Shown piece by piece: positions 1-64,000 of a stretch of DNA of 64,000 bases. The notes under the pieces are model-generated. The model made no database searches. It was not told the origin of the DNA and worked only from the letters and a program-made list of their open reading frames with translations. The stretch is from Desulfobacula sp. (GTDB taxonomy: Bacteria > Desulfobacterota > Desulfobacteria > Desulfobacterales > Desulfobacteraceae): NCBI GenBank assembly GCA_018645325.1, contig JABGOU010000003.1, forward strand, positions 98,045-162,044, read 5' to 3'. Made by a program: the position numbers and the translations under genes. Each line of letters starts with the position of its first letter. Positions within the stretch are counted from its first letter, which is position 1.

Positions 1-65
1 AGTTCCATTGTTTTGTCGGGTTTCCAATATCCTTTAATAATGGGCAAGTATTTTTTTTCTATCGA

Positions 66-84
66 TGGGGCACGATGTTTGCAA
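66..84 (+). promoter_or_regulatory. Sigma-54 (-24/-12) promoter of the minor pilin operon
   Basis: The sequence GGGCACGATGTTTGCA at 68-83 matches the RpoN consensus TGGCACG-N4-TTGCA in every conserved position except the first T. The -24 GG lies at 69-70 and the -12 GC at 81-82, so transcription would start near 94, about 50 bases before the first gene. Pilin genes are often RpoN/PilR controlled, which fits. The activator site is not visible, because the upstream enhancer would lie beyond the left edge. Confidence 0.7.
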
Positions 85-141
85 TATTCTCTTAAGAACG
101 TAAGAACGAATACTGTATTTTAAAAAACGGAGGATCTTATA

Positions 142-1185
142 ATTAAAAAAACAATGTTTTTCTTTGCATTAATCGTCTTTATTATTTTTAATTCAGCTTT
201 ATATGCCAAATCTTCTAACAGCAATTCCAGTAACTCTGGAGCCAGCGGAAGCAGTGGAAATTCAAATTCGTCTCTGAATATTTTTGGTGTAAAAGGTATT
301 AAAAGCGGATTGATAAAAGTTGATAAAAATATTTTTTATTCAACAGATAAACTGGATGTTTCAGTTATTTTCCCAAAATCGTTGAAATCAGTGTGGAACG
401 GTAGTGCTGATGCGTACTTGGTAATATGATTAGCGGATGGAACACTAATGGCTCCTTTTCCGGTTTTGAGTTCCGGCCAGACGCCGGATAAACCAAAAAC
501 ATTTGTTAGCGTAGATTTAAGTACAACACCGATTCCTACAGGTGATTATCAGCTTGCAATGATTCTTGTTAACCCTGGTGGGGATGCCTTGAATATTGGT
601 GACTGGTATAATGGATTCAGTGGTTTGATCAGTGCGACAACCTTTAAGTTTAAGAGCCAGTGTGATCCGATTGATACTAATTGTGACGGCATGATTGATG
701 TAACCGGGATAGTTGTTTTTCCATCCAGTGTGACACCTTCAGCTGGTGGTGCCACAACAATCACTGTTGGAAACGGAGAAACGCCTTACACGATTGTCAG
801 TGGAGATATTTCAATTGCCACTGTCAGTGATTCTACGCTTCCGGATGATGGTACTTTCATTATTACAGGTGTGGCAAATGGTTCAACAACGGTTACAATT
901 ACCGATTATGGTGGTAACAGTGCTACAGTAGATGTCCTGGTTACTGATACTTTACCGGTGACAGTCAATCCGGTGCAGGCTTCAATATTGGTATCTGAAA
1001 CAACGAATATTGCAATAAGCGGTGGTGTGGGGGGATTTACGGCCAGTTCAAACGATAATACTGTTACAAGCGTTTCCCTAAGTGGAAATACAGCAATTAT
1101 AACAGGAGTTGCCGATGGCATGTCAACCATAACTATTTCAGACAACAATGGGGAAAGCGTAAATGTGGATGTAACAGTACAATAA
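142..1185 (+). pseudogene. Secreted Ig-like (Big_2-type) repeat protein, interrupted by in-frame TGA
   Basis: This is the first gene of the pilus operon. A signal peptide (MFFFALIVFIIFNSALYAKS from 154) is followed by a Ser/Asn/Gly-rich linker and a domain ending in AYLVI. There an in-frame TGA stands at 427-429. The same frame continues without shift as LADGTLMAPFPVL to 1185. A calcium-loop-like DTNCDGMID and two bacterial Ig-like repeats ending in TITDYGGNSATVDV and TISDNNGESVNVDV follow. TGA most simply replaces TGG (Trp). GGAGG at 130-134 sits correctly for an ATT codon at 142, which would give IKKTMFFF, so the original start may have been ATG mutated to ATT. It may be a cell-surface or tip-associated protein; its exact role is unknown. 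Confidence 0.65.
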
Positions 1186-1331
1186 ATATTTATTAGAATT
1201 GTAATTTTAACATACAGAGGTGCTTTTAAAGGAAAAAAGTGCGGCAATAAAATTTTTCAGTGATGACAGCTATCATTTTGATCCAGGTAATCATCCTTAT
1301 TATTATCAATTTTTGAGAGGAATAATTACAC

Positions 1332-1844
1332 GTGGGAAAATTAAAATTTTACGAAAAAGGCTTTTCATTGTTTGAACTAATCATTGTGATAGCGATGATT
1401 GCAATACTGACAACAATTGCCATCCCTCTTTTTTCAAAAATGAATTCGAATATGAGGCTAAAAGGTTCAGCACGTGATATTCATTCATTATTACAACTGA
1501 CCCGGCTTCGGGCGATAAAAGAACAGGCCTTTGTAGTCGTTGATTTTGATCCTGACCGGGATGGAAACCTTCAAGGGAATTATATTGCCTTTGTAGATGA
1601 TAATGCTGATTTCACAAGAGATGGTATAGAGGAAATATTTTATCAAAATAATTTACAAGTCGACATTCAGATGACGAGCGCAGCCTTTGGCCCGAGTCCT
1701 GCAAAAACATATACTTGTTTTAATATAAATGGTTTCCCGGTTGACAGCTTACTAAATGAATACAGTGGCACAGTTAATCTTTCAAATGCCTATAATTCAC
1801 ACCAGATCAGCCTGAATGCTGTTGGGCTTTCAACTGTACAATGA
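1332..1844 (+). CDS. Type IV minor pilin, GspH/FimT family
   Basis: This is a 170-residue prepilin. The class III leader ends KG, and cleavage would leave FSLFELIIVIAMIAIL with Glu at mature position 5 and a single hydrophobic helix. This is the N-methylation and assembly signature recognised by prepilin peptidase PilD. The C-terminal part has the GspH/FimT character (LLQLTRLRAIKEQAFVVVDF). The start is GTG, with GAGAGGA about 10 bases upstream. It is followed by PilW-, PilV-, PilX- and PilY1-like genes in the order typical of the minor pilin cluster that primes pilus assembly. The family is clear; the symbol fimT is plausible but not certain. Confidence 0.85.
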   Translation: MGKLKFYEKGFSLFELIIVIAMIAILTTIAIPLFSKMNSNMRLKGSARDIHSLLQLTRLRAIKEQAFVVVDFDPDRDGNLQGNYIAFVDDNADFTRDGIEEIFYQNNLQVDIQMTSAAFGPSPAKTYTCFNINGFPVDSLLNEYSGTVNLSNAYNSHQISLNAVGLSTVQ

Positions 1845-1900
1845 TGCAAGTTTAAAAAATTGCATTTAAGAGGTGGATATTTTAAAAAAAAAAGTGATCA

Positions 1901-2560
1901 ATGAAAACGAAAACTGAACACAGCAAAGGATTCACCATCATAGAGCTTCTCATTGCCATGCTGATAAGCAGCATAGTGATTGCCTCGATATACAGTGCTT
2001 TCCAATCGAACTTAAGTTCATATACAACACAGCAGCGAGTGGTTGGAATGCAGCAGAATAGCAGGGCTATTTCCTTTTATATTACCCGGGACATCATGAT
2101 GGCAGGGTATGACCCGGGGGATGTTAAGGCTGATGCCGGAATTTCAGACGCCAGAAGTGGTTCCATTACTCTTTCAGCTGATTTAAATGAAAATGATGCA
2201 ATTGATGCAAATGAGACAATTACATATACGGTTGTGGGAACAGATTTGACAAGAAACGGCACAGTGCTTTCAAAAAATGTTAATATTTTAAATTTTGTAT
2301 ACCTGGATAAAGATGGCACTGTATTAACAGATTCAGATGGGGATGGCGTTGTGGATGATATGTCGGATATAGTTTCCATTCAAATTAGTGTAATCGTGCA
2401 GGAAGGAGATAAAATCTCCCAACTGGCTCAAAATTATACCAATAATAAAACATATTACAATCAGCAAGGCACTGTTCTTCTTGACAAATCAGCAGCGCCG
2501 GACCTGTTACGGAGAAGACTTTATACTGCACAGATCAATTGCAGAAATCTTGGACTTTAA
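1901..2560 (+). CDS. pilW: Type IV minor pilin, PilW-like
   Basis: A 219-residue protein with a prepilin leader ending SKG, then FTIIELLIAMLISSIVIASI with Glu5. The next part (QSNLSSYTTQQRVVGMQQNSRAISFYITRDIMMAGYDP) is typical of PilW, the minor pilin that bridges the PilV/X/Y1 tip complex to the fibre. A DSDGDGVVDD segment near residues 147-156 resembles a calcium loop. The best Shine-Dalgarno (AGAGGTGG near 1870) is unusually far, about 25 bases, from the ATG. A stop codon two codons before the ATG rules out an upstream start in this frame. Confidence 0.85.
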   Translation: MKTKTEHSKGFTIIELLIAMLISSIVIASIYSAFQSNLSSYTTQQRVVGMQQNSRAISFYITRDIMMAGYDPGDVKADAGISDARSGSITLSADLNENDAIDANETITYTVVGTDLTRNGTVLSKNVNILNFVYLDKDGTVLTDSDGDGVVDDMSDIVSIQISVIVQEGDKISQLAQNYTNNKTYYNQQGTVLLDKSAAPDLLRRRLYTAQINCRNLGL

Positions 2561-2576
2561 ATATTAGGGTGAAACG

Positions 2577-3095
2577 ATGGTAACCAGTAGATCAATAAAG
2601 CAAGTTTTCAATAATGGGAACGGGTTCACCATTATTGAAGTATTGATTGCCATTGGCATTCTTTCCATAGGTATTTTAGGAATGGCAACCATGCAAATCT
2701 CCTCAATAAGGGGCAATAATACTGCAGGTAAACTGACGTCAAATTCAATATGGGCCATAAACCGGATTGAGAAAATCATAGCCTTGGATTACGATGATGC
2801 CGAGCTTACAGGTTCTGTCTATGATCACGATACTGACACTTCCCTTTCGGCTCATTTGGCAGCAAATGTCGGGGTTGGGCTCCATCAAAATCCTGTCAGC
2901 TCTGACGGCCTGGATAATAACAGCGACGGTCAGATAGATGAAACCGGTGAAACCGGTGCTATGACCATGCAGTGGCAGGTGGTCGATGATTACCCCATCC
3001 TTGATTCAAAATGGATTCAAATTACTGTGTCTAAGGGCACAGGTCTTGCACAAAAAACAGTTTCAATCATCTATTACAAAATTAATACCATTTAA
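2577..3095 (+). CDS. pilV: Type IV minor pilin, PilV-like
   Basis: A 172-residue prepilin with leader NGNG and mature start FTIIEVLIAIGILSIGILGM (Glu5). The following AT-MQ-IS pattern is characteristic of PilV, and a NNSDGQIDE loop lies near the middle. It sits 16 bases after pilW with AGGGTGA before the ATG, so it is in the same transcript. PilV is expected to form the tip-priming complex with PilW, PilX and PilY1 in the inner membrane and periplasm. Confidence 0.85.
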   Translation: MVTSRSIKQVFNNGNGFTIIEVLIAIGILSIGILGMATMQISSIRGNNTAGKLTSNSIWAINRIEKIIALDYDDAELTGSVYDHDTDTSLSAHLAANVGVGLHQNPVSSDGLDNNSDGQIDETGETGAMTMQWQVVDDYPILDSKWIQITVSKGTGLAQKTVSIIYYKINTI

Positions 3096-3109
3096 CACGG
3101 TAATAAAAC

Positions 3110-3685
3110 ATGAAACAACCAAAGGACATCCTCAGCAATAAAAACGGTTCTGCACTTATTATTGTATTGTTAATAATGATGTCTATTTTAATGATGGGTA
3201 TTTTTGCAACGCAGGAAACCACCAATGAACTTCAAATTGCCGGCGCAGATCTGCAAGTAAAAAAAGCTTTTTATGAAGCTGACGGCGGGACAGAATACGG
3301 TGCCCAACTTCTGGAAGAAAACATAGCCTGCTACGGTTTTGATCCTGCTGAAACCTATCCAATTGATATTGGAAAAATCAAAGTTAATGATGACGATTTC
3401 TGGGGTAACACAACTGTCGGACAGACCGCATTTTATTATCCGAATGATGCATCGGACCCCCGCACCAATATTCAAATTATTAACGAAGGTACCTCCTTTG
3501 GTGTTGGCGGGGCAGTTCAAATGGTTTCCGGCTATGAGGGTCTCGGAAAAAGTGCTGGCTCGGGCGGGGCTAAAATCACATTCACAGTGTCCAGCATTCA
3601 TCAAAAAAACAATCGAAATGCCGGAAGAGTGACTGTTCAGTGGAGACATGTAATCGGTCAGGAAAATGACTGCCGATACAGATAG
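3110..3685 (+). CDS. pilX: Type IV pilus assembly protein, PilX-like
   Basis: A 191-residue protein. Instead of the classic G/FxxxE cleavage site it has the PilX_N type start NGSALIIVLLIMMSILMMGI, then ATQETTNELQIAGADLQ and AFYEADGGTEYG, the counterpart of the AFYAAEAGIE motif of PilX proteins. It is a probable minor pilin or pilin-like component that carries PilY1. It starts 14 bases after pilV; the Shine-Dalgarno is weak, so translational coupling is likely. The C-terminus ends with VTVQWRHVIGQENDCRYR and no second membrane segment. Confidence 0.75.
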   Translation: MKQPKDILSNKNGSALIIVLLIMMSILMMGIFATQETTNELQIAGADLQVKKAFYEADGGTEYGAQLLEENIACYGFDPAETYPIDIGKIKVNDDDFWGNTTVGQTAFYYPNDASDPRTNIQIINEGTSFGVGGAVQMVSGYEGLGKSAGSGGAKITFTVSSIHQKNNRNAGRVTVQWRHVIGQENDCRYR

Positions 3686-3706
3686 AAGAACATAAGGAGG
3701 TTTTTC

Positions 3707-6700
3707 ATGACTTTATTTAAATGTAAAATTGTCGATATCCTCGTAGGAGTAATTTTTTTGTCTGCTTCAGTTTTATTACCACATCAGGTCTTAGCAGTAA
3801 CCGAGTGCGACTGCAGTTCAGATGCCGCCTCTCCGCCATTCCTAGCAGCAGGCGCATCACCCAACCTGCTTTTGCTCATCGACAATTCAGCTAGTATGCT
3901 GGATATGGGGTATATAGATGACACAAAGGAATCCTGGGAATGTTTTGATAACACCTTTGATAACACTGAGTCCTATACCGGATATTTTGATAATACAAAG
4001 TGGTATCAATACGACAACTCGGTTTACGCTGGTGATGTTGCAGCTGGGATCACCACCAATGCCGGTCGCTTTGTCCCATTTTCCGCCGTGCTGCCAGGTG
4101 CTGCGCAAAACGTCGGCGGTACGCTCTACACATCCGCTGATATGGTTGTCGAAATGTGGGAGAACCCTGCTACTGTCTGGAATGTTGATTTATATACCAC
4201 CGGAAAAATTTTAAACTGGGCAACAGCCTCCAAACTTGATGTAGAAAAAAAAATACTGACCGGCGGAAAGTATGATGAAACTAGGGAAGTATGGACTTCA
4301 GAAGCCAGGGGCTGTGCTGGGTACCGCTTTATAAAAGAGATCTCACTGGTATCAGGTGGGACGAACTACAAGCTTACTATGGGTATTCTAGCCGGAGATA
4401 ACGATATAACACAACTTGAAATCTTTAAAATCAGTGAAGACGGATATGATAATTATGGTGATTGCGCAACCGCGGTGGAAGAGGTTCTATTTGGCACTGG
4501 AAATCCGCAAAATGCTGTAGGCAACTGTATCGATCCCGATAATGATGCGGACAATTCTGAAAAACAGGTTCTTATCCACTCTACCACAGACTGCTGGAAA
4601 TACTGGAAAGGGGATCTCAATAACTGGCCCCAGCACACGACAACATTGCTTGACAAATGTGGTGATGTCTATGCCTCCGGTGTGGACCCCAGGGAAATTT
4701 CACCTTCTGATCCATCCTATGCCTGTTATGGTGACTCTATTGCGGGAACCGATTATATCGGCCGGTGTTGGACTGTTGGAACGGTCTGCCCCGAAGTGGT
4801 CTGTGCAGATGATAATGATCCGGCCGTACCGGAACAAAGCGGCGGTAGTCCGTATTACCGATGCAATACCAACATAGTCCAATATTGTCCAAAGAGTAAC
4901 TATAAGAAAGGGGCTTGCAACGTCGCCTGGCGGGTGTATTATGCCCCAGGAACCTGTCCTGAGGATGCCGGCGCCGGTTGGGTAGGCGGGTATTCAGGTG
5001 TTGGCGTCATACCGGCTGTACTTGAAACCTGCGTAGAAGATGCAATGATCGCTTATTGTCAAGGTATCCAAGCGCCACAGGTTGTTGACCCTTCAGATTT
5101 GGTGGTTAATCCCACAAATTCAGCCACCTCGGTAGGAGATGTATATAATCTACCGGCCATTCTTACTGATGCGGGTGTTGTAGGCGGACTGGGAGAACCC
5201 ATAGCCAAAATGAATGGACTGATCCAAAAAGATGCTGCGACCTCTGTACCTGAAGGGCTGTTGCAAAAATATGCAAGCCAGATCAGAATCGGTGCCATGG
5301 CATTTAATAATGACGGGTCTTACAGCGAATGTGATGCCACCCTATTTGATCCTTATGTCACATATAACTGTGACGATGACGACAATGAAGACGGAACATA
5401 CCTAGTACAAGAAATGGGTGGTAACACAGCTGACCTGATTGTAAATATCAATGATATTAAAGCTGACTCATGGACACCACTTGCAGAAGCCATGTTCAAT
5501 GCCATCGGTTATTTTACCTAGGACACCAATTATCTTATCAAAACTGATCATTTACAGATTAACGGAAGTGCCGCCCCCGAGCCTATAGAAGAATACTGCC
5601 AGGCCAATAATATTGTTATTATTACTGATGGTGGCTCAACTGCTGATTTAAACCCAAAAATGGTGGCAGTGGCAGCAGGGGTTGCTAAAGACGCTGATGG
5701 TACGGATGACAGCAATGGTTGCGGAGCCCTTTACGGCAGTACTTATCTGGATGACCTGACCTATTTTGCAAAGGAAAACAATAGCCTTTATAATAACAGC
5801 TCCTATGTTTTTACTGAACCACCCGAAAATATCTCAACATATATTGTTTCTAACGGAACACCGCGGAATATAGGAACAGGGGAGTGCAGTCCTGCAACAT
5901 TGCTGACCAATGCTGCGGACAACGGGAGTGATAAAAGTCTTTTAACTGCAAATAATCCTGATGAGTTGTACACAGAACTGGATGATTTATTTCAATACAC
6001 ACTTGAACGGGCAGCATCGGGATCTGCAGCATCCGTAATTGCTGCAACAAGATCCGGTGAAGGTGCGGTCTACCAGGCTATTTTCTGGCCGAACATGGAT
6101 GATCCCAGTGGTGATCCGACAGTGACCTGGGTCGGAGAGGTACATGCCCTTATGGTCGATTCACTTGGCCAGTTGTATGAAGATACTGTACAGGATTCAA
6201 CCCTGGATACAGCCGAAGACAAACGAGTGATTTTTTACTATGATAACACAGAAAAGAAAACCATGGCATGCTGGGACGGGGCTGTCGATATTGTCAGCGG
6301 TACCTGTAGCGGTACATCAAAAGATTTAGACGAGGTGAGCTATTTATGGTCTGCTGCTGAATGGCTGGCGGATATAACAGAGGCAGACATTCTTGTGAAC
6401 CGAATAGCGTATATGTCAAATGAAAAAAGAAGGTATATTTTTACCTGGAATGATTTGAACAATGATGGAAAAGTTGGCACACCAGGCACGCCCAGCACTC
6501 AATATGGATTCGAATTTGAAGAAGGAACAAACTGGAATACCTTATCAACCACAGCAACTGCAGCAGGCAGGGATTCTCTTTTTTCCGATTTCGGCGTCAC
6601 AACTGCTGCCGAACTCAATGAAATTGTCAACTGGATGCGTGGAAAAGATGATTTAACAGATAATTCCGTCAGGGCCAGGCAGGTTCCGACACCTGCTAAT

Positions 6701-8632
6701 TTTAATATTACAGGCAGTCCTGCTAATATTACATGGAGACTTGGCGATGTTATTCATTCAACGCCAACAGCTGTAGGAAAGCCGGTGGAATCATTTCATC
6801 TGCTTTACAAAGACGTCACATACGCCGAATTTTACAGCAAATATGAACACCGTCGGAATGTAATCTATTTTGGTGCCAATGATGGCATGCTTCACGCCTT
6901 GAATGGTGGATTTTATGACCCGTCATCAAAATCTTTTTGTAAAAACCTGGATAGTGATAACCTTTGTTTTGATGACGGATCAATGCCTGAACTGGGTGCG
7001 GAGCTGTGGGCATATGTTCCTTACAACCTTCAGCCCCATCTTAAATGCCTGGTGGACCCCAATTACCGCCATAAATACTATATGGATCTTAAACCCCGAA
7101 TTTTTGATGTTAAAATATTTTCTGTGGATGCAGATCACCCTGGAGGCTGGGGAACTATTCTGGTTGCCGGGATGCGGTTAGGCGGAAAAGAATTAGAATC
7201 AGATGGTGTTGCTGACAATAGAAAATTTATTTCTTCTTATATTATACTGGATATTACCAATCCTGAAGAAAAACCTGTTCTATTAGGAGAGTTGACGGTT
7301 AATTCTAATACACATGCCGATATGGGATATACCACAAATATCCCCACTGTCGTGCCCATAAAACCAGATGGAAGTGATGATTCAGAATGGTATTTGGTAT
7401 TTGGAAACGGGCCAACAAGTCTTGATGGCACAAGCGACCAGAAACCACGACTGGCTGCTTTCAATCTAAATCAGTTAACTTCAGGTTCGTCTGAGCCCTT
7501 TCAAATTCTAAGTTCACTTGGGTCAACCCGGGGTTCAATTGAACTGAGCGGTTCTGACAATGGTTTTGTATCAGACCCTGTTACCATAGATTTTTTGGTA
7601 GGTGGATCTCTTGATGAAGATTACAGGGGCGATGCCATATATTTTGGAACAGTAGAAGGCACATGGGGAAACTGGAGTGGTAAAATGTATCGATGGGTGA
7701 CAAACGCCGATACCTCTTCAACAACACCTGATGACTGGGGAAACTCCCTTACGAACGAGCCCGATCTTTTAATCAACACAGGCCGGCCTATTACAGCAGC
7801 GCCTACCATCGGCTGGGATGGATTTAATTACTGGATATATTTTGGTACGGGTCGTTTTCTTCACGAGGATGATAAATCCGATGTCAGCAGCAATGGGAAA
7901 GATCTTTTTTTCGGGCTTAAGGAACCGGTTAATCTGGATGGCGACTTTACCTGGGCTACAATCGGATTTAATGACTCTACCGGAGACATCAACTCCACAA
8001 ATCTACCCGGCTCACGTAACCTGGTACGAACTGATCAGATTGTCGTCAGTCAGGCTGATTCAAAAACGCAATCCCTTTTAACCTGCCTGGATGGTACCAG
8101 TGACTGTTTAATACCATCAACTAATATAGGCGGCTCTGATGATTTGGTTAATTATTTTTCAGAACTTGAAGATTTCATCTCCGGCACCGGATTTATCTAT
8201 GATATTATTCTTAATCCAATCGGCTACACTGGAACTGATGGATGGTATCTCAAATTTTCGGAAGACCGGGAAAGAAATCTGGGACAGCCTACCCTGTTAG
8301 GCGGGTTAACGACGTTTACCACCTACCAGCCTTATGAAAATATCTGCCTTCTTGAGGGTCTGGCAAATCTTTACGGCCTGTATTTTAAAACCGGCACGGC
8401 GTGGCATGAAGCAGTTTTCAATTCTGGTGCTTCGGAAGGTGTTGATCCGAAAGTTATCAGTAGAAAGGAAATCGGCAAAGGGCTTGCAACAACTCCAAAC
8501 CTTCATGTTGGTAAGGCAGACGGTGCCAAAGCTATTGTTCAGACAAGTACAGGTGCGATTGTAGAAATTGAGCAACCGACACTACCCTTGCAGGAGAGCA
8601 AAACCGGGAAGGCATCATGGCTTAGGGAATAA
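3707..8632 (+). pseudogene. pilY1: PilY1/PilC-like pilus tip adhesin, interrupted by in-frame TAG
   Basis: Preceded by AAGGAGG. A signal peptide ends near VLAVTECDC. A von Willebrand A-like domain follows with a MIDAS-like LLLIDNSASM near residue 62. The frame is stopped by TAG at 5519-5521 (AIGYFT, stop, DTNYLI) and continues unshifted to 8632; the full read-through is 1641 residues. After the stop come the VWA strand NNIVIITDGGS, a calcium-loop-like NDLNNDGKVG, and the Neisseria PilC-type beta-propeller with NVIYFGANDGMLHALNGG and WIYFGTGRFL. The stop lies inside the VWA domain, so the two halves would not be independent proteins. CAG (Gln) to TAG is the simplest explanation. It is either a nonsense allele, a sequencing error or a recoded amber. 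Internal restart at 5660 lacks a good ribosome site. Confidence 0.75.
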
Positions 8633-8636
8633 GGAA

Positions 8637-9303
8637 TTTTCTATAAAAACCAAACTAAAGGAGATTGCGACCTCTACAAATGAGAAATGGCTCTATATTT
8701 TATCTGACAATGGTAAAATTTTAATTTATTCAATTACCTGTCTCCTAAAAGGTGAGACAACTATTGGAAACGATATCGCGTCGGTTGCAGCAGACCCTGA
8801 GAAATATATAATTTTTATATAATAATGAAAAAGCTGTTCATAATCTTTCGTTTGATTTTGTCCAAAAGATCGACACATTCGGCTCTCCTTTTATAGGGGC
8901 CCCGAAGAACCTTTAGCCATTATTGTTTTTACCGGCTCTCAGTGGCAGTATTACGTCCAGTACATGGCGTTGTTTGTGTTGGTGTTCAAACAAAATTATG
9001 GAATTTTAAAAATCGTTATTAAACATTTCCCATTAAAGATGCAATAAATCTGCCTTATCTGTTGCTGCCTCTTTATATGCTGATTCAGAAGGTAAATTTG
9101 CCAAATTTCATAGACTTTTAGAGGATAATTATAAGATCCTTGATGAAGTAAAAAGTCTTGATATTGCTAAAAATGTTGGATTAGGCAGTGAAAAAGTTGA
9201 GTTCCAGTTTAAAAATCTGGTATGGTCACAAAAGATTCAAAAAGATATATCTGACAGTAAAAATGCCGGACTGATTTTCTATTTGTCGTTTATGCCACTT
9301 TAA
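8637..9303 (+). pseudogene. Decayed propeller plus DsbA/thioredoxin-fold protein
   Basis: Homology-like segments continue across at least three frame changes. IKTKLKEIATSTNEKWLYIL and GKILIYS resemble a beta-propeller blade and end at a stop at 8820-8822. The next frame gives NNEKAVHNLSFDFVQKID and FGSPFIGAPK. After another shift comes PLAIIVFTGSQWQYYVQY and LKIVIKHFPL. A further shift gives KFAKFHRLLEDNYKIL and DIAKNVGLGSEKVEFQF, ending at 9303. The order is that of DsbA-like oxidoreductases, in which FSDFQCPYC would carry the CxxC. Here the cysteines read W and Y, so even a repaired frame would be redox-dead. It directly follows pilY1. Confidence 0.6.
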
Positions 9304-9361
9304 TTATGAGATTGCAACAGATATAATCAATTCAGATATAAACCTAAAAAGGAGAAAAAGT

Positions 9362-9817
9362 ATGACGGATGAAAAAATAAAAGAATCTATAGCGCCCTGT
9401 GGATTGTGTTGTGAAACTTGCTTTGCCCATGTTGACGGCGATATTCGCATGTATAGCATGAAACTCAAAGAAAAATTGGGAAATTTTCACATCAATGCCA
9501 AGCGATTTGAAACCCTGCTGGATGACCCTGTTTTCAAAAAATATGCTGATTTTAAAGAAATGCTTGATTATTTGGCATCGGAAAACTGTAAGGGTTGCCG
9601 CAATGAGCAGTGTAAGCTGTTTAAAGATTGCGGCGTAAGAGGATGTCACCAGGGAAAACAGATTGATTTTTGTTACCAGTGTGACCAATTCCCATGCGAC
9701 AGAACCAATTTTGACCCAGGCCTTTATAAAGGATGGGTGGCAATAAACGAAATAATACAAAAAAAGGGGATTGAAAAATATTATGAAAAGGCTATAGTTC
9801 GCTCCAGATATGCATAA
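9362..9817 (+). CDS. DUF3795 cysteine-rich protein
   Basis: A 151-residue protein with many cysteines in pairs and clusters: CGLCCETC near the N-terminus, then CKGC, CKLFKDCGVRGC and CYQCDQFPC. This pattern and length match the DUF3795 family, in which the cysteines probably bind a metal or an iron-sulfur centre; the biochemical function is unknown. AAGGAG precedes the ATG. It stands alone between a decayed gene and a gene on the opposite strand. Confidence 0.7.
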   Translation: MTDEKIKESIAPCGLCCETCFAHVDGDIRMYSMKLKEKLGNFHINAKRFETLLDDPVFKKYADFKEMLDYLASENCKGCRNEQCKLFKDCGVRGCHQGKQIDFCYQCDQFPCDRTNFDPGLYKGWVAINEIIQKKGIEKYYEKAIVRSRYA

Positions 9818-9921
9818 TATAGCCCCTTGGAAGGCCACCCAAGGATCTATACTGAGCATTTTAAAAAATAAACCGAACTTGGAAATATATTATATCAGAA
9901 AAGAATGCCACGAATTTACAT

Positions 9922-10188
9922 TTACATCGTATGTGTAAAGATATTCACCCCATAGCCGATAAAAATCAGGCCAAACAACCCTGTGAAAAAACCCATGACT
10001 GTGATGACGCGGTACAGATTCCTTTTCGCACCATGGGTTCGGGATGCTTCTATATTTTTAAAATAAACCATACCGTCTGCAAGCCGGTTCTCATCTTCAT
10101 ATTTTTTAAGATTATTGTTTTTATTGCGGCCTTTGATAACCATATATATTCCGGTTGCTAAGATGACACAACCTGTGAAAAAAAACAT
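9922..10188 (-). CDS. Small membrane protein with two predicted helices
   Basis: An 88-residue protein not assigned to a family. One hydrophobic segment lies at the N-terminus (MFFFTGCVILATGIYMVIKG) and one at the C-terminus (VITVMGFFTGLFGLIFIGYG). A charged middle part between them begins RNKNNNLKKYEDENR. The helix-loop-helix layout and the sharp change between hydrophobic and charged parts favour a real protein over a chance ORF. The ribosome site is weak, and the other strand also has an open frame here, so certainty is moderate. Confidence 0.45.
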   Translation of the reverse strand: MFFFTGCVILATGIYMVIKGRNKNNNLKKYEDENRLADGMVYFKNIEASRTHGAKRNLYRVITVMGFFTGLFGLIFIGYGVNIFTHTM

Positions 10189-10345
10189 AAAAATTTTCCG
10201 TCCCAGTCTATTGTATTTTGGTTATAATCCCATACATTCATAATCATCATACTTATTTTTATGAAATATTCAATCCATTGTTAAGGAAATGGGTATGAAG
10301 TCAAATAAAAAAAATAAATGTAAGGATTACCGTGGCTTCTGGTTT

Positions 10346-10376
10346 ATTTTTACACGCCCTGCAGGCGCATAAAAAT
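10346..10376. terminator. Possible hairpin terminator downstream of the opine dehydrogenase gene
   Basis: ATTTTTA and CGCC pair with GGCG and TAAAAAT around a CTGCA loop, with a mismatched CA step. The A/T runs on both flanks would make it work in both directions. It lies about 100 bases past the stop at 10480 and before the start of the small membrane protein. The rest of 10189-10479 shows only A/T-rich sequence and no gene. Confidence 0.4.
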
Positions 10377-10479
10377 TCTCCAGACATGCCAGTTTTTTTT
10401 GATTTTAATTTTTTTAAAAAAATTTAGAGCTTATTTTAACATTAAATCTGTTCAGGCTTTGGGGTACACCTAATTTTAT

Positions 10480-11562
10480 TTACGCCAACAGTTTGCCCAA
10501 TTCACTCACAGTTAGGTTTGAAAGTCCCAATGTTTTCATTGTGCGTTTAGCTTCATCCAAATAATCTCGATTCATCAACTGAGAAACCAGTGTGATCACA
10601 GCCGATATAACAGGTGTGCCCACCCCGATCTGTTCTCCAAGTTTTTGGAGGAACACCAGACCATACCCTACATCTTCATTGAAATATCGGTAATCCAGAC
10701 TAGTGTGGGCTTTGACCCCATCGAATCCTGGCGCAGTGGCAAAGCCTTTATCATAGGTGGCTTCCAGCATATAGCCCTGGATGACTCCTAACTCCGGATC
10801 AGGAATTACGTCCACACCCAACTTTTTACCGATAGCGATCCGTTCCATATCAACAGCTTCGATCAATCTGCCAACCGCTGGAGTGACGCCATCATGATAA
10901 AAATCAAAATCAAAGTCGGTACGTTCGATTAACGCCACATTCATAAGTGTAATTGCGGGATGGATGACTGGGTTGCCGTTCTGCAGGCTGGTCTGGAGAA
11001 CATTCTTTACTGCGGTCATCGCCGGATAAACATCGCGGATCTGTTCCAATATATAATTGGTGTTTCGCGCCGGAACTGCCGCCATGAATAAACCGCCTTT
11101 GAGCTTATTAAAAATTCTGATTTTACCCGGTTCAAGCAATCGAACGGCATATGGCAATGTCGACGTTTCCGCTATAAGGACTTCTTCGTCACGAATCCCA
11201 AGCCCGGAACCGTTTTTAAATTCAATGGCACCCCCGCATGAACTAGGGCACACGATCACGATCTGCCCTTTTTTGAGGAATGGCTTGCAGACTTCTGCAA
11301 AGGGTTTGGTGCTGTATGCCGGGCCTACTGCATATATGATATCAGCCCCATCCAACGCTTTTTCAATCTCATGCCCGGCATAGGCCACAGGCTGAAATCC
11401 TTCAAGCTCTCCCTCGCAATAGATACCTTTGTTGCTCTGGACAGCCTTGATACTCTCCGGAAATTGTTCAAAATCAAACAGACTGACCTGATGGCCGTGG
11501 GCTGCACAGTCGAATGCAACTGCGCAGCCTCCATTTCCCGAACCCAATACAGTAATGTTCAT
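10480..11562 (-). CDS. NAD(P)-dependent opine (octopine/nopaline) dehydrogenase family protein
   Basis: A 360-residue cytosolic protein. The Rossmann start is ITVLGSGNGGCAVAFDCAAHGHQV (GxGxxG), followed by the family's C-terminal helical domain with NPVIHPAITLMN and a catalytic-type His in the ATYDKGF...TSLDYRYFNEDVGYG region. Members join or split an amino acid and a 2-oxo acid with NAD(P)H, reductive amination giving opines such as octopine or nopaline. AAGGAGA lies 9 bases before the ATG. It is transcribed away from an Lrp/AsnC regulator and an amino acid transporter, so a role in amino acid or opine turnover is likely. The substrate cannot be read from sequence. Confidence 0.75.
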   Translation of the reverse strand: MNITVLGSGNGGCAVAFDCAAHGHQVSLFDFEQFPESIKAVQSNKGIYCEGELEGFQPVAYAGHEIEKALDGADIIYAVGPAYSTKPFAEVCKPFLKKGQIVIVCPSSCGGAIEFKNGSGLGIRDEEVLIAETSTLPYAVRLLEPGKIRIFNKLKGGLFMAAVPARNTNYILEQIRDVYPAMTAVKNVLQTSLQNGNPVIHPAITLMNVALIERTDFDFDFYHDGVTPAVGRLIEAVDMERIAIGKKLGVDVIPDPELGVIQGYMLEATYDKGFATAPGFDGVKAHTSLDYRYFNEDVGYGLVFLQKLGEQIGVGTPVISAVITLVSQLMNRDYLDEAKRTMKTLGLSNLTVSELGKLLA

Positions 11563-11636
11563 AGTATTGTTCTCCTTCTTGATGCTTTGATCTGCTCTAT
11601 TCAGGTTAAATTTTCTTGTGACTATTATAAAAATTA

Positions 11637-11718
11637 TTCTATTTTGGAAAAAATATAATATAAAATATATCTAAATCAATAATATGTCAATATAAAATTT
11701 TCTATTTAGAAAAATTTT
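11637..11718 (-). promoter_or_regulatory. Promoter of the opine dehydrogenase gene with two flanking palindromic operators
   Basis: On the minus strand TTGACA (11690-11685) and TATTTT (11667-11662) are 17 bases apart. A near-perfect palindrome with core TTTTCTATTTAGAAAA fills 11694-11718 just upstream of the -35. A related half-matched site, TTCTATTTTGGAAAAA, lies at 11637-11652 just past the -10. Their reverse complements share TTTT(C/T)(C/T)AAA(A)TAGAA with the site before the ABC transporter. Placement around the promoter suggests control by the neighbouring Lrp/AsnC protein. The rest of 11563-11945 is A/T-rich and holds no gene. Confidence 0.5.
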
Positions 11719-11945
11719 GTATTTTGTAATCATAGGAAATTTTAGAGAATATTTTTTGCCCGGAAAAACAAATCGTTTTTCCGATGACGGGTCATTATTT
11801 TAAATGCACTTTAACAGATATGTCCTTTTGTAAAATCGTTGGTCTATGTATAGAAAAGTTGGAAAAATTGACTAAAAAATTATTCTAAACTAAAGAACAA
11901 AGGAGCACCTCTTCAATCTGAAAAGTGATGACAGGACGCTATTGA

Positions 11946-12422
11946 TTAAATTTTTTCAACATTTTTGGGTAACCGTAGCCAGTTGTTCTTGGATCTCATG
12001 AGGATGAATGTTTCACTTCTTATGACATTGCCAAGTTTGAGGATAGTCTCGCTGGTGAACCGATATAATTCATCTTTTCCTTCCACACAAATGACCTCGG
12101 CAATTATATCGTAACGCCCGGTAACCACTGCTGCCCAAGCGACACTCGGCAGACGGGAGATTTTATCCAGTATTTGATCCAGTTTTCCATCCGAACGGAT
12201 GCTCATGGCAACCAACGCAGTTATCATTTCTTGGTCTCGGTTTGGATTGATCAGTCCTGAAACTTTAAATATACCGTCATTCTCAAGAACTTTTATTCGT
12301 TTTCGAATGGTCGGTGGGGTTACCTTGAGTTGTTTTGCCATTTCACCTATTGACATGCGACCATCCTTTGTCAGCAGAGAAATGATTGCATTATCCAATG
12401 CATCAAGATTGATCTTTTCCAC
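11946..12422 (-). CDS. Lrp/AsnC family transcriptional regulator
   Basis: A 158-residue protein. The N-terminal winged helix-turn-helix reads LDALDNAIISLLTKDGRMSI and KVTPPTIRKRIKVLENDGI. A RAM (ligand-binding, oligomerising) domain follows with WAAVVTGRYDIIAEVIC, the strand pair in which Lrp proteins bind amino acids. The start is GTG with AGGAGG 5-6 bases upstream. It lies between an opine-dehydrogenase-like gene and a polar amino acid ABC transporter, and similar palindromes precede both. A local feast/famine regulator of those units is the likely role; the effector is unknown. Confidence 0.85.
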   Translation of the reverse strand: MEKINLDALDNAIISLLTKDGRMSIGEMAKQLKVTPPTIRKRIKVLENDGIFKVSGLINPNRDQEMITALVAMSIRSDGKLDQILDKISRLPSVAWAAVVTGRYDIIAEVICVEGKDELYRFTSETILKLGNVIRSETFILMRSKNNWLRLPKNVEKI

Positions 12423-12689
12423 AACTTCCTCCTAAAGACATCTTTTTTGAAAGATACGATTTATGATACTAAGCAACCGAATAAAAACGAACAAAAGGTA
12501 ACACTTTCTCCCAGTAAAAAGAAAGGAAAAAGTGAGATCAGGTATCTATATTTTTTAACGATTCACAAAGAGGATACTCAAATGATTCCTTAATTTTATT
12601 GATTAAAGTCTATAAAATTGCTTTTTGAGCCTGATTGAATCAGTAGCCAAATTATTTTTAAAAAAAAGTTATTATTAGTAAATTTTTAA

Positions 12690-12749
12690 TTGACAAATAC
12701 ATTATATGGATATATTTGATAATATAAATTTTCCAAATAGAAAATATTT
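12690..12749 (+). promoter_or_regulatory. Promoter and palindromic operator of the amino acid ABC transporter
   Basis: TTGACA at 12690-12695 and TATATT at 12711-12716 are spaced 15 bases apart, which is short. Directly downstream, 12726-12749 holds a palindrome with core TTTTCCAAATAGAAAA, the same motif (in the other orientation) as the operators before the opine dehydrogenase gene. The start codon of the transporter gene is at 12982, so the leader is long. The remaining part of 12423-12981 contains no recognisable gene. Confidence 0.45.
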
Positions 12750-12981
12750 GATATATTTCTAGTACAGGGAATCCTTGTGCTTTAGATGAAGAAATTATTA
12801 ACTGTGCAAGTCGCTTCGGGAGTCCGCCGCGCTAAAGGTTCCAGCATATCGGTTTTCGTCTTTGCAGGACACCTTGAACAGGAGCATGAATCCAATCAAG
12901 ACGGTTGGTGGTTCGGTTTTAAAAGAAGAGTATCGAATAGTGATTAAAACACTAATAACAACAGTTAAAAGGGAGGAAAAA

Positions 12982-13776
12982 ATGAAAACAGTTAAATTAT
13001 TTTCGGTTTTTGTGTCATTGGTTATGTTTTTAGGTTTCCTGGGGATTGCCTCAGCAGGAACTCTTGACGAAATTGCAAAAAGAGGTGAGCTTCGTATTGC
13101 ATGTCAGACCCAGGGTGCCCCTTTCAGTTTTGTCGACAGAAATGGTGAAAGGACAGGCAGTTCAGTGGAACTTTGTGAAATGATCGCTAAAGAAATGGGT
13201 GTTAAAGTAAAATTCCTTAACTATGATTGGGACGGTCTTATTCCAGCCCTTCTTTCAAAAAAAGCAGACATGCTTGCCGCTGATATGACACCCACCCTGA
13301 AAAGGGCCATGAAAATCGCTTTTCCCGATCCTTATATGTACACCGGTAGCGTGATCTTCGTCAAACAAGACAGCCCGATCAAGACGCTGAAAGACATTAA
13401 ACCCGGGACCAAGATGGCCGCTCTTCTGGGTTCAACGGGTGAAACTGATGCCAAAAAAGCCTTCAAGGATTTAAAATTCAAAACCTATAAGGGTGGCGGC
13501 CCGCTTTTGATCAATGCTGTCCTTTCCGGTCATGCTGAAGCGGGTGTGAACGACATCTCGGCTGTACGCAGCCAGGTATCCAACTTTCCGCCCAACAGTG
13601 TTCGAATTTTAGACGGACAATTGTCAAAATCGCCGCTGGCTTTTGCCGTGCGGTATGATTCTCCGGATCTGCTGCGTTGGCTCGACCTTTATTTCCTGCA
13701 TATCAGTCTGGACGGCCGTCTGGATAAAAACTTGGATTACTGGGTCAATTCTCTGGATTGGAAGAAAGATCATTAA
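12982..13776 (+). CDS. Polar amino acid ABC transporter, periplasmic binding protein
   Basis: A 264-residue protein with signal peptide MKTVKLFSVFVSLVMFLGFL ending IASAG, then a family 3 solute-binding domain. It includes LDEIAKRGELRIACQTQGAPFSF near the start, and WDGLIPALLSKKADMLAADMTPTLKRA, the usual ligand-pocket region. GGGAGG 5 bases upstream fixes the start at 12982. The open frame extends further upstream, but that part encodes no signal peptide. It delivers a polar amino acid or opine to the two permeases and the ATPase that follow. Confidence 0.9.
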   Translation: MKTVKLFSVFVSLVMFLGFLGIASAGTLDEIAKRGELRIACQTQGAPFSFVDRNGERTGSSVELCEMIAKEMGVKVKFLNYDWDGLIPALLSKKADMLAADMTPTLKRAMKIAFPDPYMYTGSVIFVKQDSPIKTLKDIKPGTKMAALLGSTGETDAKKAFKDLKFKTYKGGGPLLINAVLSGHAEAGVNDISAVRSQVSNFPPNSVRILDGQLSKSPLAFAVRYDSPDLLRWLDLYFLHISLDGRLDKNLDYWVNSLDWKKDH

Positions 13777-13792
13777 TCCATCCGGTATATTC

Positions 13793-13841
13793 GAGGCATA
13801 TTATTTTATATGGGCTCACCCCGGATAAAATAATATGCCTC
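13793..13841 (+). promoter_or_regulatory. Long intergenic hairpin between binding-protein and permease genes
   Basis: A perfect 17-bp stem (13793-13809 with 13825-13841; arm GAGGCATATTATTTTAT) closes a 15-base loop in the 90-base gap of the transporter operon. Such stems after the binding-protein gene usually protect its mRNA or partly stop transcription, giving more binding protein than permease. No U-run follows the stem, so mRNA stabilisation or attenuation is more likely than full termination. Confidence 0.6.
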
Positions 13842-13866
13842 AACATAAAACTTAAGGATAAATGAT

Positions 13867-14535
13867 ATGTTAGAAGCCTTCAATTTTAGGGTAATCCTGG
13901 AGTATATGCCGCTTTATGGGCAGTGCTTTCTGGCCACCCTCTGGATGTCTGGTCTGGCACTGCTTGGAGCTATTCTGGTGGGAATTGTCGCCTGCGGCAT
14001 GCGGCTGGGCCAAGTACGAAGTCTTTCTGTCCTGGCCGGCATTTTTATTGAGAGCATTCGTTCCACACCTTTGCTGGTTCAGCTGTATTTCTTCTATTTC
14101 GGTCTGCCCACATTGGGAATCATGTTTCCTGAATGGGTTACAGGAGTTATTGCCCTGACCTTGAACAGCGGGGCCTATTATGCTGAAATCATTCGGTCAG
14201 GTATTCAGTCCATTGACAGCGGGCAGACTGAAGCCGGGATTGCCTCAGGGATGAACTATTTTCAACGTATGCGCTATATTATTCTGCCCCAGGCACTTGG
14301 AATGACGATCCGTCCCATGCTTGGGCAGGCCATTGTTCTGGTAAAAGACTCGTCACTGCTCTCACTGATTTCAATTTTGGAGTTGACGCGAGCAGGCCAG
14401 TTGCTGACATCGGATCGATTCATGCCTGCTGAAGGGTTTCTGACCACGGCAGTTTTTTATCTGATTCTTTATTACATGCTCAAGTGGTTTTCAAGTTGGT
14501 CAGAAAAACGGCTGATTTTTAGGGAAGCACATTAA
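13867..14535 (+). CDS. Polar amino acid ABC transporter permease (HisM/GlnP family)
   Basis: A 222-residue integral membrane protein. The N-terminal helix region reads LWMSGLALLGAILVGIVACGMRL. The conserved RSTPLLVQLYFFYFGLP and the EAA loop (SGQTEAGIASGMNYFQRMRYIILPQALG), which contacts the ATPase, are present. AAGGA lies 8 bases before the ATG. Together with the second permease it would form the heterodimeric inner-membrane channel of the polar amino acid uptake system. Confidence 0.9.
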   Translation: MLEAFNFRVILEYMPLYGQCFLATLWMSGLALLGAILVGIVACGMRLGQVRSLSVLAGIFIESIRSTPLLVQLYFFYFGLPTLGIMFPEWVTGVIALTLNSGAYYAEIIRSGIQSIDSGQTEAGIASGMNYFQRMRYIILPQALGMTIRPMLGQAIVLVKDSSLLSLISILELTRAGQLLTSDRFMPAEGFLTTAVFYLILYYMLKWFSSWSEKRLIFREAH

Positions 14536-14552
14536 GCTGTGAGGAATAAACT

Positions 14553-15221
14553 ATGTTGAGTTTTTATTTTCAAGAACTGATGCGCAGTCTGCCCTATTTT
14601 CTAGAAGGCGCCTGGATGACTATCGCGGTTTCAGGTTTGAGTTTGCTCGCAGGGACTTTAATAGGCTTTGTCTGCGGAATCATAAGGGCAGGCAGGAACA
14701 AGTTGCTTCGAGCCATCATTGGAATTTGGGTTGATCTCATTCGAGGGACACCATTTCTGGTGCAGGTTTTTATCATTTTTTTTATTCTGCCCAGTGCCGG
14801 TATAGAGTTGGAAGCCTTTCCGGCAGCAGTGATTGCGTTGACCAATTTAACTGCCAGTTTCATTTGTGAGATTGTTGCCAGCGGTATCATAGCAGTACCC
14901 AAAGGCCAGAGCGAAGCAGCAACAGCCTCAGGCCTTTCAAATTATCAACAACTTCGATACATTGTTTTACCCCAGGCCATGCGGACTATAGTGCCGCCTC
15001 TGGTGGGACAATATGTCCTTTTGGTCAAGGATTCATCAGTGGTCTCGGCGATCGGCGTGGTTGATATAACCCGTGTCGGATGGCTGACAGTGCAACGGGT
15101 ACCGGAAGGCCTTATGGTGTTCGGACTTGTGGGGCTTTTGTATTTCGCCATTTGTTATCCGTTAATCAATCTGTCAGGTTATCTTGAAAGGCGGATGACG
15201 ATTGTAAATACAAAGCTTTAA
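14553..15221 (+). CDS. Polar amino acid ABC transporter permease, second subunit
   Basis: A 222-residue paralogue of the preceding gene, starting 17 bases after it with GAGGA upstream. It carries the same landmarks: [17 protein letters not shown], then [27 protein letters not shown] as the EAA loop, and [21 protein letters not shown]. It completes the channel with the upstream permease. The high similarity between the two points to an old tandem duplication usual for this transporter class. Confidence 0.9.
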
Positions 15222-15268
15222 TAAAGAATATAAAATATAGCTGTATACACAAAAAGGGGAATAAGTTT

Positions 15269-15997
15269 ATGATCTCTTTCAAAAAAGTAGACAAATGGTT
15301 TGGCGATCTCCATGTCCTGAATGATATCAACATAGAGGTTGCCCAGGGCGAGGTGGTTGTGGTCTGCGGTCCGAGTGGATCGGGGAAAAGCACCCTGATT
15401 CGCTGTATAAACCGTTTGGAACCTATCCAGAAAGGTGAGATCGTTGTTGATAATATGGCTGTGCATGACAAAAAGATTAATATGACCAAGGTTCGGGCAG
15501 ATATTGGATTTGTTTTTCAATCCTTTAACCTCTATCCTCACATGACTGCGCTGGAAAACACAACTATCGCACCCAGAAAAGTTAAAAATATGAGTAAAAA
15601 AGAGGCTGAAAAACTTGGCCGAAAGATGCTCACCCGGGTGGGCTTGGAAGACCGGATCGATCACTATCCGACTCAGCTTTCCGGCGGGCAGCAGCAACGT
15701 GTCGCTATCGCTCGCGGCTTGTGCATGAACCCCAAGATCATGCTCTTTGATGAACCCACATCGGCCTTAGATCCGGAAATGATAAATGAAGTTCTCGACG
15801 TCATGCGTGATCTGGCCAAAGAGGGTATGACCATGATGGTTGTTACCCACGAAATGGGATTTGCCCGGGAGGTGGCCAGCCGGGTCGTGTTTATGGATGA
15901 AGGAAAGATCATCGAGGTTGCACCGCCAAACGATTTTTTCACAAATCCACAAACAGAACGAGGAAAATACTTTTTAGCCTCAATACTAACCCACTGA
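15269..15997 (+). CDS. Polar amino acid ABC transporter ATP-binding protein (GlnQ family)
   Basis: A 242-residue ATPase. Walker A is [10 protein letters not shown], the Q-loop [17 protein letters not shown], the signature [13 protein letters not shown], Walker [15 protein letters not shown] and the H-loop VTHEMGFA. It drives import by the two permeases upstream. It is the last gene of the transporter operon. A gap of about 145 bases without a clear terminator separates it from an ornithine aminotransferase-like gene, so read-through is possible. Confidence 0.93.
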
Positions 15998-16143
15998 TTT
16001 GGATCAACTTTTGATCTGTTTCCATCCTGTATTTCCCAAGCTATTGGAAGTTACCGACATGGAATTTTTTGGTTATGAAATTAATTAACAGGCAAAATTT
16101 AATCACAATTGCCAAGCATTAGGGAAAGGATCGATAAAAAGGA

Positions 16144-17370
16144 ATGTCTAAAGTGAAAACAAAATTGCTTATTGGCCTTGAGGATCGATTTGGAGCAAAA
16201 AATTACAATCCTCTGGATGTAATACTCAGCAGGGGAGAGGGAATCTGGGTATGGGATGTGGAAGGGAAAAAATATATGGATTGTCTGTCCGCATACTCAG
16301 CAGTTAACCAAGGGCATTGTCATCCAAAAATCCGCCAGGTGCTTATAGATCAGTCAAAGAAGCTGACTCTGACATCCCGAGCATTCAGGAACGACCAACT
16401 TGGGCTCTTTTATAAGTATTTATGTGAACTGACACACTCGCATAAAGTACTTCCGATGAACAGTGGTGCTGAAGCCGTTGAAACAGCCATAAAAACAGTT
16501 CGTAAGTGGGGTTACGAAAGCAAAGGAATACCATTGGATAAGGCTGAAATTATTGTCTGTGATAATAATTTCCATGGCAGGACTCTTACAATTATCAGTT
16601 TTAGTTCAGATAAAAATGCCAGAAATAATTTCGGTCCTTTTACACCTGGATTTAAATCCATCCCATTTGGAGATGCAGACGCCCTTGAAAATGCAATTAC
16701 CAAAAATACTGTGGCCTTTATGGTAGAACCAATACAGGGAGAAGCAGGTGTTATCATACCACCTGATGGATATCTAAAAAAAGTAAGGGAAATATGCACA
16801 AAAAATAAAGTTGTATTTATATTGGATGAAATTCAAACAGGTCTTGGAAGAACAGGTAAGTTATTAGCAGAAGAGCATGAAGGAATCCAGTCTGATCTTA
16901 CATTGATTGGCAAAGCGCTTTCAGGAGGATTCTATCCAGTATCTGCAGTTCTTTCAAATGAAGCAGTTTTAGGCGTTTTGAATCCAGGCCAGCACGGAAG
17001 TACCTTTGGTGGGAATCCTTTGGCTTGCGCTATTGCAAGAAAAGCGTTGCAGGTACTGATAAAAGAAGAGATGATTGAAAATTCGGCCAAAATGGGTGAA
17101 TACTTTCTTTCTGAATTAAATAAGGTCCATTCTCCAGTAATAAAAGAGATCCGTGGCAAAGGTCTTATGATTGCAATTGAGCTAAAAAGGGAATCACGGA
17201 TTTCAGCCAGGCAAATTTGTAAAAAATTATTAGGAAAAGGTATTTTATGCAAAGAAACACATTTGTATACGATTCGTTTTGCGCCGCCCTTGGTAATTAA
17301 GAAATCCGAAATTGATTTAGCTGTTGGAAAAATTCGAGAAGCTTTAATAGATCAAAATTTGATGTGTTAA
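16144..17370 (+). CDS. rocD: Ornithine--oxo-acid aminotransferase (class III, PLP)
   Basis: A 408-residue class III aminotransferase. The N-terminal [25 protein letters not shown] is typical of ornithine aminotransferase. The PLP features are [31 protein letters not shown] and the Schiff-base lysine in [16 protein letters not shown]. Expected reaction: ornithine plus 2-oxoglutarate gives glutamate semialdehyde plus glutamate in the cytosol. Following an amino acid importer and an opine-dehydrogenase-like gene, it suggests breakdown of arginine/ornithine or an ornithine-derived opine. Acetylornithine or 4-aminobutyrate aminotransferase is less likely given the N-terminus. Confidence 0.8.
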
Positions 17371-17455
17371 AATCAATTAAGCGAACGTCTTTATATATAA
17401 TAGATTCATTAGCTTTCTGGACTTAAAAAGAACTGTTTTTGAAACAATATAAGGA

Positions 17456-17983
17456 TTAAATCAATAATTTAGAAAAGATATGATCTTCTTGAATATCAGA
17501 TCCCAAAGCAAAGGTGGTTGAGCCGGCAATCTCAAATTTCATTTTGCTGTAGAATGCATTTCCTCTGGTATTTTTTTTCCAGCTGCTCAACCAGATGGAT
17601 TTAAATGCATTGTTACAGGCATGTTCTATGCATTTTTCAATGAGAGATAGGCCAATGCCGCAGCCCCAATATTGCTGCAGAGAATAGAGCCTGGACAGCT
17701 CAATTGCAGGTAATGGTCTAACACATTCAGGTGTCGGGCCATGGCAAAGTTTTGCATACCCGACCCATTTTTCTTCTAACTTTGCAATATAGAAGAAAGA
17801 TTCTCTGTCAGAAATTTCTGATTTAATTTTATTCTCTGTAAAGGATTCTCCCACATATTTTTCAAAATCCTGTTTTTTATTTAATTTGGCAAATGCTTCT
17901 CTGAATGTTTTCTCAGCCAATTTTGACAGAGAGCAGGCATCTGAAATTTTTGCTGCGTGTAAAACGGGTTTTTCAAATTTCAT
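17456..17983 (-). CDS. GNAT family N-acetyltransferase
   Basis: A 175-residue protein. The acetyl-CoA binding motif A appears as LSRLYSLQQYWGCGIGLSLIEKCIEHA, with the QxxGxG loop. Upstream are the N-terminal AAKISDACSLSKLAEKTFREAF helix region and FFYIAKLEEKWVGYAKL, and later GNAFYSKMKFEIAGST, the usual motif B tyrosine region. It acetylates an unknown small molecule or protein. It runs opposite to the ornithine aminotransferase gene, ending about 85 bases from it; no obvious terminator lies between them. Confidence 0.8.
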   Translation of the reverse strand: MKFEKPVLHAAKISDACSLSKLAEKTFREAFAKLNKKQDFEKYVGESFTENKIKSEISDRESFFYIAKLEEKWVGYAKLCHGPTPECVRPLPAIELSRLYSLQQYWGCGIGLSLIEKCIEHACNNAFKSIWLSSWKKNTRGNAFYSKMKFEIAGSTTFALGSDIQEDHIFSKLLI

Positions 17984-18122
17984 TATAACCTCTATTATCT
18001 CTGATCTATTTACAGTGACCCATACTAAAAAGAAAAGTTTTTGTCTATGTCAATGATTAAGCTCCCACTCAGCTGATTTCTATAGAGAGCTAATTTTTTT
18101 TTAAATCCAACTTAAAATAAAA

Positions 18123-18256
18123 GTAATTATTCAGCTCTTAGGCTTGAACCCGCCCTGTCTGATAGATATTTGTTTCGATGCTAAACGCTTAACCTCCTGC
18201 AAATATCCATCAGACAGGGCTTTGGTGATATTTTTTTTAACGGGCTGAACAATTAC
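18123..18256 (-). mobile_element. MITE copy 1 (IS66-type ends, 134 bp), reverse orientation
   Basis: It is bounded by GTAATTATTCAGC and GCTGAACAATTAC, which are inverted repeats. A perfect 8-bp duplication AAATAAAA lies at 18115-18122 and 18257-18264. Inside is a long imperfect palindrome built on GCCCTGTCTGAT and its complement. No transposase is encoded. GTAA ends with 8-bp duplications are the hallmark of the IS66 family. The rest of 17984-18431 holds only this element and the tetR promoter region. Confidence 0.85.
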
Positions 18257-18370
18257 AAATAAAACAATAATGATCCGGTTGATCCGGCTTAAGTATTATC
18301 CTGGAAAAAACTAGTTGACTATCCTGTATATTTTCTTGACAAGTGATTGAATAAATGTAAAAAAAACCAT

Positions 18371-18386
18371 GACTGAGCGCTCGTTC
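18371..18386. promoter_or_regulatory. TetR-type operator in front of the tetR gene
   Basis: GACTGAGCGCTCGTTC is centred on the palindrome GAGCGCTC, 46-61 bases before the tetR start. Its reverse complement shares 15 identical bases with 35200-35214 upstream of an acyl-CoA ligase gene. Identical palindromes before a TetR gene and a distant metabolic gene are best read as a regulator's own operator and one of its targets. Confidence 0.6.
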
Positions 18387-18431
18387 AAATTTCATTAGAA
18401 ACAACCTTGTTACAGGGAAGGAAGCGATCAT

Positions 18432-19082
18432 TTGGGAAGAATTAAAAAATCCGGAAACGAAATATCGGCAGTAGAAGTCCCGACACAAATAAAAAATCCT
18501 GAACTGGTTAGGGAGAGACGGCGCCAGATTATCGATTCCACTGTTAAGCTTTTTATTGAACACGGATATCACAAGACAACGACACGGATGATCGCAAAGG
18601 CATCTAACTTTTCAATTGGTTCTTTATATGAGTATGTAAGCTCTAAAGAGGACCTGCTATACCTTGTATGCAAAACTATTCATGAGGAAGTTCAGGATGC
18701 AGTTGAAAAGGCCTTGTCAAATACGGATAAGGAAAAAGAAAGACTTGCATCTGCTGTCAGGCAGTATTTTTATGTTTGCGATAAGCTGGGAGATCATATC
18801 CTTCTCATGTATCAGGTGACGCAATTTCTGCCGGAAAAATGGAAAGAGGATGTCCTTGTGAATGAGTTGAATATTACAGATATTTTTATAAATGCTTTGT
18901 CTTCTTTATCCGGGAAGAATAAATTTCCAAAGCTTGATGACAAAACAATAAATCTTGTGGGCCACAATATCTCTGTTCTGGGTCAGATGTGGGCTTTTCG
19001 AAGATGGCATGTTCAAAGAAATTTCACCATTGAGGAATATATTAGAATTCAAACCAACTTTATCCTTGGATTGATATTTTAA
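18432..19082 (+). CDS. TetR/AcrR family transcriptional regulator
   Basis: A 216-residue protein. The N-terminal TetR domain reads RERRRQIIDSTVKLFIEHGYHKTTTRMIAKASNFSIGSLYEYVSSKEDLLYLV, including the helix-turn-helix. The C-terminal ligand domain is of the fatty-acid regulator type and ends with WHVQRNFTIEEYIRIQTNFI. The start is TTG with GGAAGGA about 10 bases upstream. It precedes an acyl-CoA mutase, thiolase and 3-hydroxyacyl-CoA dehydrogenase, and its probable operator also occurs at an acyl-CoA ligase gene. An acyl-CoA-responsive repressor is therefore the likely role. Confidence 0.85.
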   Translation: MGRIKKSGNEISAVEVPTQIKNPELVRERRRQIIDSTVKLFIEHGYHKTTTRMIAKASNFSIGSLYEYVSSKEDLLYLVCKTIHEEVQDAVEKALSNTDKEKERLASAVRQYFYVCDKLGDHILLMYQVTQFLPEKWKEDVLVNELNITDIFINALSSLSGKNKFPKLDDKTINLVGHNISVLGQMWAFRRWHVQRNFTIEEYIRIQTNFILGLIF

Positions 19083-19191
19083 TATAATGAAAAATTTTTA
19101 TTTTATAAAACTTTATGTAAATTAAATAATAAATTATAAGTATTTTTTAAGTTTGACCAAACTCCCGAAGACTTTTTTAAAAGGAGAAATG

Positions 19192-22100
19192 ATGAGTATG
19201 GAAACCCAAAGTTATACCCCTGATAATTCTATTAAAATTGTTACTGCAACATCTCTTTTTGACGGGCATGATGCAGCCATAAATATAATGAGAAGAATTT
19301 TGCAGGATTCCGGTGCTGAAGTGATCCATATCGGTCATAACAGGTCTGCAAAGGAAGTTGTGGATGCAGCCATTGAAGAAGATGCCCAGGGCATTGCCGT
19401 GTCCAGTTATCAGGGTGGGCACATTGAATATTTTAAGTATATGGTGGATCTTTTAAAAGAAAAAGGCGCATCGCATATTAAAATTTTCGGTGGCGGGGGC
19501 GGTGTGATCATTCCTCTGGAAATGGATGAGCTGCATGCCTATGGAGTGACAAGGATTTATTCTCCTGAAGATGGTTCAAAAATGGGGCTTCAGGGCATGA
19601 TCAATGACATGATGCAATCCATGGATGTTCCTTGTGTTGATTATAAAAACCTTAATTATGACAATCTTACCATTGGCAATAAATATGTGACGGCAAATTT
19701 TATTTCTGCAGTCCAGGAAGCCAAGGCCAATGACCTGGAAACATTTAAAAAAATAATTTTAAATATTAATAAGCTTGCAGATAAAAAAGATATACCAGTC
19801 ATAGGATTAACGGGGACGGGGGGGGCAGGCAAGTCCTCTTTAACGGATGAACTGGTTATCAGGATTTTAAGGGATCTTAAAGACATCAATATTGCCATTA
19901 TCTCTTGTGATCCTTCCAGACGGAAAACCGGCGGTGCTCTTTTAGGGGACAGGATCAGGATGAATTCCATTGAAACAGGCCGGGTTTATATGAGGTCCCT
20001 TGCAACCAGACGTTCCCAGACAGAGCTTCCAGAGGCGTTACCAGATGCCATAAGCGTGGTCAAGGCAGCAGGTTATGATATGGTGATTGTTGAAACAGCA
20101 GGTATAGGCCAGGGCGATTCAAGGGTGGTGGATCTTGTGGATATGTCCATCTATGTGATGACTGCGGAATTTGGTGCTCCTTCCCAGTTGGAAAAGATAG
20201 ACATGCTGGATTATGCGGATATAGTTGTAGTGAATAAATATGAGAAAAAAGGCAGTGAAGATGCCATAAGGGATGTCAGAAAACAGGTCCAGAGAAATCG
20301 CAAGGCATGGGATATGGATCCAAAGGAATTGCCCGTATATGGAACCATTGCCTCAAAATTTAATGATGATGGGATAACTGCTTTTTATCACGGGCTTTTA
20401 GACCTTATTTTTGAAAAGAAAAATATTAAATTTGAATCCACTATTGAAAGGACAGGCATAAAAGAATCTTCTTCAAAGACTATTATCATCCCGGGAGAGA
20501 GAACCCGATACCTTGCCGAGATCGCCGATTCAATCAGGCAATACCATGTAACGACAAAAGATCAGGCAAAAGCCGTGCGGAATCGATGGCATTTAATTGA
20601 GGCTTTAAAAACATTGGAAAACAGGGGTTTTGATCAATTACCCGAGGCTCTTGAAAAGTTTAAGGAGGCTGTTTCCGATGCAATGTCTTTTGTTGAGGAT
20701 GAAACAGATAAGACCATAAATGAATTCAATACCTGCAAAGCCATGTTTGAAAAAGATGAACTGGTGTATTATGTCAGGGGTAAGGAATTGAAAGTCCCCT
20801 TATACAGTAAATCTTTGTCCCATTCTAAAATATCTAAAATATCTCTCCCCCAGTTCATAGATCCGGCCCATCAGTATTCATGGATGAGAAAAGAAAATTT
20901 TGCTGGAAATTTTCCCTTCACAGCCGGGGTGTTCCCTTTAAAGAGGGCAGATGAAGATCCTACACGGATGTTTGCAGGAGAGGGCGGCCCCAAAGATACC
21001 AATAAGCGGTTCAAGCTTTTGTCACAAAGTTATCCTGCCAAACGATTGTCCACAGCTTTTGATTCAGTTACCCTTTACGGATTTGATCCAGATACCCGTC
21101 CGGATATCTACGGCAAGATAGGAACTTCTGGTGTGAGCATATGTACTTTAGATGATGTAAAAGTTCTTTATGGCGGGTTTGATCTCTGTGCTCCAAATAC
21201 TTCTGTATCAATGACCATTAACGGCCCTGCTCCCATGATGCTGGCCATGTTTATGAATACTGCCATTGACCAGCAGATGAAAATTTTTAAAGAGAAGAAT
21301 GACCGGGAACCGTCTAAAGAAGAAAAGGAATCAATCAAACAGTTTGCCCTTTCAAATGTGAGGGGAACTGTTCAGGCAGACATTTTAAAAGAAGACCAGG
21401 GACAGAATACCTGTATTTTTTCAATTGAGTTTGCCCTGAGAATGATGGGTGACATCCAGCAGTATTTTATAGATCATAAGGTCCAAAATTTTTATTCTGT
21501 TTCCATTTCAGGGTATCATATTGCAGAAGCCGGTGCCAATCCCATTACCCAGCTTGCCTTAACCCTGGCAAACGGGTTTACTTATGTGGAGTATTATCTT
21601 TCCCGGGGTATGGATATCGACACCTTTGCTCCCTCACTTTCCTTTTTCTTTTCCAATGGAATGGACCCTGAATATACAGTGATCGGAAGAGTGGCAAGAC
21701 GAATCTGGGCCGTGGCCATGAAATATAAATACAAGGGAAATGAAAAATCCCAGAAGCTTAAATATCATATCCAGACTTCGGGAAGATCTCTGCACAGCCA
21801 GGATATTCAGTTTAATGACATCAGAACAACTCTCCAGGGACTGTGCGCTATTTATGATAATTGTAACAGTCTTCATACCAATGCTTTTGATGAAGCCATA
21901 ACAACACCTTCTGCAGAATCGGTGCGGCGGGCTTTGGCAATCCAGTTGATTGTAAATAGGGAATGGGGTCTGGCCAAGAATGAAAATCCTATGCAGGGAA
22001 GTTTTATTGTTGATGAACTAACCGATCTTGTGGAGGAAGCAGTCCTGGTTGAATTTGAAAGAATTACGGAAAGAGGAGGTGTCCTTGGCGCAATGGAAAC

Positions 22101-22467
22101 AGGTTACCAGAGAGGCAAGATCCAGGAAGAATCCATTTACTATGAACAATTGAAACATTCAGGCAAACATCCCATTGTCGGTGTGAATACCTTTGAAGAC
22201 CCAGATGCGGATTATGCGGAAATGGCAAACCATCTGGAGCTTGCAAGGGCGACGGATGATCAGAAAGATGCCCAGCTTGAAAGATTGAACATATTTAAGC
22301 AAAAAAATACAGATAAATCCGGCCAGGCAATTGAAAAATTGAAAAAGGCTGCATTAAATGATGAAAATATGTTTGAAAGATTAATGGATACTGTAAAGGT
22401 TTGCAGTTTGGGAACCATTACCCATTCACTGTATGAGGTAGGCGGAAAATACAGACGAAACATGTAA
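19192..22467 (+). CDS. icmF: Fused B12-dependent acyl-CoA mutase with G-protein chaperone (IcmF type)
   Basis: A 1091-residue protein with the IcmF order. First comes a cobalamin-binding domain (TATSLFDGHDAAINIM, with the DxH base-off motif near residues 24-26). Next is a MeaB-like GTPase (Walker A GLTGTGGAGKSSL; SCDPSRRKTGGALLGDRIRMN). The mutase TIM barrel follows (PFTAGVFPLKRADEDPTRMFAGEG; YGGFDLCAPNTSVSMTINGPAPMM; RGTVQADILKEDQGQNTCIF). Known IcmF enzymes interconvert isobutyryl-CoA and n-butyryl-CoA, some acting on isovaleryl- or pivalyl-CoA. AAGGAG 5 bases before 19192 sets the start; ATG 19189 is too close. A thiolase follows after 19 bases. The exact acyl substrate is not settled by sequence reading. 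Confidence 0.88.
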   Translation: MSMETQSYTPDNSIKIVTATSLFDGHDAAINIMRRILQDSGAEVIHIGHNRSAKEVVDAAIEEDAQGIAVSSYQGGHIEYFKYMVDLLKEKGASHIKIFGGGGGVIIPLEMDELHAYGVTRIYSPEDGSKMGLQGMINDMMQSMDVPCVDYKNLNYDNLTIGNKYVTANFISAVQEAKANDLETFKKIILNINKLADKKDIPVIGLTGTGGAGKSSLTDELVIRILRDLKDINIAIISCDPSRRKTGGALLGDRIRMNSIETGRVYMRSLATRRSQTELPEALPDAISVVKAAGYDMVIVETAGIGQGDSRVVDLVDMSIYVMTAEFGAPSQLEKIDMLDYADIVVVNKYEKKGSEDAIRDVRKQVQRNRKAWDMDPKELPVYGTIASKFNDDGITAFYHGLLDLIFEKKNIKFESTIERTGIKESSSKTIIIPGERTRYLAEIADSIRQYHVTTKDQAKAVRNRWHLIEALKTLENRGFDQLPEALEKFKEAVSDAMSFVEDETDKTINEFNTCKAMFEKDELVYYVRGKELKVPLYSKSLSHSKISKISLPQFIDPAHQYSWMRKENFAGNFPFTAGVFPLKRADEDPTRMFAGEGGPKDTNKRFKLLSQSYPAKRLSTAFDSVTLYGFDPDTRPDIYGKIGTSGVSICTLDDVKVLYGGFDLCAPNTSVSMTINGPAPMMLAMFMNTAIDQQMKIFKEKNDREPSKEEKESIKQFALSNVRGTVQADILKEDQGQNTCIFSIEFALRMMGDIQQYFIDHKVQNFYSVSISGYHIAEAGANPITQLALTLANGFTYVEYYLSRGMDIDTFAPSLSFFFSNGMDPEYTVIGRVARRIWAVAMKYKYKGNEKSQKLKYHIQTSGRSLHSQDIQFNDIRTTLQGLCAIYDNCNSLHTNAFDEAITTPSAESVRRALAIQLIVNREWGLAKNENPMQGSFIVDELTDLVEEAVLVEFERITERGGVLGAMETGYQRGKIQEESIYYEQLKHSGKHPIVGVNTFEDPDADYAEMANHLELARATDDQKDAQLERLNIFKQKNTDKSGQAIEKLKKAALNDENMFERLMDTVKVCSLGTITHSLYEVGGKYRRNM

Positions 22468-22486
22468 AATATAAGGAGATATATAT

Positions 22487-23662
22487 ATGAATAAAGCAGT
22501 TATAGTGAGTGCCACGCGGACGGCTCTGGGGAGTTTTGGCGGAAGCTTAAGTAAAATTGGTGCAACTAACCTTGGAGCCCATGTGATAAGAGAGGCTATA
22601 ACAAGGGCGGGCATTGATGATAAAGAAGTAAATGAGTGTATCATGGGCATGGTTCTGCCATGCGGATATGGCCAGAATCCAGGAAAACTTGCCGCTGTTA
22701 AGGCGGGTCTGCCCTGGGAAGTTGAATCCATTACAATAAATAAAGTCTGCGGATCATCATTAAAAGCCGTGATGCTTGCGGCCCAGGCTATCCAGTGCGG
22801 AGATGCCGATGTAGTGGTTGCAGGCGGCATGGAAAATATGAGCATGGCACCATATTATATGGATAAGGCCCGCTGGGGTCTTCGCATGGGGCCGGGGAAA
22901 ATTGAGGATCACATGGTCCATGACGGTTTATGGGATGTGATAAATGATTTTCACATGGGTATTTCCAATGAGCTTTCCAGTGAAAAATGGGATGTATCAA
23001 GACAGGTTCAAGATGAGTTTGCAGCCGGGTCTTATAAAAGAGCCAATGCATCAATTGCCAAAGGAAGGTTTAAAGATGAAATCGTGCCTGTAAAAATTCC
23101 ACAGCGAAAAGGCGATCCAATAATTTTTGATACGGATGAATGCTGCAAAGAGACAAGTCTTGAACTTCTTTCAAAGATGAGACCGGCCTTTAAAAAAGAT
23201 GGTGTGGGAACTGCCGGTAATGCTTCCATTATCAGTGACGGCGCCTCAGCTTTAGTTGTCATGAGTGAAAATAAAGCAAAGGAGTTAGGGTGTGAAATCA
23301 TGGCCACAATCGGTTCCCAGTGTTCCTATGGCATTGATATGAAATATGTTTTAATGGCCCCGATTTTTGCCATTCCCAAGGTGTTGAAAAAGCAGGGACT
23401 GTCTATCTCAGATATTGATCTGTTTGAAATCAATGAAGCATTTGCAGGCAGCTCAGCAGGCATTAACAAGGTGCTTGATTTAGATCCGGAACGAGTAAAT
23501 GTTAATGGCGGCAGTGTTGCACTGGGTCATCCAATAGGTGCAAGCGGGGCCAGGGTTTTGACCACATTATTATATGAAATGAAAAAGCGTGATGTGAATA
23601 CAGGCCTTGCCTCTCTTTGTCTGGGAGGTGGAGAGGCTGTGGCCCTTGTCGTCAATCGGTGA
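22487..23662 (+). CDS. Acetyl-CoA C-acetyltransferase (thiolase)
   Basis: A 391-residue thiolase. The acyl-enzyme cysteine is in NKVCGSSLKAVMLAAQAI, the histidine in NGGSVALGHPIGASGAR and the second cysteine in LCLGGGEAVALVV. GVGTAGNASIISDGASAL is also present. The family usually has about 390 residues, so the gene is complete. AAGGAGA precedes the ATG, and it is co-directional with icmF. Likely role: thiolysis of acetoacetyl-CoA or a related 3-oxoacyl-CoA to acetyl-CoA, the last step after IcmF and dehydrogenation. Confidence 0.92.
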   Translation: MNKAVIVSATRTALGSFGGSLSKIGATNLGAHVIREAITRAGIDDKEVNECIMGMVLPCGYGQNPGKLAAVKAGLPWEVESITINKVCGSSLKAVMLAAQAIQCGDADVVVAGGMENMSMAPYYMDKARWGLRMGPGKIEDHMVHDGLWDVINDFHMGISNELSSEKWDVSRQVQDEFAAGSYKRANASIAKGRFKDEIVPVKIPQRKGDPIIFDTDECCKETSLELLSKMRPAFKKDGVGTAGNASIISDGASALVVMSENKAKELGCEIMATIGSQCSYGIDMKYVLMAPIFAIPKVLKKQGLSISDIDLFEINEAFAGSSAGINKVLDLDPERVNVNGGSVALGHPIGASGARVLTTLLYEMKKRDVNTGLASLCLGGGEAVALVVNR

Positions 23663-23690
23663 TGGTAATAATAAATATACAAGACAATTT

Positions 23691-23825
23691 GTAATTGTTC
23701 AGCCCGTTAAAAAAAGCTATCCCCAAAGCCCTGTCTGATGGATATTTGCAGGAGGTTAAGCGTTTAGCATCGAAACAAATATCTATCAAACAGGGCGGTT
23801 TCAAGTGTAAGAGCTGAATAATTAC
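23691..23825 (+). mobile_element. MITE copy 2 (IS66-type ends, 135 bp)
   Basis: Ends GTAATTGTTCAGC and GCTGAATAATTAC, flanked by the perfect 8-bp duplication GACAATTT (23683-23690 and 23826-23833). The internal palindrome is the same as in the other three copies. It is inserted between the thiolase and 3-hydroxyacyl-CoA dehydrogenase genes, splitting a likely operon, and its stem may affect read-through to the downstream gene. Confidence 0.88.
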
Positions 23826-23874
23826 GACAATTTTTATAAATAAAAAAACGTAAAAAAAATATTGAGGAGAGATA

Positions 23875-24726
23875 ATGGAAGTTAAAAAATTTGGTGTTAT
23901 AGGATCCGGTCAGATGGGTAATGGGATTGCACAGGTTGCAGCAGCCAGCGGCCTTGAAGTTTTGATGAGCGATATAAAAGAAGAATTTTGTGAAAAAGGT
24001 ATTGCCACCATATCAAAAAATCTTGACAGGATGGTTAAAAATGAAAAAATTTCCGAGGATACAAAAAAGACAATCCTTGGCAGAATTACAACTACCACTG
24101 ATTTAAAAGATATGGCATCTGTGGATTTTGTTGTTGAGGCAGCAGTGGAAAGAGAGGATTTAAAATTTAAAATTTTTGAAGACCTGGATAAAATATGCCC
24201 GCCCCAGGTTATTTTGTCCACCAACACCTCTTCCATACCCATAGGCAGGATTGCCGCCAGAACATCAAGACCAGATAAAGTGATCGGTATGCATTTTATG
24301 AATCCTGTACCTGTTATGAAACTTGTTGAAGTCATTAAAGGTCTTGCCACTTCAAAAGAGACTTTTGATATGACATGGAAACTGTGCGAAGACTTTGGAA
24401 AAACCCCGGCAGAAGCCAATGATTTTCCAGGCTTTATAGCCAACAGGATCTTGATGCCCATGATCAATGAGGCTGTCTTCTGCCTCTACCAGAGCGTGGG
24501 AAAACCCGAAGATATCGATACGGTGATGAAACTTGGTGCCAACCATCCAATGGGTCCCCTTGCGTTGGCAGACCTTATCGGGCTTGATACCTGTCTTGCC
24601 ATCATGGAGACATTGTATGATGGGTTTAAAGATTCTAAATACAGACCCTGTCCTCTTTTGAGAAAATATGTTGAAGCCGGCTGGCTGGGAAGAAAATCTG
24701 GAAAAGGATTTTACGACTACAAATAG
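23875..24726 (+). CDS. 3-hydroxybutyryl-CoA (3-hydroxyacyl-CoA) dehydrogenase
   Basis: A 283-residue protein of the short, monofunctional type. The NAD-binding start is FGVIGSGQMGNGIAQVAAASGLEVLMSD. The active-site block is MHFMNPVPVMKLVEVIKG with the catalytic His, then FPGFIANRILMPMINEAVFCL and the C-terminal domain ending GWLGRKSGKGFYDYK. It oxidises (S)-3-hydroxybutyryl-CoA to acetoacetyl-CoA with NAD. GAGGAGA lies just before the ATG. It is downstream of icmF and thiolase, and a MITE sits in the gap. Complete and typical. Confidence 0.92.
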   Translation: MEVKKFGVIGSGQMGNGIAQVAAASGLEVLMSDIKEEFCEKGIATISKNLDRMVKNEKISEDTKKTILGRITTTTDLKDMASVDFVVEAAVEREDLKFKIFEDLDKICPPQVILSTNTSSIPIGRIAARTSRPDKVIGMHFMNPVPVMKLVEVIKGLATSKETFDMTWKLCEDFGKTPAEANDFPGFIANRILMPMINEAVFCLYQSVGKPEDIDTVMKLGANHPMGPLALADLIGLDTCLAIMETLYDGFKDSKYRPCPLLRKYVEAGWLGRKSGKGFYDYK

Positions 24727-24732
24727 TAGTTT

Positions 24733-24786
24733 GGGGTCAGGCTTTCCTTATTGCCTCAATAACGACAATAAGGAAAGCCTGACCCC
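24733..24786. repeat. REP-like perfect palindrome
   Basis: Two perfect 21-base arms (24733-24753 and 24766-24786, beginning GGGGTCAGG and ending CCTGACCCC) enclose a 12-base loop. GACCCCATTTGAT is then repeated at 24781 and 24794 with a further CCCC/GGGG stem. The GGGGTCAGGC core is reminiscent of palindromes associated with Y1 REP transposases in many genomes. Here it occurs once, directly after the dehydrogenase stop, and could also serve as a transcript end. Confidence 0.6.
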
Positions 24787-24819
24787 ATTTGATGACCCCA
24801 TTTGATGGGGAAAAAGATT

Positions 24820-25398
24820 ATGGAATATGGCCGGAGCACGCCTGAGGAAGAATTAAAATCACGAATTGCCAACCTGCAGAAAAGACTTGGGAAAACAAAA
24901 GTTGACGGGGTTCTGATTTTACAGAAAGCTGATCTCTTTTACTATTCAGGAACTGCCCAGCAGGGGTGGCTTTATATCCCTGAATCAGGAGAACCCCTGC
25001 TGATGATTTTTAAGGATTATCAGCGGGCCAGACAAGAATCAGGAATAGACAGGGTTGTCAGTATTATAAGCCCTAAAGAAATCCCTGAAACCATTTTATC
25101 ATCTGGTTATGAGATGCCAAAAAATCTGGGCCTTGAAATGGATGTTCTTTCTGCCAACCAATATATTTTATTTCAAGATATATTTTCTCCTGCCAGGATT
25201 ATTGATATTTCTTTGCAGATCAGGATGCAGCGTGCTGTTAAATCTAAGTATGAAATCATTTTGATGCGCCAGACGTCGCATATGGCGGATAAAGTTGCAG
25301 CCAAGGTACAAGACATCATCGAACCTGGAATGAGCGAGATTGAGTTTGCAGGATTATTGGAAGCCCACGCCAGGAGCCTTGGCCACCAGGATTGGTAA
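24820..25398 (+). pseudogene. Truncated M24-family (Xaa-Pro aminopeptidase-like) protein
   Basis: About 190 residues remain. The creatinase-type N-terminal domain is complete (RIANLQKRLGKTKVDGVLIL, DLFYYSGTAQQGWLYIPESG). Then IRMQRAVKSKYEIILMRQTSHMADKVAAKVQ and EPGMSEIEFAGLLEAHARSLGHQDW start the pita-bread catalytic domain, and the frame stops. The metal-binding Asp, His and Glu residues of M24 peptidases, which lie further on, are missing, and no continuation is seen before the opposite-strand gene at 25460. A deletion remnant is the simplest explanation. A standalone N-terminal domain protein is less likely. Confidence 0.7.
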
Positions 25399-25459
25399 CA
25401 GATAATGGTCTTGAATCCCTGACAAACTATAGTGATAAAATTACAATATTATAACGGGT

Positions 25460-26362
25460 TTAGCGCCCATATTTATTATCAAATGAGTTCCAGAAGCTTC
25501 TGTCTTTTTCCCTCCATCCTTTGCCGAATGATTTGTCAAAGAAGGGTTTCAGATTGGAAAACCAGGCGCCATAACCCTGTTTGCCTTCTATCCGGGCTCT
25601 GATGACATCGGCAACATGATCGGCAAGATTAGCAAGAAAATCTTTGGGAACATAGGAGTCCGCACCTTTTTGAATGGATTCCTTTAAATTTTCAGAGGTC
25701 AGGGCATGGGCAGTCAACATTATTGCGGGAATATTTTTTTTCCGGGCAAGCTCAAGCACATCATAACCGGAAACCCCCATAATATCCAGAATCGCTATAT
25801 CATATGTGTTGTTTTCAAGAAGTCTTTTAGCTTCATCAAAACTGGCTGCAGTATCAAGAGAGCACATGTCCAATAATTCTTCAACTGTTTCCAGAATATC
25901 AGGCTCATCATCAACCACCAGGATTCGCCGGTCTTTTAAAAGATCATTTGTTTTAATCTTATTTAGATCAAACTTGGCAGTGGTGACGGGGCAGGGTGCT
26001 TTAAGGATAACATATCGGGATGTTGATCCCAGGATAGCTTTTTGAGCTTTTGATTTTTTACGTATTCCCAGAAAGATGTGATCAATTTTATTTTCTTCGG
26101 CAAATTGAACAAGATCTTCACCGGGAGAAAGTCCTCTGACGCTTTGTTGCGTCTCGCACTGCACACCTGAATTTTTCATGAGTTTTTTAGCAAAGGCAAG
26201 GTTTTCTTCCGCTTTAATAATATCAGACTGTTTTTCAGAAGCCCCACCTTCCATAGAGGCGATTACATAAACAAAAGCATTATTTGTTTTGGCATAATCT
26301 CTAGCAAGGGATAAAGCCAGCCTTCCAACTTCTCCACCATCATATCCAACCAGTATTTTCAT
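25460..26362 (-). CDS. Universal stress protein fused to a response-regulator receiver domain
   Basis: A 300-residue protein. Residues 1-130 form a UspA domain (MKILVGYDGGEVGRLALSLARDY; the usual nucleotide loop is seen as GSTSRYVILKAPCPV). Residues about 143-262 form a receiver domain with RILVVDDEPDILE, phospho-acceptor Asp in AILDIMGVSG, Thr in IMLTAHA and Lys in SYVPKD. A basic and aromatic tail follows (WFSNLKPFFDKSFGKGWREKDRSFW). There is no DNA-binding domain. It is the last gene of the branched-chain ABC operon, 22 bases after livF, with AGGAGT upstream. It may tune transport or metabolism by protein contact. Confidence 0.82.
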   Translation of the reverse strand: MKILVGYDGGEVGRLALSLARDYAKTNNAFVYVIASMEGGASEKQSDIIKAEENLAFAKKLMKNSGVQCETQQSVRGLSPGEDLVQFAEENKIDHIFLGIRKKSKAQKAILGSTSRYVILKAPCPVTTAKFDLNKIKTNDLLKDRRILVVDDEPDILETVEELLDMCSLDTAASFDEAKRLLENNTYDIAILDIMGVSGYDVLELARKKNIPAIMLTAHALTSENLKESIQKGADSYVPKDFLANLADHVADVIRARIEGKQGYGAWFSNLKPFFDKSFGKGWREKDRSFWNSFDNKYGR

Positions 26363-26384
26363 AATGAACTCCTAAAATTACAGT

Positions 26385-27191
26385 CTACATCCATCGTTTG
26401 CGTCTTTTATAAGACTTTACATCTTTGAAAGATTTTCTCCCGCCGCCTTTGGTAATCCCCATATAAAACTCTTTTACATCCGGATTGTCCTGAAGTTCTT
26501 TGGACGGGCCTTCCAGAACAATTTTACCCGATTCCATTATATAGGCATAATCTGATACAGCCAAGGCAACTTTTGCATTTTGCTCCACAACCAGAATTGT
26601 AGTTTCAAGTTCCTTGTTAATTCTTTGAATATTTTCAAATATTTCTTTTACAAGTATGGGTGCAAGTCCAAGAGATGGCTCGTCCAGCATCAGCATTTGG
26701 GGAGCTGCCATCAAAGCTCTTGCAATGGCAATCATCTGCTGTTCCCCACCGGAACTGTATCCTGCCATCCTGTTGGTGACCTTTGAAAGCCTTGGAAAAT
26801 GCTTGTACATCAGTTCGTTGTCGGAGCGGATATTTTTTGATCCGTCTTTTCTGGTAATGGAACCCACTAATATATTTTCATTCACTGTAAGATGCTTAAA
26901 TACCCTTCTGCCCTCAGGCACCATTACAGCTCCAAGTTTAACAATTTGTGTTCCCAGAAGATGAGTCGTATCTGTACCGTTAAATTTAATATAACCTTCC
27001 TTAGTTGCCCCGTTTTCAGGTTTCAGCAGGCCACTGATAGCTCTCAGGGTGGTTGTTTTGCCGGCACCATTTGTTCCAAGCAAAGCAACAATACCTCCCT
27101 TGGGAACGTTAAGGCTGACACCACGCAGGACCTGAATGATGTCATTATAGACAACCTCAATATTATTGACTTCAAGCAGATTTTTTTCCAT
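26385..27191 (-). CDS. livF: Branched-chain amino acid-type ABC transporter ATPase (LivF)
   Basis: A 268-residue ATPase. Walker A is LLGTNGAGKTTTLRAISGLL, then VMVPEGRRVFKHLTVNENI (LivF type), signature YSSGGEQQMIAIARAL, Walker B MLMLDEPSLGLAP and H-loop-like VVEQNAK. A basic tail, GGGRKSFKDVKSYKRRKRWM, extends beyond the usual LivF end. ATG 27191 is preferred over a GTG two codons upstream. It belongs to the minus-strand operon livG, acyl-CoA ligase, livH, livM, livK, livF, usp-rec. Confidence 0.9.
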   Translation of the reverse strand: MEKNLLEVNNIEVVYNDIIQVLRGVSLNVPKGGIVALLGTNGAGKTTTLRAISGLLKPENGATKEGYIKFNGTDTTHLLGTQIVKLGAVMVPEGRRVFKHLTVNENILVGSITRKDGSKNIRSDNELMYKHFPRLSKVTNRMAGYSSGGEQQMIAIARALMAAPQMLMLDEPSLGLAPILVKEIFENIQRINKELETTILVVEQNAKVALAVSDYAYIMESGKIVLEGPSKELQDNPDVKEFYMGITKGGGRKSFKDVKSYKRRKRWM

Positions 27192-27229
27192 ATGCACTTT
27201 CTTTTTTGTTTTTGGCTTTATTTTTGGGG

Positions 27230-27279
27230 TTAACTTACCGAAAACCTGATTTGTCTTTATCTGATTTCCGGTAAGTTAA
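27230..27279. promoter_or_regulatory. Inverted repeat between livK and livF
   Basis: TTAACTTACCG (27230-27240) and CGGTAAGTTAA (27269-27279) form an 11-bp stem around a 28-base loop in the 158-base gap after the binding-protein gene. On the minus strand T-rich sequence follows. It may be a partial terminator or an mRNA-stabilising structure that raises livK expression relative to livF. Confidence 0.4.
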
Positions 27280-27349
27280 GGTTCAGCTTGTTCAAGGGAT
27301 TCTTTTTATTGGATTCATTAAAATTAATCCCTTTCTAAATTAAAATACT

Positions 27350-28576
27350 TTATTGGATTTTTCCCATGAATGCAGACTGTAAAGGAACTCCAACTTTTTT
27401 GAATGCACCACCATTTACAGTGTATATCTGAAGCATATCAACTCCTGCATGATCAGTGGGTGAATAGGTCACAGGTCCAACAGTTGTATAGGGATGATAT
27501 GCATTGGCACCATTCATTCCATTTAGTATTTTATGAAGGTTTGCTTTGTTTACTTTAAGACCGGCAGCTTTTGCTCTTCTAATAGCCTCAGTTGCAACCT
27601 GAGCAACCATGATGCCGTTGGCATAGTTGTGTGAGTTGGCTGCTTTGTCATCACGCCCATATAATTTTGCAAGGGCAAGCTGTTGTTTGGTTCCGTCCGT
27701 ATCTTCAGATGTCAGGTTGTAGGAACATACCCAGAAGTAACCCTCAGAAGCAGCTCCGGCAAGAGCAATAAGATCATTGCCGCCTGTGTAGTGAGCTCCA
27801 AGGAAAGTCAGTTTGCCCTCTTCACCAAATGAACTTGCAGAGAGTCCAAGACGCTGTGCATCTTTAAGCATGGTTGCAACGGGTGACTGAATAGTCTGGC
27901 TGATCACATATTGAACTCCCTTGCTCATGAGGCGTTTCAGCATTGCAGTATTATCAAGATCTTTTCCATGTTCAACAACTTCAACAATCTCAATATTGAG
28001 GCCGGCTTTTACAGCAGCCTGGGTATCTGCAAGGGGTCCACGGCCAAAGGCAGAAGGATGGAGGAAAAGAGCAACTTTTGGGGTGCCCCCGCCTTTATGA
28101 TTGTTTGCAACATATTCGCTCATAACTATGACTTGCTCTGAATAAGATGCAACAGGCAAAAAGATATAATTTGAATTCTCAAGATTTCCACGGTGAAATG
28201 AAGCAGGAATTACAGCAATTTTTTCTTCTTCAAAATCTTTTTTTAATCCCAGGGTGCTGCCTGTGGAATAATTCAGATAAAGAACGATTCCCTGATCCAG
28301 GTAATCTTCGAAATTTCTTTTAGTAATGTCGGTTTTATACTGATCATCTCTGATAGTACAGTCAATTTTGTCATCGCCTAAAATTTTTGTTTCATTTGCA
28401 AATTTAAAATAATCTTCAACACCTTTGGAATAAGGGTTGCCGGCATCAGATGTTGGACCGGTAATGGCAAGGGATAAACCAAGTTTGTAAACTTTCCCGC
28501 CCGCATTTACAGATGAAGTAAATGCAAACATAACGACAAGAACCAGCAATGCAGTAAAAATTTTGTTGCTTTTCAT
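27350..28576 (-). CDS. livK: Branched-chain-type ABC transporter substrate-binding protein (LivK family)
   Basis: A 408-residue protein. The signal peptide MKSNKIFTALLVLVVMFAFT ends SVNAG. The type I periplasmic fold follows (YKLGLSLAITGPTSDAGNPYSKGVEDYFKFANE; PKVALFLHPSAFGRGPL; TFLGAHYTGGNDLIALAGAASEGYFWV). AAGGAG lies before the ATG. The LivK-like group also binds aliphatic and aromatic acids. Because an acyl-CoA ligase sits inside this operon, the ligand may be a carboxylic acid rather than an amino acid. Confidence 0.88.
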   Translation of the reverse strand: MKSNKIFTALLVLVVMFAFTSSVNAGGKVYKLGLSLAITGPTSDAGNPYSKGVEDYFKFANETKILGDDKIDCTIRDDQYKTDITKRNFEDYLDQGIVLYLNYSTGSTLGLKKDFEEEKIAVIPASFHRGNLENSNYIFLPVASYSEQVIVMSEYVANNHKGGGTPKVALFLHPSAFGRGPLADTQAAVKAGLNIEIVEVVEHGKDLDNTAMLKRLMSKGVQYVISQTIQSPVATMLKDAQRLGLSASSFGEEGKLTFLGAHYTGGNDLIALAGAASEGYFWVCSYNLTSEDTDGTKQQLALAKLYGRDDKAANSHNYANGIMVAQVATEAIRRAKAAGLKVNKANLHKILNGMNGANAYHPYTTVGPVTYSPTDHAGVDMLQIYTVNGGAFKKVGVPLQSAFMGKIQ

Positions 28577-28639
28577 GTTTCTTCTCCTTCTTGGGTTTAG
28601 TGAGTAACTAAAAAAAATATATGTAAAGGTGTGACAGTT

Positions 28640-29734
28640 CTAATATCGGAAAGGCCACAACTTGGTATAGGATTTTGTAATTCTCCACCAGTTTGCAATT
28701 CCCCTTGACTCATACATTAAAAACAGAACAATGACCAAACCAAAAGTAAAGGGTTTCATTGCTGTGGTAAGGTTCATACCCGATGGCAGATATTGCCCGA
28801 TAGCTTCTGAAAGGTGCTCCATTTGAAGGTCCAAAAATTTTATGAAAACAGGTCCCCAGAAAGACCCGTTCAAGGTTCCCAATCCCCCGACAATTGCCAT
28901 GGCAAGATAGCCAATGGACTCATGGAGCGTAAAGGATTCAAATCCAACCCCCCTGTAGACGTAGGCATGCAAAGCACCTGCAACTCCGGCAAAAAAACCG
29001 GCCAGGGCAAAGGCATAGACTTTTGTGAGCCCGGGATTTATCCCCATGGCATCGGCAGCACGGTCATTGTCCCGGACTGCGATCAGGCATCTGCCATAAC
29101 GGGTTTTAAGAAGATTCCTGAACCCAAAACCCAGCAGGATCACCACCACAAGGATGGCATAGTACCAGAAAAAATAATGATCTTTTCGTCCCACCTTTCC
29201 GGTGAACCAGAAAACACGGCCCACAGATATGGTCTGGCCCTGGTTAAAAAAGGTCATAAAATTAATTACCCATTGAAAAATCATCTGAAAAGATAGGGTG
29301 GCAATAGCAAGATACAGATGTTTCAGACGTAGGGCAGGCAAGCCGACAATAGCACCGAATCCTGCACCGACAAGTCCGGAAAGTATAATCATCAAGGGCC
29401 AGAAATGAGTGATGATAATATGGGTATCACCCATGGTCCTGCAAAAAGATGCCACTGTGTATGCACCAATACCCACAAAGGCGGCATGACCTATGGAAAT
29501 AAGCCCTGCAAATCCTGTTACAAGATTGAGTCCCATGACGGCAACAACGGCGATCAATGTATTATCAATCACTAGCATAAATTTGTTACTCAAAGGGAAA
29601 AACAAAGGCCATGCAAAAAGAATAATCAGGAAAAATGTAAACACGGAACGGTCAAGACTTGTAAAAAATGTCTTTTGTTCCTGTTTATAGGTTGTGTAAA
29701 AATTACCAGTTGCTAACCACGTATTTGCTGACAT
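28640..29734 (-). CDS. livM: Branched-chain-type ABC transporter permease (LivM)
   Basis: A 364-residue polytopic membrane protein. After an N-terminal cytosolic stretch come hydrophobic helices with the LivM signature NLVTGFAGLISIGHAAFVGIGAY, then GLPALRLKHLYLAIATLSF and RNLLKTRYGRCLIAVRDNDRAADAMGINP (the EAA-like loop). It starts 3 bases after the livH stop, so translational coupling is likely. It forms the membrane channel with LivH. Confidence 0.92.
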   Translation of the reverse strand: MSANTWLATGNFYTTYKQEQKTFFTSLDRSVFTFFLIILFAWPLFFPLSNKFMLVIDNTLIAVVAVMGLNLVTGFAGLISIGHAAFVGIGAYTVASFCRTMGDTHIIITHFWPLMIILSGLVGAGFGAIVGLPALRLKHLYLAIATLSFQMIFQWVINFMTFFNQGQTISVGRVFWFTGKVGRKDHYFFWYYAILVVVILLGFGFRNLLKTRYGRCLIAVRDNDRAADAMGINPGLTKVYAFALAGFFAGVAGALHAYVYRGVGFESFTLHESIGYLAMAIVGGLGTLNGSFWGPVFIKFLDLQMEHLSEAIGQYLPSGMNLTTAMKPFTFGLVIVLFLMYESRGIANWWRITKSYTKLWPFRY

Positions 29735-29737
29735 AGG

Positions 29738-30631
29738 CTACACCCGCTCAATTTCGTGAATTCCAAATAAACCGTGGGGTTTAAATAGAAGAATGATTAA
29801 TAAAATGATATATGGCATGACATCTCCCGTACCGAATAACCCAAAATTACCATCCAGATAACCGCTGGCAAACTGCTGGATCAATCCCATGATGATTCCG
29901 GCCACAACAGCTCCAAGTATGGAATCAAGTCCTCCCAGAATAATAACCGGGAACACGACAATTCCAAATGAATGCAGGGTATCAAAATTTAGCCCTGTGA
30001 TATTGCCGATGATACATCCTGCAGCTGCAGCAGATAATCCTGCTGTGGCCCAGGCAAGACCAAAGACTTTTGGTACTGAGATGCCGACAGACATGGAAGC
30101 AAACTGATCGTCGGATACTGCCCTCATGGATATCCCAACGGTTGATTTCTTGAAAAACCAGGAAAATCCCCCAATCAGGATAAAGGTGATGATAACCCCC
30201 ACAAGCTGGGTCCATGAAATGGAAACCCCACCAAAAGAAAGGGGTTCATGGGGAAGAAATGTGGGAAATGAGAAATTTTCACTTCCAAAGGGGGTCAGAT
30301 AAATCAATCCATCAAGGATGGATCCCAATCCAATGGTGACCATAATGACAGAGATAATGGGTTCTCCGATCAGACGTCTTAAGAAAATCCGTTCAACACT
30401 CATGGCTAAAAAGAAAGTGATTATCATGCTGGCTAAAAATGAAAAGAAAATGGGGATGGCGAGGGTGACAGTTAAAAAATAGGTGATAAAAGCACCTGCC
30501 GCAATAATCTGGCCGTGGGCAAAATTTGCCACCCGGCTTGATTTATAAACCAGAACCAGGCCAAGGGCGGCCAATGCATAGATGGAGCCCACAACAATGC
30601 CACTGACTACAATTTGAAAAAAATAACTCAT
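29738..30631 (-). CDS. livH: Branched-chain-type ABC transporter permease (LivH)
   Basis: A 297-residue membrane protein with about eight hydrophobic segments. The family start is FFQIVVSGIVVGSIYALAALGLVLVYKSSRVANFAHGQIIAAGAF. The coupling loop is RAVSDDQFASMSVGISVPKVFGLAWATAGLSAAAAG, followed by GGLDSILGAVVAGIIMGLIQQ. It lies 5 bases after the acyl-CoA ligase stop, with the ribosome site GGAG inside the ligase end. Partner of LivM. Confidence 0.92.
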   Translation of the reverse strand: MSYFFQIVVSGIVVGSIYALAALGLVLVYKSSRVANFAHGQIIAAGAFITYFLTVTLAIPIFFSFLASMIITFFLAMSVERIFLRRLIGEPIISVIMVTIGLGSILDGLIYLTPFGSENFSFPTFLPHEPLSFGGVSISWTQLVGVIITFILIGGFSWFFKKSTVGISMRAVSDDQFASMSVGISVPKVFGLAWATAGLSAAAAGCIIGNITGLNFDTLHSFGIVVFPVIILGGLDSILGAVVAGIIMGLIQQFASGYLDGNFGLFGTGDVMPYIILLIILLFKPHGLFGIHEIERV

Positions 30632-30636
30632 ATGAT

Positions 30637-32565
30637 TTATTTGGCTCCTTTCACCGTGTAAAATTCAATACTTGTTTTAACCTTTGTTGATTGCCCGTCC
30701 TGATACTGGAAGGATGCTTCAACTTCCTTTTTATTGACGGATTCGTCATAAAGGAAATCATATAGGTTCTGGTATCGTTCCTGTACAAATTTACGACGGA
30801 TCTTGCCGGTCTTGGTCAACTCCCCGTCATCTGTATCTAAGAGTTTGTAGAGCAAAGCAAAGCGTTTAATTTTAAAATGTTCTTTTTCCGCCCTTGAATT
30901 TACATCTAAAACTTGTTCCATCATAAGCTTTGCAACCTCGGGCCTGCTTGAAAGATCCATATAAGTAGTAAATGAAATCCCTCTATCTTCAGCCCATTTG
31001 CCTACAACAATGGGATCAACATTAATCAGGCATGCCACATAGTCTTCTTTATTTCCATAAATCACAGCCTCTTTGATATAGGGACTGAATTTAAGGGCGT
31101 TTTCCAGGAACATGGGAGAAAACATTTCATCCTTGTTATTATGCATAACATCGGAAAGACGGTCGATAACAACCAGATGTCCGTTTTCATCAATAAAGCC
31201 GGCATCCCCTGAATGAAGCCATCCACCCTCTAAAAGTTCTTCTGATTTTTCCGGAAGCTCATAATACCCAGGGGTCACAGAATCAGATCTGGAAAGTATT
31301 TCACCTTCATCGGAAATTTTACACTGGGTTCCGGGCAAAGGCTTACCAACGGTTTCAGGTCTTACATCACCGTCTCTGTGCATATAGGCAATTCCAACAA
31401 TTTCGGTCTGTCCATAGATCTGTTTTAAGTTTACACCGATTGCCTGGTAAAATGTAAAAAGTTCAGGGCCTAATGCTGCACCACCAGTATAGGCTCTTCT
31501 TAGACGAAGAAACCCAATCTGGTTGACAAGAGGTCTGAATATCAATTGGGTGCCCAGCCATGATAATATTTTTAATCCCAATGGCATGGGTTTGTTGGTC
31601 ATCCTGTAGCCTGCTGCTTTAAGGCCTATTTTTATGAAATAATTATAGAAAAGTTTGTTCAACCAATAAGACTGGTCAATTTTAAGCCATATTTCAGAGC
31701 GGATGGTTTCATAAATTCTTGGAGCGCCAAACATGAAATGGGGCCCGATCTCTTTTAAGTCTGACATGGCTGTTTCAACAGATTCGGGGAAGTTGAGGGT
31801 AATACCCGAAGCCATGGCAACCCCGAATGAGTTCATCTGTTCGCCTATCCAGGCAAAGGGCAGAAAAGAAACATATTCATCCGTGGGCTCAAGATGATCA
31901 ACCTGGATGAGTTGTAATCCCATATTTATATAATTTTTATGGGTAAGCTTTGTACCTTTGGGTAAACCTGTTGTGCCTGATGTGAGGCACAGATGACAGA
32001 CATCATCGGGTTTAGCAGAATCCACAAGGGTTTCAAAAAGCTCAGGATTTTTTGTATGCTCGTCCTCACCCAGTTTATAAAGGTCGGTGATATCGATAAA
32101 CCAGTCATCAGACATATAATCTCTCATGCCCCTTGGATCTTCAAAAATGACTTTTTTAACATTGGGGATCTTGTCCCTGACATCAAGAACTTTATCCACT
32201 TGTTCCTGGTTGTCACAAAAAACCGCACTGACTTTCAGGTAGCCCAAGATCTGGGCAATTTCATCGGGCATACTGGTTTGATAGATTCCGGCAGAAACAG
32301 CGCCAATAGAGTGTGCACCGATTGCAGTAAACAAAAGCTCAGGGATATTGTCACTGATGATGGCAATGACATCCCCTTTTGCAAGACCGATGGATTTAAG
32401 GCCTAGTGCAGTTTTTCTGACATGATCATAATAATCTTCCCAGGTGTAGGTATTCCAGATTCCAAAATCTTTTTCCCTTAAAGCCGGACGCTTGGGCGTT
32501 TCCTTGACTCGCCAGCGAAGCAATTGGGGGATAGAGTATTCAAGTAATTTGTCATTCTTGCTCAT
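30637..32565 (-). CDS. Long-chain-type acyl-CoA synthetase (AMP-forming)
   Basis: A 642-residue adenylate-forming enzyme of the long FACL type. Motif A3 is CLTSGTTGLPKGTKLTHKN, then YGQTEIVGIAYMH, the core WLHSGDAGFIDENGHLVVIDR and the catalytic A10 lysine in LTKTGKIRRKF. It activates a carboxylic acid to its CoA ester with ATP. GGAGAGGAC before ATG 32565 sets the start; a longer frame upstream overlaps livG. Its place between livG and livH is shared with many acid-degradation clusters and implies import coupled to CoA activation. The substrate is undetermined. Confidence 0.88.
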   Translation of the reverse strand: MSKNDKLLEYSIPQLLRWRVKETPKRPALREKDFGIWNTYTWEDYYDHVRKTALGLKSIGLAKGDVIAIISDNIPELLFTAIGAHSIGAVSAGIYQTSMPDEIAQILGYLKVSAVFCDNQEQVDKVLDVRDKIPNVKKVIFEDPRGMRDYMSDDWFIDITDLYKLGEDEHTKNPELFETLVDSAKPDDVCHLCLTSGTTGLPKGTKLTHKNYINMGLQLIQVDHLEPTDEYVSFLPFAWIGEQMNSFGVAMASGITLNFPESVETAMSDLKEIGPHFMFGAPRIYETIRSEIWLKIDQSYWLNKLFYNYFIKIGLKAAGYRMTNKPMPLGLKILSWLGTQLIFRPLVNQIGFLRLRRAYTGGAALGPELFTFYQAIGVNLKQIYGQTEIVGIAYMHRDGDVRPETVGKPLPGTQCKISDEGEILSRSDSVTPGYYELPEKSEELLEGGWLHSGDAGFIDENGHLVVIDRLSDVMHNNKDEMFSPMFLENALKFSPYIKEAVIYGNKEDYVACLINVDPIVVGKWAEDRGISFTTYMDLSSRPEVAKLMMEQVLDVNSRAEKEHFKIKRFALLYKLLDTDDGELTKTGKIRRKFVQERYQNLYDFLYDESVNKKEVEASFQYQDGQSTKVKTSIEFYTVKGAK

Positions 32566-32569
32566 AGAT

Positions 32570-33331
32570 TTAGTCCTCTCCAATATAGGCTTCAATTACT
32601 TTAGGATTCTGGGCAACCTCTTCAGGGGTTCCCGAACCAATCACTTCGCCAAAATCAAGAACATAGATTCTGTCTGAAATATCCATGACAACCCCAAGAT
32701 CATGCTCTACAAGTACCACTGTTATCCCTTTTTCTTTTTGAATATCCATGACAAACCGGACAATGTCTTCTTTTTCTTCCTGGTTCATCCCGGCCATGGG
32801 TTCATCTAAAAGAAGGATATCAGGAGCCAGGGTAAGGGCACGGGCCACCTCGACTTTTTTCTGGACCCCATAGCTTAAATTTCCTACAAGGCTTTTTCGA
32901 TAGGGTTCCAGCTCCATGAAATCGATGACACCTTCCACAAATGCTCTGTTCTCAGCTTCGATGCGGGAGGCCTTTCCATAAAAGAAAACGGCATGCAGAA
33001 AGCTGTATTTTAAATTCTGGTGCCTGGCCAAAAGAAGATTGTCAAGAACAGAAAGTCCGGAAAACAGTTCAAGGTTTTGAAAGGCTCTGGAAATTCCCAT
33101 ATTCGATACTTGGTGTGGAGACGCATGAGTCAGCTTTTTTCCTTTATAATCAATGTCGCCTTGTGTGGGATGATAAAAACCTGATATGCAGTTGAGCATA
33201 CTGGTTTTACCGGCACCATTGGGGCCGATAATTGATGTGATCAGACCCGCCTCGATCTTCATGTCTACCCTGGAAAGAGCCTTGAGTCCGCCAAAAGAAA
33301 GTGTAACGTTTGAAACATTTAAATGTGCCAT
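32570..33331 (-). CDS. livG: Branched-chain-type ABC transporter ATPase (LivG)
   Basis: A 253-residue ATPase. Walker A is IIGPNGAGKTSMLNCISGFY, then the LivG-specific ISRAFQNLELFSGLSVLDNLLLARH, signature LSYGVQKKVEVARAL, Walker B ILLLDEPMAGMNQEE and H-loop LVEHDLGVVMDISDRIYVLDFG. It is the first gene of the seven-gene minus-strand operon. The region 33332-33608 upstream should hold its promoter, but no clear operator was seen and the GAGCGCTC site is absent. Confidence 0.92.
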   Translation of the reverse strand: MAHLNVSNVTLSFGGLKALSRVDMKIEAGLITSIIGPNGAGKTSMLNCISGFYHPTQGDIDYKGKKLTHASPHQVSNMGISRAFQNLELFSGLSVLDNLLLARHQNLKYSFLHAVFFYGKASRIEAENRAFVEGVIDFMELEPYRKSLVGNLSYGVQKKVEVARALTLAPDILLLDEPMAGMNQEEKEDIVRFVMDIQKEKGITVVLVEHDLGVVMDISDRIYVLDFGEVIGSGTPEEVAQNPKVIEAYIGED

Positions 33332-33608
33332 ATAAAATCCAAATTCTATAAGTCAGATTAAAGAGAACTTGCATCCAAAAAAAATTATTGCCAAAAATGA
33401 TTATTCAAATTGAAACAAAAGATTAAAGCAAGTACTCACCTCCTATCATAAAAGATACGTATAAATTTGTCTGACAGTATAAATGAATAAAGCGTTAAGG
33501 CCCATTGTAACCTGATTAATACTGGAAAAGACCCTAAAGATTACCAATAGTAAATCAACTTTCGAGTGTCAAGGCAAAAACCATGTTTACAAAAAAAAAG
33601 GAAGTGTT

Positions 33609-35111
33609 TTAACCATATTCTTTTTTGATTTTTTCACGGTCAATTGAGCCATTCTCTGTTTTTGGTAATTCATCTACAAATTCAACATATCGTGGTTTTT
33701 TGTATCCGGCAATAAGGGACCCGCAAAATTTTATCAGATCTTCCTTTGTAAGGTACGCTCCCGGATTAAGCGAGCAAACGGCTTTTATTCCTTCACCAAA
33801 TTTTGGGTCTGGAACACCAAATACACAGACTTCTTTGACGGTATCGTGTTCAAGAATAACTTTTTCTACTTCAGCCGGGAAAACATTTTCTCCCCCGGGC
33901 TTGATGAGCTCTCTTTCTGCTTTTCGGCCCTTAAAAAACAAAAACCCATCGGAATCTATCATTCCAAGGTCTCCTGTATGGTGCCAGCCGTCCCTTAAGG
34001 TGTGGGCATTTAATTTATCGGCATTCCAATACCCCTGGAAAACCAAAGGGCCTCTGACTATGATTTCTCCGGTTTTACCCGTGGGTAAAAAACTATCAAA
34101 GTCATCTGCAATTTTGATATTGGCTAAAGGTGATATAACTCCTGCTGATCCAGGCTTTGTAAAGTACTCGGTAAAAGAGATCAGGCCGGATGTTTCAGTC
34201 TGTCCGTACATGGTCCAGTATTTTGAATCAGTACAGGTTTCCCATTTTTTTGCAGTATCAGGCATCTCAAGCCCGGCAGCTATTTCAAGGCTTGACAGGT
34301 CATAATTACCGTTTTCCATTGCATCTATAAGGTTTGATAATATGGGGGGGAAGGAACCAAAAAAATTAACTTTTTGTTCCTGGATAAGATCTAATGTTTC
34401 AGGGGGGTCAAATTTTTCCTGTAGTACGTTTTTACCTCCGGCTTGAAGGATTCCTAACCCAAGATTAATTCCCATAATGTGAAATAATGGCAAAATATTT
34501 AAATATGTTTTGGTTTTATCAATTCCAAAAGCAGTAATTATCTGCTGGTTGGATAAAATAATGTTTTTTTGTGCCAGGACAGCACCTCTTGGTTTGCCTA
34601 ACATTGCTGCCGTGTGGATAATCAAAAAAGGATCAATAGAACTGCTTGGTTCGCAAGCCTTAAGCGGGGAAGTGCGGTAAAGATTTGAAAAATTTTTGTC
34701 TTCTTCATCAACAACATAAGATTGTTTGAGGCATGAAAAAGACGAAGCAAGCGAGTTTGCCTGGTCTTCCATTTCTTTATCTGCAAAAATTAAAGCAGGG
34801 GTAGTATCTTCAATAATATGAGATATTTCATCCTGGCTTAACCGCCGGTTAATGAGAACCAGTACAAGGTTGAGAGCTGATGCCGCACCAAAAAGATGGA
34901 AAAAGACGGGGTGGTTTTTGCAAAGAACGGCAACCCTGGTGCCGGCTTTAAGGTCCTGGTTCCTGAGACCGTTGGCAAATCTGGATGTCTGATTAAAAAG
35001 ATCGGCATAGTTTGTTTCCATTCCCTTCCAGTGAAGGGCACAGGATTTGCCATTATAGAGAGCATTTTTTTCATAGATATCAAAAAAGGTCAGGTTATGT
35101 AAGTTGTCCAT
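33609..35111 (-). CDS. AMP-dependent acyl-CoA synthetase/ligase (class I, about 500 residues)
   Basis: A 500-residue adenylate-forming ligase. Motif A3 is unusual (IIHTAAMLGKPRGAVLAQKN in place of the TSGTTG form). It is followed by YGQTETSGLISFTEY, WHHTGDLGMIDSDGFLFFKGR and the C-terminal LPKTENGSIDREKIKK. At A10 the usual catalytic Lys after Gly is Ser here. ATG 35111 or the adjacent GTG 35114 both fit AAGGAG. The upstream region has the same 15-bp palindrome as the tetR gene, so it is probably in that regulon. Substrate unknown; a short-chain or aromatic acid is possible. Confidence 0.82.
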   Translation of the reverse strand: MDNLHNLTFFDIYEKNALYNGKSCALHWKGMETNYADLFNQTSRFANGLRNQDLKAGTRVAVLCKNHPVFFHLFGAASALNLVLVLINRRLSQDEISHIIEDTTPALIFADKEMEDQANSLASSFSCLKQSYVVDEEDKNFSNLYRTSPLKACEPSSSIDPFLIIHTAAMLGKPRGAVLAQKNIILSNQQIITAFGIDKTKTYLNILPLFHIMGINLGLGILQAGGKNVLQEKFDPPETLDLIQEQKVNFFGSFPPILSNLIDAMENGNYDLSSLEIAAGLEMPDTAKKWETCTDSKYWTMYGQTETSGLISFTEYFTKPGSAGVISPLANIKIADDFDSFLPTGKTGEIIVRGPLVFQGYWNADKLNAHTLRDGWHHTGDLGMIDSDGFLFFKGRKAERELIKPGGENVFPAEVEKVILEHDTVKEVCVFGVPDPKFGEGIKAVCSLNPGAYLTKEDLIKFCGSLIAGYKKPRYVEFVDELPKTENGSIDREKIKKEYG

Positions 35112-35198
35112 CACAAAATACTCCTTATAAAAAGGATAAAAATTAATTCATTTTTGTACAAGTTTACCCAAAGCTATCTGTTAAACGGGTTTGCAAAC

Positions 35199-35214
35199 AA
35201 ACGAGCGCTCAGTC
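35199..35214. promoter_or_regulatory. TetR-type operator upstream of the acyl-CoA ligase
   Basis: AAACGAGCGCTCAGTC has the GAGCGCTC core at 35203-35210. Bases 35200-35214 are the exact reverse complement of 18371-18385, the site before tetR. It lies about 90 bases upstream of the ligase start and beyond the end of the kinase gene at 35256, so the ligase promoter is the likely target. Confidence 0.6.
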
Positions 35215-35255
35215 TCAATACATTAGATTGTAATAATTCAATTTTATCTGGTTTG

Positions 35256-37589
35256 TCAAAGACTTTTTTTATTTTTCTCAAGGGGGAAAAATATGGAAAA
35301 AATCGAATGTCCGGAATTTAAACAATCCTCCTGGCTGTTGCAAAAGGGACATTCTTCAATATCGCCCGGACATTTTGTTTCCTTGTTTTTTAAAAGGAAG
35401 CGGCATCGTTGCGATACCATATCTAAAACAAAGCCATGTCGATCTGAAAATATTTTCATCCTTAACAAATCTGCGCCTTTGCCTCCGGCATTAAAGGCAA
35501 AAGGTGTTTTAGTAGAATACAATAATGTTTCCTGGGTTGAAAAAAAACCTTCAAAAATTCTTTTTTGGGCATCGGCTTCAATCCCTACTCCGAAATCATG
35601 GATTTTCAGAAGAATACCTGAATCTTTTGTTTTAAAGGAAATATGAATTTTACCTTTATCCGGAGTATTTTCAATGGCATTTTTAATGAGGCCGCCAATC
35701 ATTTTATTTAAAATTTCTATGGGTAAAAGAATAGTTGGAAGATTATCTTCAATTGAAATCTCGATATTAATGTTTCGGAATTCAAATTCAGGTTTAAGAC
35801 AAGTGTAGAGGTCATTGAAATATTCAGAAAAATTAATAGATTTGTAGCTAATAGACCTGGGACCGAATTTTTCATCAATCAATTGGCTGATCGAGTATTC
35901 AAGCTGGTCAGAAGAAAGGTTTTGCTGGATAAGCGTTTCAAGCTCATCCTGGCAGGCTTCAAACATTTTCAATAAAAGCTTTTGAGCGGAATAGGTCTTG
36001 TCTTCCATTATATCCGCCACTTCATCCTGGATATCAACAATTCTGTCCAGGTTTCTTTCAATCCTGTTCAAAGTTGCTTCAACGTTTAAACCGGGTATAG
36101 ACTCAAGTTTTTTATTTAATATCTGCAAAGAACCTGTGAGGATAGCTACAGGTGTCTTAAGTTCGTGGGAAAGGTGATTAATGACTTTACCTTTTGCCCG
36201 GTTCATGGAAGCCACATCCCTGTAAGCCTCTCTAACTGCCTCTGAGAATCTTGCATTTTCAATTGAAATGGCAACAGTTCCTGCAATCATTGACATCAGT
36301 TCCATATCATTATAGTCAAACAGATTCTGTTTTTTGTTAATGGCACAAAGAACTCCAATGATTCTGCTCTCACTTTTAATTGGAACCTCCAGGAGGCTTT
36401 TTGTTTTATATCCCAGGGTTGCATCTCTTTCAGGATGATCTTTCATCAATTTTTCAACATCGTTTACCAGGGCATATTCTCCGGTTTTAATAATTTTTCC
36501 TGCAAGCATTGAATCAGCAGGGAAACGGAATTTTTTTGCTCTTTTTTCAGTATCTGAATCATCATAGGATGCTCCAGTGAAAAATAACTCATCCGTAATT
36601 TCGTCATATAGGAGAACCATTGCTCCTTCAGTGTTCAAAATCCCTTTGACTTCTTTTGAGATATAGTTCATGAGGTCTTCAAGCTCAGGATATTCAGGCA
36701 GGAGAGCGGAAATTCTCATAATGGTTTTATTGTTTGCCGCTATCCTTTTCTCTTCGGTAATGTCCCTTAAAATGACAAAATTATCTTTTAAACCCGTTTT
36801 AAACCTTTCATGGGATGCTGCCCAGATTACCACATCCAGAACCTTGCCATCCCTTGTCAATCGCTTTGTCTCGTAACGGGTAAGGGATTTGTCTTCTCTG
36901 AATTTGTTCAATATTTCATTTGTTTCAGTTGTAAGAGTTTCAGGTACAAAGGGAACAGGTTTACCTTTGAGATCTTTAAGTGACCATCCAAAGGTTGCTG
37001 AAAAAGAAGGATTGACATAGGAAACTAATCCATCGTCATTATAGACAACAACGGGATAAGGGATAAATTCAAGGATCTTCCGGTAGATTCGATACAATTC
37101 CCTGTTTTTTTGTTCTGAAATTTTTTCTTCTGAAACATCCTGAAGGGTTTCAACTGCACTTATGATATCACCATTTTCATTTGTAATAGTGGAGGCGCAG
37201 AATAAAAGCCATCTACCTTCTTCACCCAGATCCGAAAAAAAATCCGTGGCTGAAAAAAGTTCTTTGGATTTGGCTGATCTATTGTATTTGGAGCCATAAT
37301 GTTTCACAATCTGGTCATCAGATGATCGATCTATTATCAGATCAGCCATAACAGGACGTCTTTTAGAATAAAAGGCTTTCCACTGGTTATTCGTTCCAAT
37401 CATTTCTTTTTCCGAAAGACCGGTTAACTCTTCGCATGCCTTGTTAAAATGGGTTATTTTATGGTGGTCATCTAAAACAAATATGGGGATGGGAGCGTTT
37501 GAGATAATCTCATGGAGTTCATTGTTTTTTTTTTCAAGCGCTTTTATTTTTTTTTCAAGTTTTTTGATGTCATTGGCATCGCTGTTCAT
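35256..37589 (-). CDS. PAS-PAS-GAF sensor histidine kinase
   Basis: A 777-residue soluble kinase with an N-terminal coiled coil (KKLEKKIKALEKKNNELHEI). PAS 1 runs about 24-150 and PAS 2 about 170-285. A GAF domain at about 300-450 contains GTVAISIENARFSE. The phospho-acceptor region is VINHLSHELKTPVAIL (His about 486). The HATPase domain has GGLIKNAIENTPDKG and IHDFGVGIEADAQKRIFEGFF. An insert before the last strand carries a cysteine group (C-x6-C-x2-C-x5-C, CPGDIEECPFC...DC). No membrane segment is seen, so it senses a cytosolic signal. No adjacent response regulator; the facing gene at 37777 is another kinase. Confidence 0.87.
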   Translation of the reverse strand: MNSDANDIKKLEKKIKALEKKNNELHEIISNAPIPIFVLDDHHKITHFNKACEELTGLSEKEMIGTNNQWKAFYSKRRPVMADLIIDRSSDDQIVKHYGSKYNRSAKSKELFSATDFFSDLGEEGRWLLFCASTITNENGDIISAVETLQDVSEEKISEQKNRELYRIYRKILEFIPYPVVVYNDDGLVSYVNPSFSATFGWSLKDLKGKPVPFVPETLTTETNEILNKFREDKSLTRYETKRLTRDGKVLDVVIWAASHERFKTGLKDNFVILRDITEEKRIAANNKTIMRISALLPEYPELEDLMNYISKEVKGILNTEGAMVLLYDEITDELFFTGASYDDSDTEKRAKKFRFPADSMLAGKIIKTGEYALVNDVEKLMKDHPERDATLGYKTKSLLEVPIKSESRIIGVLCAINKKQNLFDYNDMELMSMIAGTVAISIENARFSEAVREAYRDVASMNRAKGKVINHLSHELKTPVAILTGSLQILNKKLESIPGLNVEATLNRIERNLDRIVDIQDEVADIMEDKTYSAQKLLLKMFEACQDELETLIQQNLSSDQLEYSISQLIDEKFGPRSISYKSINFSEYFNDLYTCLKPEFEFRNINIEISIEDNLPTILLPIEILNKMIGGLIKNAIENTPDKGKIHISFKTKDSGILLKIHDFGVGIEADAQKRIFEGFFSTQETLLYSTKTPFAFNAGGKGADLLRMKIFSDRHGFVLDMVSQRCRFLLKNKETKCPGDIEECPFCNSQEDCLNSGHSIFSIFFPLEKNKKSL

Positions 37590-37776
37590 AAATAAACTCC
37601 ATAAAGACTTTACAAGATTGATAGATCCTCGTATAACATAAAGGTCTCACGTAACAAAATGTGAGTTGCAAGATTTTAATATTTTTTAAAAAGATGTAGC
37701 CGATACATAACATTGGCTACAATATATAAAATCATTGATTGACATTGCAAGGATTTTAAAAGGTTCAACTAAGAAA

Positions 37777-38517
37777 ATGCCGGATTCCATCATAAAGACA
37801 GAAATACTTATTCATGATCTGAAAGTTCCTATTTCAGTAATAGATGCCGGGGCAAAATCACTTTTGAACCGCCGTGATTCTTATGGCCCGCTGACAGATA
37901 AGCAGGTAAAAGTATTAAAAAGGATTATAAGAAACACTCTGACCACTCAAAGGCTTGTCAATGATGTATTGGAGCTTGGAAGATCCAGGGAGGGTGTTAT
38001 GATTACCTCTGATTTTCCCATATCATCCCTTGTGACATCTGTTATATTGGAGATATTTGATCTTTATGATCCAGGCGTGGCAGAGATTGTTCGAAAAATT
38101 CAAACCTATGAAGAACTTGAAAAGGCCATAAAACCAAGTGGTGCCAGATTGTCTTTTGACCCGAAAGTATGGGAAAAAATGGTTCACCTTGATGAGGCTA
38201 AGGTGAGGCAGATCCTGAGAAATCTTGTTACAAATGCAATTAAGCATCGACTTTCATTAGTAGAGATTTCAGGGAAAATTCAAGACAAAAAACTGATTCT
38301 AAAGGTAAAAGATGATGGCCGGGGCATTGCTCCTTCAGACCATCAGAAAATTTTTGAAACCTATTTTACAACGGGATCATCAATTGAGAGTGCCATTATG
38401 AGCCATGGCCTGGGACTTGCCGGGGTGATGGTATTATTAAAAGATATGGGTGGAAAACTAAAGTTAAATTCAGACAATGGGAAAGGGGCTGAGTTTAGAG
38501 TCACAATCCCATTGTAA
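37777..38517 (+). CDS. Sensor-less histidine kinase
   Basis: About 246 residues made only of a dimerisation/phospho-acceptor helix and an ATPase domain. The His region is atypical: TEILIHDLKVPISVIDAGAKSLL (HDLKVP in place of HELRTP), as in kinases of the HDLxxP group. The ATPase has ILRNLVTNAIKH, VKDDGRGIAPSDHQKIFETYF, SHGLGLAGVMVLLKDMGG and NGKGAEFRVTIPL. A TTG at 37735 would add 14 residues but has no ribosome site; the ATG has a weak AAAAGG. It is divergent from the large kinase gene and may act with it. Confidence 0.75.
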   Translation: MPDSIIKTEILIHDLKVPISVIDAGAKSLLNRRDSYGPLTDKQVKVLKRIIRNTLTTQRLVNDVLELGRSREGVMITSDFPISSLVTSVILEIFDLYDPGVAEIVRKIQTYEELEKAIKPSGARLSFDPKVWEKMVHLDEAKVRQILRNLVTNAIKHRLSLVEISGKIQDKKLILKVKDDGRGIAPSDHQKIFETYFTTGSSIESAIMSHGLGLAGVMVLLKDMGGKLKLNSDNGKGAEFRVTIPL

Positions 38518-38531
38518 TGATTTTAAGGCTT

Positions 38532-39566
38532 CTAATCCCAGTCAAGAATGACTTTTCCTGATAGACCGGACCGCATTACATCAAATCCTTTTTCAAACTG
38601 GGTGTAATGAAATTTATGGGTAATTAAAGGTGATATATCAAGTCCGGTTTGAATCATACTGCTCATTTTATACCAGGTCTCATACATTTCCCTGCCGTAA
38701 ATACCCTTGATTGTCAGCATGTTAAACACAACCTTATTCCAGTCAATATCTGTATTGTCGGGCATAATCCCCAGAAGAGCAATCTTTCCGCCGTGGCACA
38801 TGTTATCAATGATTGACCTTAAGGCAGCAGGATTGCCTGACATTTCCATGGCTACATCAAATCCTTCTTTCATGCCAAGCTTTTTTTGGGCTTGTTCAAT
38901 GCTGTTTTTTGTCACATCAATGGTCAGTGAAGCGCCTGCTTTTTTAGCAAGGTCAAGCCTGTAAGCATTTACATCTGTCACCACCACAAATCTGGCTCCT
39001 GCATGCTTTGCAATGGAGGCTGCCATGCATCCTATGGGTCCTGCACCCGTAATCAGTACATCTTCTCCCAGAACATCAAAGGAAAGCGCAGTGTGAGTTG
39101 CATTTCCAAGGGGATCAAAACAGGCCAGGACATCCAGAGGAATATTTTTATTACAATACCAGACATTGGTAAGGGGTATAGCAAGATATTCGGCAAATGC
39201 ACCGGGTCTGTTGACGCCTACTCCTTTTGTGTCCATGCATAAATGCCGTCGCCCGGCCAGGCAGTTCCTGCAATGGCCGCACACCAGATGGCCTTCCCCT
39301 GAAACCAGATCTCCCGGTTTGAAATCCTTTACATGGGAACCTGTTTTTTCAATTATTCCCACAAATTCGTGGCCCACATGCATGGGAACGGGAATGGTTT
39401 GCTGTGACCATTTGTCCCAGTTATAGATGTGAACATCTGTTCCACAAATGGCTGTTTTTTTGATTTTTATTAAGACCTCACTGTGGCCGATCTCGGGAAT
39501 TGGAACGTCCTGAAGCCATAATCCTTTTTCAGGTTTTGCTTTTACAATTGCTTTCATTGTTTTCAT
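38532..39566 (-). CDS. tdh: L-threonine 3-dehydrogenase
   Basis: A 344-residue zinc-dependent medium-chain dehydrogenase. The Tdh-specific catalytic zinc region is [35 protein letters not shown]. Structural zinc cysteines are in [19 protein letters not shown], and NAD binding is in [41 protein letters not shown] and [12 protein letters not shown] are also typical. It oxidises L-threonine to 2-amino-3-oxobutyrate. It is convergent with the kinase gene, with only 14 bases between the two stops. No kbl partner gene is next to it. Confidence 0.9.
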
Positions 39567-40167
39567 GGTATCAATCCTGTTTTATTTGTATAGAAACGAA
39601 TATCTTCCCATACAAATTTTTATATCACGAAAACCTGATAAATACTAATTGCAGCATTTTATCGCCAGGGCCAACGGATGTAAACAATATTTTGTTCTGC
39701 TGTCCGCTACAATGACTGTAATTGTCGGCACATCAACTAGTTCAGGCCAGTTTGCCTTGGATGAGCATTTTGGGACCTGTCAACATGTCCCATCCAGCGA
39801 AGGAAAGGTAAACTGATCTGAACGGGTATGGAGTAATCATAAAAAAGTTACGTACGATTGCCCTGATTTTATCGCTACATAATCGTTCGACCGATAAGCA
39901 AATCTGATAGTCCCAGATTTCAAAAGCTGATGCAGGATCATCATTTGTCTATCTCCATTCATGATTTATAAATAGTAATTTACAGGGAAACAATAAATGG
40001 GGTTTTATACTTTTCTTGACAACAATTAGTTTTCTGTCCTATTTAGTTGTATTCGGGCTATTGATCTATTAATTATAAGGTGATTAGGTTTAAATGATAA
40101 CCAAACATTATATGGCAACTAATAGTATATTCTTTTCTCTAAAATTTTTCTGGAGATTTTGTCTTTA
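39567..40167. other. 600-bp intergenic region before the diguanylate cyclase
   Basis: No complete gene is seen. A short frame from about 39711 (MTVIVGTSTSSGQFALDEHF) is broken by stops and could be a decayed start of some gene, but no family is recognised. TTGACA (40016-40021) and TATTTA (40040-40045), 18 bases apart, are a possible promoter for the cyclase at 40168. Confidence 0.4.
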
Positions 40168-41373
40168 ATGAAAAGAATATTGACGGGTCTGTTTTTTAAC
40201 TTAATCTTTCTTACCATTGCTATTTTTTCTATAAAACTGATACCGCACCTGCCTGCTCGATACCTTCCGATATTGGAGCTGTTTCCTTTTATACTGCTGT
40301 TAATTTCTTTTGTTATGGGCATAAAGTTCAACCGCAGTCTTGTGATCTTCAGTACAATACTTTTTTCACTGGTTTATGCCTATTTTTTCTGGCTGCCTGC
40401 GATAGGTGATATCCATAACACTCTGATTCTGAACAGTATAGCAGTATTGCTTGCTGTAAACATTGCCTTGATTTCTTTTTACTCAGAGCGTGGGATAGCT
40501 ACATTTATAGGTTTAGCACGGTTCAGCTTTATCGGTTTGCAGGTGGTTGTTCTGATATGGTTGATTGGAAGCAAAAATCCTGAGTGGATTCATATTATTA
40601 ATATGATACTTTTTCCAGAGTTAAAGGTTGAACTACTGTTTTTTTCACAAACTGCATTGCTTTCAATTTTAATAAGCCTGTTTGTTGTGAGTCTTTCTTA
40701 TCTATACCGTGCCAATCCTTTCCGCAGTGCTATTATTACATCGATGATCCTGGTGTTTTATGCGATTACATTCCCGGTAGAAGAGATGGTTTCGATAGCA
40801 ATTTTATTCAGTTTTGTTATGTTGCTTCCTTTATTTACACTGGTAAGTGAATCATATCGTATGGCTTACCTTGATGAGCTGACTAATCTGCCTGGTCGAA
40901 GAGCTCTGAATGAAACTTTAAATAAACTCGGCAGTAAATATTGCATTGCCATGCTGGATGTTGATCTTTTTAAAAAATTTAATGATACCTATGGCCATGA
41001 TGCAGGTGATGATGTTTTACGTCTTCTATGCAATAAATTAAAGGCGGTTTCCGGTGGTGGAAAGTCATTTCGTTATGGGGGAGAGGAGTTCACAGTGGTC
41101 TTTCCCGGTATTACTGCTCCTGAAGCTAAATTACATCTTGAGTTATTGCGTGAAAATATTGCGAACAATCGGTTTATGCTTCGAAAACAAGAAAGGCGCA
41201 CCACGGGGAAGAAAAATAGTACAAAGAAAAATAATCGTGAGGTGAAAGTAACGATTAGTATTGGTTATGCTGAAAGAAGTGAAAAAGCTAAAACACCGGA
41301 CAAAGTTTTAAAACAAGCGGATAAGGCCCTCTATAGAGCTAAAGGGAATGGGCGAAATTGTGTCAGCAATTAA
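40168..41373 (+). CDS. Membrane-bound diguanylate cyclase (GGDEF)
   Basis: A 401-residue protein. Residues 1-230 contain about seven to eight hydrophobic helices, then a linker ESYRMAYLDELTNLPGRRALNE leads into the GGDEF domain. DVDLFKKFNDTYGHDAGDDVL and the active site FRYGGEEFTVVFPG are intact. No RxxD inhibition site stands before GGEEF, so product inhibition through that site is unlikely. It makes cyclic-di-GMP from GTP at the inner membrane in response to a signal sensed by the membrane part. TGGAGA 11 bases before ATG 40168 supports this start over the TTG three codons earlier. Confidence 0.87.
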   Translation: MKRILTGLFFNLIFLTIAIFSIKLIPHLPARYLPILELFPFILLLISFVMGIKFNRSLVIFSTILFSLVYAYFFWLPAIGDIHNTLILNSIAVLLAVNIALISFYSERGIATFIGLARFSFIGLQVVVLIWLIGSKNPEWIHIINMILFPELKVELLFFSQTALLSILISLFVVSLSYLYRANPFRSAIITSMILVFYAITFPVEEMVSIAILFSFVMLLPLFTLVSESYRMAYLDELTNLPGRRALNETLNKLGSKYCIAMLDVDLFKKFNDTYGHDAGDDVLRLLCNKLKAVSGGGKSFRYGGEEFTVVFPGITAPEAKLHLELLRENIANNRFMLRKQERRTTGKKNSTKKNNREVKVTISIGYAERSEKAKTPDKVLKQADKALYRAKGNGRNCVSN

Positions 41374-42056
41374 TAAATTCCCGGTATAAATTTTTTAGTA
41401 GTTTGGGCATATTCTTTAAATTCCTGACCATATTTATTTAGCAGGTATTTATCAAGTCTTGGAATAATAAAAAAAACAAAATTTAAGGCCATTGCAAGGG
41501 GGATGACCAGCATTGACAAATGGCGCGTGAGCATTGCAAAACCGATAAAAAGAAGGATGTCACCGAAATAATTAATATGCATGCAATATTTGAATAAACC
41601 CTTGGTATAGAGGCGCCCCTTGTTTTCATCCCGGCTTTTCCACAGATATCGTGTGTATTCAGAAAATGTATTCAACCACGAACCGATCAGATATAATAGT
41701 ATGCTGAAATAATCCAAAACTCCAATGGGTTGATAAGAGTTGCCGCCATCTTTGGCAAAAGAAAATAAGACAAAGGACATCAGACCTGAAACAATAAGCA
41801 TTTCACTCCAGGCCATTTTACGTTTCAGAAAAACAAATACGGTGACAACTAACCTTGAAGCATAGAATACTAAACAAAACATCAGAACAACCTGGCGCTT
41901 AAAATCACCATTTATTGCATATGGTTTAAAAAAAGAAGACAATTCATCTATATCGTTAAACATTAAATGGCCGGCTAAAAGAGTTACAAAAATAATTGCT
42001 GCCAAAAAAAAACATTTTGGGAAGAGTGAAAATTCATTTTCATTTTTAAATAGCAT
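41370..42056 (-). CDS. ICMT/DUF1295-like integral membrane methyltransferase or reductase
   Basis: A 228-residue membrane protein with about five or six hydrophobic segments. The C-terminal cofactor-binding block LFKYCMHINYFGDILLFIGFAM (counterpart of the RHPNYFGE motif) is followed by RLDKYLLNKYGQEFKEYAQTTKKFIPGIY, the usual end of the isoprenylcysteine methyltransferase/steroid reductase superfamily. The substrate is unknown, probably a lipid or isoprenoid. GGAG precedes the ATG. Its stop overlaps that of the diguanylate cyclase gene by 4 bases in a tail-to-tail arrangement. Confidence 0.7.
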   Translation of the reverse strand: MLFKNENEFSLFPKCFFLAAIIFVTLLAGHLMFNDIDELSSFFKPYAINGDFKRQVVLMFCLVFYASRLVVTVFVFLKRKMAWSEMLIVSGLMSFVLFSFAKDGGNSYQPIGVLDYFSILLYLIGSWLNTFSEYTRYLWKSRDENKGRLYTKGLFKYCMHINYFGDILLFIGFAMLTRHLSMLVIPLAMALNFVFFIIPRLDKYLLNKYGQEFKEYAQTTKKFIPGIY

Positions 42057-42152
42057 TTTTAAGCTCCATTATTCTTTTTATTCAATTATTATAGGAATCC
42101 ATTATTTTTTTCATTACAAAAAATTATATCAGGCAAAAAACAATTTCTAATT

Positions 42153-42289
42153 GTAATTGTTCAGCCCGTTAAAAAAAAATTCTTCCCAAAGCCCTGTCTG
42201 ATGGATATTTGCAGGAGGTTAAGCGAATAGCCTCGAAACAAATATTCATCAGACAGGGCGGGTTCAAGCGCAAGAACCAAAATAATTAC
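42153..42289 (+). mobile_element. MITE copy 3 (IS66-type ends, 137 bp)
   Basis: Left end GTAATTGTTCAGCCC; the right end is diverged (AAGAACCAAAATAATTAC). Flanks are TTCTAATT (42145-42152) and GTCTAATT (42290-42297), a 7 of 8 match. The internal palindrome GCCCTGTCTGAT...ATCAGACAGGGC is intact. The decayed right end and flank suggest an older insertion than copies 1, 2 and 4. It lies between the ICMT-like gene and the cyclase gene. Confidence 0.82.
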
Positions 42290-42300
42290 GTCTAATTTTT

Positions 42301-43860
42301 CTATGATAACAGCTTATATATAATAAGCTCATCCTCCTTGCCCTTAACTTTTACCGGAGCAAGCTGCTTTGTGTTATAGGATCCTGTTAAAAGATTGTAT
42401 GTGGTCTGGCTTATAATAATATCGCATCCGTAATTTTTAGTAAGCCCTTCAATCCTTGATGCAGAGTTAACAGTATCCCCAATCAGAGCATAAGACATTC
42501 TTTCTTTGCTACCAATATTTCCTGCAAGCACAGCTCCTGAATGGATACCGATACCATGGGCCAGGGGTTCAAATCCATCCTGCTCAAGCTTTTTATTTAA
42601 TAAAACAAGCCTGTTCCTCATTTTAAGAGCCGCTTTTACAGCCATTTCCGGATGGTCTTCAAATCCGATGGGTACACCAAAAGCCGCAAGTATTTCATCT
42701 CCCACATATTGAAGGATAAGGCCTTTGTGTTCGTTTATGGCTAAGGTCATTTCGTTAAAATACTGATTTATAATTGTTACGACATGCTTGGGATGGTTTT
42801 TTTCCACAAGACCTGTAAAATTTCTCAGATCTGAAAATAACAGGGTTGCTCTTTTCATTTCACCATCAAGGGAAGGATTTCCCGCAAGTATTTCATCCCG
42901 GATTTCCTTGCTCACATATTTCCCAAAAGATTTTCTTAATTTCTGGCTTTCCTTTAAACTTTTAATCATCAAATTAAATCCTTCTGCCACATCTCCGAAC
43001 TCATCATTGGATAAAATTTTCACCCGGGTATCCAGATTATTGTTTTCAATCTTTTTAATAGCTCTCTTAAAACCAAGGAGCGGAACCAGGATACTTTTAG
43101 ATAAAAAATATGCCAGTATGATGACAATTGCCACTAAATCCAAAGAGATGAAACCCAGTTCCCAGACAAGCGAATCCATGATCTGGTTCCTTGTGATGGC
43201 ATCAGACATATTCATTTCCCGGATACTTGCAAAAATGGTCATACCCATTGTGGGTAATGGGATAAGGATTATACCCAAAAATACGATTAAGAATCGCTTT
43301 CTCACAGTAAGTTTGAAAACGTTTTTTACTCTGTTTAAATGTCCTCCGGGAAAAAAATTATGGATATATGATCGCCATGCATTTTCCATAACAAAATACA
43401 GAATCAAAGAAGTAACGCCTCCACCCAGAAGACAGATGCCAAGAAATACTCTTATGCAGGCAATAAGATCAGGCGTCTGAACATTAAAAATCCTGGCTGC
43501 GATCAAAGGCTCTAAAAGACCAAAAATAAATCCGGCAAATATCCAGACCATAAATGCTACACTGGAAACAACCATTGGAAACTTAAGCGCTTCTCGTTGA
43601 AGGTGATAAATTTCAGACTCTTCAAGGGAATTGATTTTGATTTTTTTAAATGCCACTTCAAACATGGTTCTCAAGGATTTCCGGAAAAGTAAAAATCCAA
43701 ATAAACACAGTATCATCGTACCGATTGCACTAAAAAGCGGAGTAAAATAATCCGGAATACCAGCAGTTTCCTGGGAAGGCAAGATGAATGAAAAATAAAA
43801 ATACACAGCCACTGCACCAAAAGTATTGACCAAAGGTATTAAAAAAACAATCCGGTTCAT
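42301..43860 (-). CDS. Class III adenylate/guanylate cyclase with HAMP domain
   Basis: A 519-residue membrane protein. Six or so hydrophobic helices lie in the first 290 residues, a HAMP linker (KSILVPLLGFKRAIKKIENNNLDTRVKILSNDEFG) follows, then a class III catalytic domain from about residue 335. Metal-binding Asp residues are in ATLLFSDLRNFTGLVEK and ILQYVGDEILAAFG. The adenine/transition-state region is MSYALIGDTVNSASRIEGLTKNYG. It makes cAMP (or cGMP) in response to a membrane signal. GGGGGAG before the ATG is strong. The stop lies 12 bases from the MITE. Confidence 0.85.
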   Translation of the reverse strand: MNRIVFLIPLVNTFGAVAVYFYFSFILPSQETAGIPDYFTPLFSAIGTMILCLFGFLLFRKSLRTMFEVAFKKIKINSLEESEIYHLQREALKFPMVVSSVAFMVWIFAGFIFGLLEPLIAARIFNVQTPDLIACIRVFLGICLLGGGVTSLILYFVMENAWRSYIHNFFPGGHLNRVKNVFKLTVRKRFLIVFLGIILIPLPTMGMTIFASIREMNMSDAITRNQIMDSLVWELGFISLDLVAIVIILAYFLSKSILVPLLGFKRAIKKIENNNLDTRVKILSNDEFGDVAEGFNLMIKSLKESQKLRKSFGKYVSKEIRDEILAGNPSLDGEMKRATLLFSDLRNFTGLVEKNHPKHVVTIINQYFNEMTLAINEHKGLILQYVGDEILAAFGVPIGFEDHPEMAVKAALKMRNRLVLLNKKLEQDGFEPLAHGIGIHSGAVLAGNIGSKERMSYALIGDTVNSASRIEGLTKNYGCDIIISQTTYNLLTGSYNTKQLAPVKVKGKEDELIIYKLLS

Positions 43861-44000
43861 TGCTCCCCCTCTAATTGGTTTTCAATTAATGCAAGTAAGC
43901 TTTTTTTCCACCGAAAATTTATCTTTTTTTATGGAGCTTTGCATCATTGATTCTCCCATTGGGTTTTGTCTGCTCTATATTTCAGGTTCATTCTTTTTTA

Positions 44001-44075
44001 GTCTAAAGCAGATAGATAATCCAGCATGTTAACCTAAAAGAAAAGAGTGCGTCAATATAAAGGGATAAAATTATT
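44001..44075 (+). repeat. Imperfect 75-bp direct repeat, copy A
   Basis: Starts GTCTAAAGCAGATAGATAAT and ends GGGATAAAATTATT. About 80 percent of positions match 48921-48994. It lies just before the remnants of the Fur/PerR-like gene in the non-coding stretch 43861-44139. It could be a duplicated promoter/leader, for example of a regulator gene, or the edge of an old element. Confidence 0.6.
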
Positions 44076-44139
44076 ATACAAAGCATAGGCTTGGCGTTTT
44101 TCTACTATTATCCCAAATTTTCGTTGTTGATATTCATAG

Positions 44140-44451
44140 GCAGATAATTGAAATAGGTATTTATTGAAAAGAAAATACCTTGCCACTGTATACAGAAATA
44201 TAGTATTACTTAAATCTCTTGGTGAAGTTCTTGAGCTCGGTTTTTCGGATGGGAGCAATCGATACGATGGGAATAATCCTTACCCCCATCCACATGTTAT
44301 TTGTATCAAATGTAAAAAAATAGTCGATTCGGACCTGGATAGTCTGGATGAAATTAAAAAAGAGGCCGCATCAGAGACAAACTTTAAAATTTTAAATCAC
44401 CGATTAGATTTTTTCGGTATTTGCAGCAATTGCTTGGCAGAAAAAGCTTAA
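44140..44451 (+). pseudogene. Fur/PerR-family regulator, N-terminally decayed
   Basis: The intact part, about 95 residues from a TTG at 44164, contains LATVYRNIVLLKSLGEVLEL and FSDGSNRYDGN, then the zinc/iron region HPHVICIKCKKIVDSD and FKILNHRLDFFGICSNC. This is the second half of a Fur/PerR protein. The first 40-50 residues (most of the DNA-binding winged helix) are missing. Upstream, the same frame shows ADN-stop-NRYLLKR, which resembles the lost A(E/D)xIYRYL segment, with several stops. The remaining piece has half the recognition region and is probably non-functional. It sits upstream of katG, as PerR genes often do. Confidence 0.7.
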
Positions 44452-44471
44452 TATATTTTTCCCCCACCAAT

Positions 44472-44486
44472 TGATAATTATTATCA
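44472..44486. promoter_or_regulatory. Perfect Fur/PerR-type 7-1-7 box before katG
   Basis: TGATAATTATTATCA is an exact 7-1-7 inverted repeat equal to the consensus Fur box core and one base per arm away from the PerR box (TTATAATNATTATAA). It ends 45 bases before the katG start codon, in the expected operator position. The Fur/PerR gene next to it is broken, so another family member in the genome would have to bind. Confidence 0.75.
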
Positions 44487-44491
44487 CATAA

Positions 44492-46729
<2,238 letters not shown>

Positions 46730-46816
46730 TCGTACAATGATATTTTCAATAAGGTTTAGTGCCTTGGGAAAAAATAAAAACAACATTAATGCAAGGTAAC
46801 CCAAAGGAGAACAATC

Positions 46817-47698
46817 ATGCCGGATGCTGATGATCTTAAAGAAGGAAAAAAATATTATACAGATGTACCCCAGGAAACAGAAGGTTTTTTTCTAAAGGGT
46901 TGTGGGCACCTGGACTGGGGCATGAAGAACCGGTTGGCCCGGATTTTCAATCCCAAATCCGGCCGCACGGTTATGCTGGCCATCGATCACGGATATTTCC
47001 AGGGACCTACCACAGGATTAGAACGGGTGGATCTGAATATCGTCCCGTTGATTCCCCATGCCGATACCCTGATGCTGACCCGGGGGATGCTTAGAAGCGT
47101 TGTTCCGCCGTCTCTGGATACACCCATTGTTTTACGCGCCAGTGGTGGCTCCAGCATACTCAAAGAGTTGTCCAATGAAGGCATTGCTGTGGATGTCGAG
47201 GATTGCATGCGGCTCAATGTGTGCGCCATGGCCGTTCAGGTCTTTATCGGTGGTGAATTCGAAAAAGAGTCCATCATGAACATGACCAGGATGGTGGACA
47301 TCGGAACACGATACGGTATCCCGACATTGGCTGTTACTGCAGTGGGCACGGACATGGCCCGGGACGCCCGGTACTTTCGATTGGCCACGCGGATTTGTGC
47401 GGAACTCGGCGCTAATTACGTCAAGTCCTATTATGTGGAAAAAGATTTTGAGACGATCACCTCCTCATGCCCCGTACCTATCGTTATGGCCGGCGGCAAG
47501 AAAATTCCGGAGATCGATGCATTGACCATGGCCTATAGGGCCGTTCAGGAGGGTGCCGCTGGCGTCGATATGGGACGTAATATCTTCCAATCTGACGCTC
47601 CGGTGGCCATGCTTAAGGCGGTGGGGGCAGTGGTTCACAACAACGAAACTCCGGAAAAAGCACTGGAACTTTACCAGACGCTGAAAAACCAGGAGTAA
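46817..47698 (+). CDS. lsrF: LsrF-like 3-hydroxy-5-phosphonooxypentane-2,4-dione thiolase (class I aldolase fold)
   Basis: A 293-residue protein that follows E. coli LsrF nearly end to end: [53 protein letters not shown], the Schiff-base lysine in [12 protein letters not shown], and [35 protein letters not shown]. LsrF cleaves phosphorylated autoinducer-2 product to acetyl-CoA and dihydroxyacetone phosphate. No other lsr gene is present; a zinc dehydrogenase follows after 4 bases. Base composition is clearly richer in G and C than the neighbours, which suggests acquisition. It may act on another sugar-phosphate-like substrate. Confidence 0.85.
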
Positions 47699-47702
47699 CC
47701 CC

Positions 47703-48716
47703 ATGAAAAGGTGCATGTGGTACAACAACAGCGATATCCGGATAGAGGAAACTCCCCTGCCCCGGCCGGGCGCTGGGGAGATTCTAATCAAGGTCATGTC
47801 CTGCGGGATTTGCGGCAGCGATGTGGTGGAGTGGTACCGCCTGCCCAATGCGCCGCTGGTCCCGGGACACGAGATGGGCGGCGAGGTGATGGCGTGCGGT
47901 GAGGGGGTAGATGCCTTTGCGACTGGAGACCGGGTGTTCGTGGCGCCCAAGGTTCCCTGCAACCAATGCACGTATTGTGAACGAAAACAGTTTCCCCTCT
48001 GTACGGAGGTCAAGGAAAGGCTGCCCGGCGGGTTTTCCCAAGCCCTTGTCGTGCCGGAAACACTGGTGAAAAACGGCGTCTACCGGTTGCCGGAAAAGGT
48101 CACATACGACCAGAGTACCTTCATCGAACCCCTTGCATGTGTAGTGCGGGCTCAACGGTTGACCCGGGTGGAAAAGGGCTCAACCGTGATGGTAATCGGT
48201 TGCGGAATGTCCGGCCTGCTCCATGTAAAACTGGCCAAATCCAGACTCTGCACTGTCATCGCGTTGGATATCAACCCGGCAAAGATTGAGATGGCCCGGC
48301 GCAGCGGCGCCGATTTTTGTTTGAATGCAGTGGAAAACGTACCGGAAAAATTGACGGACCAGGGCATAAGAAAACCGGATGTGGTCATTTTGTGCGTCGG
48401 GGTTATGGCCGCAGTGGAAACAGCATGGGCATGCGTGGAAAAGGGCGGAGCAGTTGTCTTTTTTGCAGTTCCGTCGCCGGACAAGCGGGTTGTCATTCCC
48501 ATCAATGATCTGTGGACGAAAGAAGTTCGGGTGCTTACCTCCTATTACTGCGGTCCACCGGATATTGTCGATGCCATGGAACACCTTGACTCCGGCAGAA
48601 TCAGCGTGGATGAAATGATCACTCACCGGTTTTGCCTGGAAGATATCGCAGAAGGATTCCGGCTTGTGTGTGACGGCCGCGAATCGATTAAGGTCATTAT
48701 CCGACCCAATGAATGA
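47703..48716 (+). CDS. Zinc-dependent medium-chain alcohol/polyol dehydrogenase
   Basis: A 337-residue MDR enzyme. The catalytic zinc site is SCGICGSDVVEW with PGHEMGGEVMACGEGV. Structural zinc cysteines lie in PKVPCNQCTYCERKQFPLC. The Rossmann motif is MVIGCGMSGLLHVKLAKSR, followed by ALDIN. It resembles sorbitol or threonine dehydrogenase-like proteins. AGGAG overlaps the stop of the lsrF-like gene, so the two are one unit with the same elevated G+C content. It probably makes or uses the keto substrate of its aldolase neighbour. The substrate is not known. Confidence 0.8.
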   Translation: MKRCMWYNNSDIRIEETPLPRPGAGEILIKVMSCGICGSDVVEWYRLPNAPLVPGHEMGGEVMACGEGVDAFATGDRVFVAPKVPCNQCTYCERKQFPLCTEVKERLPGGFSQALVVPETLVKNGVYRLPEKVTYDQSTFIEPLACVVRAQRLTRVEKGSTVMVIGCGMSGLLHVKLAKSRLCTVIALDINPAKIEMARRSGADFCLNAVENVPEKLTDQGIRKPDVVILCVGVMAAVETAWACVEKGGAVVFFAVPSPDKRVVIPINDLWTKEVRVLTSYYCGPPDIVDAMEHLDSGRISVDEMITHRFCLEDIAEGFRLVCDGRESIKVIIRPNE

Positions 48717-48816
48717 GTAAGGGAGTCTGAACGGTGAAAAGGTCTGATTTGAAATCTTCATTGCCGACCCAGGCAATGCTCTGATAATATTCTAACAAAT
48801 TTTAAGCTATAAATAT

Positions 48817-48836
48817 CCTGGCCCTGAGGGCCAGGG
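48817..48836 (+). terminator. Hairpin terminator after the lsrF-like/dehydrogenase pair
   Basis: CCTGGCCC and GGGCCAGG form an 8-bp G+C-rich stem with loop TGA, followed by GTTTGGCTTTAT. The U-tract is poor. It is placed 100 bases after the dehydrogenase stop and closes the G+C-rich unit. The rest of 48717-49069 holds a 74-bp repeat copy and the ilvE leader. Confidence 0.6.
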
Positions 48837-48920
48837 TTTGGCTTTATATTATGATCTCGCGGCTGAAGTTTCATAGATCACTCAGATAGTCAGCTTATTA
48901 TAAATATTTTTTTTTTCTTT

Positions 48921-48994
48921 GTCTAAACCATATAAATAATTTAGTATGGTAATCTAAAAAAAGAGGGCGTTAATATAAAGGTATGAAATTATCT
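48921..48994 (+). repeat. Imperfect 75-bp direct repeat, copy B
   Basis: Starts GTCTAAACCATATAAATAAT and matches 44001-44075 at about 80 percent of positions, including GCGT(C/T)AATATAAAGG. It ends 75 bases before the ilvE start. The two copies bracket katG, the lsrF-like gene and the dehydrogenase gene. Confidence 0.6.
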
Positions 48995-49069
48995 TGACAA
49001 AACCTGTGCTGGGAGCTCATAAAAGTTTGAACAAATAAAGCTAACTCAATTATACTTATGGAGGATATG

Positions 49070-50134
49070 ATGGAAATTAAAGTAACCCAGGTTAATACGA
49101 CCAGAACAAGGCCAAAAGATTCTGATCTGGGCTTTGGGCAGGTATTTACTGACCATATGTTTGTTATGGATTATTCTGAAAATAAAGGATGGCATGATCC
49201 GGAAATTGTGCCCTATGCTGATTTTTCTATTTCACCTGCAGCCATGGTTTTTCATTATGGACAGGCAATCTTTGAAGGATTGAAAGCCTATAAAACTCAG
49301 GATAAGAAGATCTGTCTTTTCAGGCCCAGGGACAATTTTAAAAGAATGAACCGGAGTGCAAAAGGAATGTGCATCCCTAAGATTGACATTGATTTTGTTA
49401 TGGATGCCTTAAAAAAACTGATCAAGGTAGAAGAAAAATGGATTCCTGAAACCCTTGGGACATCTTTATATATCAGGCCCACAATTATTGCATCAGATCC
49501 ATTCTTAGGTGTCAGGGCGTCTTTTACCTATAAATTTTATATTATTCTTTCCTCTGTTGGAGCATACTATGCCGAAGGATTGAACCCTGTGAAAATCTGG
49601 GTTTCAAAAGACCATGTCAGGGCTGCCAAAGGCGGTGTGGGTGAGTTTAAAACCGCAGGTAACTATGCTGCAAGCTTGATTGCTTCTGAGAAAGCAAAAA
49701 AGGATGGATATGCTCAGGTTCTGTGGCTTGATGCCATTGAAAGAAAGTATATAGAAGAAGTGGGTGCAATGAACATCTTTTTTATTATTGATGATGAGAT
49801 TGTGACCCCCAACCTTACGGGGACGATTCTGCCCGGTATCACAAGGTATTCAGTTATAAGTCTTGCTAAAAAATGGGGAATGAACATATCTGAGAGAAAA
49901 CTCAGTATTGATGAAGTTTTTTTGGCCCATGAAAATGGAAGATTAAAAGAGGTGTTTGGCTCAGGAACGGCTGCAGTCATTTCACCTGTGGGTGAAATAA
50001 GATATGGTGACAAGGTGATTTCCATAGGTGATGGTACGCCTGGTGAAATCGCAATGAAATTTTATACGGCCTTGACTGATATTCAATATGGAAAAGCCGA
50101 AGACAGTGAAAACTGGATCGAATTTATAGAATAA
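49070..50134 (+). CDS. ilvE: Branched-chain amino acid aminotransferase (long, class IV PLP)
   Basis: A 354-residue protein of the BCAT type (SPAAMVFHYGQAIFEGLKAYKT; the PLP lysine is in GGVGEFKTAGNYAASLIASEKA; EEVGAMNIFFI; GTILPGITRYSVISLA; GSGTAAVISPVGEI). It interconverts valine, leucine or isoleucine and their 2-oxo acids with 2-oxoglutarate. GGAGG at 49060-49064 overlaps an upstream ATG at 49058 and points to ATG 49070. It is followed by an XRE-cupin regulator and an acyl-CoA dehydrogenase and faces a VOR-like complex, so a catabolic role is plausible. Confidence 0.9.
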   Translation: MEIKVTQVNTTRTRPKDSDLGFGQVFTDHMFVMDYSENKGWHDPEIVPYADFSISPAAMVFHYGQAIFEGLKAYKTQDKKICLFRPRDNFKRMNRSAKGMCIPKIDIDFVMDALKKLIKVEEKWIPETLGTSLYIRPTIIASDPFLGVRASFTYKFYIILSSVGAYYAEGLNPVKIWVSKDHVRAAKGGVGEFKTAGNYAASLIASEKAKKDGYAQVLWLDAIERKYIEEVGAMNIFFIIDDEIVTPNLTGTILPGITRYSVISLAKKWGMNISERKLSIDEVFLAHENGRLKEVFGSGTAAVISPVGEIRYGDKVISIGDGTPGEIAMKFYTALTDIQYGKAEDSENWIEFIE

Positions 50135-50154
50135 CTTTTTGTAACGGAGACTAT

Positions 50155-50700
50155 ATGGCTAAAAAAAAAGGAATCACTCCCATTGGTAAAAGAATAAGAC
50201 GGATCAGGCTGGATAAAAAAATGACCCTGGATACCATAGCCAATGAAACAGGGTTGTCAAAAGAATTTATCAAGAAAATTGAAGCCGGTGATAAACGGCC
50301 GTCTGTTGGAACCCTTTTGCAAATTTCCAGAACTCTTCATATTGATTCAAATTTTTTGCTGAAAGAGCAGGGCGATGCCCTTGAAGAAAGATCCAAGGCC
50401 TATACCAAAAGGACGGATAACTATGCCTACACTCCTTTGACACCAACGGCTGAAAATAAACATCTCAAGGCCTTTAAGATCGTGGTTGGAGCCAAGAAAA
50501 GCCATGATGGTGTGGGGTTTCAGCATGATGGAGAAGAGTTTACCTATGTTCTTAAAGGCAAGGTGGAAGTTAAGGTCGGTGATCATATCAATAAATTAAA
50601 AAAAGGAGATTCACTCCATTTTAATTCTGGCATTAAGCATGATCTTAAAAATACCGGCAAAACCGATGCAGAACTGATTGTTGTGGTATATGCACCATAG
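50155..50700 (+). CDS. XRE-family regulator with cupin sensor domain
   Basis: A 181-residue protein. The N-terminal helix-turn-helix is GKRIRRIRLDKKMTLDTIANETGLSKEFIKKIEAG...SVGTLLQISRTL. A C-terminal cupin barrel reads HDGEEFTYVLKGKVEVKVGDHINKLKKGDSLHFNSGIKHDLKN, with the His/Glu metal-site residues. The cupin probably binds the effector, so it is a local regulator of amino acid or acyl-CoA metabolism. It lies 20 bases after ilvE and 27 before the acyl-CoA dehydrogenase, all in one direction. Confidence 0.88.
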   Translation: MAKKKGITPIGKRIRRIRLDKKMTLDTIANETGLSKEFIKKIEAGDKRPSVGTLLQISRTLHIDSNFLLKEQGDALEERSKAYTKRTDNYAYTPLTPTAENKHLKAFKIVVGAKKSHDGVGFQHDGEEFTYVLKGKVEVKVGDHINKLKKGDSLHFNSGIKHDLKNTGKTDAELIVVVYAP

Positions 50701-50727
50701 CGTTGAAGAGAAATAAAGGAGTCTTTC

Positions 50728-51882
50728 ATGTTATTCAAGCTTACACCTGAACAATTGATGATTCAGAACATGGTCAGAGAATTTTCTCGAAAAGTGGTTG
50801 CAGCAACTGCATCAGAAAGGGATAAAACAAAAGAATTTCCCGCTGAAAATTTCAGGCAGATGGGGGAACTCGGGTTAATGGGCATGATGATACCACAAGA
50901 ATATGGCGGTGAGTCTGCAGATGCCATTTCCTATGTATTGGCATTATCGGAAATTGCGTATTCATGTGCATCAACATCTGTTGTGATGTCCGTCCAAAAT
51001 TCAATTGTTTGTGAAACTCTCAATAAATTCGGGACAGAGGAACAAAAACAAGAGTTCCTTGTACCCCTTGCCTCCGGTGAAATAATTGGTGCTTTTGGAC
51101 TTACAGAGCCGGAGGCAGGATCTGATCCGGTCAGTCAGCAGACAACGGCTGTAAGGGATGGCGATCAATATATTATAAATGGAACCAAGCGGTTCATTAC
51201 ATCGGGTGAACATTCAAAAGTGGTTCTGATCACTGCAAAAACAGATGAGACTAAAGGACATAAGGGGATCAGTTGTTTTATTATTCCCAAAGGGACCTCA
51301 GGTCTTATCGTTGGCAGGCTGGAAGATAAAATGGGGCTGCGGGCATCTGATACAACTGATTTGATAATGGAGAACTGTGCTGTCCCTGCTTCCAATCGCG
51401 TGGGCAAAGAAGGAGATGGATTTAAAATTGCCATGTCAGGCCTGGACAGTGGAAGGATTGGCATTGCAGCCCAATCATATGGTGTTGCAATGGCTGCTTT
51501 TGATGCTGCAATAAAATATGCAAAAAAGAGAAAACAATTCGGGGCAGCCGTTTCTAAACACCAGGCCATTCGGTTTCAGATTGCAGATATGGCTACCCAG
51601 ATTGAGGCTGCCAAACAATTGATATTCTCAGCTGCATCCATGAAAGACCGGGGGGAAACCTATACCAAGGAAGCATCCATTGCCAAACTCTTTGCATCTG
51701 AGATGGTGAACGAGGTGACGGCAAGAGCAATTCAAATACATGGCGGGTATGGGTTTACCAAAGATTATAATGTTGAAAGATTCTACAGGGATGCAAGGGT
51801 GTTTACAATTTATGAAGGTACCAGCGAGATTCAGAGGATTGTCATTTCAAATCAGGTGCTCAAAGATAAGAGAAAACCCTAA
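50728..51882 (+). CDS. Acyl-CoA dehydrogenase
   Basis: A 384-residue FAD enzyme of the short/branched-chain acyl-CoA dehydrogenase family. FAD/substrate contacts are in IGAFGLTEPEAGSDPVSQQTTAV and YIINGTKRFITSGEHSKVVLI. The C-terminal block is IQIHGGYGFTKDYNVERFYRDARVFTIYEGTSEIQRIVI, with the catalytic Glu at YEGTSE. It introduces the 2,3-double bond and passes electrons to ETF. Substrate: butyryl-, isobutyryl- or isovaleryl-CoA are candidates. The stop codon TAA (51880-51882) touches the target duplication of a MITE. Confidence 0.9.
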   Translation: MLFKLTPEQLMIQNMVREFSRKVVAATASERDKTKEFPAENFRQMGELGLMGMMIPQEYGGESADAISYVLALSEIAYSCASTSVVMSVQNSIVCETLNKFGTEEQKQEFLVPLASGEIIGAFGLTEPEAGSDPVSQQTTAVRDGDQYIINGTKRFITSGEHSKVVLITAKTDETKGHKGISCFIIPKGTSGLIVGRLEDKMGLRASDTTDLIMENCAVPASNRVGKEGDGFKIAMSGLDSGRIGIAAQSYGVAMAAFDAAIKYAKKRKQFGAAVSKHQAIRFQIADMATQIEAAKQLIFSAASMKDRGETYTKEASIAKLFASEMVNEVTARAIQIHGGYGFTKDYNVERFYRDARVFTIYEGTSEIQRIVISNQVLKDKRKP

Positions 51883-51889
51883 AATAAAA

Positions 51890-52024
51890 GTAATTGTTCA
51901 GCCCGTTAAAAAAAAATATCCCCAAAGCCCTGTCTGATGTATATTTGCAGGAGGTTAAGCAAATAGCCTCGAAACAAATATCCATCAAACAGGGCGGTTT
52001 CAAGCGTAAGAGCTGAATAATTAC
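51890..52024 (+). mobile_element. MITE copy 4 (IS66-type ends, 135 bp)
   Basis: Ends GTAATTGTTCAGC and GCTGAATAATTAC with the perfect 8-bp duplication AAATAAAA (51882-51889 and 52025-52032), the same target octamer as copy 1. It is inserted immediately behind the acyl-CoA dehydrogenase stop, in front of a strong terminator hairpin. The element is nearly identical to copies 2 and 3 outside the loop. Confidence 0.88.
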
Positions 52025-52029
52025 AAATA

Positions 52030-52071
52030 AAAGAGCAGCCATTTTAATAAAAATTAAAATGGCTGCTCTTT
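52030..52071. terminator. Strong bidirectional terminator between converging units
   Basis: A perfect 19-bp stem (52030-52048 with 52053-52071; arm AAAGAGCAGCCATTTTAAT) has a 4-base AAAA loop and A/T tails on both sides. It lies between the acyl-CoA dehydrogenase gene (+) and the ACT/VOR operon (-), and serves both. Confidence 0.85.
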
Positions 52072-52093
52072 GCAGTTTAATTATAAAATTTTA

Positions 52094-52582
52094 TTAATAA
52101 CCATCCTTAAAAATATCTGCAGCGGATTTTACATCCTCCGGGCTAAATACAAATAGACATTTACCATCAGAATCAGACACAGATCCGTAAACATAATTGA
52201 TATTAATTTTTTCATCTCCAAATCTTTTGGTGATTTTTGTAAATTCACCGGGTTTGTTTGTAATATCAATTGTTACGACTTCTTTTGAGTCAAACAGATA
52301 ATCATTTTCCTTTAAAATAACCATGGCTTTTTCCGACTTGTCAACAATGAGTCGTATCAGGGCAAATTCGGCAGAGTCTCTTCGCATGGAGCTGTAGCTG
52401 GCATAGGAGGCAAGCCTTTTCAAGGATCTGCCCCTGGCCTCAAAAAGGTTCTGGACATAGGCAGACGCATCCTGGATGGTTATGGCGTCAATATTGATAT
52501 TGGCCCCGGCTAAAAGTTCAGTTAGTTTACCAAGTTCGCCAGGTGCATTTTTAAGAAAAAGAGATATTTCTATTCTGATCAT
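52094..52582 (-). CDS. Tandem ACT-domain regulatory protein
   Basis: A 162-residue protein with two amino-acid-binding ACT domains. The first begins IEISLFLKNAPGELGKLTELLAGANINIDAITIQD; the second is VVTIDITNKPGEFTKITKRFGDEKININYVYGSV. There is no catalytic domain. It is the last gene of the 2-oxoacid:ferredoxin oxidoreductase operon, 9 bases after the gamma subunit, with AAGGAGG upstream. It probably senses an amino acid (a branched-chain one by context) and adjusts the complex or its expression; this role is inferred from position only. Confidence 0.8.
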   Translation of the reverse strand: MIRIEISLFLKNAPGELGKLTELLAGANINIDAITIQDASAYVQNLFEARGRSLKRLASYASYSSMRRDSAEFALIRLIVDKSEKAMVILKENDYLFDSKEVVTIDITNKPGEFTKITKRFGDEKININYVYGSVSDSDGKCLFVFSPEDVKSAADIFKDGY

Positions 52583-52591
52583 GCTGCCTCC

Positions 52592-53131
52592 TTAATTATT
52601 ATTTGCGAAATTCACACCTTCATCAAATGCTTTCATATTCAAAGGAATAATTTTAGCCTTGGCGGCAAATTCTCCTTTAATACAGTCTTTTAACAGGTCC
52701 AGATCAACTAATTTGCTTTTTGCAGCAAAAGAGGCCAGGGCTACAATATTGGCAGCCCTGACACTGCCGGCTTTTATGGCAATCTCATTGATGGGCACCT
52801 CAAGTTTGATGATATCAGTTCGATCGCTTCCTCCTGGAATCAGGGATTTATTGATAAATACAATGCCCCCTGGTTTGACGTCATCGACAAATTTTTCCAA
52901 GGATGGTCGGTTCATTGCCACAAGGTGGGTGGGATTTTTAATAATGGGAGATCCTATGAGCTTGTCGCTGATGACAACGGTGCAATAGGCTGTCCCACCA
53001 CGCATTTCAGGCCCATAGGAGGGTACCCAGGCAACAAATGATCCTTGTTTCATTGCCGCATAGGCCAGAAGCTTGGCGCTCAATAAGATTCCCTGGCCTC
53101 CAAATCCTGCAAATTTTATTTCTGTTTGCAT
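52592..53131 (-). CDS. 2-oxoacid:ferredoxin oxidoreductase, gamma subunit
   Basis: A 179-residue protein with the gamma-family start TEIKFAGFGGQGILLSAKLLAYAA and WVPSYGPEMRGGTAYCTVVIS. GGAG 6 bases before ATG 53131 fixes the start; the TTG at 53143 is inferior. It binds CoA-side elements of the KOR/VOR-type complex together with the alpha, beta and delta subunits encoded upstream. The expected complex oxidises a 2-oxo acid to acyl-CoA, CO2 and reduced ferredoxin. Confidence 0.88.
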   Translation of the reverse strand: MQTEIKFAGFGGQGILLSAKLLAYAAMKQGSFVAWVPSYGPEMRGGTAYCTVVISDKLIGSPIIKNPTHLVAMNRPSLEKFVDDVKPGGIVFINKSLIPGGSDRTDIIKLEVPINEIAIKAGSVRAANIVALASFAAKSKLVDLDLLKDCIKGEFAAKAKIIPLNMKAFDEGVNFANNN

Positions 53132-53172
53132 TGGTTTCTCCAAAAATAACTAGTGTGTTAAAATTTTATATT

Positions 53173-53910
53173 CTATTCAGGGATTTTATAATCACCCAGT
53201 TCATAATAGGGCAGCAGTGTTTCTTCAGCCCATTTCAACGAATCCAGGGGGGTAAGCCCCCAATTGGTCGGGCAGGTGGAAATAACCTCCACAAGACTGA
53301 AGCATTTGCCTTCCACCTGGTATTCAAACGCTTTTTTAATAGCTTTTTTGGTTTTATTGACCTGCTGGGGTTTTAAAACAGCCTGTCTGGTAATATAGCT
53401 GGGCGTCACAAGCTGGCTTAACAGGTTTGCCATTCTAATGGGCATCCCGGTCAGGTCTGTATCTCTTCCCATGGGGGCTGTGGATGCACGTTGACCCGGC
53501 ATGGTGGTGGGGGCCATCTGTCCGCCCGTCATGCCGTAGATGGCATTATTGATAAAGATAGTGGTAAATTTTTCACCTCTGTTGGCGGCATGGATGATTT
53601 CCGCCAAACCGATACTGGCAAGATCTCCATCTCCCTGGTAGGTAAATACCATCAGATCCGGCCGGACTCTTTTAATTCCCGTGGCCATGGCTGGTGCCCT
53701 GCCGTGGGCAGCTTCCTGAAAGTCAAAGTTAAAATAATTATATGCCAGGACTGCACAACCCACAGGGGCGATACCAACGGTTTTTCCCCTGATCCCAAGT
53801 TCATCTATAACTTCTGCAACAAGCCTGTGTACAATGCCGTGGGTGCAGCCTGGGCAATAGTGCGTCATTGTGTCGCTAAGGGCTTGTGGCTTTGAAAATG
53901 CTTTTCCCAT
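53173..53910 (-). CDS. 2-oxoacid:ferredoxin oxidoreductase, beta (TPP-binding) subunit
   Basis: A 245-residue protein with the cluster/TPP start THYCPGCTHGIVHRLVAEVI, then the thiamine diphosphate motif YQGDGDLASIGLAEIIHAANRGEKFTTIFINNAIYGMTGGQMAPTT. Such short beta subunits belong to KOR/VOR-type four-subunit enzymes. AGGAG precedes the ATG, and it lies 9 bases from the alpha gene. By context with ilvE and IcmF, branched-chain 2-oxo acids are the favoured substrates, but 2-oxoglutarate cannot be excluded. Confidence 0.9.
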   Translation of the reverse strand: MGKAFSKPQALSDTMTHYCPGCTHGIVHRLVAEVIDELGIRGKTVGIAPVGCAVLAYNYFNFDFQEAAHGRAPAMATGIKRVRPDLMVFTYQGDGDLASIGLAEIIHAANRGEKFTTIFINNAIYGMTGGQMAPTTMPGQRASTAPMGRDTDLTGMPIRMANLLSQLVTPSYITRQAVLKPQQVNKTKKAIKKAFEYQVEGKCFSLVEVISTCPTNWGLTPLDSLKWAEETLLPYYELGDYKIPE

Positions 53911-53919
53911 TATATACTC

Positions 53920-54984
53920 CTATATCATTTTTTTGATAATTTCGATGATCTTTTCAGGTGAAGGGATGTCTCCGCCGCATTCGCCATAAAATTCAACGGG
54001 CCTTTGTCCTTTGACACACCGTTCAACATCTTCCACCATTTGTCCCATATTCATTTCAATGCTGATGACTGATTTACAGCTTTTTTTGGTTGCAGCATCA
54101 AAAACAGCCTGTTCCGGGAAGGGGAAAACTGTTTTTGGTCTTAACATGGCAACTTCAATGCCTTCTTCCTTTAAAAGGTCAATAGCAGTCCTGCAAACCC
54201 GGCTCATGGTACCAAAGCTTGTGATAAGAACTTTGTAGTCCCCATCTGTGTTGTAGGCTTCAAACTGGATTTCTTCTCGTTTCATCTGGTCGTATTTGGC
54301 TTTCAGGGCCAGGTTGTTGTTGTTGAGTTCAGTGGGATCTAAAAACAATGATTTTACAAGATTTCTTTTTTTGCTTTTCCTTGTATCCATTCCATTGGTG
54401 GCCCAGTCGTCTTTGTTTGAGGGCTCGGTTTTCAAATTATCGGGAAACTCTACAGGCTCCATCATCTGGCCAATGAGACCATCTCCCAGGATCATGACAG
54501 GGCCCCGGTATTTTTCAGCAAGGGTAAATGCCTGCATGGTCATTTCAACGGCTTCCTGAACACCGTCCGGAGCGACAAGCAAATGGTAATCCCCATGTCC
54601 CCCGCCTTTGGTGGCCTGAAAATAATCTCCCTGGGAGGGCAATATTCCCCCTAATCCCGGGCCGCCTCTAACGATATTGACAAAAACAGCCGGACATTGT
54701 GCGGCCGCAATATAGGAAATCGCCTCGCTCATAAGACTGATACCAGGAGAGGAAGATGTGGTCATGACCCTTTCCCCTGCTCCTGCCGCACCAAAGATCA
54801 TATACCCAACGGCAACTTCGCTTTCACCCTGGAGAAAAACCCCGCCCTCTTCGGGCAGTCTTTTTACAAGGTATTCGGCAACTTCAGACTGGGGGGTGAT
54901 AGGATATGCAAAATAATTTAAACAGCCCGCTCTGATGGCTGCTTCAGCTATTGCTTCGTTTCCTTTCATTAATACTTTTGCCAT
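53920..54984 (-). CDS. 2-oxoacid:ferredoxin oxidoreductase, alpha subunit (VorB/KorA-like)
   Basis: A 354-residue protein: VLMKGNEAIAEAAIRAGCLNYFAYPITPQSEVAEYLVKRLP, FLQGESEVAVGYMIFGAAGAGERVMTTSSSPGISLMSEAI, then SFGTMSRVCRTAIDLLKEEGIEVAMLRPKTVFPFP. Length and the presence of a separate small ferredoxin subunit match the 3-methyl-2-oxobutanoate (VOR) group. AAGGA precedes the ATG. It forms the core of the complex with beta and is located in the cytosol. Confidence 0.88.
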   Translation of the reverse strand: MAKVLMKGNEAIAEAAIRAGCLNYFAYPITPQSEVAEYLVKRLPEEGGVFLQGESEVAVGYMIFGAAGAGERVMTTSSSPGISLMSEAISYIAAAQCPAVFVNIVRGGPGLGGILPSQGDYFQATKGGGHGDYHLLVAPDGVQEAVEMTMQAFTLAEKYRGPVMILGDGLIGQMMEPVEFPDNLKTEPSNKDDWATNGMDTRKSKKRNLVKSLFLDPTELNNNNLALKAKYDQMKREEIQFEAYNTDGDYKVLITSFGTMSRVCRTAIDLLKEEGIEVAMLRPKTVFPFPEQAVFDAATKKSCKSVISIEMNMGQMVEDVERCVKGQRPVEFYGECGGDIPSPEKIIEIIKKMI

Positions 54985-54996
54985 TATTTTTATCCT

Positions 54997-55224
54997 TTAT
55001 TTTATGTCTGCTGTCTTGGTTTCAACAATAGTGATGGCTACATCAGGGCACATGATACAGCACATTGTGCAGTGGATACAATCTTCAGGTCTTGCCTGTA
55101 AGACTGGGAAATGTCCTTTAGCATTTACTTTGTCCGTGATCTCAAGGACATTTTTGGGGCATATGTTTACACACAGCCCGCACCCTTTGCACCTTTCAGA
55201 ATCAACAATATGTTCGTACGCCAT
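54997..55224 (-). CDS. 2-oxoacid:ferredoxin oxidoreductase, delta (2[4Fe-4S] ferredoxin) subunit
   Basis: A 75-residue ferredoxin with two cluster motifs, CKGCGLCVNICPK and CIHCTMCCIMCPD. It is 12 bases before the alpha gene with TAAGGAG upstream. It takes electrons from the TPP intermediate and passes them to free ferredoxin. The small size and position first in the subunit order (delta-alpha-beta-gamma) are characteristic of this enzyme group. Confidence 0.92.
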   Translation of the reverse strand: MAYEHIVDSERCKGCGLCVNICPKNVLEITDKVNAKGHFPVLQARPEDCIHCTMCCIMCPDVAITIVETKTADIK

Positions 55225-55244
55225 TTAAAATACTCCTTATATTA

Positions 55245-55928
55245 TCAAATGTTTTTCCAGGGTGGTACCAATAGCCTGTCAATGGTTAATACCGGGCAGG
55301 CAAACCTGTCCATGTCAAGTTGTGGTATCATCTGGGATGAAGCCGTTATAAATTCAATTTTCAGACCAGTGGCCTTTGCCACACCCATGACAAGATCATA
55401 TCCCATGTAAATGTTTTCGGGTATGGTTTCGTCAATGAGGTTGGCATTGGAAACAAGTCCTGTAATTTTTATTTTTGAAGATGCCTCAATCTCCTCTTTG
55501 ATTTTAAGACAACCTTCAACGGTTTGTGTATATGGCCTGAACAGGTTTATCACCTGTAGCATATGAACAGTTTTTTGTTTCAAATAATCTTCAAGGGCTG
55601 CAAGTACTGTCACACCCACGTCATCACCACCTGCATCCAGGATGGTCAGTTCTGAAGGCTGTTGGATCAAGCCTGCCACGGCCGGGGCTAGAATCGGCAG
55701 GTCGGCATGCATGTATTTTTTGTCCGGCAGCACCACTTTCACACCAAGTTTTTCCAGGGGAATAATGGCTTCCCTTGATCTGAAATAGGGATTGACAAGG
55801 TCAATATCGGCTATTTTAACATCCATTCCTTTAAGTCTTGATTTTGCAGCAAGGTTCACCGCAACTTCGGATTTGCCACTCCCGTAGTTGCCGCAAATGA
55901 TCACAATGCCTTTAATATTAATTTCCAA
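55245..55928 (-). CDS. P-loop ATPase of the MinD/CobQ-like group, VOR operon
   Basis: A 227-residue protein with Walker A GIVIICGNYGSGKSEVAVNLAAKS and a deviant Walker B in LTILDAGGDDVGVTVL. Other segments include ADIDLVNPYFRSREA and VINLFRPYTQTVEG. The start is TTG with AAGGA 7 bases upstream. It is the first gene of the oxidoreductase operon, 20 bases from the ferredoxin subunit. It could help in assembly or cluster loading of the complex, as MinD-like ATPases do elsewhere, but this is only suggested by position. Confidence 0.72.
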   Translation of the reverse strand: MEINIKGIVIICGNYGSGKSEVAVNLAAKSRLKGMDVKIADIDLVNPYFRSREAIIPLEKLGVKVVLPDKKYMHADLPILAPAVAGLIQQPSELTILDAGGDDVGVTVLAALEDYLKQKTVHMLQVINLFRPYTQTVEGCLKIKEEIEASSKIKITGLVSNANLIDETIPENIYMGYDLVMGVAKATGLKIEFITASSQMIPQLDMDRFACPVLTIDRLLVPPWKNI

Positions 55929-56053
55929 CCATTTTTCCTTTAATCATAAAGTCTTAATTAAACAAACTAAACTTTGAATTAAATCAAATTAGGATCTGTT
56001 TTGCAAATGATTTTTTTGTATGGTTAATTAATCCATAATATAATTAAAAAATA

Positions 56054-57169
56054 CTAAATAAATGAATCGGCAATAATCCTTATTTCGCTTTTTTTCAGCC
56101 GTCTGCCCAGGATAAGGCTCTGGCTTTTTATCATGGATGTGATATTTTTGAGTTTTTTTTCATCATAAATAATTTTTTCCCTGTCAAGGTATTTTTGAAC
56201 CAGGCCCCTGCCGCATAAGATGCTTAAGAAAAATTGTTCCTCCGAGGATATACCATATTCTCCACCTGCATGGGTTCCGGCCACATGGGTTTTCACAGAA
56301 TCGCCAAATACAGGGGTATTTATGGTCAGCATACGTTCATGGGTTTGTTCATATACAATGGCATCAACATATTTATAATAGTCGTAAAATGTTTTGATGT
56401 CATCTGTGTTGAGACGGATATCAAAGCCCTGGTCCTGAAGCATTTTTGCCGTGGTATAAAGGTCTGCGATCCCGTTTCTTTCACCAATGCCCAGGGCAGA
56501 AAGTTCCAGAACCCGTCCGCCGGCTATTATTCCCATCACACTGTTGGCAGAGGCCATTCCCATATCATTGTGGCAGTGAATCGATATTTTTGTATCAGCC
56601 GTTTTAGAAGAAAGGGAATGTATTTTTTCAAAGACCTGATTAGGGGCCATCATGCCTGAGGTGTCCGGTAAAGAAATCATATCAATTTTCTGGTCATTTA
56701 AAAATGAAACGCATTGATCTAAAATGCGGCTTTCAGATCTGCCAATATCAAGCATGGCAATGGAAATACGGGCATTGGGGCGTTGTTTTCTTACAAAATC
56801 AAAGGTTTTTAAAAGGTCACTTAAAATTTGATCCAGCTTTTTTTGTCCTGTATCATTTTTTATGTGTACATGGAAATGCAGTTCATTAACTTGAGCGTTC
56901 AAAAGGAGGCCGGCATCCTTACGAGTGGCTCTTCCCATGGCAGCAATCCGGATTTTATAGTTATCTTCTTTAGTATGAAGGAAAAGTGTTCTGACAATAT
57001 CGGCTTCACCAGCATGGGCCGGAGGGTAGCCGGCCTTGCAGATGTCCACACAAAGTCGTTCCTGAAAGTCAAGGATCGCCAACCTTTGCGCAAGTGAAAA
57101 AACAAGTCCTCTAAACTGCATGCCTTCCCTGAGGGTGTCATCAACGATTATGACTTTTTTATTTTTCAT
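56054..57169 (-). CDS. HMGL-like (DRE-TIM) synthase/lyase related to isopropylmalate and homocitrate synthases
   Basis: A 371-residue TIM-barrel enzyme. The DRE motif is IIVDDTLREGMQFRG, catalytic and metal residues lie in ISIHCHNDMGMASANSVMGIIAGG, then ALGIGERNGIADLYTT. The C-terminal part is short, without the allosteric LeuA domain. It has IAMLDIGRSES and LPDTSGMM like homocitrate/citramalate-type synthases, which condense acetyl-CoA with a 2-oxo acid. It follows the radical SAM gene after 30 bases. The exact reaction is unknown; a specialised pathway, not standard leucine synthesis, is likely because of its position. Confidence 0.75.
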   Translation of the reverse strand: MKNKKVIIVDDTLREGMQFRGLVFSLAQRLAILDFQERLCVDICKAGYPPAHAGEADIVRTLFLHTKEDNYKIRIAAMGRATRKDAGLLLNAQVNELHFHVHIKNDTGQKKLDQILSDLLKTFDFVRKQRPNARISIAMLDIGRSESRILDQCVSFLNDQKIDMISLPDTSGMMAPNQVFEKIHSLSSKTADTKISIHCHNDMGMASANSVMGIIAGGRVLELSALGIGERNGIADLYTTAKMLQDQGFDIRLNTDDIKTFYDYYKYVDAIVYEQTHERMLTINTPVFGDSVKTHVAGTHAGGEYGISSEEQFFLSILCGRGLVQKYLDREKIIYDEKKLKNITSMIKSQSLILGRRLKKSEIRIIADSFI

Positions 57170-57199
57170 GGTTTGCCTTACTTGAATATATAGTTTGGA

Positions 57200-58405
57200 T
57201 TAACATAGAGGTGGATTAAAATATCCATGAATTAAACTGGGAAAACGGGTTGCCAATTTTTCAATTATGGTTTCCATTCCCAAGGGCCGGCCGCTATCTT
57301 CTATTTTTAACATCAGATCGCAATATTTTTTAAGATCAAAGTTTAAATTCCGCCACTGGATCATATCAATCTTATATGTATGGATAAATTCCTTTAATGC
57401 GGCAAACTCTTTTTGGGAATCTGTAAATCCAGGGCAGTTAAGGTAATTTATAGAGACAAATTTTCCTTGCTGTTTTGCTATTTGAATACTTTTAAGGACA
57501 TCAGAAAATTGATAGGATCTGGGTCTAAAATATGCATTATAGCAATTTTCTCTGACAGAGTTTAAACTGACGCGCATGGAATCAAGCCCGGCTTGACAAA
57601 GTTGTTCGACACAATCTGGCAGGCTTGCATTTGTGTTCAGGTTAATGGTGCCCTTGTCTGTTTTTTTACGTATAAGACCTATGGCCGGCTCAATGGCCTT
57701 AAAAGCTGTTAAGGGTTCACCTTCGCACCCCTGGCCAAAGCTGACAACAGCATTTTTAACGGTGGAAATATGCTCATAAGATACCTGGGCAATCTCTTCA
57801 GGAGTGGGGGTAAAACCGATTCTCTCCTGGCAGGCACATAGATTATTCTGTGTTTGAAGAGAGATACAACCTATACAATTGGCATTACAGACGATTGAAG
57901 TGGGAAGTGGGGCTTCATACCGTTTAAGAAAAAAGTTTTTTCCGGCAGGACAACCATATTCCAGGGCACAGGTTTCAAGATGTCTGATCAGGCGGTTGTC
58001 AGGATATTTCTTTTGCAAATATTTGACGCCCCTGGCAATTTTTTTATGGGGCATTTGTCTCAGGTCCTGCCTCGGTTCTTTGTCCACAAGAAGGGTTGCA
58101 GATCTAAAATTATTTTTCCCGAAACCAACTGCACCATAGGAAAATAATGGCAGATAACCTTTTATACCCTCATCATCATAGGCACAAAAATGCCGGTTCA
58201 CATACCCCGGCGAATTAAACACGGCAACAGGGAAAATTTTTTCATCCGGATTAAAGGGATTTTGTTCAAGGGTTTCAAACAGGTCTTTTGCAATATTATA
58301 GACAATGGGTTTTCTCTGTGGCAGCATCATCAGCTCACTGCCATGGGGCATGGGAACTGTCTTCTTTTTTTTCAATACAAAATGCGTACTGCCGGACATA
58401 CCCAC
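57200..58405 (-). CDS. Radical SAM protein, possibly with frameshifted 5' end
   Basis: 401 residues from a GTG. The SAM cluster motif is TSIVCNANCIGCISLQT (CxxxCxxC), followed by VSFGQGCEGEPL, GTINLNTNASLPDCVEQLCQAGLDSMRVSLNS and YFRPRSYQF. The N-terminal part has ATLLVDKEPRQDLRQMPH and LIRHLETCALEYGCPAGKNF. In-frame codons before the GTG read ILTAVVAAENGNIFDLEGYGA, which looks like true protein, yet no start codon exists in that frame. An ATG at 58505 in another frame (MYMDGANYRIYQ) suggests a frameshift near 58470. It is 30 bases before the DRE-TIM enzyme gene, probably in one transcript. Substrate unknown. Confidence 0.75.
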   Translation of the reverse strand: MGMSGSTHFVLKKKKTVPMPHGSELMMLPQRKPIVYNIAKDLFETLEQNPFNPDEKIFPVAVFNSPGYVNRHFCAYDDEGIKGYLPLFSYGAVGFGKNNFRSATLLVDKEPRQDLRQMPHKKIARGVKYLQKKYPDNRLIRHLETCALEYGCPAGKNFFLKRYEAPLPTSIVCNANCIGCISLQTQNNLCACQERIGFTPTPEEIAQVSYEHISTVKNAVVSFGQGCEGEPLTAFKAIEPAIGLIRKKTDKGTINLNTNASLPDCVEQLCQAGLDSMRVSLNSVRENCYNAYFRPRSYQFSDVLKSIQIAKQQGKFVSINYLNCPGFTDSQKEFAALKEFIHTYKIDMIQWRNLNFDLKKYCDLMLKIEDSGRPLGMETIIEKLATRFPSLIHGYFNPPLC

Positions 58406-58605
58406 GGCACCATAGCCTTCCAGATCGAAAATATTGCCGTTTTCTGCAGCAACAACTGCGGTTAGAATATTTTTATTGATATATCCGATAGTTTGCTCCG
58501 TCCATATACATTGTTTCGTCCCATAAAGCTGAGTGGATAATAACTGCCTGCTCTATCCTATATTTTATTCAGTAGAGTCTTTCCAAGTTTCCTCTGCCTT
58601 TTAGC

Positions 58606-59067
58606 CTATAAAACTCTTCTTATTGCAAGCATCCTTTTCTGTTTTTCATCTTCTGATAATTTATTCCAGGAAGTATTAAAAAAACTGTCAAAAGATTCGG
58701 GATTGTCTTCCAGTTCAAGGTCTAACCATGACATGGCATCAAATATCCCGGATGTATTTTCTTTTTTTGCAACCATAGCTGCTTCTCTGACATGTTCCAT
58801 TAAAGAGTCTGTTTTTTCATTTTTATCCTGTTTTGCTTCAAAAGGATCATACCCTGGTTTTTTATATAGTGCTTCCCGACTGCCGATTATATCAGGTTTA
58901 TAAACTTTTTCAGCCCAATCACCTGGTTCAATTTCTTCAATTGCTACTGAAACAGATTTTTCTTTGCAGCCTGTTATTTCAACAACATTTTTCACTATTT
59001 TTTCGGTAAGCTCTAATTTTTTTAGTTCTGATCTTCCAGGGTAAAGTTTCACAATTATGTGTGGCAT
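58606..59067 (-). CDS. PptA-like tautomerase with C-terminal extension
   Basis: A 153-residue protein. Residues 1-75 follow the 4-oxalocrotonate tautomerase/PptA pattern: Pro directly after Met (MPHIIVKLYPGRSELKKLEL; after Met removal Pro1 is the catalytic base), then SVSVAIEEIEPGDWAEKVYKPDIIGSREALYKKPGY. Residues 76-153 form an acidic and helical extension (SLMEHVREAAMVAKKENTSG, DNPESFDSFFNTSWNKLSEDEKQKRML) not found in the 77-residue PptA. GAGGAG precedes the ATG. Probable keto-enol isomerase of unknown substrate. Confidence 0.78.
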   Translation of the reverse strand: MPHIIVKLYPGRSELKKLELTEKIVKNVVEITGCKEKSVSVAIEEIEPGDWAEKVYKPDIIGSREALYKKPGYDPFEAKQDKNEKTDSLMEHVREAAMVAKKENTSGIFDAMSWLDLELEDNPESFDSFFNTSWNKLSEDEKQKRMLAIRRVL

Positions 59068-59168
59068 ATGCTCCTCGCCTATTTTATTTCAGAATTCTAT
59101 ATATTTTTGAAAGCTCTTGTTATAGCTTTCATACGTTCACAACAATATTGCGTTTTTCAACACCATTT

Positions 59169-59291
59169 TCAACAAAATTCTAATAAGGTATGTTTTATGA
59201 TTTCCTTATCCAAAGAATGAGTTGTGTAATCGTTGCCGATGCTTAAACAGCCAAAACCAGATAGTAAAACAAAAATTAACATAATTATCAT
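59169..59291 (-). CDS. Possible 40-residue lipoprotein or lipoprotein remnant
   Basis: The frame begins MIIMLIFVLLSGFGCLSIG, a short lipoprotein-type signal with Cys15 in a lipobox-like position, then GNDYTTHSLDKEIIKHTLLE and a stop. No good ribosome site lies before the ATG. It may be a real tiny lipoprotein or the start of a truncated one. It is one of the few coding-like pieces in the gene-poor 59068-59932 stretch. Confidence 0.25.
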   Translation of the reverse strand: MIIMLIFVLLSGFGCLSIGNDYTTHSLDKEIIKHTLLEFC

Positions 59292-59714
59292 TGGATTGAA
59301 AAGACCAAAGTGATCCGCTGCCGTTCAAAAATATCGGATAAAATTCCCTTGCTCATTTGAGGACGGGGTTCTGCGGGATCAGGCGGGGTAAACTCGCAAC
59401 AAAAAAAGGCGCGACATAATTGGAGATTTCCAGCAGTTCAAATTCTGAAAATAATTTTTAAGCAACTTTTATTCTACATTCAAAATTTGACATTGTTTAC
59501 TTTTACTCAACTAGGTTTTTGGAGAGATGGCCTTGCAGCATATTGACTGGATTTCAATGATGAGAGCAGGTTAATCGTGTTGAAAAAGTATCTGGCACTA
59601 ATAGCAAAATCATTAAAAAAACTGCGATTTTGTAAATCTCTGTAAGCACTGCCCGGCAATGGTTTAGGTGAATTCTGGACTGTCAAAAATGTCTAAATAT
59701 AGACAAAAGACTCT

Positions 59715-59867
59715 TCATTGACTTTTGCTATTTTTTCTCTCTATCGGTAAATGAATAATAAAATTTGTGCCTTTCTCGAATGTAAATTTAATTTCCATTG
59801 GATCGCTTCCGAATGCAGTGTCAGGGAGGCATCGGAAAACGTCCTGATTTTTATCAATAAATTTTGG
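59715..59867 (-). pseudogene. Possible C-terminal remnant of a histidine kinase ATPase domain
   Basis: The reading frame, without a start, gives DKNQDVFRCLPDTAFGSDPM, then EIKFTFEKGTNFIIHLPI and ERKNSKSQ. The GTNFIIHLPI end resembles the last strands of HATPase domains (GTTFTIHLP). Nothing upstream in the frame is coding, as a stop lies at 59868-59870. The rest of 59068-59932 shows no other recognised gene. Confidence 0.35.
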
Positions 59868-59932
59868 TCAATGATCAGAGAGAATATGAATGAATATTGT
59901 ACGAAGGCATGGGACATGGTATAGGACAATTA

Positions 59933-60682
59933 TCAGCTATATAAAGGTTTCTTTTGAATAAATTTACTCATTTGTTTTTCGATAAAAGGGATTATGACCT
60001 GATCAGGATCATCAATATCATCTAAGATCTGGCAACCCATACCGATTTGAAATAGTCCATTTTTTATTTCAGAAAGAAATTTCAAATTTTTATTTTCTAT
60101 CAATTCTGGTATTACCCAGGGTGCCTGGAAAAGAATTCCTGTTTTCAAAGGATGTACGTTGCACAAGACATCTTCCGGTTTCAGAATTCTGCCGGCTCCT
60201 TTCTCTTCGGATGCTTCCTGAACACCGCTTTTCAGCAATGCTTTAAGGGATGCTGTATTCGCCTGCAAAATATGATCAAAAGAAAATAGTCCTTCTTGAT
60301 ATCCCTTATGCATAATTGTGACAAGGATGCGGTCTGAAACCATGATGTCCAGGATAGAACGAAACTTTGCAGCATTTACAGGCAAATCAGTATCAAGCGT
60401 TTTTTTATATTCATTGTCAAGGATATTATCACAACCCGTAACCATACCCCTTAAACATTGATTTATTGCAGCAAAAAAAATTCTTTTTGATTTTGAAAAC
60501 CCGGCCCTGAAATACGAATATAGAAACAGAGCAGAAAAAAAATTATTTTCCAGGGAAAAATAATCCTCAGAAGGCTTATAAAGTTTAACTCCGCTTGTAT
60601 CCAGAATTTCATTTGCACAGCTCCAGTAGAGCATCAAGCCTTCTTGTAATTCTTCCTGTAAAGGAGAATAAAAATCTTGCAT
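59933..60682 (-). CDS. Polyprenyl synthetase-like protein (isoprenoid synthase fold)
   Basis: A 249-residue, mostly helical protein. A first aspartate-rich motif reads VTGCDNILDNEYKKTL (DNxxD) and a second is QIGMGCQILDDIDDPDQV, each at the spacing of trans-isoprenyl diphosphate synthases. It is shorter than the usual 300 residues and stops about 25 residues after the second motif, so the C-terminus may be lost. AGGATCTCAG lies before the ATG. The start codon lies inside the truncated methyltransferase frame upstream. Function uncertain; the protein might be degenerate. Confidence 0.6.
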   Translation of the reverse strand: MQDFYSPLQEELQEGLMLYWSCANEILDTSGVKLYKPSEDYFSLENNFFSALFLYSYFRAGFSKSKRIFFAAINQCLRGMVTGCDNILDNEYKKTLDTDLPVNAAKFRSILDIMVSDRILVTIMHKGYQEGLFSFDHILQANTASLKALLKSGVQEASEEKGAGRILKPEDVLCNVHPLKTGILFQAPWVIPELIENKNLKFLSEIKNGLFQIGMGCQILDDIDDPDQVIIPFIEKQMSKFIQKKPLYS

Positions 60683-60980
60683 CTGAGATCCTGCAAATGC
60701 TTTTTTTTACAGCCCCCTCAATCATTTTGCCGGCGGCATCAATTCCTATTGCTATTCCATCCTCTTTTGAAGAAACCTGCTCGGAGATTAATTTTGTTAC
60801 GACACCGGTCCCACAACCAATATCAAGAATTTTATTCCACGCCTTAATATCCAGGAATTCAACAACCTGCCGGTTGATTTTACTTTGTTTACCAAACATT
60901 ACCCAGGGCTCGAGTATATCATAAACCCCTGCAGCATAATCAAGCGTCCTTCCCCTTGTTGGAATTGATGTATAACCCAT
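60609..60980 (-). pseudogene. Truncated SAM-dependent methyltransferase (UbiE-like)
   Basis: The first 95 residues are a proper class I methyltransferase start (TLDYAAGVYDILEPWVMFG; SAM motif KILDIGCGTGVVTKLI; GIDAAGKMIEGAVKK). At a run of eight A residues (near 60702-60709) the frame runs into sequence that belongs to the polyprenyl synthetase gene in another frame, giving a meaningless tail of about 30 residues. The remaining half of the methyltransferase domain is absent. GGAG lies 11 bases before the ATG. A deletion joining the two genes explains this. Confidence 0.6.
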
Positions 60981-61187
60981 TTGGCAATTTTCTCCTGATG
61001 AACGTTAAAATGCAAATAGTAAAACCTGTCAAAACTATATCCTACTCCGATCTCAATGAAAAATCTCTAATTTTCAAAAAATATAAGAGTTATCTTGTCA
61101 GGCCCAGGGTCATTAGTATAATTCCAAATAAACTAAATATACTCCAGCACAAGATAATTTAGATCAAAAATGCGGCTACAGAATCAG

Positions 61188-61223
61188 AAAACAAAGGGAT
61201 CCGGTTAAAGATCCCTTTGTTTT
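61188..61223. terminator. Bidirectional hairpin terminator
   Basis: AAAACAAAGGGATC (61188-61201) pairs with GATCCCTTTGTTTT (61210-61223) around an 8-base loop, with T-runs reading out in both directions. It lies downstream of the 31-codon minus-strand ORF and upstream of the methyltransferase remnant, and supports transcription of that small ORF. The remainder of 60981-61347 is A/T-rich without a gene. Confidence 0.8.
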
Positions 61224-61347
61224 ATAGCTCAACTCTTTATGCTTTAAATCAATTTGACTGCCAGATTTTTCTATCAACTGGAGGGAGATGGCGGCATTTT
61301 TAACTACCATAGGATTTTAAATTTACATAAGTTATGCAAATTTATAT

Positions 61348-61443
61348 TTAATTGTGAATGTACATTTCGTATCCATATTTAGCAAGAATACCTAAAGCAA
61401 TAATAGCAACAAACACGATAATCGTTTTTAAATCGTTATTCAT
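61348..61443 (-). CDS. 31-residue single-helix membrane peptide
   Basis: The ORF MNNDLKTIIVFVAIIALGIL continues AKYGYEMYIHN. A polar start with one Lys is followed by about 15 hydrophobic residues and a short aromatic tail: one transmembrane helix. TTGGAGC stands 5 bases before the ATG, and a strong terminator lies 125 bases downstream. Good ribosome site, terminator and helix together support a true small membrane protein. No family is recognised. Confidence 0.55.
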   Translation of the reverse strand: MNNDLKTIIVFVAIIALGILAKYGYEMYIHN

Positions 61444-61549
61444 AATAAGCTCCAATAATTTATCAAATATTAATACTATGGAAATAAATATCGCTATTGC
61501 GGAAATTTCAAACCGAATAAATTTCAAACGTTTTTAAAATTTTAAATTG

Positions 61550-61864
61550 TCAACAGGCTGGTGGAAGCCGGGGTGTTTGGCTTGAATTTGTGAGAAGGCT
61601 AATGAAGTAAAATGTAATAGGGAGAGAAAATGTAATCAAACAAAATTCTTTTGTGTCGTCTGGCAATGAATATGTGAAAAAAAAGCTGTTCTTTTTATCA
61701 TTCTCAGAGATATTATTATATTTCAGATCTAAAAAGAGCTCTTCTTCAGTCACATTTTCGTTTAGTGAAAGAAGAATATTATGAACATTGTCCAGGAAAA
61801 CCAGATGTATCCCAGAGAGCAGTAAAATTAATAAAATGCAAAATTTATTTTTATACCAAATCAT
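61550..61864 (-). CDS. Hypothetical small membrane protein
   Basis: A 104-residue protein with an N-terminal hydrophobic segment (FCILLILLLSGIHLVFLDNV) and a second one near residues 76-91 (CLITFSLPITFYFISLL). A charged middle (NENVTEEELFLDLKYNNISENDKKN) lies between. AAGGA is about 13 bases before the ATG. It follows the response regulator gene at 61916 on the same strand after 51 bases, so it may be part of that unit. No family recognised; a chance ORF is possible. Confidence 0.4.
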   Translation of the reverse strand: MIWYKNKFCILLILLLSGIHLVFLDNVHNILLSLNENVTEEELFLDLKYNNISENDKKNSFFFTYSLPDDTKEFCLITFSLPITFYFISLLTNSSQTPRLPPAC

Positions 61865-61915
61865 TTTTGCTCAATATAATCCTTCAATTTATATCGTTTA
61901 TTTGATTTATTAAGA

Positions 61916-63388
61916 TTATTTTTCAGCATTGATCTGTTTGAGTTTCCTCCAAAGAGCTCCTCGGCTTATACACAGAATTTCGGCAGCCTTTGACTTGTTT
62001 CCCTTTGTGAATTCGATTACTTTAAGGATATGATTTTTTTCCATTTCTTTAAGAGTGAAAAGTTGTTTATTTTCAGGTGAAGGAGGGGCTGGGATTTTTT
62101 TGCTGAGCCGTTCAGGAAGATGCCTGATTTCTATTGTTGAACTATCTGAAAGTATCACAGCTCTTTCGATGATGTGTTTCAACTCTCGGACATTACCCGG
62201 AAAGGGATAAGACAAAAACAGGGAAGACACTTCATCTGAAAAAGATTCTATATCCTTTTCAAACTCTATATTTAATTTGCTCAGAAAGTAACTGCATAAT
62301 GGGAGAATATCATCCTTTCGTTCTCTTAAAGAAGGCATCATCAGCTCAATTGCATTCAGTTGATGATATAATTTTTTGTTGAACTTCCCTTCATCAACTC
62401 TCTTTTTTAAATCTTGATGCGTCGCAATAATGAAACGAATATCCAGCATCATTTTATTAGAATCTGTTGAATAACCCGCGGTTTTATTCTCTATGATTTT
62501 GAGCATTTCAAGTTGTGTTTTCTCGGGTATAATTTCAAAATGATCCAGCAGGATTGTTCCGACAAAACCTTTCCCCATTCGGTCTGGGATTTCCAAACCT
62601 TGATGAGGTGATGATTGCTCAATCGAACTCAAGAGTTCTTTGAATTGGAAATCATTGCTGAAACAACCACTGTTGAATGCGAGGAATCGCTGATCTTTTC
62701 TATGGCTCAATGTATGAATAGCCCTGGCTGCCAATTCTTTACCGGTGCCGCTTTCTCCCTGTATAATAATAGTACAGTCCAGGCCGGCCAGCCGTTCAAT
62801 ATTTTTTCGCACCCCTTGCATCCCGGAGGTTTCACCTATAATTTTTGGCAGTCCTCCCAAACTTCTACCGATGGAATCGACATTGCTTCTTGAGGGTTTC
62901 TGATCAAGACTCTTTTCGTGTGGGTCACTGAAAATGTTTATCCGGTCGGGGATAAAATGATCTTCTAAATATTTTTTTTTGGATTGAGAAGTTGTATCTG
63001 AAGGTTTAATGACGACCAGATTACCATGGCTGTTTAATCCTTTGATCAAGTTCCAGAGATCACTCATTGAATCTTTCTCAAAATAGTCCGAGCCAAGGGT
63101 TTTTGTTTCCTGTTTTGTTTTTTTGCTTCCATACCCGGTTAAAAGGACTGTTTTAAGATCCGGAATGATTTCTTTTAACTTGGTGATCGTCATCAAACCA
63201 TCCATATCAGGCATTTTTAAATCAACAATAGCCATATCAGGCTGAGTTTTTTTTGCTATTTCAACGGCTCTTGTGCCGGAAGAGGCTTTCAGGACATCAA
63301 ACCCCATCAGCAACAAGCGTTGTTCCATCGAATTCAACAGTCTTTTTTCATCATCAACAAGTAAAATTTTTTTTACTGAATTCATCAT
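61916..63388 (-). CDS. NtrC-like response regulator lacking GAFTGA
   Basis: A 490-residue protein in three parts. The receiver domain (KILLVDDEKRLLNSM; Asp in AIVDLKMPDMDG; TGYGSKK) comes first. An AAA+ domain at about 185-400 has Walker A IIIQGESGTGKELAARAIHTLS. A Fis-type helix-turn-helix ends it (NHILKVIEFTKGNKSKAAEILCISRGALWRKLKQI). The loop that should read EKGAFTGA is replaced by ELLSSIEQSSPHQGLEIPDR, and Walker B reads GTILLDHFEIIP with His for Glu. YPFPGNVRELKHIIERAVIL is conserved. It probably does not open sigma-54 promoters. It directly follows the tandem-receiver gene, with ATG abutting the TAG. Confidence 0.85.
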   Translation of the reverse strand: MMNSVKKILLVDDEKRLLNSMEQRLLLMGFDVLKASSGTRAVEIAKKTQPDMAIVDLKMPDMDGLMTITKLKEIIPDLKTVLLTGYGSKKTKQETKTLGSDYFEKDSMSDLWNLIKGLNSHGNLVVIKPSDTTSQSKKKYLEDHFIPDRINIFSDPHEKSLDQKPSRSNVDSIGRSLGGLPKIIGETSGMQGVRKNIERLAGLDCTIIIQGESGTGKELAARAIHTLSHRKDQRFLAFNSGCFSNDFQFKELLSSIEQSSPHQGLEIPDRMGKGFVGTILLDHFEIIPEKTQLEMLKIIENKTAGYSTDSNKMMLDIRFIIATHQDLKKRVDEGKFNKKLYHQLNAIELMMPSLRERKDDILPLCSYFLSKLNIEFEKDIESFSDEVSSLFLSYPFPGNVRELKHIIERAVILSDSSTIEIRHLPERLSKKIPAPPSPENKQLFTLKEMEKNHILKVIEFTKGNKSKAAEILCISRGALWRKLKQINAEK

Positions 63389-64000
63389 CTATTTTTTTTT
63401 CGGAGGCCCTTTAATTTTTAAAGCATCTTTATAATCGCCACCTTCAGCCATTCCGGCCGCGGCCATAGTTGTTTCGAGGCCCTGAAGAATTTTTCTGAAG
63501 AAACCCCAAAAACTTCCCATGTCATCTTTTTCAAAGTAAGAAGAATTAAGTGCTTCCGTCGCTTCTTTGAGTTTTTCATCCCCATGGCCCGTCAATAGCA
63601 TTGTCTTGATGGTCGGGTCAATCTTTTTCAACTGGGTAATCAGGACCAGACCATCTATATCCGGCATCCTTTGATCAACAATGGCAAGTTGAATACGGTT
63701 GCTTTTCATGATCTCCAGAGCTTCTTTTCCATTCAATGCCATCAATGGCTCATGGCCTTTCAATTCTATTCTATTGGCCAGGGCTTTAAGAAATTTGAGG
63801 TTATCATCCACAAGTAAAATATTAATTTTTCCCAATGAAAGATTGGCTAAAAAATCCCAGAAACCGGCAATATCTTCTTTATCAAAATAAGAAGAATTAA
63901 GTGCCTGGGTCGCTTTCTTGAGTTTTTCATCCCCATGGCCCGTTAAAAGCAGTGTTTTAATGTCAGGAGTAATTGCCTTTAACCTGGTGATGACTTCCAA
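63389..64000 (-). CDS. Tandem receiver-domain protein (partial, runs off the right edge)
   Basis: The C-terminal 203 residues are in the window; the gene starts beyond 64000. The visible part is the end of one receiver (LLLTGHGDEKLKKATQALNSSYF) and a complete second one (INILLVDDNLKFLKALANRI; Asp in AIVDQRMPDIDG; MLLTGHGDEKLKEATEALNSSYF), then an Ala/Gly-rich and basic tail ending KIKGPPKKK. There is no output domain in the visible part. The receivers are close copies of each other and relatives of the receiver in the next gene. A phosphate sink or adaptor in a phosphorelay is plausible. Confidence 0.8.
   Translation of the reverse strand: MEVITRLKAITPDIKTLLLTGHGDEKLKKATQALNSSYFDKEDIAGFWDFLANLSLGKINILLVDDNLKFLKALANRIELKGHEPLMALNGKEALEIMKSNRIQLAIVDQRMPDIDGLVLITQLKKIDPTIKTMLLTGHGDEKLKEATEALNSSYFEKDDMGSFWGFFRKILQGLETTMAAAGMAEGGDYKDALKIKGPPKKK

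What the first reader, a model, noticed from the sequence alone, without database searches (positions are those of the whole stretch)
18123..52024. A four-copy 135-bp MITE family with IS66-type ends and exact 8-bp target duplications
Copies at 18123-18256 (reverse), 23691-23825, 42153-42289 and 51890-52024 share GTAATTGTTCAGC/GCTGAATAATTAC ends and a long internal palindrome (GCCCTGTCTGAT...). They are flanked by 8-bp duplications: AAATAAAA, GACAATTT, TTCTAATT/GTCTAATT and AAATAAAA. All sit in gaps between genes and none encodes a protein. GTAA ends plus 8-bp duplications are IS66-family traits, so a full IS66-like parent should exist elsewhere. Four copies in 64 kb suggest many genome-wide.
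Basis: partly seen in the sequence, partly recalled or inferred. Interest (0 to 1): 0.85.

Follow-up and report, generated by a model that had tools for sequence, protein, structure and literature searches.

The report
Hairpin MITE with IS66-type ends
The four repeats are copies of a 135-base parasitic DNA element that carries no gene, was most likely moved by a borrowed one-protein IS66-type enzyme, and is scattered in many copies between the genes of a marine sulfate-reducing bacterium: a clean example of a familiar kind of element.

Summary
Observation confirmed; interpretation largely right and now sharpened. All four copies are where stated; three have perfect 8-bp duplications, one 7/8. 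The window lies in a MAG of the Desulfobacula genus (inferred). Genome-wide the 25-base left end (up to 3 mismatches) occurs 137 times against 0 for the reversed control. Of 82 copies flanked, 48 have an identical 8-bp duplication (0.63 expected from shuffled flanks), 66 at least 7/8. 5 of 82 sites fall in a called gene, against 82% of random points. Sister species show MITE-free sites, one exact. Hairpin arms mutate independently (paired 0.9198 observed, 0.9199 shuffled), so a conserved RNA is not supported. The parent type exists: complete one-ORF IS66 elements in six related genomes end in GTAAYTATTCAGC-like repeats with exact 8-bp duplications; their ends match the MITE's at 11-13 of 13. 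No such element was found in the four MITE-carrying assemblies, which hold only other IS66 branches or fragments. A new family of a known kind; my open-paper searches listed no IS66-derived MITE, a limited negative. Interest low to moderate.

The parts
18115..18122 (.). 8-bp target duplication AAATAAAA, left of copy 1
18123..18256 (-). MITE copy 1 (134 bp)
18257..18264 (.). 8-bp target duplication AAATAAAA, right of copy 1
23683..23690 (.). 8-bp target duplication GACAATTT, left of copy 2
23691..23825 (+). MITE copy 2 (135 bp; used as query)
23728..23748 (+). left arm of the internal 21-bp hairpin of copy 2
   Evidence: consensus positions 38-58
23776..23796 (+). right arm of the internal hairpin of copy 2
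   Evidence: consensus positions 86-106
23826..23833 (.). 8-bp target duplication GACAATTT, right of copy 2
42145..42152 (.). target duplication TTCTAATT, left of copy 3
42153..42289 (+). MITE copy 3 (137 bp, right end changed to AACCAAAATAATTAC)
42290..42297 (.). target duplication GTCTAATT (7 of 8 match), right of copy 3
51882..51889 (.). target duplication AAATAAAA, left of copy 4; its first base is the last base of the stop codon of ORF 50728-51882
51890..52024 (+). MITE copy 4, between the stop codon of the acyl-CoA dehydrogenase gene and a terminator-like hairpin
52025..52032 (.). target duplication AAATAAAA, right of copy 4
52032..52069 (.). terminator-like hairpin that follows the stop codon closely in relatives lacking the MITE
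   Evidence: I7

Best explanation
A non-autonomous miniature transposon (MITE). An IS66-family transposase of the one-ORF ISBst12 type, supplied in trans, recognises the about 13-bp GTAATTRTTCAGC ends and inserts the 135-bp unit into A/T-rich 8-bp targets with staggered cuts; repair leaves the 8-bp duplication. Insertions survive almost only between genes. Shown: ends, duplication length, copy number, intergenic placement, MITE-free sites in sisters, and IS elements in related genomes with near-identical ends and the same duplication length. Inferred: that this transposase type moved the MITE, that the burst is mostly past, and that the parent was lost or not assembled. Whether the unit is copied or cut out is not decided here.
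For: Duplication of exactly 8 bp in 48 of 82 copies (0.63 expected from shuffled flanks; exact 6, 7, 9, 10 bp: 1, 2, 0, 0); 35 of 51 copies from related species also 8/8. Exact empty site in Desulfobacula sp. SI073_bin145 for the copy in L221, and MITE-free orthologous spacers for window copies 2 and 4. 5 of 82 sites in called genes against 82% of 3805 random points. One-ORF IS66 elements of 1718-1833 bp with ends such as GTAATTATTCAGC/GTAACTATTCAGC and identical 8-bp duplications in six genomes; transposase over the cut-offs of NCBIfam transpos_IS66 and Pfam PF03050. ISDge4, ISBst12 group, ends GTGACTACTCAGCA/GTAACTGCTCAGCA with an 8-bp repeat (passages of PMC12898284).
Against: No matching parent in the four carriers: G000 has two IS66 fragments; G031 and G038 have IS66 transposases of other branches and no 13-mer in the held loci L130, L131, L140, L145 matches the MITE ends at more than 10 of 13; the 471-aa transposase has no match in G000, G031 or G039 and a 30%-identical one in G038. 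Beyond the ends, blastn of the MITE consensus against 14 IS66 loci found nothing better than E 0.22. More distant one-ORF elements (L155, L156, L159, L160) match only 9-10 of 13, no better than the longer IS66 elements L124 and L132. 8 of 82 rows show 5 or fewer of 8 duplicated bases. Stem positions change less (0.042) than the rest (0.077), which plain decay does not fully explain.
Confidence: 0.87

Rival explanations
1. A conserved structured RNA gene or regulatory RNA repeated through the genome.
For: Very stable fold: -65.7 kcal/mol for the consensus; stem changes less than the rest; on the + strand, single changes that leave a G-U pair outnumber those that leave C-A, 48 to 31 (binomial p 0.07, copies not independent).
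Against: Arms vary independently: Watson-Crick pairing 0.9198 observed, 0.9199 shuffled, 2 compensated double changes among 1720 cells. No Rfam family at gathering threshold in the window; at E up to 1 only two matches, far below their gathering scores. Target duplications and an exact empty site. No strong orientation bias to neighbours: tandem 21 with and 15 against, divergent 18, convergent 16.
Confidence: 0.04
2. A MITE moved by a different transposase (another IS66 branch or an unrecognised family) that also makes 8-bp duplications.
For: No element of the matching branch was found in the four carriers, while G031 and G038 do hold IS66 transposases of other branches.
Against: Ends agree at 11-13 of 13 with complete one-ORF elements that make the same 8-bp duplication, but at most 10 of 13 with any 13-mer in the carriers' IS66 loci. 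Only IS66 was searched as a family; other IS families in the carriers were not surveyed.
Confidence: 0.09
3. An exapted element: the hairpin now acts as a terminator or mRNA stabiliser at many sites.
For: Strong hairpin; median distance 24 bp from stop codons, 69 cases; copy 4 lies just before a native terminator-like hairpin.
Against: No clear orientation bias and no excess between convergent genes; no selection on pairing seen. Transcript ends were not testable.
Confidence: 0.08

Closest known systems
ISBst12 group of the IS66 family (ISDge4; passages of PMC12898284 read)
   Same: GTAACTGCTCAGCA-type ends and an 8-bp direct repeat; one ORF, as in the elements found here
   Different: ISDge4 encodes a 449-aa transposase; the MITE has no room for one and has a hairpin core not found in the 14 IS66 loci compared
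IS66 element at G048:C168 (L133:757-2515) and the G095 copies (L310, L317, L319)
   Same: 13-bp ends match 12-13 of 13; 8-bp duplications; same genus or order
   Different: 1.76-1.83 kb with a 471-aa transposase; not found in MITE-carrying genomes
Prokaryotic MITEs such as ERIC, Chunjie, QMITE2 (review PMC10969869, passages read)
   Same: Mostly intergenic, hairpin-forming, tens to hundreds of copies, nested insertions reported
   Different: No sequence comparison made; the passages shown name no IS66 parent for them
MITEPsy1 of Pseudomonas syringae (PMC3189936, passages read)
   Same: 100-nt unit without transposase, with ends like a full IS, thought to be moved in trans
   Different: IS5-like ends, 4-nt duplication, and shown to transpose; transposition is not shown here

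Membership tests
Prokaryotic MITE | Short (<300 bp), no transposase gene | tested here: met
   Consensus 135 bp, too short for a transposase
Prokaryotic MITE | Terminal inverted repeats | tested here: met
   13-bp ends GTAATTGTTCAGC / GCTGAATAATTAC
Prokaryotic MITE | Target duplication of fixed length | tested here: met
   48 of 82 exact at 8 bp, control 0.63
Prokaryotic MITE | Dispersed copies with empty sites in relatives | tested here: met
   Copies. One exact empty site (L221/L108) and MITE-free spacers at window copies 2 and 4
Prokaryotic MITE | Moved by a transposase in trans | not testable with these tools
   Needs a transposition assay
IS66 family, ISBst12 group (as non-autonomous derivative) | Ends shared with full elements | tested here: met
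   11-13 of 13 with L133, L310-L313, L315; 9-10 of 13 with more distant one-ORF elements
IS66 family, ISBst12 group (as non-autonomous derivative) | 8-bp duplication | tested here: met
IS66 family, ISBst12 group (as non-autonomous derivative) | Full parent in the same genome | tested here: not met
   assemblies are drafts (157 contigs in G000)
IS66 family, ISBst12 group (as non-autonomous derivative) | Internal sequence derived from the IS by deletion | tested here: inconclusive
   blastn of the consensus against 14 IS66 loci hit only ends and chance-level pieces, best E 0.22; the true parent may not be among them
Structured RNA gene | Compensatory changes that keep the stem | tested here: not met
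Structured RNA gene | Known Rfam family | tested here: not met

The most novel reading that the evidence does not exclude
A high-copy MITE family of the ISBst12 (one-protein) branch of IS66, so that about 13-bp ends and a single transposase suffice for mobility without accessory proteins; its burst then stopped when the parent was lost from the carriers, leaving over a hundred orphans whose duplications date the burst.
Probability: 0.4. Interest if true: 0.45.

Novelty: new member of a known kind. Interest (0 to 1): 0.3.

Why it matters
It gives a clean burst of a transposase-less element with a matching parent type in related genomes, and a minimal natural substrate for the ISBst12 branch of IS66, whose active transposition the authors of PMC12898284 (passage) describe as reported for the first time in 2026. 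It also supplies insertion markers for comparing Desulfobacula genomes, and some G000 contigs end inside copies. It does not change what is known about MITEs in general.

Tried and rejected
RNA gene: not supported, arms drift independently and no Rfam family. Parent in the own genome: the Pfam IS66 search gave two fragments on C106 only, with no MITE-like end within 2 mismatches in its first 20 kb. The same ends with A or G as 14th base, in eight genomes: the one G000 hit is a MITE variant; of the G031 and G038 hits, L189 is a MITE copy, L185 and L187 lie in 692- and 577-aa ORFs, and around L182 no ORF looks like a transposase (read by eye). 12 of 106 left ends lacked a right end at 90-170 bp: three run into a second repeat (L038, L217, L243), three are cut by contig ends, two are internally deleted, four are truncated or otherwise end early; L215 was not followed further. 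Plasmid and phage records: no match; viral contigs: none for the exact stem pattern. Papers: searches; no IS66-derived MITE seen in the listings or in the passages read. Subscription papers and ISfinder were not searchable.

Limits: one search listed only the first 100 or so of 137 places; 82 copies from 100 loci entered the statistics, 3 BLAST rows at locus edges were dropped, and the loci came later and were not added. Of the 8 rows with 5 or fewer duplicated bases, L038, L217 and L241 are interrupted or truncated copies whose right end the script misplaced, and in L236 the end was misplaced although CTTACTTC stands on both sides; I left the counts as computed. Gene calls are simple ORF calls. 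One search's 51 foreign copies include a few with broken ends (L070, L071, L108). Other IS families of the carriers were not surveyed.

Full report
What is there. The four copies are real and placed as described. Copy 1 is reversed. Duplications are AAATAAAA, GACAATTT, TTCTAATT/GTCTAATT and AAATAAAA; three perfect, one 7 of 8. All four lie between the larger ORFs. The repeat finder recovers the family.

Where it is. The window is G000:C81:98045-162044 in an assembly of 4,385,846 bases in 157 contigs. A scan of named genomes for a 28-base piece of the core returned 54 stretches, from Candidatus Desulfobacula maris (JACNHV), Desulfobacula sp. SI073_bin145 (JABIYQ) and one 'Proteobacteria bacterium' MAG (JAHJDU). 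In the family, 4 of 86 genomes carry the MITE at E 1e-6. With the 22-base left end, up to 1 mismatch, 3 of 389 genomes of the order do (G000, G031, G039; G038 was not in that draw).

Copy number. The first look gave 184 candidates, 40 scored. The 25-base left end with up to 3 mismatches occurs 137 times in G000, the reversed pattern 0 times. Some of these are broken copies: 12 of 106 that I could read lack a right end at the usual distance.

Duplications. From 100 loci of G000 I obtained 82 distinct flanked copies: 8/8 in 48, 7/8 in 18, 6/8 in 8, 5/8 or fewer in 8; shuffled pairing of flanks gives 0.63 with 8/8. Exact duplications of 6, 7, 9 and 10 bp occur 1, 2, 0 and 0 times. Of the 8 poor rows, three are interrupted or truncated copies and one (L236) has a misplaced end with a true duplication; four (L041, L049, L235, L246) are real exceptions or decayed. 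The 51 copies from related species give 35 with 8/8. Among the 74 rows with at least 6/8, the two duplicates differ at 5.7% of sites; targets are 89% A+T against 71% in nearby flanks.

Placement. 5 of 82 sites fall inside a called gene, against 82% of 3805 random points in the same loci. Neighbours are tandem in 36 (21 with, 15 against the MITE's direction), divergent in 18, convergent in 16, and incomplete in 7.

MITE-free sites. At window copy 4, three relatives (G044, G041, G040) have the terminator-like hairpin close behind the stop codon; in the window the MITE stands between them. G031 and G039 also lack the MITE but their spacer differs. At copy 2, G031, G039, G051 and G054 lack the MITE; the spacer is too diverged to place the target to the base. 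For the copy in L221, SI073_bin145 (L108) has the uninterrupted target, the two own flanks overlapping by exactly 8 bases on it. When the flanks of all 82 rows were compared with the 54 foreign loci, three sites were seen occupied on both sides: L217/L080 (the own copy has a second repeat nested in it), L043/L069 (identical contigs) and L237/L100 (same target, opposite orientation). L245/L080 and L005/L067 look MITE-free but align poorly; the other partial matches were not resolved. So occupied and free sites are both few in this comparison.

Structure and decay. The 135-bp consensus has 21-bp arms that pair perfectly, plus pairing ends (-65.7 kcal/mol). Copies are at a median 94.8% to the consensus and 91.9% to each other; 7 of 3321 pairs are 99% or more alike. 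The arms do not co-vary: 0.9198 Watson-Crick paired, 0.9199 when shuffled; 2 compensated double changes among 1720 cells. Leaning the other way: stem positions change less (0.042) than the rest (0.077), and changes that leave G-U outnumber those that leave C-A, 48 to 31, p 0.07. Two subfamilies among the 51 foreign copies also keep strong folds, -57.5 and -49.2 kcal/mol. I read this as a hairpin present in the source elements, with copies drifting after insertion.

Parent. The IS66 Pfam family is found in 15 of 26 genomes of the genus; in G000 only as two fragments, in G039 not at all, in G031 and G038 as other branches. G048:C168 holds a complete element of 1759 bp, one 471-aa ORF, ends GTAATTATTCAGC and GTAACTATTCAGC, flanked by TATAATTT twice. 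Its protein is an IS66 transposase by the curated NCBIfam model. Relatives (10 of 389 genomes of the order at E 1e-150) in G095, G145, G209, G106 and G156 have ends 11-12 of 13 like the MITE's and exact 8-bp duplications (L310-L313, L315, L317-L319); no pair of ends was found in L314, L316, L320, L153 or L154, though L153 has one such end (12 of 13). One end in L310 reads GTAACTATTCAGCCCGGTTT, close to the MITE's GTAATTGTTCAGCCCGTTAAAA. More distant one-ORF elements (L155, L156, L159, L160) and the longer IS66 elements L124 and L132 match only 9-10 of 13. Beyond the ends, the MITE has nothing in common with the 14 IS66 loci compared (best E 0.22). ISDge4, an ISBst12-group member seen to transpose, has GTGACTACTCAGCA/GTAACTGCTCAGCA and an 8-bp repeat; its authors suggest copy-and-paste (passages of PMC12898284). 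No carrier was found to have the matching transposase. G048, which has 22 places with such an end, many near contig ends, has no MITE match.

Verdict. A MITE, most likely of the ISBst12 branch of IS66; new as a family as far as my searches reach, ordinary as a kind.

Noticed in passing
L243:743-901, L217, L038, L058, L275; genome-wide: A second MITE-like repeat of about 159 bp with GGGTCCACTC...GAGTGGACCC ends and what looks like a 3-bp TTA/TAA duplication; in three loci it sits in the loop region of the first MITE (truncated in L038), and in L275 the first MITE abuts its end. 29 matching places among 40 scored of 74 candidates in the own genome, some being the two strands of one palindromic copy. 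In the window only one poor 3-mismatch end-like hit at 14389.
   Followed up: partly
L237 (own) and L100 (SI073_bin145): Both species carry a MITE at the same TTTTAATG target but in opposite orientation, 86% alike; flanking pieces are 87-95% alike. Two separate insertions seem likelier because each copy resembles a different subfamily, but an in-place inversion is not excluded.
   Followed up: partly
L043 (G000:C30) and L069 (JABIYQ010000381): 500 + 500 flanking bases are 100% identical between two species' MAGs; possibly a misbinned contig or recent transfer.
   Followed up: no
L116:3115-7828 (G000:C106): Two IS66 transposase fragments, contiguous at profile position 259, stand either side of a block with three long tandem ORFs on the other strand that look like tyrosine recombinases (named from recall, no family search run).
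   Followed up: no
Thiolase to 3-hydroxyacyl-CoA dehydrogenase spacer in G039 (L252) and G051 (L253): GGTCAGGCTTTCCTTATTGTC-like repeats stand in the spacer that holds the MITE in the window.
   Followed up: no
window 63498-63640 and 63849-63991: Two 143-nt direct repeats, 76% alike, inside the ORF at 63389-64000; likely repeated protein segments.
   Followed up: no
MITE loop, e.g. window 23750-23756: The hairpin loop region keeps an AGGAGGT stretch that resembles a ribosome-binding site in most of the 82 copies.
   Followed up: no
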